A DNA stretch of 15,499 nucleotides from Thiomicrospira sp. UBA5634. GTDB lineage: Bacteria > Pseudomonadota > Gammaproteobacteria > Thiomicrospirales > Thiomicrospiraceae. The position numbers and the translations under genes are program-made. Under the pieces are notes generated by a model. The model was not told the origin of the DNA, ran no database searches, and saw nothing but the letters and a program-made list of their open reading frames with translations. Location of the stretch: the NCBI GenBank assembly GCA_002421475.1, contig DIJW01000192.1:1-15499 (forward strand), written 5' to 3'. Shown in pieces: positions 1 through 15,499 of the stretch (positions within the stretch are counted from its first letter, which is position 1; the number at the start of each line of letters is the position of its first letter).

Positions 1-107
1 AGAACTTTTTGGCGAAAACGGGCTCAATTGATGGTGCGATCGCGGCCTACGCGCAAGCGGTACGTAGCCGTGCGTTTCCGCAAGCACAGCATGAGATGAA
101 GCCATGA
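1..107 (+). CDS. panB: 3-methyl-2-oxobutanoate hydroxymethyltransferase, C-terminal end (partial)
   Basis: Only the last 34 codons are present. Reading from base 3 gives a peptide beginning NFLAKTGSIDGAI and ending in EMKP before the TGA at 105-107; this resembles the usual PanB C-terminus, a short helix followed by a charged tail. PanB transfers a hydroxymethyl group from methylene-tetrahydrofolate to 2-oxoisovalerate, the first committed step of pantothenate synthesis. Its stop codon overlaps the panC start (ATGA, 104-107), so the two genes are almost certainly co-transcribed and translationally coupled. The call rests on the tail sequence plus the panC neighbour; the catalytic part lies outside the window. 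Confidence 0.85.
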   Translation, partial: NFLAKTGSIDGAIAAYAQAVRSRAFPQAQHEMKP

Positions 108-961
108 TTAGCTTGGATAACATAATCGCGTTACGTCAGCAGATTCAGCAATGGAAACAGGCCGGTTTACGCGTTGGTTTTGTGCCGACAATGGGGAATT
201 TACATGCCGGGCATATTAGTTTATTAACACTGGCAAAACAACACGCTGATCGAGTGGTGAGCAGTGTGTTTGTAAATCCGCTGCAATTTGGCATCGGAGA
301 AGACTTTGATCGTTATCCGCGCACGTTGACGGAAGATAGTCAAAAATTAGCGTCAGCAGGTTGTGACGCGTTATTTGCGCCGAGTGTTGGAGAAATGTAT
401 CCGCAGGGTGCGCTGCAAAGCAAAGTTTGTGCACCGAATGGGCTGACTGAAGTTTTGGAAGGTGCCAGCAGGCCTGGTCATTTTGATGGCGTTACAACCG
501 TGGTGGCGAAGTTATTTAACTTGGTTCAGCCGGATGTGGCTGTATTTGGGCAAAAAGATTACCAGCAATGGCGGGTATTGCAAACCATGGTCAATGAACT
601 GAATTGGCCGGTTCAGATGATTAAAGCACCGATTGCCCGTGATATGGATGGCTTAGCATTGAGTTCGCGCAATCAATATTTAACCGAAGCGCAACGGCAA
701 GTTGCACCTAAGTTGTACGTGGTGTTGCAAGATCTCGGACAGGCTTTACGTTCCGGTAATCAAAACTTACGAGACTTGGAGCGTGCAGCAAGCGAACGTT
801 TATTGTTGGAGGGGTTTGATGCGGTGGATTACGTGGCTATCGTTGATTCGCAAACATTGCAACCCATCCAGTCCCTGCAGAATTCGGTCGTGATTTTGGC
901 AGTCGCTCGCTTAGGTTCTACTCGATTATTGGACAATATAGAATTGGATGATATTATTTAA
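104..961 (+). CDS. panC: Pantothenate synthetase (pantoate--beta-alanine ligase)
   Basis: A 285-residue protein, close to the usual length of about 283. It condenses pantoate and beta-alanine with ATP through a pantoyl-adenylate, in the cytoplasm. Visible family motifs are PTMGNLHAGH at residues 28-37, containing the HIGH-like nucleotide-binding HAGH; the RPGHFDGV pantoate-site block near residue 125; the VFGQKDYQQ block; and the SSRN loop that plays the KMSKS role. The ATG overlaps the panB stop and has only a poor Shine-Dalgarno of its own, consistent with coupling. The conserved RPGH motif is encoded through a copy of the window's repeated palindrome (468-477) and uses the only AGG arginine codon I see in this gene. 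panD, the source of beta-alanine, lies 1.6 kb downstream on the other strand. Confidence 0.97.
   Translation: MISLDNIIALRQQIQQWKQAGLRVGFVPTMGNLHAGHISLLTLAKQHADRVVSSVFVNPLQFGIGEDFDRYPRTLTEDSQKLASAGCDALFAPSVGEMYPQGALQSKVCAPNGLTEVLEGASRPGHFDGVTTVVAKLFNLVQPDVAVFGQKDYQQWRVLQTMVNELNWPVQMIKAPIARDMDGLALSSRNQYLTEAQRQVAPKLYVVLQDLGQALRSGNQNLRDLERAASERLLLEGFDAVDYVAIVDSQTLQPIQSLQNSVVILAVARLGSTRLLDNIELDDII
468..477. repeat. Palindrome copy, 9/10 match (GCAGGCCTGG), inside panC
   Basis: Matches CCAGGCCTGG except at the first base. It is read as S-R-P-G in panC, with AGG CCT in frame. Confidence 0.7.
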
Positions 962-977
962 TCGAATGATATTGTTT

Positions 978-989
978 ATTTGATCAAAT
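978..989. other. 12-bp perfect palindrome between panC and motA
   Basis: ATTTGATCAAAT is self-complementary and sits in the 62-bp gap between panC and motA, about 35 bases before the motA start. It could be an operator for a dimeric regulator or chance in AT-rich spacer. The halves abut, so it does not fit the FNR consensus (TTGAT, four bases, ATCAA). Confidence 0.25.
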
Positions 990-1023
990 CATCTTCTTTG
1001 AGTGCTGTTAAAAGGAATTCTGC

Positions 1024-1791
1024 ATGAGTTTTTCTACGCTGATTGGTTTATTGGCGGGTATGTTAATCGTAAGTTCTGCGATGGCGATGGGGTCATCAAT
1101 TTATCTGTTTGTCGATATTCCAGGGGTAATGATTGTTGTCGGCGGTACTTTAGCTGCGACCATGATTCGTTATTCAATGAAGGATTCGTTTGAAGCAATA
1201 GGTTTGTCATTTCGCGCAGTCAAGCTGACTAAAGAAACACAAGATTTAAAACAATTAATAGATATAACCGAAGATATGCTGCGTGCTTCACGCAAAAGTG
1301 GCATGTTAGCGTTAGAACACATTGAGGTCGACAATCAATTTTATCGTGATGGTGTACGAATGTTGGTTGATGGTTACGCGATAGAGTTAGTACAGAAAGC
1401 GCTTAAAGAACAAAATGCGTTATTTGTTGAGGTCGCTGAGACCAGTTCGGGTGTTTTTCGCGCAATTGGTGAAGCCGCTCCTGCATTTGGCATGATCGGT
1501 ACACTTGTTGGTTTAATCCAAATGTTGGCCAATTTAAATGATCCTTCTACAATTGGCCCAGCCATGTCAATTGCATTACTTACGACCTTGTATGGCGCTC
1601 TGATCGCTAATTTATTTGCCTTACCAATGGCGGATAAAATTGAGTCGTGGGCACATGATGAGTCTTATCGTCAGCACTTAATTATTGATGCAATGGATTG
1701 TATTGCACATGGTGTCAATCCAATTGTTATGCGTGATTTATTAGAGCCGTATATGCAAACACCAAAATTAAAAGAGGTGATTAATGGCTAA
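1024..1791 (+). CDS. motA: MotA/PomA-type flagellar stator protein (probably sodium-driven)
   Basis: A 255-residue inner-membrane protein of the MotA/TolQ/ExbB family, near the length of Vibrio PomA. It has hydrophobic segments near residues 3-22 and 30-48, a cytoplasmic loop from about 50 to 145, and two more segments around 150-172 and 178-201. The loop carries R90 and E98, matching the charged residues that contact the rotor protein FliG. Segment 3 reads PAFGMIGTLVGL, with the functional proline (P153) and T160; segment 4 has LLTTLYG (T187/T188). Threonines at these places are typical of sodium-type PomA, so sodium coupling is inferred. An AAAGGA ribosome site lies at 1011-1016. Its stop overlaps the motB start by 8 bp. 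No other flagellar gene is visible, as is common for stator genes. A non-flagellar relative is less likely. Confidence 0.92.
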   Translation: MSFSTLIGLLAGMLIVSSAMAMGSSIYLFVDIPGVMIVVGGTLAATMIRYSMKDSFEAIGLSFRAVKLTKETQDLKQLIDITEDMLRASRKSGMLALEHIEVDNQFYRDGVRMLVDGYAIELVQKALKEQNALFVEVAETSSGVFRAIGEAAPAFGMIGTLVGLIQMLANLNDPSTIGPAMSIALLTTLYGALIANLFALPMADKIESWAHDESYRQHLIIDAMDCIAHGVNPIVMRDLLEPYMQTPKLKEVING

Positions 1792-2509
1792 AAAACAGCG
1801 CCCTAAAATGCCTTGGTTAACCACCTATGCGGATATGGCCACGCTGTTATTGGCTTTTTTTATATTGCTGTTTACGATTTCAAATGTCGATAAAGCACGT
1901 TATGAAGAAATTGTGCGCTCCTTAACACTGACATTAACCAATTCGCCTGAGTTATCCGTGATGCAGCAAAGTTATTTTAATCCGGTACAACCAGGCCTAA
2001 TAGAGTTGATCCCGGATGCGACGCCGGCTGAAACACTTCTTGAACTCTATGAGATGTTGGCACTTACGTTTGAGAAAGAACGGCAAACTGACCAGTTACA
2101 AATGAACTTTGATGTGAATGAAGATCAGATTAAGATCGTTTTTCCCGAAGTGGTGGCGTTTGATTTGGGTAGCGCCGATTTACAACCACGCTTTGTGATG
2201 ATGCTGCGTAAATTTTCGTATTATTTGCGCGGTGATGTTAAGGTAAGGGTGATTGGGCACAGTGATCGGTTACCGATTATTGCCGGACGGTTTCGCTCAA
2301 ACTGGGAGCTCTCAAGTGCACGAGCAGCGTCTGTGATTGAGCAATTTATTCGGGATGGCGTGATCCATCCTTCTCAAGCAACCGCAATTGGTTTAGCCGA
2401 TACACAACCGATTTCTAAAGGCGATCGTATAGAAGATTATGCATTAAATCGTCGAGTTGAAATTATTATTCAGCGTGCTAAGTCGACAGAAAGTAACCAG
2501 ACCCCATAA
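1784..2509 (+). CDS. motB: MotB/PomB-type flagellar stator protein, OmpA-like C-terminus
   Basis: A 241-residue partner of MotA. A short cytoplasmic N-terminus (KKQRPK) leads into one membrane helix at about residues 12-33, beginning TTYADMATLLLAFF; D17 is the ion-carrying aspartate equivalent to D32 of E. coli MotB. After a periplasmic linker, residues from about 110 to 232 form an OmpA-like peptidoglycan-binding domain (IGHSDRLP, SSARAASV, NRRVEIII). The protein is clearly shorter than E. coli MotB (308), mostly in the linker and tail. Together with MotA it forms the ion channel that drives the motor and anchors to the wall. The ATG lies within the last codons of motA, implying coupled synthesis. 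Positions 1991-2000 carry a degenerate copy of the repeated palindrome, read as PGL. Confidence 0.93.
   Translation: MAKKQRPKMPWLTTYADMATLLLAFFILLFTISNVDKARYEEIVRSLTLTLTNSPELSVMQQSYFNPVQPGLIELIPDATPAETLLELYEMLALTFEKERQTDQLQMNFDVNEDQIKIVFPEVVAFDLGSADLQPRFVMMLRKFSYYLRGDVKVRVIGHSDRLPIIAGRFRSNWELSSARAASVIEQFIRDGVIHPSQATAIGLADTQPISKGDRIEDYALNRRVEIIIQRAKSTESNQTP
1991..2000. repeat. Degenerate palindrome copy (CCAGGCCTAA), inside motB
   Basis: Matches the 10-bp palindrome at 8 of 10 positions, including the AGGCCT core. It is read CCA GGC CTA (PGL). Confidence 0.4.
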
Positions 2510-2511
2510 CA

Positions 2512-2521
2512 CCAGGCCTGG
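2512..2521. repeat. Exact palindrome CCAGGCCTGG between convergent motB and panD
   Basis: An exact copy in the 20-bp gap between the motB stop and the panD stop; self-complementary over 12 bp (2511-2522). It nearly fills the convergent junction. Confidence 0.85.
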
Positions 2522-2529
2522 TTTAATGT

Positions 2530-2919
2530 TTAAACAGCAGTTTTGAGCTGTTTAGGGATGAAGTTACGTGTATTGGTAATACGATTGTCGGCATCTACAT
2601 ACACTAATACCGGCTGATAGGTTTCAGCTTGTTTGTCTTCCAATACGCAATAGGTTGCGATAATCAATAAATCACCCGGGTCAGCTTTATGAGCTGCCGC
2701 GCCATTCACTGAGATAATGCCGGTGTGTTCTTCAGCACGAATCGCATAGGTGGTAAAACGCTCACCATTGCGAATGTTATAGATCTGAATTTGTTCATAT
2801 TCACGGATACCGGCGGTATCGAGCAGGTGCCCATCAATCGCGCAAGAACCTTCATAGTCCAACTCAGAGTGGGTTGTAGTCACTCGGTGTAGTTTGGATT
2901 TTAATAGGGTGATTTGCAT
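2530..2919 (-). CDS. panD: Aspartate 1-decarboxylase (pyruvoyl enzyme) proenzyme
   Basis: A 129-residue protein that makes beta-alanine from aspartate, the second substrate of PanC. The start chosen is the ATG at 2917-2919, giving [12 protein letters not shown], the standard PanD N-terminus; the frame runs upstream to a TTG at 2961 but those 14 codons do not resemble the family and lack a ribosome site. The self-cleavage site is visible as Y22-E-G24-S25-C: cleavage before S25 creates the pyruvoyl cofactor. Other conserved blocks are [21 protein letters not shown] and [10 protein letters not shown]. It is transcribed towards motB, so it is not in the panBC operon; a TATAAT lies 52 bases upstream, just beyond the ppc terminator. 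Confidence 0.96.
2531..2554. other. Inverted repeat at the 3' end of panD
   Basis: TAAACAGC (2531-2538) and GCTGTTTA (2547-2554) form an 8-bp stem with an 8-base loop, overlapping the panD stop and last codons. No T-run follows on either strand, so it is at best a weak 3'-end hairpin for motB or panD. Confidence 0.3.
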
Positions 2920-2970
2920 GCTATTTCTCGCCATCCGTTTGTTAATAAACTGGTCAATCAAAGGGAAGTC

Positions 2971-2976
2971 ATTATA
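2971..2976 (-). promoter_or_regulatory. Putative -10 element for panD
   Basis: The minus strand reads TATAAT here, 52 bases before the panD ATG and just after the ppc terminator. The -35 region is T-rich with no good TTGACA, so only the -10 is supported. A separate promoter makes sense because ppc transcripts should end just upstream. Confidence 0.45.
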
Positions 2977-2985
2977 CCCGAAAGC

Positions 2986-3029
2986 GTAAAAATAAAAAAC
3001 GCTTCATTAAATAAGCTAATGAAGCGTTT
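2986..3029 (-). terminator. Intrinsic terminator of ppc
   Basis: On the minus strand a perfect 13-bp stem (arms 3029-3017 and 3009-2997, AAACGCTTCATTA and its complement) with a 7-base loop is followed by a TTTTTTATTTTTA tract (2999-2987). It begins 34 bases after the ppc stop. On the plus strand the run after the stem is weaker. Confidence 0.9.
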
Positions 3030-3062
3030 AGATTTTATTATGCAGCTATGCTAAAGCGGCTA

Positions 3063-5867
3063 TTAACCGGTGTTGCGCATTCCGGCCGCAATGGCATTAA
3101 TGCTGTTTAGCAAGGGTTTCAACCAGCGTTCACGTTCTTGCTCGGTTGAGTCTTGCGACTTGTAGCGTTTAAGTAACACGATTTGGATGTGGTTGAGTGG
3201 ATCCAAATAAGGGTTACGGCGTTTGAGCGAAAGTGCATTAGTCGGCGTTTCAGCCATTAAGAATGGATTACCGCTGACAGTTAAACAGTTTGATACAGTG
3301 CGTTGATGTTCTTCAGCAATCATGTTGTAAATATGGTTTGCCTGAACAATATCCTGCGCTAATGCGCTGTATTCTTTACCGGTTTTTAGTTCGGTTTTGA
3401 ATAACGCCATTTGAATGTTACTCAATAAAGCACGGAAAAACGGCCATTGTGCATACATTTGTTTAAGCTGTTCTTCGCCATGCTGTTGTGCCCATTTATC
3501 AAGCGCATAACCTGTTCCAAACCAAGCCGGGAAAGTTAAACGTGCTTGCGCCCAACCAAAAACCCACGGAATTGCGCGAATAGAAGACTTGGATAAATTG
3601 CCTTTTTTACGATGAGAAGGGCGTGATCCAATATTCAGCAAGCCGATTTCGTTTACCGGTGTTGACTCATAGAAAAACTTAAAGAAGCCTTCCGTGTTAT
3701 CGGTTAATTCACGATAAGCGTGTTCACCATCCTGAGCTAATTGCTGCATGATCTCAAGATGCGCCGGATTATCTTCAATTACCGGTTTAACTAAACACGT
3801 ACTCGCTTTCATTAAACCGGTCACACCTAATGATAGCTCATAGGTCGCGGTTTCAGTATTGCTGTATTTGTATGACAATACTTCGCCTTGCTCAGTGAAT
3901 TTAATTTCACCGCGCACAGTACCGGTTGGTTGTGACAAAATCGCAATATGAGTTGGGCCGCCTCCACGTCCGATTGTGCCGCCACGTCCGTGGAATAGGC
4001 GACATTCGATGCCACATTCATCCGCCAACTTCATGATTTGTTGTTGTGCTTGATATAAGTTCCATGCTGACGCCAGGTTGCCACCGTCTTTGGCAGAGTC
4101 GGAATAACCGAGCATAATTTCTTGTTGGTTACCGGATGCTTTTAATAATGCATGGTAGGTTGGATTATTAAACAATGCCGAAGTCACCGGTACGATATGA
4201 CTTAAATCTTCAATCGTTTCAAATAACGGTGAAATATGGATGTCGCAATAGGGTTCGCCAGCGTTGTAACCCGCCAGGCCTGCTTGGTGTGCTAAAAACA
4301 AGACTTCCATCACATGGCTGGCATGATGAGTCATTGAGATAACGTAGTTGTTAAAAGCCAAGGGACTGATTTCTTTGCGCATTTCACGCAAGACGTTAAA
4401 CACCTCCAACACTTCTCGTGTCATATCTTTGAGCGCTAAATGTTGGGTGTCGATAATGGTAGCAGAGGCGACATGACTGGCCAGAAGTTGTAAACGCTCT
4501 TGCTCATTCAGTTTGGTATAGTCAACGCCTAAGTGTGACAATAAATCCGTTACCGCTTCAGAGTGTACGGTGGACTCTTGGCGAATATCCAAACGCATTA
4601 AATAGAAACCGAACGTTTGTACCAATCGAATTAAATCTTTTAAATCGGCATTGGCAAGAATATCATCACCATGGCCACACAAAGATTCATGAATTAATTG
4701 TAAATCGGCAAGAAACTCATCTTCTGAACTGTATGCAAAGCGGCTTTTTTCAACCGGCTTGTCTTCATTGAGTTTGGCTTCAATATAATTCAGATTTTGC
4801 TGTAAACGACCGTGCATTAAATATAGCAAGCGGCGATAAGGTTCATCTTTAAAACGTTCAGAACGACGATGGAAAACTTTTTCCAGCAGGTCGGCATCAA
4901 CAATGGTCGCGCGATTGATAATTTCTTGTTTGATATCGGCAATGTGGCGCGAATGAGTCAGCATTGAACTGAGTTCAAACAAACGGCGCTGATATTCATA
5001 AATGACGGCGCGTGATTGCAAATACAGCGCTTGTGCCGTGGTGTCATGGGTGACGAAAGGATTGCCATCGCGGTCACCGCCGATCCAAGAGCCAAACGTC
5101 AAGAAGTTTGGTGTTTCGATGTGATCGTTAGGGTAGTTGCGTTCTAATGCACGTTCCATATAACGATACACTTGCGGTACGGCTTTAAATAAAGACTGAC
5201 GGAAGTAGTAAATACCGTTGCGAATTTCGTCGCTGACAGTCGGTTTTGACTGGCGAACTTCATCCGTTTTCCATAATACCTGGATTTGATATTTAAGTTT
5301 TTTGATAACTTCTTCACGACCATACGGATTGTTGTAGGTGTCCGCTTCATTTAAATCTTCTAACGTCACGAAAATACGACGTAAGTTTTCCATTACCGCA
5401 CGACGTTTTGATTCGGTCGGATGGGCGGTAAAAACCGGAATATAACGTAATTTGTTGAGAAGGGTGGTGAGCTCTTGTGCGCTCATTCCTTGGTCTTTGA
5501 ATTCGTTAATGGTGCTGAGCATTGAGCCCATCCATAATGGGCCGTCAGACTTTAACTGACTTTGGCGGTCATGGTATTGATGTTCTTCTTCAGCTAAGTT
5601 CGCGAGACTGAAGTAGATGTTGAATGCACGGATAATAAGGATTAAATCATCAGGATTTTGTTGCTGGATAAACTCACTGAGTTCGGCTCTTAAAACCGGA
5701 TCATCTTGTTTGCGCAGCTGAATATAACCCATGCGGAGTTTTTCGACTGCCGCTAACATTTCCGGCCCTATTTGGCTTTCAATGACTTCACCAAGCAAGC
5801 GGCCAAGTAGTTTGACACGGGCTCTAAGTTGCTTATCATTCGGGTCATTAGTGATGATCTTTGTCAT
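3063..5867 (-). CDS. ppc: Phosphoenolpyruvate carboxylase
   Basis: A 934-residue cytoplasmic enzyme adding bicarbonate to PEP to give oxaloacetate, feeding the TCA cycle and amino-acid synthesis; somewhat longer than E. coli PEPC (883). Signature blocks in order: FTAHPTESKRR with catalytic H149; FGSWIGGDRDGNP; GYSDSAKDGG; the glycine-rich FHGRGGTIGRGGGP loop; QGEVLSYKYS; IGSRPSHRK; and RAIPWVFGWAQ. The C-terminus ends MRNTG, matching the NTG end that packs into the active site. The first ATG aligns with the family N-terminus (a KLLGRLLGEVI helix at about 19-29), although no good Shine-Dalgarno precedes it. An extended -10 promoter lies about 33 bases upstream and a strong terminator follows, so it looks monocistronic. 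A one-mismatch palindrome copy (4274-4283) is read as AGL. Confidence 0.98.
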   Translation of the reverse strand: MTKIITNDPNDKQLRARVKLLGRLLGEVIESQIGPEMLAAVEKLRMGYIQLRKQDDPVLRAELSEFIQQQNPDDLILIIRAFNIYFSLANLAEEEHQYHDRQSQLKSDGPLWMGSMLSTINEFKDQGMSAQELTTLLNKLRYIPVFTAHPTESKRRAVMENLRRIFVTLEDLNEADTYNNPYGREEVIKKLKYQIQVLWKTDEVRQSKPTVSDEIRNGIYYFRQSLFKAVPQVYRYMERALERNYPNDHIETPNFLTFGSWIGGDRDGNPFVTHDTTAQALYLQSRAVIYEYQRRLFELSSMLTHSRHIADIKQEIINRATIVDADLLEKVFHRRSERFKDEPYRRLLYLMHGRLQQNLNYIEAKLNEDKPVEKSRFAYSSEDEFLADLQLIHESLCGHGDDILANADLKDLIRLVQTFGFYLMRLDIRQESTVHSEAVTDLLSHLGVDYTKLNEQERLQLLASHVASATIIDTQHLALKDMTREVLEVFNVLREMRKEISPLAFNNYVISMTHHASHVMEVLFLAHQAGLAGYNAGEPYCDIHISPLFETIEDLSHIVPVTSALFNNPTYHALLKASGNQQEIMLGYSDSAKDGGNLASAWNLYQAQQQIMKLADECGIECRLFHGRGGTIGRGGGPTHIAILSQPTGTVRGEIKFTEQGEVLSYKYSNTETATYELSLGVTGLMKASTCLVKPVIEDNPAHLEIMQQLAQDGEHAYRELTDNTEGFFKFFYESTPVNEIGLLNIGSRPSHRKKGNLSKSSIRAIPWVFGWAQARLTFPAWFGTGYALDKWAQQHGEEQLKQMYAQWPFFRALLSNIQMALFKTELKTGKEYSALAQDIVQANHIYNMIAEEHQRTVSNCLTVSGNPFLMAETPTNALSLKRRNPYLDPLNHIQIVLLKRYKSQDSTEQERERWLKPLLNSINAIAAGMRNTG
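4274..4283. repeat. Palindrome copy, 9/10 match (CCAGGCCTGC), inside ppc
   Basis: One mismatch, at the last base. On the ppc strand it is read GCA GGC CTG (AGL). Confidence 0.65.
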
Positions 5868-5899
5868 AAGAAATATCTATCCGTATAAAAATTTGCACA

Positions 5900-5908
5900 A
5901 TTATAGCA
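5900..5908 (-). promoter_or_regulatory. Extended -10 promoter for ppc
   Basis: The minus strand reads TGCTATAAT: a perfect TATAAT preceded by the TGn extended -10 motif. No good -35 is seen at 16-18 bases. Initiation would fall near 5893, giving a leader of about 25 bases before the ppc ATG. Confidence 0.6.
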
Positions 5909-5970
5909 GATTTCAATAAGTTGAAGTTGGATCAAGAAGAAAACAGCGCGAGTTTGTGCGGTTTGAAGAG

Positions 5971-6002
5971 CTTAGGACGTATTATGCAGTATACGCCCTA
6001 AG
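5971..6002 (-). terminator. Putative terminator hairpin downstream of ppa
   Basis: CTTAGGACGTAT (5971-5982) and ATACGCCCTAAG (5991-6002) pair over 12 bp with an 8-base loop. The single non-Watson-Crick position becomes a G-U pair only in the minus-strand RNA, which suits a hairpin for ppa transcripts. Only a poor U-tract follows (CTCTTC), so it may be a 3'-stabilising hairpin or Rho-assisted stop. Confidence 0.45.
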
Positions 6003-6029
6003 TAGAGATGCGATTAGTTTAGGGGTTTA

Positions 6030-6554
6030 TTAACCTTGGTAACGTTTTGCGCCAGCCAAAATTTCAGCACGCGCCGATTCAACATCTTCCCAACCGTCAA
6101 TCTTTACCCATTTACCAGGCTCAAGATCTTTGTAATGCTTAAAGAAATGTTCAATCTGCTCTTTTAGTAATGGAATGTCTTCAACCGCGTTAATGTTTTT
6201 GTAAATCGGCGTCAATTTGTTGACCGGTACAGCGATTACTTTGGCATCTTCACCGCCATCATCAGTCATTTTTAACACCCCGATCGGGCGGCAACGAATC
6301 ACAGATCCAACCATTAACGGGTGTGGCGTGACTACCAATACATCGACCGGATCACCGTCATTAGCTAAAGTTTGATTGATGTAACCATAGTTTGCCGGAT
6401 AGGACATAGTTGCACCTTGTAAACGATCAACCCACACGAGATCGGTGTCTTTATCGACTTCATATTTAATTGGTGGTGCGAAAGCGGCAATTTCAATAAT
6501 TACGTTAATATCATTTGGCAGGTCTTGACCGGCGCTAACAGCTGCATAACCCAT
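6030..6554 (-). CDS. ppa: Soluble inorganic pyrophosphatase, family I
   Basis: A 174-residue cytoplasmic enzyme hydrolysing pyrophosphate to two phosphates, pulling biosynthetic reactions forward; E. coli Ppa has 175 residues. Metal ligands are visible in NDGDPVDV (D66, D68, D71) and KMTDDGGED (D98, D103); the IEI...PIKYEVDK stretch (residues 20-35) supplies the substrate-binding Glu, Lys and Glu, and NYGYIN carries the active-site tyrosine. Family I enzymes are usually hexamers in bacteria. The ATG has a clear AAGGAA ribosome site (6561-6566 on the minus strand). fbp lies upstream on the same strand, but its terminator sits only 31 bases before this start, so ppa is expressed either by read-through or from a promoter I cannot identify. 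Confidence 0.97.
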
Positions 6555-6577
6555 AATAAGTTCCTTAAATTGGTTGT

Positions 6578-6608
6578 TAAAACAAAACCACCCGCAGAGC
6601 GGGTGGTT
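6578..6608 (-). terminator. Intrinsic terminator of fbp
   Basis: A 10-bp stem, AACCACCCGC (6586-6595) with GCGGGTGGTT (6599-6608), and a 3-base loop; in the minus-strand direction it is followed by TTTTGTTTT. It lies 22 bases after the fbp stop and 31 bases before the ppa start. Confidence 0.92.
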
Positions 6609-6630
6609 GAAAAATTTATCCTAAATCGGA

Positions 6631-7605
6631 TTAACCTTTTAAATACTTCATCATCGTTTCAACTTCGGTTTTTGAACCTAATACCACCGGGCAGCGCTGG
6701 TGAATTTCAGCAGGTTCAACGTCCATAATGTGTTCACGACCAGTTGTTGATAAGCCGCCAGCTTGTTCAACGATCATGCTCATTGGGTTACCTTCGTACA
6801 TTAAACGCAGTTTGCCAGGTTTGTTTGGCTCACGGTTATCCCATGGGTACATGAAGATACCGCCACGTACTAAAATACGGTGTACTTCAGCAACCATAGA
6901 CGCTACCCAACGCATGTTGTAACGCTTGTTTAACGGACCAGTTTCACCCGCTAGGCAGTCAGCAATATATTGTTGAACGCCCGGTTCCCAGAAGCGTTGG
7001 TTTGACATGTTAATGGCAAACTCTTTAGTTTCGGTTGGGATTTTTACATTTTCACGTGTTAACACGAATTCGCCAATATGACGGTCAAGGGTGTAGAAGT
7101 TAACGCCTTTACCGGTTGTTAATACCAACAGTGCTGATGGGCCGTAAAGCACATAACCTGCCGCAACTTGTTTGCGACCATTTTGTAGGTAGATGCTCTG
7201 ATCATCACCTTGACGGCTGTCATCCGGCGCTTCAAGGATTGAGAAAATAGTGCCGACTGATAAGTTAACGTCAATGTTTGAAGAGCCGTCAAGAGGGTCA
7301 AACAATACTAGGTATTTACCGGTTGAAGTGCCTGCAACGGTATAGTCTTCTTCTTCAGATGCAATACCTTTTACGCAGTTGTCTTCGGTTAGGATGTTCT
7401 TTAAAAGATCGTTTGATACAACGTCTAATAATTTTTGAGTTTCGCCTTGTACGTTTTCAGTAACGCTTGAACCTAGGATGCCGGCTAGATCACCTTGGCC
7501 TAGTTTGTGCGAAATTTCTTTACAGGCGATCATAATATGGCTGATCACTTGTTTTAGTTCGCTGTTAACGTCGTCACGTTTTAAAACTTCATGAAGTCTA
7601 ATCAT
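6631..7605 (-). CDS. fbp: Fructose-1,6-bisphosphatase class I
   Basis: A 324-residue enzyme (E. coli Fbp: 332) removing the 1-phosphate of fructose-1,6-bisphosphate, the key irreversible step of gluconeogenesis and of Calvin-cycle regeneration. Metal-binding motifs are EEED at residues 84-87 and FDPLDGSSN at 102-110 (D103, D106). The sugar-phosphate site block KLRLMYEGNPMSMIVEQ, the FBPase class I signature, is near residue 275. The ATG is preceded by an AGAGAG-type ribosome site. It is divergent from thiI (128-bp shared upstream region, no confident promoter seen) and ends at a strong terminator. Clustering with ppa and ppc suggests a central-carbon block, possibly of an autotroph, but no RuBisCO or phosphoribulokinase gene is in view. 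Confidence 0.97.
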   Translation of the reverse strand: MIRLHEVLKRDDVNSELKQVISHIMIACKEISHKLGQGDLAGILGSSVTENVQGETQKLLDVVSNDLLKNILTEDNCVKGIASEEEDYTVAGTSTGKYLVLFDPLDGSSNIDVNLSVGTIFSILEAPDDSRQGDDQSIYLQNGRKQVAAGYVLYGPSALLVLTTGKGVNFYTLDRHIGEFVLTRENVKIPTETKEFAINMSNQRFWEPGVQQYIADCLAGETGPLNKRYNMRWVASMVAEVHRILVRGGIFMYPWDNREPNKPGKLRLMYEGNPMSMIVEQAGGLSTTGREHIMDVEPAEIHQRCPVVLGSKTEVETMMKYLKG

Positions 7606-7733
7606 GGATTACTCTCTTATTTAGTTTAAAATCTGGCTAGCTTAACCGTTAGAATGAAGAAATACAAGTTTTGTTCATGCGTGTTCCGGTTGTACGGAGT
7701 ACGTTAAATTAGTTAAAAAATAGAATTAAATCA

Positions 7734-9182
7734 ATGAAGTATATCGTTAAATTTTTTCCCGAAATTATGATTAAAGGTGACAGCGTCAAAAAGAAAATGG
7801 TGCGTCACCTGCATGAAAATCTTAAACGGCTGTTAGCGCGTTTGGATGAAGATATTCACACGCAAAAATTTTGGGATAAGATCGAAGTGTTCGTTCCCGA
7901 GTTAAAACCAGGCCTGGTGGTGGCGGTGCGCCAATGTTTATTGAGCACACCTGGAATTGAGCAAATATGGCAGGTGCAGCAGTTTCCGATCACCGATTTA
8001 CAAAGTGTGATTGATAAAGTGGTACCGTTTGCCTTGCCGTTGATTAAAGACAAAACCTTTGTGGTACGAGCTAAACGCACTGGCGAACATTCTTTTACGT
8101 CGATGGAGTTGGAGCGTGAAACCGGTTATGCGTTAGTGCAGCAAGGCGAATCTAAAGGCGTCAGTCTGCATCATCCTGAAGTAAAAATTGAGTTTGATGT
8201 GTTTGATAAGTATTTAAATATTATTGAAGCACGTTATAGCGGGTTAGGTGGTTATCCGCTTGGTTCGCAAGGAGAGGCGTTATCGTTAATGTCAGGTGGT
8301 TTTGATTCGACAGTGGCGAGCTATTTGGCGGTAAAACGCGGTATAAAAACCCACTTTATCTTTTTTAACCTAGGCGGAACAGCACATGAACTAGGGGTTA
8401 AACAAGTGGCGATTTATTTATGGAACCGTTTTGAAGCCTCTCATCGCATTAAGTTTATTTCGGTACCATTTGATGGTGTGGTGGCGGAGCTGTTTAACTC
8501 GGTGCATGAAAGTTATATGGGCGTGATGCTAAAACGTTTGATGTTAATAGCGGCGGAGCGGGTTGCGCGAGATTTGGATTATCCGGCATTAATTACCGGC
8601 GAAAGTGTCGCGCAGGTGTCGAGCCAAACATTAAAAAATTTAGCGGTGATTGATGAAGTGAGTCATATGCTGGTGTTGCGTCCGTTAGCGATGATGAATA
8701 AACCCGACATTATTCAGTTGGCAGAGCAAATAGGCACGCGGCATTTTGCCGAGTCGATGCCGGAATATTGTGGAGTTATTTCACAAAACCCGGTGACGCA
8801 TGCGTCATTTGATCGTACGCTAAAAGAACATCATAAATTTAATATGCAGGTGCTGGATGAGGCGTTAGCGAACAAAACCATTCAGCCAGTTGATCAACTA
8901 CTGGAGCAGATTGTCGCTGCGCCGCCGATTGAAGTGGTTAAGACATTACAACCCGGTGATGTATTGGTGGATATTCGTGCTGACATTGAGCAGCAGCGCT
9001 CACCGTTAGAAGGGGCGTTACACATTCCGTTTCACTTGCTTAATCAGCAAGCGAAAAAATGGTCTGACAATACGCGTTATTTATTGTATTGCCAGAAAGG
9101 GGTGATGAGTCAGTTGCATGCGCAATATTTGCGTGATCAGGGGGTGCATAATGTCTTTGTATACCGACCTGAGACTAACTAA
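7734..9182 (+). CDS. thiI: tRNA 4-thiouridine sulfurtransferase ThiI with C-terminal rhodanese domain
   Basis: A 482-residue protein, the same length as E. coli ThiI. It adenylates U8 of tRNA and transfers sulfur to form s4U, and in enterobacteria also feeds sulfur to ThiS for thiazole synthesis. Domains in order: a ferredoxin-like N-terminus (MKYIVKFFPEIMIKG), THUMP to about residue 165, a PP-loop ATPase with S187-GGFDST, and a rhodanese-like domain after about 400. C346 (EYCGVIS) and the rhodanese cysteine C453 (YCQKGVMS) correspond to the redox pair C344/C456 of E. coli. The rhodanese extension is typical of gammaproteobacteria and lacking in many other bacteria. No clear Shine-Dalgarno precedes the ATG, yet the N-terminus matches the family. 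An exact palindrome copy (7908-7917) is read KPGLV. Confidence 0.97.
   Translation: MKYIVKFFPEIMIKGDSVKKKMVRHLHENLKRLLARLDEDIHTQKFWDKIEVFVPELKPGLVVAVRQCLLSTPGIEQIWQVQQFPITDLQSVIDKVVPFALPLIKDKTFVVRAKRTGEHSFTSMELERETGYALVQQGESKGVSLHHPEVKIEFDVFDKYLNIIEARYSGLGGYPLGSQGEALSLMSGGFDSTVASYLAVKRGIKTHFIFFNLGGTAHELGVKQVAIYLWNRFEASHRIKFISVPFDGVVAELFNSVHESYMGVMLKRLMLIAAERVARDLDYPALITGESVAQVSSQTLKNLAVIDEVSHMLVLRPLAMMNKPDIIQLAEQIGTRHFAESMPEYCGVISQNPVTHASFDRTLKEHHKFNMQVLDEALANKTIQPVDQLLEQIVAAPPIEVVKTLQPGDVLVDIRADIEQQRSPLEGALHIPFHLLNQQAKKWSDNTRYLLYCQKGVMSQLHAQYLRDQGVHNVFVYRPETN
7908..7917. repeat. Exact palindrome CCAGGCCTGG inside thiI
   Basis: An exact copy, self-complementary over 12 bp (7907-7918), read CCA GGC CTG G (PGL) in the THUMP region of ThiI. 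Confidence 0.8.
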
Positions 9183-9191
9183 CTGTTTGCA

Positions 9192-9201
9192 CCAGGCCTG
9201 G
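9192..9201. repeat. Exact palindrome CCAGGCCTGG between convergent thiI and mltF
   Basis: An exact copy, self-complementary over 12 bp (9191-9202), nine bases after the thiI stop in the 52-bp convergent junction. No T-run follows on either strand, so it is not a standard terminator by itself. Confidence 0.85.
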
Positions 9202-9220
9202 TTGAAGGTGTGAGTTAGAG

Positions 9221-9237
9221 TAACAATGAAATTGTTA
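9221..9237. other. Small hairpin at the end of the mltF-like gene
   Basis: TAACAAT and ATTGTTA form a 7-bp stem with a GAA loop, overlapping the mltF stop codon. It is AT-rich with no T-run; at best a weak 3'-end structure. Confidence 0.25.
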
Positions 9238-10698
9238 AGGGAAAGCGTTTCGCGCCAGTTTTTTGTCCAATTCGACCTTTTGTGCCGCCTCAATTGATAC
9301 GCGGTGTTTTTGGATGCTGATAACGTAGTTGACCGTTTCAAGACCAATGTGGCGGCGGGCGAGTTGCTCAACGTGATAAAACCATTTATAGGGGTCGAGT
9401 CCTTGACGTTCGGCCAGTCGTTGCAGTTGGCGGATGCGTGAGGGACCTGCATTATAAGCAGCAAGGGTAAAGTTTAGGCTTTCATCCTCTGTGTAGTCAG
9501 GGGTGCTAAAGTAATGCTCCTTGAGGTGCGCAAGGTATTTCACGCCAGCATGAATATTATTTTCAATATTTTCAATTTCATCAATATCAACGGCGCTGGA
9601 GCGTGCAGTACTGGGGCGCACTTGCATGATGCCAACGGCGCCTTTATTACTGGTTGTGTTTTGCTGAAATCGTGATTCCTGATAAGCGGTAGCGGCAATT
9701 AATAACCAGTCCATGTCATAAAAATCGGCGTAGAGTTGAAAATAGGGTTTTAGATAATCAACCTGATTTAACACATCTTGTGATAGTGGGCGCTGGATCC
9801 ATTGATCACTTTCAAAATATTTACGATAAAGTACGTTTCCCAAGAAACGTCCCGGTTTGGCATAACGATGGATATAACGATTTAATGAAGCGCGAAGTTG
9901 CGGATTCTGCTTTCTTACCGCCCAGGCAATTTGGCCATTGTGGTGAAAAATGATGTTAGGGTGTGTCACGATGTTGCTGAAGACGGTTTGCCAAACGTTG
10001 GCAATATGGTCATCCACCACGGTGAAATCGTAAATTTCCGCATTCACCATTTCGAGTAAATCTTCGGCATCTAAAATCGGATTGGCCTTGATGATTTCAA
10101 TTGGCGCCAGGCCTGCTCGTCCAAGCGCTTGGTTTACCATTTCTAAATGAATAATGTAACTGCTGTCGGCCACCACAATAATTCGCTGACCGGATAGATC
10201 CTCCAGTCGCTCCACTTTGGGTGATTTGGGATGAGAGATTAAGATTTCAGATACATTGCTGATATAGGGTTGGCTAAAGGCCATTTCTGATTCGCGGCCG
10301 GGTGTCATGGTTAAACCGGCTGCAATCATATCGCCTTGTCCTTGTAATAGGCGATTAACTAATTGGTTAAAGGGTACAACAATAAATACTAGGTGTGTTT
10401 GGTGTTGTTTGCGCAATGGGCCGCGATTTAAATAATCTTCGTATGATTTAAGCAGTTCATATTCGATGCCGCGAGTGCCATCGTCGGCTAAAAAGTAGTT
10501 GGTACGGTTATAACTGACTAAAACTCGGATGATGCGGCGTTCACGCATGGCATCAAAGTCATCAAAAAAAGGCTGGTTAATGCGATTGTAGAATGAAGTT
10601 AAGTCATCATCAAATGCAGCTTTGGGCGGCGCTTTTTGGGTAGCGCACACTATCAAAGCAATAAACATTAGGATTGTCGAAAGCGTAATTCGTAGCAA
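9235..10698 (-). CDS. mltF: MltF-like membrane-bound lytic murein transglycosylase (solute-binding domain plus SLT domain)
   Basis: A 487-residue exported protein that should cleave peptidoglycan glycan strands, forming 1,6-anhydromuramic ends. The N-terminus has one arginine and a hydrophobic stretch (about 6-17). A family-3 solute-binding-like domain spans about 55-290 (IIRVLVSYNRTNYFL, DMIAAGLTMTPGR). An SLT domain follows at about 315-440: AYQESRFQ with catalytic E341, GAVGIMQV, HAGVKYL and AAYNAGPSR. This architecture is that of MltF (E. coli 518 residues). The start is a TTG at 10696-10698 with TTAAGG seven bases upstream; the first ATG (residue 11) would cut the signal sequence. The candidate lipobox LIVC has Val at -1, which is atypical; cleavage after V-C-A by signal peptidase I is an alternative. 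The gene is divergent from the flavoprotein gene at 10795. Confidence 0.88.
   Translation of the reverse strand: MLRITLSTILMFIALIVCATQKAPPKAAFDDDLTSFYNRINQPFFDDFDAMRERRIIRVLVSYNRTNYFLADDGTRGIEYELLKSYEDYLNRGPLRKQHQTHLVFIVVPFNQLVNRLLQGQGDMIAAGLTMTPGRESEMAFSQPYISNVSEILISHPKSPKVERLEDLSGQRIIVVADSSYIIHLEMVNQALGRAGLAPIEIIKANPILDAEDLLEMVNAEIYDFTVVDDHIANVWQTVFSNIVTHPNIIFHHNGQIAWAVRKQNPQLRASLNRYIHRYAKPGRFLGNVLYRKYFESDQWIQRPLSQDVLNQVDYLKPYFQLYADFYDMDWLLIAATAYQESRFQQNTTSNKGAVGIMQVRPSTARSSAVDIDEIENIENNIHAGVKYLAHLKEHYFSTPDYTEDESLNFTLAAYNAGPSRIRQLQRLAERQGLDPYKWFYHVEQLARRHIGLETVNYVISIQKHRVSIEAAQKVELDKKLARNAFP
10107..10116. repeat. Palindrome copy, 9/10 match (CCAGGCCTGC), inside mltF
   Basis: One mismatch, at the last base. 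On the gene strand it is read GCA GGC CTG (AGL), as in ppc. Confidence 0.65.
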
Positions 10699-10744
10699 GT
10701 TTTTGCCTTAAGATAATAAAACCAATTTTAATTCTATTGAGTGT

Positions 10745-10753
10745 TGGCATAAT
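10745..10753 (+). promoter_or_regulatory. Extended -10 promoter for the flavoprotein gene
   Basis: TGGCATAAT is a 5/6 match to TATAAT with a TGn extension, 41 bases before the ATG at 10795. The -35 region at 17 bases (ATTTTA) is poor. The placement suits a short leader in the divergent mltF/flavoprotein gap. Confidence 0.45.
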
Positions 10754-10794
10754 TTGCTAGCGATTCTTTAGTCGCCAGAACGAAGAGAGAAACA

Positions 10795-12171
10795 ATGAGA
10801 CGTGTAAAATTTGCCATTATGGGCGCCGGAAGGGTTGGTTTAACAGCACTAAGTTTAATTAGAAAACAAACAGATAATTTTGTAGTGATTCAGTCTGGGG
10901 CGTTTGGTACTACTTGTGCACGTGTCGGTTGTATGCCATCGAAAGCGCTTATTCATGCGGCCAACCATTTTTATCATGCAACGCATGCAGCAGAGTTTGG
11001 AGTGCGTGGCGGTGAAAAGTTGAGTGTAGATCGAGCATCGGTTATGCAACGAGTACGTGCATTTCGAGATCGCTTTACCGGCGGTATTCAGCAAGGTTCT
11101 ACCGATACGCTGGATGAAAAAAATCTTATTCTCGGCGCGGCGAAATTTGTTGCGCCGAATGTGTTGGAAGTAAATGGTGAGCAAATTGAGGCTGAACGTA
11201 TCATTATCGGCAGCGGTTCGCGGCCGTTTGTGCCGCAGGCCTGGCGGGATGCATTGGGTGACAAATTACTCACCAGTGATGAAATTTTCGATTTGGCGCA
11301 ACTGCCAAAACGAGTGGCGGTAATTGGTTTAGGGGTGATTGGTCTTGAGCTGGGGCAGGCGATGTCTCGCCTTGGCGTAGAAGTCGTTGGTTTTGAGGCG
11401 GTGCAAGCGTTAGGCGGTTTAATGACAAGCGCAGCGATTAATCAAACTGAGCAGTTGTTGACGCGAGAGTTTCCAATATATCGTGGTCAAGCAGTGGATG
11501 TTCGGCGTGAAGGTGAGCAAGCTGTCGTTGTGCGCGGCGATGAAGTATTTGAGTTTGATGCGGTGTTAGTTAGTATTGGGCGTCGTGCAAATATTGATAA
11601 TCTTGGTTTAGACAAACTCGGTGTTGCATTAAATGAACGTGGTTGGCCGAACTTTAATCCGCAAACTATGCAGGTTGAAAACCTGCCGGTATTTATCGCC
11701 GGCGACGCGAGTGGTTACAGACCAATTTTGCATGAAGCAGGTGAGGAAGGTAGGATTGCAACGTTTAATGCAATTAGTTATCCGCAAATTAAGGCGCATC
11801 GACGCAAAACGCCTTTGGGCATAACGTTTACCGAACCAGGCCTGGCGTTTTTCGGTCAACGTTATAACGAATTGGATTTAACTAAAACAGCCGTGGCGGA
11901 ATTTGATTTACATCGTAATAATGGTCGGGCGATTGTGATGGGTGAAGATCACGGCGTTATTGTGTTGTTTGCCGATCGTATTTCAGCGAAATTATTAGGT
12001 GGTGAGTTGGTTATGCCGCAGGCGGAACATCTTGTGCATCTTTTAAATTGGGCGATTGAAATGGGATTAACAGTTGATCAAATTTTAGATATGCCTTTTT
12101 ATCATCCGGTGCTGGAAGAGGCAGTCGAGTCGGCATTAAAAATGTTGCGTTCGGCATTAAGGGACGTTTAA
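10795..12171 (+). CDS. Dihydrolipoyl dehydrogenase-family FAD/NAD(P) disulfide oxidoreductase
   Basis: A 458-residue member of the class I pyridine nucleotide-disulfide oxidoreductases. FAD motif GAGRVG at residues 10-15; redox-active pair C41/C46 in TTCARVGCMPSKAL; a second dinucleotide fold VIGLGVIGLE with an acidic residue, E201, at the strand end, which points to NAD(H) rather than NADP(H); the FAD motif FIAGDASG; and the C-terminal dimerisation domain with the catalytic pair H437 and E442 (HPVLEE). The TTCARVGCMPSK form belongs to a lipoamide-dehydrogenase-like subfamily distinct from the canonical E. coli Lpd (GVCLNVGCIPSK). Odd points: Q33 sits where the FAD ribose-binding Glu is usual. 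No 2-oxoacid dehydrogenase subunits are nearby, so the substrate is uncertain and I give no symbol. A GAAGAGAGA ribosome site precedes the ATG. It contains two palindrome copies (11235 and 11836). Confidence 0.88.
   Translation: MRRVKFAIMGAGRVGLTALSLIRKQTDNFVVIQSGAFGTTCARVGCMPSKALIHAANHFYHATHAAEFGVRGGEKLSVDRASVMQRVRAFRDRFTGGIQQGSTDTLDEKNLILGAAKFVAPNVLEVNGEQIEAERIIIGSGSRPFVPQAWRDALGDKLLTSDEIFDLAQLPKRVAVIGLGVIGLELGQAMSRLGVEVVGFEAVQALGGLMTSAAINQTEQLLTREFPIYRGQAVDVRREGEQAVVVRGDEVFEFDAVLVSIGRRANIDNLGLDKLGVALNERGWPNFNPQTMQVENLPVFIAGDASGYRPILHEAGEEGRIATFNAISYPQIKAHRRKTPLGITFTEPGLAFFGQRYNELDLTKTAVAEFDLHRNNGRAIVMGEDHGVIVLFADRISAKLLGGELVMPQAEHLVHLLNWAIEMGLTVDQILDMPFYHPVLEEAVESALKMLRSALRDV
11235..11244. 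repeat. Palindrome copy, 9/10 match (GCAGGCCTGG), inside the flavoprotein gene
   Basis: One mismatch, at the first base. It is read CAG GCC TGG (QAW), a different frame from the PGL copies. Confidence 0.7.
11836..11845. repeat. Exact palindrome CCAGGCCTGG inside the flavoprotein gene
   Basis: An exact 10-bp copy read CCA GGC CTG G (PGL), about 600 bp after the previous copy in the same gene. Confidence 0.8.
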
Positions 12172-12217
12172 GCGTCAACTAAGTTTTGGATTTTAGACAT
12201 AATTTTCGTTGAAACCT

Positions 12218-12244
12218 TTGACTTGGTGGCGACTCTGCTATAAT
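12218..12244 (+). promoter_or_regulatory. Sigma-70-type promoter of rnr-rlmB
   Basis: TTGACT (12218-12223) and a perfect TATAAT (12239-12244) are separated by 15 bases; the -10 also has a TGC extension (12236-12238), which can compensate for the short spacer. Initiation near 12251 would give a leader of about 130 bases before the rnr GTG. It is the most convincing promoter in the window. Confidence 0.8.
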
Positions 12245-12256
12245 CCCACTTGTTTT

Positions 12257-12352
12257 TAACCATGTTTTATCAAACATAGGTTATTGGGGTGCGCAAAAGT
12301 GCCCCGAAAATATTTAACCAGGCCTGGTGGACGGCTGACAGAACCCCGCCAC
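12257..12352 (+). promoter_or_regulatory. Structured 5' leader of rnr with three tandem hairpins
   Basis: Hairpin 1: TAACCATGTTT (12257-12267) pairs with 12272-12283 over 11 bp with one bulged A and a TATC loop. Hairpin 2: GGGGTGC (12286-12292) pairs with GTGCCCC (12299-12305) using two G-U pairs, with loop GCAAAA. Hairpin 3: 12327-12334 pairs with 12346-12352 over 7 bp with a bulged A. An exact repeat palindrome (12318-12327) lies between hairpins 2 and 3. None has a T-run, so they are not terminators. I do not recognise a known riboswitch. A cis-regulatory or RNase-sensitive leader is inferred from fold potential only. Confidence 0.45.
12318..12327. repeat. Exact palindrome CCAGGCCTGG in the rnr leader
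   Basis: An exact copy, self-complementary over 12 bp (12317-12328), about 55 bases before the rnr start, in the transcribed leader. Confidence 0.85.
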
Positions 12353-12381
12353 ATGGGCAATAAACTTTAAGATGGTATCGA

Positions 12382-14697
12382 GTGACTACAGAAACAAACC
12401 CTTCAGTATATGATCCTCATGCGCAGCGCGAAGCTGAAAAGTATGAAAACCCCATTCCAAGTCGTGAGTTTATTCTCCAACATTTAGAGCAGGTCAAAAA
12501 ACCTTTGACGCTCGATCAATTGGCGAAAGACTTGGATGTGTCTGATGAAGATGAAGAACGCTTTGAAGCGTTATCACGTCGTTTAAAAGCCATGTTACGT
12601 GACGGACAGCTTATCAAAAACCGCCGAGGTGCGTTTGGCTTGATCCAAAAGATGGACTTAATCAAAGGGCGTGTTATTGGACATCCTGATGGTTTTGGCT
12701 TTTTAAGCACCGAATCAATGGATGAAGACTTATTCCTCTCAGCGCAAGAAATGCATAAAGTTTTGCATGGCGATGAAGTTATTGTGTCGATTATTGGCGA
12801 GGATCGCCGTGGTCGCAAAGAGGCCAGTATTGTTGAGGTGACGCGTCATAATTCAACCCAATTGGTTGGTCGTGTGCATATTGAAGACGGTTTAGCTTGG
12901 GTGCATCCGAACAACAATCGAATTACTCAGGATGTGTTTGTACCGGCTGATGGTTTAATGGATGCAAAAGAAGGCCAAATTGTTTTGGTTGATATTTTGC
13001 AGCAACCGTCAAAACGACATGGCCCAGTTGGTCGAATTGTTGAAGTAATGGGTGACTATATGGCGCCCGGAATGGAAATCGACACCGCGATTCATGCGTT
13101 TGGTATTCCGAATGAGTGGCCGCCGGAGCTGTTGGCAGAGTTAGCCGCTATTCCAAATGAAGTTACTGAAGCGGATTTGGAAGGGCGTAAAGATTTGCGC
13201 CATCTACCGTTAATGACTATTGATGGTGATGATTCGAAAGATTTTGACGATGCGGTCTTTGCGAAACGCCGTAAAAATGGTTGGCGTTTGGTGGTGGCGA
13301 TTGCGGACGTATCGCATTATGTTAAGCCGGGTACTGAGCTGGATAAAGAAGCTTATAAACGTGGTAACTCGGTGTATTTCCCGCAACGTGTTATTCCGAT
13401 GTTGCCTGAAAAGTTATCAAATGAATTGTGTTCATTAAACCCGCATGTTGATCGCTTGTGTATGGTGTGCGACATGAATATTACCGATGACGGGCAGCTA
13501 GAACGCAGCCAGTTTTATCATGCGGTAATGAACTCAAAGGCGCGACTGACCTATAACAAAGTTCACGATATGTTAACCAATCCGGCCAGTGAGCATCGTG
13601 AGACGTTTGCTGAGATGGTTGAACATGTTGAAGCGTTAAATGAGTTGTATCAAGTATTGGCCAAATCACGCGCCGCACGTGGTGCGTTAGAGTTTGATAC
13701 GGTTGAAACCCAAATTGTGTTTGATGCAGAGCGTAAAATCGACAAAATTATTCCGGTGATGCGCAACGAAGCGCATAAGCTGATTGAAGAATGTATGTTG
13801 ATGGCTAACGTCGCTACCGCGCGTTTCTTGAAATGGCATAAGTTACCGATTTTATATCGTGTGCATGAGTCACCAAAAGAAGAAAAACTCGTTAAGTTGC
13901 GCGGTTTCTTGGCGGACTTTGGTTTAAGTTTGGGTGGCGGTGATGAGCCGACTGCGCAGGATTATGATGTGGTGATGACTAAGGTTAAGGATCAGCCGTA
14001 TGCTAATTTGGTGCAAACCGTCATGTTACGCAGTATGAATCAAGCGGTATATCAGCCTGAAAATAAAGGCCACTTCGGCTTAAATTATGAGCATTACGCC
14101 CATTTCACGTCACCGATTCGCCGTTATCCTGATTTGTTAATTCATCGCGCAATTCGCCAGGCCTGGTTAAAGCAGGGCGTTGAAAATTTCGTGTATAACG
14201 AACAGCAAATGGAAACCTTTGGTCGCCATTGTTCGGATACCGAACGTCGCGCGGATGAGGCAACACGTGATGCCACTACTTTCCTTAAATGTGAGTTCTT
14301 GTCACATCGTTTAGGTGAGCAGTATCAAGGTGTTATTTCAGCGGTGACCAGTTTTGGTATGTTCGTTGAACTGGCGGATTTGTATATCGAAGGCCTAGTG
14401 CATATTACGGAGTTAGGCGAAGATTATTTCCACTACGATGCGGTTCGTCATTGTTTAAAAGGCGAACGTACCGGCATGACCTATCGCTTGGGTGATCGTG
14501 TTGAAGTACAAGTCGCCCAAGTCGTTTTAGACGATCGTAAAGTAGATTTACGTTTAATTCGTCATTTAGCGCCGGCGCAAGCTGAGGCTACAGAGGCTGA
14601 TGCTGATAATGCAGAAGCTCCGGCTGACGGCAAGAAAAAACGTCGTTCGCGTAATTATCGTAAAAAACGTAAACCGCAGGCTAAGGCTGAAGCATGA
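12382..14697 (+). CDS. rnr: Ribonuclease R (3'-5' exoribonuclease)
   Basis: A 771-residue RNase II/R-family enzyme that degrades structured RNA processively from the 3' end and acts in rRNA quality control. Domains: winged helix (about 25-85); two cold-shock domains (first at GRVIGHPDGFGFL, 96-108); RNB catalytic domain (about 265-590) with D281, D287, D289 and D290 in IDGDDSKDFDD as metal ligands and the YAHFTSPIRRYPD block; S1 domain (about 645-730); and an acidic/alanine stretch followed by a Lys/Arg-rich tail (KKKRRSRNYRKKRK), as in RNase R but not RNase II. The start is GTG: it is the only start codon between the upstream in-frame stop (12361) and the conserved REAEKYENPIPSREF block. The ribosome site is weak (AAGATGG). 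rlmB overlaps by 4 bp. An exact palindrome copy (14157-14166) is read QAW. Confidence 0.97.
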   Translation: MTTETNPSVYDPHAQREAEKYENPIPSREFILQHLEQVKKPLTLDQLAKDLDVSDEDEERFEALSRRLKAMLRDGQLIKNRRGAFGLIQKMDLIKGRVIGHPDGFGFLSTESMDEDLFLSAQEMHKVLHGDEVIVSIIGEDRRGRKEASIVEVTRHNSTQLVGRVHIEDGLAWVHPNNNRITQDVFVPADGLMDAKEGQIVLVDILQQPSKRHGPVGRIVEVMGDYMAPGMEIDTAIHAFGIPNEWPPELLAELAAIPNEVTEADLEGRKDLRHLPLMTIDGDDSKDFDDAVFAKRRKNGWRLVVAIADVSHYVKPGTELDKEAYKRGNSVYFPQRVIPMLPEKLSNELCSLNPHVDRLCMVCDMNITDDGQLERSQFYHAVMNSKARLTYNKVHDMLTNPASEHRETFAEMVEHVEALNELYQVLAKSRAARGALEFDTVETQIVFDAERKIDKIIPVMRNEAHKLIEECMLMANVATARFLKWHKLPILYRVHESPKEEKLVKLRGFLADFGLSLGGGDEPTAQDYDVVMTKVKDQPYANLVQTVMLRSMNQAVYQPENKGHFGLNYEHYAHFTSPIRRYPDLLIHRAIRQAWLKQGVENFVYNEQQMETFGRHCSDTERRADEATRDATTFLKCEFLSHRLGEQYQGVISAVTSFGMFVELADLYIEGLVHITELGEDYFHYDAVRHCLKGERTGMTYRLGDRVEVQVAQVVLDDRKVDLRLIRHLAPAQAEATEADADNAEAPADGKKKRRSRNYRKKRKPQAKAEA
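14157..14166. repeat. Exact palindrome CCAGGCCTGG inside rnr
   Basis: An exact 10-bp copy read C CAG GCC TGG (QAW) shortly after the conserved SPIRRYPD block. Confidence 0.8.
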
Positions 14698-15428
14698 GTG
14701 CAGATACGCTTTATGGTGTTCACGCCATTGAGCGTCTGCTAAAGCAGTCGCCGCATCTGATTTACCAAGTTGTTTTTTGTGAAGGGCGTTTAAACCCGCG
14801 CCAACAAAACCTGTTGCAGCAAGCGCAAGTGTTGGGGGTGAAAACGCGAGTTGAATCTAAGGCATTTTTTAATAAGCTCGATGGCGCCCACCAAGGCGTG
14901 ATGGCTGAGGTTGCTCCGCAAGCTGAGTTTAGTGAGGCTGATTTAGTTGAATTGGTCACACAAAATACGCAGGCGCTGATTTTGTTTTTGGATGAAGTGC
15001 AAGACCCGCATAATCTGGGTGCGATTCTGCGCACCGCGGATGCCGCTGGTGTTGATGCGGTGGTTATCCCGAAAAACAATTCCGTCGGCCTTAATGCAAC
15101 CGTGCGTAAAGTTGCTTGCGGTGCAGCGGAAACAGTGCGTTTAGTGGCGGTAACAAACTTGAGTCGAACGCTTAACAGCCTACAACAAGCCGGTTTGTGG
15201 GTCGTTGGGTTGGCAGGTGAAACCGATAAAACTATTTACCAAGCTAGCTTTAGTGGGCGTTTAGGTTTGGTATTAGGGGCAGAGGGGTCAGGATTGCGTC
15301 ATCTAACACGTCAGCATTGTGATGAAGTTGTTGCCATTCCTATGCTGGGTGTGGTCGAAAGTTTAAATGTATCGGTCGCAAATGGTGTGGTGCTTTACGA
15401 AGTTTTGCGGCAGCGTGGAAAAGTTTAA
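14694..15428 (+). CDS. rlmB: 23S rRNA (guanosine-2251-2'-O)-methyltransferase RlmB
   Basis: A 244-residue SPOUT (TrmH-type) methyltransferase, near E. coli RlmB in length (243), which methylates the ribose of G2251 in the P-loop of 23S rRNA. An N-terminal substrate-binding region (YGVHAIERLL, about residues 7-16; GAHQGVMAEV) precedes the knotted catalytic domain with its three motifs: DPHNLGAILRTADAAG (104-119, with N107 and R113), LGAEGSGLR (194-202), and IPMLGVVESLNVSVAN (215-230). The ATGA overlap with rnr (14694-14697) shows co-transcription and coupling; rnr-rlmB adjacency is common in gammaproteobacteria. A long palindrome follows 48 bases after the stop. Confidence 0.97.
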   Translation: MSADTLYGVHAIERLLKQSPHLIYQVVFCEGRLNPRQQNLLQQAQVLGVKTRVESKAFFNKLDGAHQGVMAEVAPQAEFSEADLVELVTQNTQALILFLDEVQDPHNLGAILRTADAAGVDAVVIPKNNSVGLNATVRKVACGAAETVRLVAVTNLSRTLNSLQQAGLWVVGLAGETDKTIYQASFSGRLGLVLGAEGSGLRHLTRQHCDEVVAIPMLGVVESLNVSVANGVVLYEVLRQRGKV

Positions 15429-15475
15429 CCCACCAGGTTGATCCCTAATGGTTACAGCATTAAAACTTAAAAAGC

Positions 15476-15499
15476 GCATGCACCAGGCCTGGTGCATGC
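15476..15499. terminator. 24-bp perfect palindrome at the window edge, containing an exact repeat copy; possible terminator for a leftward gene
   Basis: GCATGCACCAGG (15476-15487) is the exact complement of CCTGGTGCATGC (15488-15499), with no spacer; CCAGGCCTGG occupies 15483-15492. It may extend further, since the window ends here. On the minus strand the stem is followed by GCTTTTTAAGTTTTAA, so it could terminate a gene entering from the right. Whether a T-run follows on the plus strand for rlmB cannot be seen. Confidence 0.6.

Follow-up and report, generated by a model that had tools for sequence, protein, structure and literature searches.

DNA uptake sequences have been described for the Pasteurellaceae and the Neisseriaceae (PMC1939737). 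Genomes with the neisserial DUS contain from hundreds up to thousands of copies, usually of one dominant dialect each (two in one case), and the DUS dialects have a short core in common (PMC3630211). The pasteurellacean USS is an abundant short motif as well, a different type of which occurs in a sub-clade, and coding DNA is somewhat depleted of it compared to expectation (PMC2346458). Its receptor, ComN/PpdA, is itself only predicted (PMC12616744). None of the established uptake sequences that PMC2346458 prints is a palindrome. Cyanobacterial HIP1 and the alternate HIPs are GC-rich palindromes with hundreds of copies, which deviate at their outer bases and for which other palindromes substitute in some relatives (PMC4390886).

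The palindrome CCAGGCCTGG, which we analyzed in a 15,499-nt stretch of Thiomicrospira DNA (referred to as the window) and in related genomes, is alike in the copy number, dominant dialects and short core of DUS, in the sub-clade types and coding depletion of USS, and in the palindromy, substitutions and outer-base deviations of the HIPs. It differs from DUS in being palindromic in most stamped species, in its copy number (191–1,025 per stamped genome versus 943–5,918 for DUS; PMC3630211), and in that a receptor of the ComP_DUS family was not found; its role in uptake is putative. USS is non-palindromic and unrelated to the palindrome in sequence. Compared to HIP1, the sequence differs from the cyanobacterial GCGATCGC, a non-palindromic replacement exists, spacers following stop codons are favoured in most samples, and there is no link to three tested methyltransferase families. 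The description in the earlier note on this DNA, of a sequence that differs from HIP1 and from the uptake sequences of Neisseria and Pasteurellaceae but resembles them in abundance, was upheld. No earlier report of the CCAGGCCTGG/ACCAGGCCTGGT motif was among the matches listed in a full-text search outside subscription literature and preprints.

Abundance and form of the palindrome in the source genome

Seven exact, four one-mismatch and one two-mismatch copies had been claimed for the window, with five of the exact copies extending to the 12-mer ACCAGGCCTGGT, and all of them were recovered (Table 1). One extra two-mismatch match, at position 3522, was within chance. In total, 13 matches had at most two mismatches; 200 dinucleotide shuffles averaged 2.81 such matches and never gave more than 9. 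As the earlier note had also stated, the copies lie in ordinary genes and spacers (three and four, respectively, of the seven exact copies, with two of the spacers convergent), and their surroundings do not have the look of a mobile element. The genes of the window identified by NCBIfam are panC, a motB-like gene, panD, ppc, fbp, thiI, an mltF-like gene, the dihydrolipoyl dehydrogenase gene, rnr and rlmB, in addition to two open reading frames that we take to be a motA-like gene and the gene of an inorganic pyrophosphatase. No Rfam family reached its gathering threshold in the 15,499-nt window. The last copy is located ~55 bp past the stop codon of rlmB.

Table 1 Copies of the palindrome in the window and their genetic context
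Match	Coordinates	Location
Exact CCAGGCCTGG, within ACCAGGCCTGGT	2512..2521	convergent spacer, motB-like (ends 2509) / panD (minus, ends 2530)
Exact, ACCAGGCCTGGTGGT; 12-mer ACCAGGCCTGGT	7908..7917	within thiI
Exact, ACCAGGCCTGGT	9192..9201	convergent spacer, thiI (ends 9182) / mltF-like (minus, ends 9235)
Exact	11836..11845	within dihydrolipoyl dehydrogenase gene
Exact, ACCAGGCCTGGTGG; 12-mer ACCAGGCCTGGT	12318..12327	spacer, dihydrolipoyl dehydrogenase gene (ends 12171) / rnr (starts 12382)
Exact	14157..14166	within rnr
Exact; 12-mer ACCAGGCCTGGT	15483..15492	centre of 24-bp perfect palindrome 15476-15499; end of window
One mismatch, GCAGGCCTGG; core CAGGCCTG intact	468..477	panC
One mismatch, CCAGGCCTGC; core CAGGCCTG intact	4274..4283	ppc
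One mismatch, CCAGGCCTGC; core CAGGCCTG intact	10107..10116	mltF-like gene
One mismatch, GCAGGCCTGG; core CAGGCCTG intact	11235..11244	dihydrolipoyl dehydrogenase gene
Two mismatches, CCAGGCCTAA; decayed or chance	1991..2000	motB-like gene

The source genome (G000; 2,007,832 bp in 235 contigs) contained 815 exact copies of CCAGGCCTGG, which corresponds to one per ~2.5 kb, and none of the reversed control. A comparison against a Markov model, which the earlier note had proposed, was made with a model of third order and put abundance far above expectation: in a 161 kb sample made up of the window plus a further 20 contigs (a single one of which read N), CCAGGCCTGG was present in 61 copies versus 0.10 expected (~640-fold) and ACCAGGCCTGGT in 50 versus 0.01. 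No unrelated palindrome of 8, 10 or 12 letters that occurs five or more times in these 161 kb was comparable to CCAGGCCTGG. Enrichment was not restricted to the window, since the density of CCAGGCCTGG across 41 sampled contigs varied no more than according to a Poisson distribution (chi2 29.0, 40 df). The sole contig among these 41 that lacked even CAGGCCTG bears phage tail genes; a single motif-free contig in a sample of this size can be due to chance. Exact matches to the 14-mer CACCAGGCCTGGTG were present in 20 stretches of a viral collection, once per stretch, and a viral origin of the palindrome was rejected on these single occurrences.

Perfect, one-off and two-off matches to ACCAGGCCTGGT numbered 50, 22 and 18, respectively, compared to means of 0.01, 0.29 and 4.1 (largest values 1, 3 and 16) for 89 control palindromes with equal half-site composition, and three-off matches were at control level (51 vs 45). 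In 435 kb of the source genome the corresponding numbers were 153 perfect, 59 one-off and 50 two-off matches. The deviations fall mainly on the outer two bases of each side, and therefore CAGGCCTG is the near-invariant core. In both G000 and G001, the bases flanking ACCAGGCCTGGT show a graded preference for ACCACCAGGCCTGGTGGT. Spacing along the first 278 kb of another palindrome-bearing genome, G020, was more even than random (CV 0.69; a fraction of 0.0006 of the simulations was equally even). In G028, of which the first 443 kb were used, even spacing was not significant (P 0.20).

Distribution among relatives and dialects

An order-wide genome search yielded the identical 62 genomes as the search of the family, and the genera with palindrome-rich members are here labelled Thiomicrospira and Hydrogenovibrio (both labels are our inference), g3 and g4. 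The label Thiomicrospira derives from the one named relative that was found, a Thiomicrospira metagenome contig whose product matches the MltF-like protein at 74 percent identity. At least 200 copies of CCAGGCCTGG (234–856) were present in 26 of the 62 genomes, namely in 9/9 of Thiomicrospira, 7/11 of Hydrogenovibrio, 9/32 of g3 and 1/1 of g4. One of the remaining genomes had 106 copies, five had 15–44 and 30 had 0–8. In 28 genomes from other families of the class, counts were 0–35 for CCAGGCCTGG and 0–13 for the reversed control. A tree built for 29 genomes on six gene families (four of 33 genomes were dropped for missing data), which is rough and has an uncertain root, places the palindrome in the four genera named above, and therefore the palindrome is probably an older state than the other stamps.

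Set beside the palindrome ACCAGGCCTGGT, other dialects include ACCGGCCGGT and AATCTGCCAGGTTGGG. The genome G029 carried ACCGGCCGGT in 30 copies within 60 kb and in 1,025 copies genome-wide and had no CCAGGCCTGG, and each of the other 61 genomes had at most 15 copies of ACCGGCCGGT. The motif flanks in G029 and in G020 grade towards A/T tracts; the flanks of USS are A/T-rich as well. Three Hydrogenovibrio genomes (G030, G032 and G034) bear the non-palindromic stamp AAAATCTGCCAGG[T/C]TGGGG, which is partly arranged as inverted pairs. Its 16-mer AATCTGCCAGGYTGGG was present in 191, 192 and 223 copies, respectively, and in 0–1 copies in the other 59 genomes, and CCAGGCCTGG was found 0, 1 and 0 times in the three. 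G005 was mixed, with ten copies of CCAGGCCTGG and eight of GCAGGCCTGC in 60 kb, and nine copies of GCAGGCCTGC were detected in a 20 kb sample of G083. In G019, G023 and G033 the core CAGGCCTG is kept and the flanks differ. With the exception of the mixed G005, the dialects are nearly mutually exclusive across genomes.

An equally strong stamp was not seen in samples of 18–40 kb from G010, G014, G015, G016, G035, G041, G042, G043, G074, G082, G085, G086 and G089. In the G016 sample GCTTAAGC and GCCATGGC were weakly in excess, as were G-runs in the G086 sample. In G011, which contains 346 palindromes genome-wide, only one was located in the 20 kb sampled and no stamp stood out; sparse stamps can therefore escape short samples.

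Location of the motif relative to genes

With genes called by a simple longest-ORF rule, the site density in 435 kb of G000 was 0.32 per kb in coding DNA, 1.03 in tandem, 1.10 in divergent and 4.79 in convergent spacers. Compared to random placement (6 of the 183 sites, located at contig ends, were excluded), convergent spacers contained 18 sites versus 1.5, tandem spacers 20 versus 7.8 and divergent spacers nine versus 3.3 (p 0.006), and coding DNA showed a deficit with 130 sites versus 164 expected. The spacer sites were centred at most 40 bp past a gene end in 28 of 47 cases. That divergent spacers of G000 are free of copies, as it appeared from 158 kb, was overturned by the 435 kb; no copies were present in the divergent spacers of G001 and G029.

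The ACCGGCCGGT dialect occurred at 7.67 per kb in convergent spacers versus 0.29 in coding DNA. For the 18-mer in G032 the values were 3.00 versus 0.06 per kb; as the stretches (two of which overlap by 5 kb) were picked partly around known copies, these values are informative solely as a comparison of one class with another. The spacer bias was weak in G020 (0.80 convergent, 0.64 divergent and 0.24 coding per kb), and a spacer excess was absent from the 60 kb sample of G005, with 2 of 37 CAGGCCTG in spacers. Motif copies within genes occupy all reading frames. No positional trend inside genes was found for the G000 palindromes, and the few 18-mers within G032 genes lean toward the 5' end, with the first fifth of the gene holding seven of the 13.

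Persistence and replacement of sites

For a comparison at orthologous sites, which the earlier note had suggested, homologous genes of the comEC region were aligned from 33 genomes and all dialect cores were counted. Sites recurred at the same codons across genera (at most two residues apart) in 376 of 1,393 comparisons versus 20.6 by random placement, a figure to which protein conservation contributes and an expectation that leaves this conservation out. At one variable place of ComEC, CAGGCCTG was present in 16 genomes of three genera (as full CCAGGCCTGG in 11) and is read Q-A-W. In G030, G032 and G034, the same place is occupied by the reverse complement of the 18-mer, read P-T-W-Q, with CCTGG common in the alignment. 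These three genomes are close kin and the swap therefore counts as one event; it was noticed after the fact and concerns one coding site. Of the genes followed by an 18-mer, 13 had an ortholog in the samples, and for two of these 13 a palindrome was found in the orthologous spacer (2 of 40 comparisons). The remaining two genes that contain an 18-mer showed no match. Outside the comEC site, the two stamps mostly fail to coincide.

Candidate explanations

Judged by analogy with the described systems, the palindrome seems likely to be a DNA uptake sequence with dialects, in naturally competent Thiomicrospira and their relatives. Taken together, abundance, dialects including a non-palindromic one, clustering past stop codons and the pairing of copies amount to the signature expected of uptake sequences from what is reported for DUS and USS (PMC3630211, PMC2346458). 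The explanations that compete with this one are considered below.

Alternatively, an abundant chromosomal protein with a function in the nucleoid, in segregation or in repair may need regularly spaced sites, and dialects would then arise when this protein changes. A palindrome suits a dimeric protein, and the more than randomly even spacing in G020 and the persistence of sites at orthologous places would also be in line with such a role. However, the non-palindromic dialect, the clustering past stop codons and the samples of G041 and G043 (16–40 kb) with no evident stamp all fit a dispensable tag better, and no candidate protein was found. We regard this alternative as unlikely.

Association with a methyltransferase is a mark of cyanobacterial HIP1. 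A palindrome of the HIP1 type would be made and kept by a methyltransferase site inside it (GGCC, AGGCCT or CCWGG), via methylation-directed mismatch repair or repair of the Vsr type, a mechanism that Elhai put forward for the cyanobacterial palindrome. Palindromy, a density of ~1 per 1–2.5 kb and the outer-base deviations resemble HIP1 (PMC4390886), a GGCC-specific enzyme of Anabaena belongs to PF02086 (PMC4390886), and one PF02086 match was present in G000 itself. In a comparison that included sub-cut-off matches (E ≤ 0.001) and in which the presence of a family does not give its specificity, PF00145 was found in 8/26 palindrome-rich versus 16/36 other genomes (Fisher p 0.30), PF01555 in 10/26 versus 14/36 (p 1.0) and PF02086 in 6/26 versus 4/36 (p 0.30). 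No PF00145 match occurred in any of the nine Thiomicrospira genomes, and Vsr was detected in one of the 26 palindrome-rich genomes (G036) and in four of the 36 others. All three methyltransferase families were absent from 8 of the 26 palindrome-rich genomes (G002, G003, G020, G037, G039, G087, G088 and G011) and also from G029, and one group of relatives bears a non-palindromic 16–18-mer. As neither the three families nor Vsr track the motif, a methylation-driven HIP was rejected and appears quite improbable to us. The two analogies of the earlier note, HIP1 and uptake sequences, can thus now be separated: features of uptake sequences were found, and an association with the three methyltransferase families was not.

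That the copies are transcription terminators or RNA hairpins spread near gene ends is very improbable. Their enrichment past stop codons and between convergent genes would agree with such a function, as would two of six spacer folds in the window that exceed those of shuffled sequences (15460-15499, plus strand, z −3.95; 2490-2545, minus strand, z −2.64), but the other four are unremarkable (z −0.7 to 1.1). Terminators were rejected because the majority of copies are located within genes (130 of 183 sampled in G000) and T-runs adjoin copies no more commonly than random places (44/183 vs 1,970/8,200).

A Chi-type recombination site is the least credible candidate and was rejected: the half-site GCCTGGTGG resembles Chi of E. 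coli (GCTGGTGG), and CCTGGTGG is the commonest one-base Chi variant (61 copies in the G000 and G001 samples), but 53 of these 61 lie at AGGCCT, i.e. within the palindrome, with eight elsewhere and 11 copies of Chi itself, so that the half-site is not enriched apart from the palindrome; moreover, Chi acts in one orientation and would not need a palindrome, and the G029 dialect is without such a half-site.

Putative role in DNA uptake

As the three tested methyltransferase families, Vsr, Chi and terminators fail to explain the motif, what remains is a protein that reads it. If the palindrome is an uptake sequence, a protein belonging to the type IV pilus or competence machinery would bind the motif on extracellular DNA, and tagged DNA, i.e. 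that of kin, would preferentially be taken up and recombined. This uptake bias would itself spread and maintain the copies by molecular drive, while selection would remove costly sites within genes. Changes in receptor specificity would give rise to new dialects, as in the Neisseriaceae, and palindromy would make each copy legible from both strands.

ComEC was present in every one of the 26 palindrome-rich genomes (200 copies or more) and also in 30 of the 36 others (Fisher p 0.035), and therefore competence genes hardly discriminate between them. The ComEC misses are partly due to incomplete genomes. Prepilin-type proteins were found in all ten genomes searched, a set that did not include G000. 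No match to ComP_DUS (PF16732) exceeded the cut-off in any of the 62 genomes and likewise none in 14 control genomes, so that this search had no positive control; one sub-threshold match occurred in G016. A fast-changing prepilin locus, beside a gene that is presumably miaB-like, was present in G036 (palindrome), in G030, G032 and G034 (18-mer) and in G041 (neither). One pilin of this kind had 33 percent identity between G036 and G020, both palindrome species, and prepilin identity across dialects (G036 vs G032) was 44 percent. A receptor co-varying with dialect was not found at the inspected locus and, as pilin identity is equally low within and between dialects, the locus is a lead only. A shallow literature search turned up no uptake experiments in these genera among the matches listed. 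With the receptor not found, we infer the function from the features of the motif.

Biological meaning

The proposition is evenly balanced that the Thiomicrospira–Hydrogenovibrio sulfur oxidisers represent a third, independently evolved lineage with uptake sequences, and the first whose tag is a palindrome. Within this lineage, some species would have exchanged the palindrome for a different one, and a single Hydrogenovibrio subclade would have adopted a non-palindromic tag of 18 bp. If the motif is not an uptake sequence, it would still be a code found throughout the genome, with dialects that are swapped and without a known reader. If the proposition is true, self-tagging of DNA would arise repeatedly, with free-living chemolithoautotrophs as the third lineage, and the dialects would form a naturally occurring series that lets one follow a change of symmetry in a self-recognition code. 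These organisms would then provide laboratory species for asking how a receptor and about a thousand genomic sites change together, and the motif would offer a handle on gene transfer in carbon-fixing sulfur oxidisers.

Stamps in the source genome and its relatives

The non-palindromic dialect AAAATCTGCCAGGTTGGGG is scattered through the stretches from the Hydrogenovibrio genomes G032 and G034 (L082, L083, L084, L157, L183-L192), where its copies in some cases form inverted pairs; the version in a third Hydrogenovibrio genome, G030, has the first T replaced by C (L080, L081). In the same 40 kb of G030, several 10-mers unrelated to the dialect occur 26-28 times and probably represent a repeat array, e.g. 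CRISPR. Another palindrome, ACCGGCCGGT, has 1,025 copies across the whole genome of G029 and is flanked by A/T tracts on both sides (L087, L088, L141). In a 20 kb stretch of the related genome G027 (L126), the words AAACTCAACA and AACAGGCCGG recur in 5-7 copies and are perhaps a further dialect.

Within the source genome, the whole of contig L067, which encodes phage tail genes (PHROGs tail matches), contains zero copies of CAGGCCTG. The final exact palindrome copy of the window lies inside a 24-bp perfect palindrome (15476-15499) whose last base is also the last of the window; this arrangement could be real or could have arisen in the assembly.

Methyltransferase and prepilin-type genes

GGCC and GATC rank among the scarcer palindromic tetramers in most of the sampled genomes, the sample comprising the window and stretches of relatives. 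The GGCC-centred palindrome is thus abundant despite a GGCC-poor background. A passage of PMC4390886 names a GGCC-specific Anabaena enzyme as a member of the D12-type methyltransferase family, to which one gene of the source genome is matched.

Locations of the methyltransferase match and the prepilin-type gene clusters
Feature	Genome	Location	Strand
D12-type methyltransferase match	G000 (source genome)	G000:C225:5568-6131	minus
Prepilin-type gene cluster	G036 (palindrome-rich)	L253 1259-6278	
Prepilin-type gene cluster	G032 (Hydrogenovibrio)	L254 2652-6234	

The fast-diverging prepilin-type cluster, which adjoins a presumably miaB-like gene, was found with both dialects, and its products are possibly components of a competence pilus.
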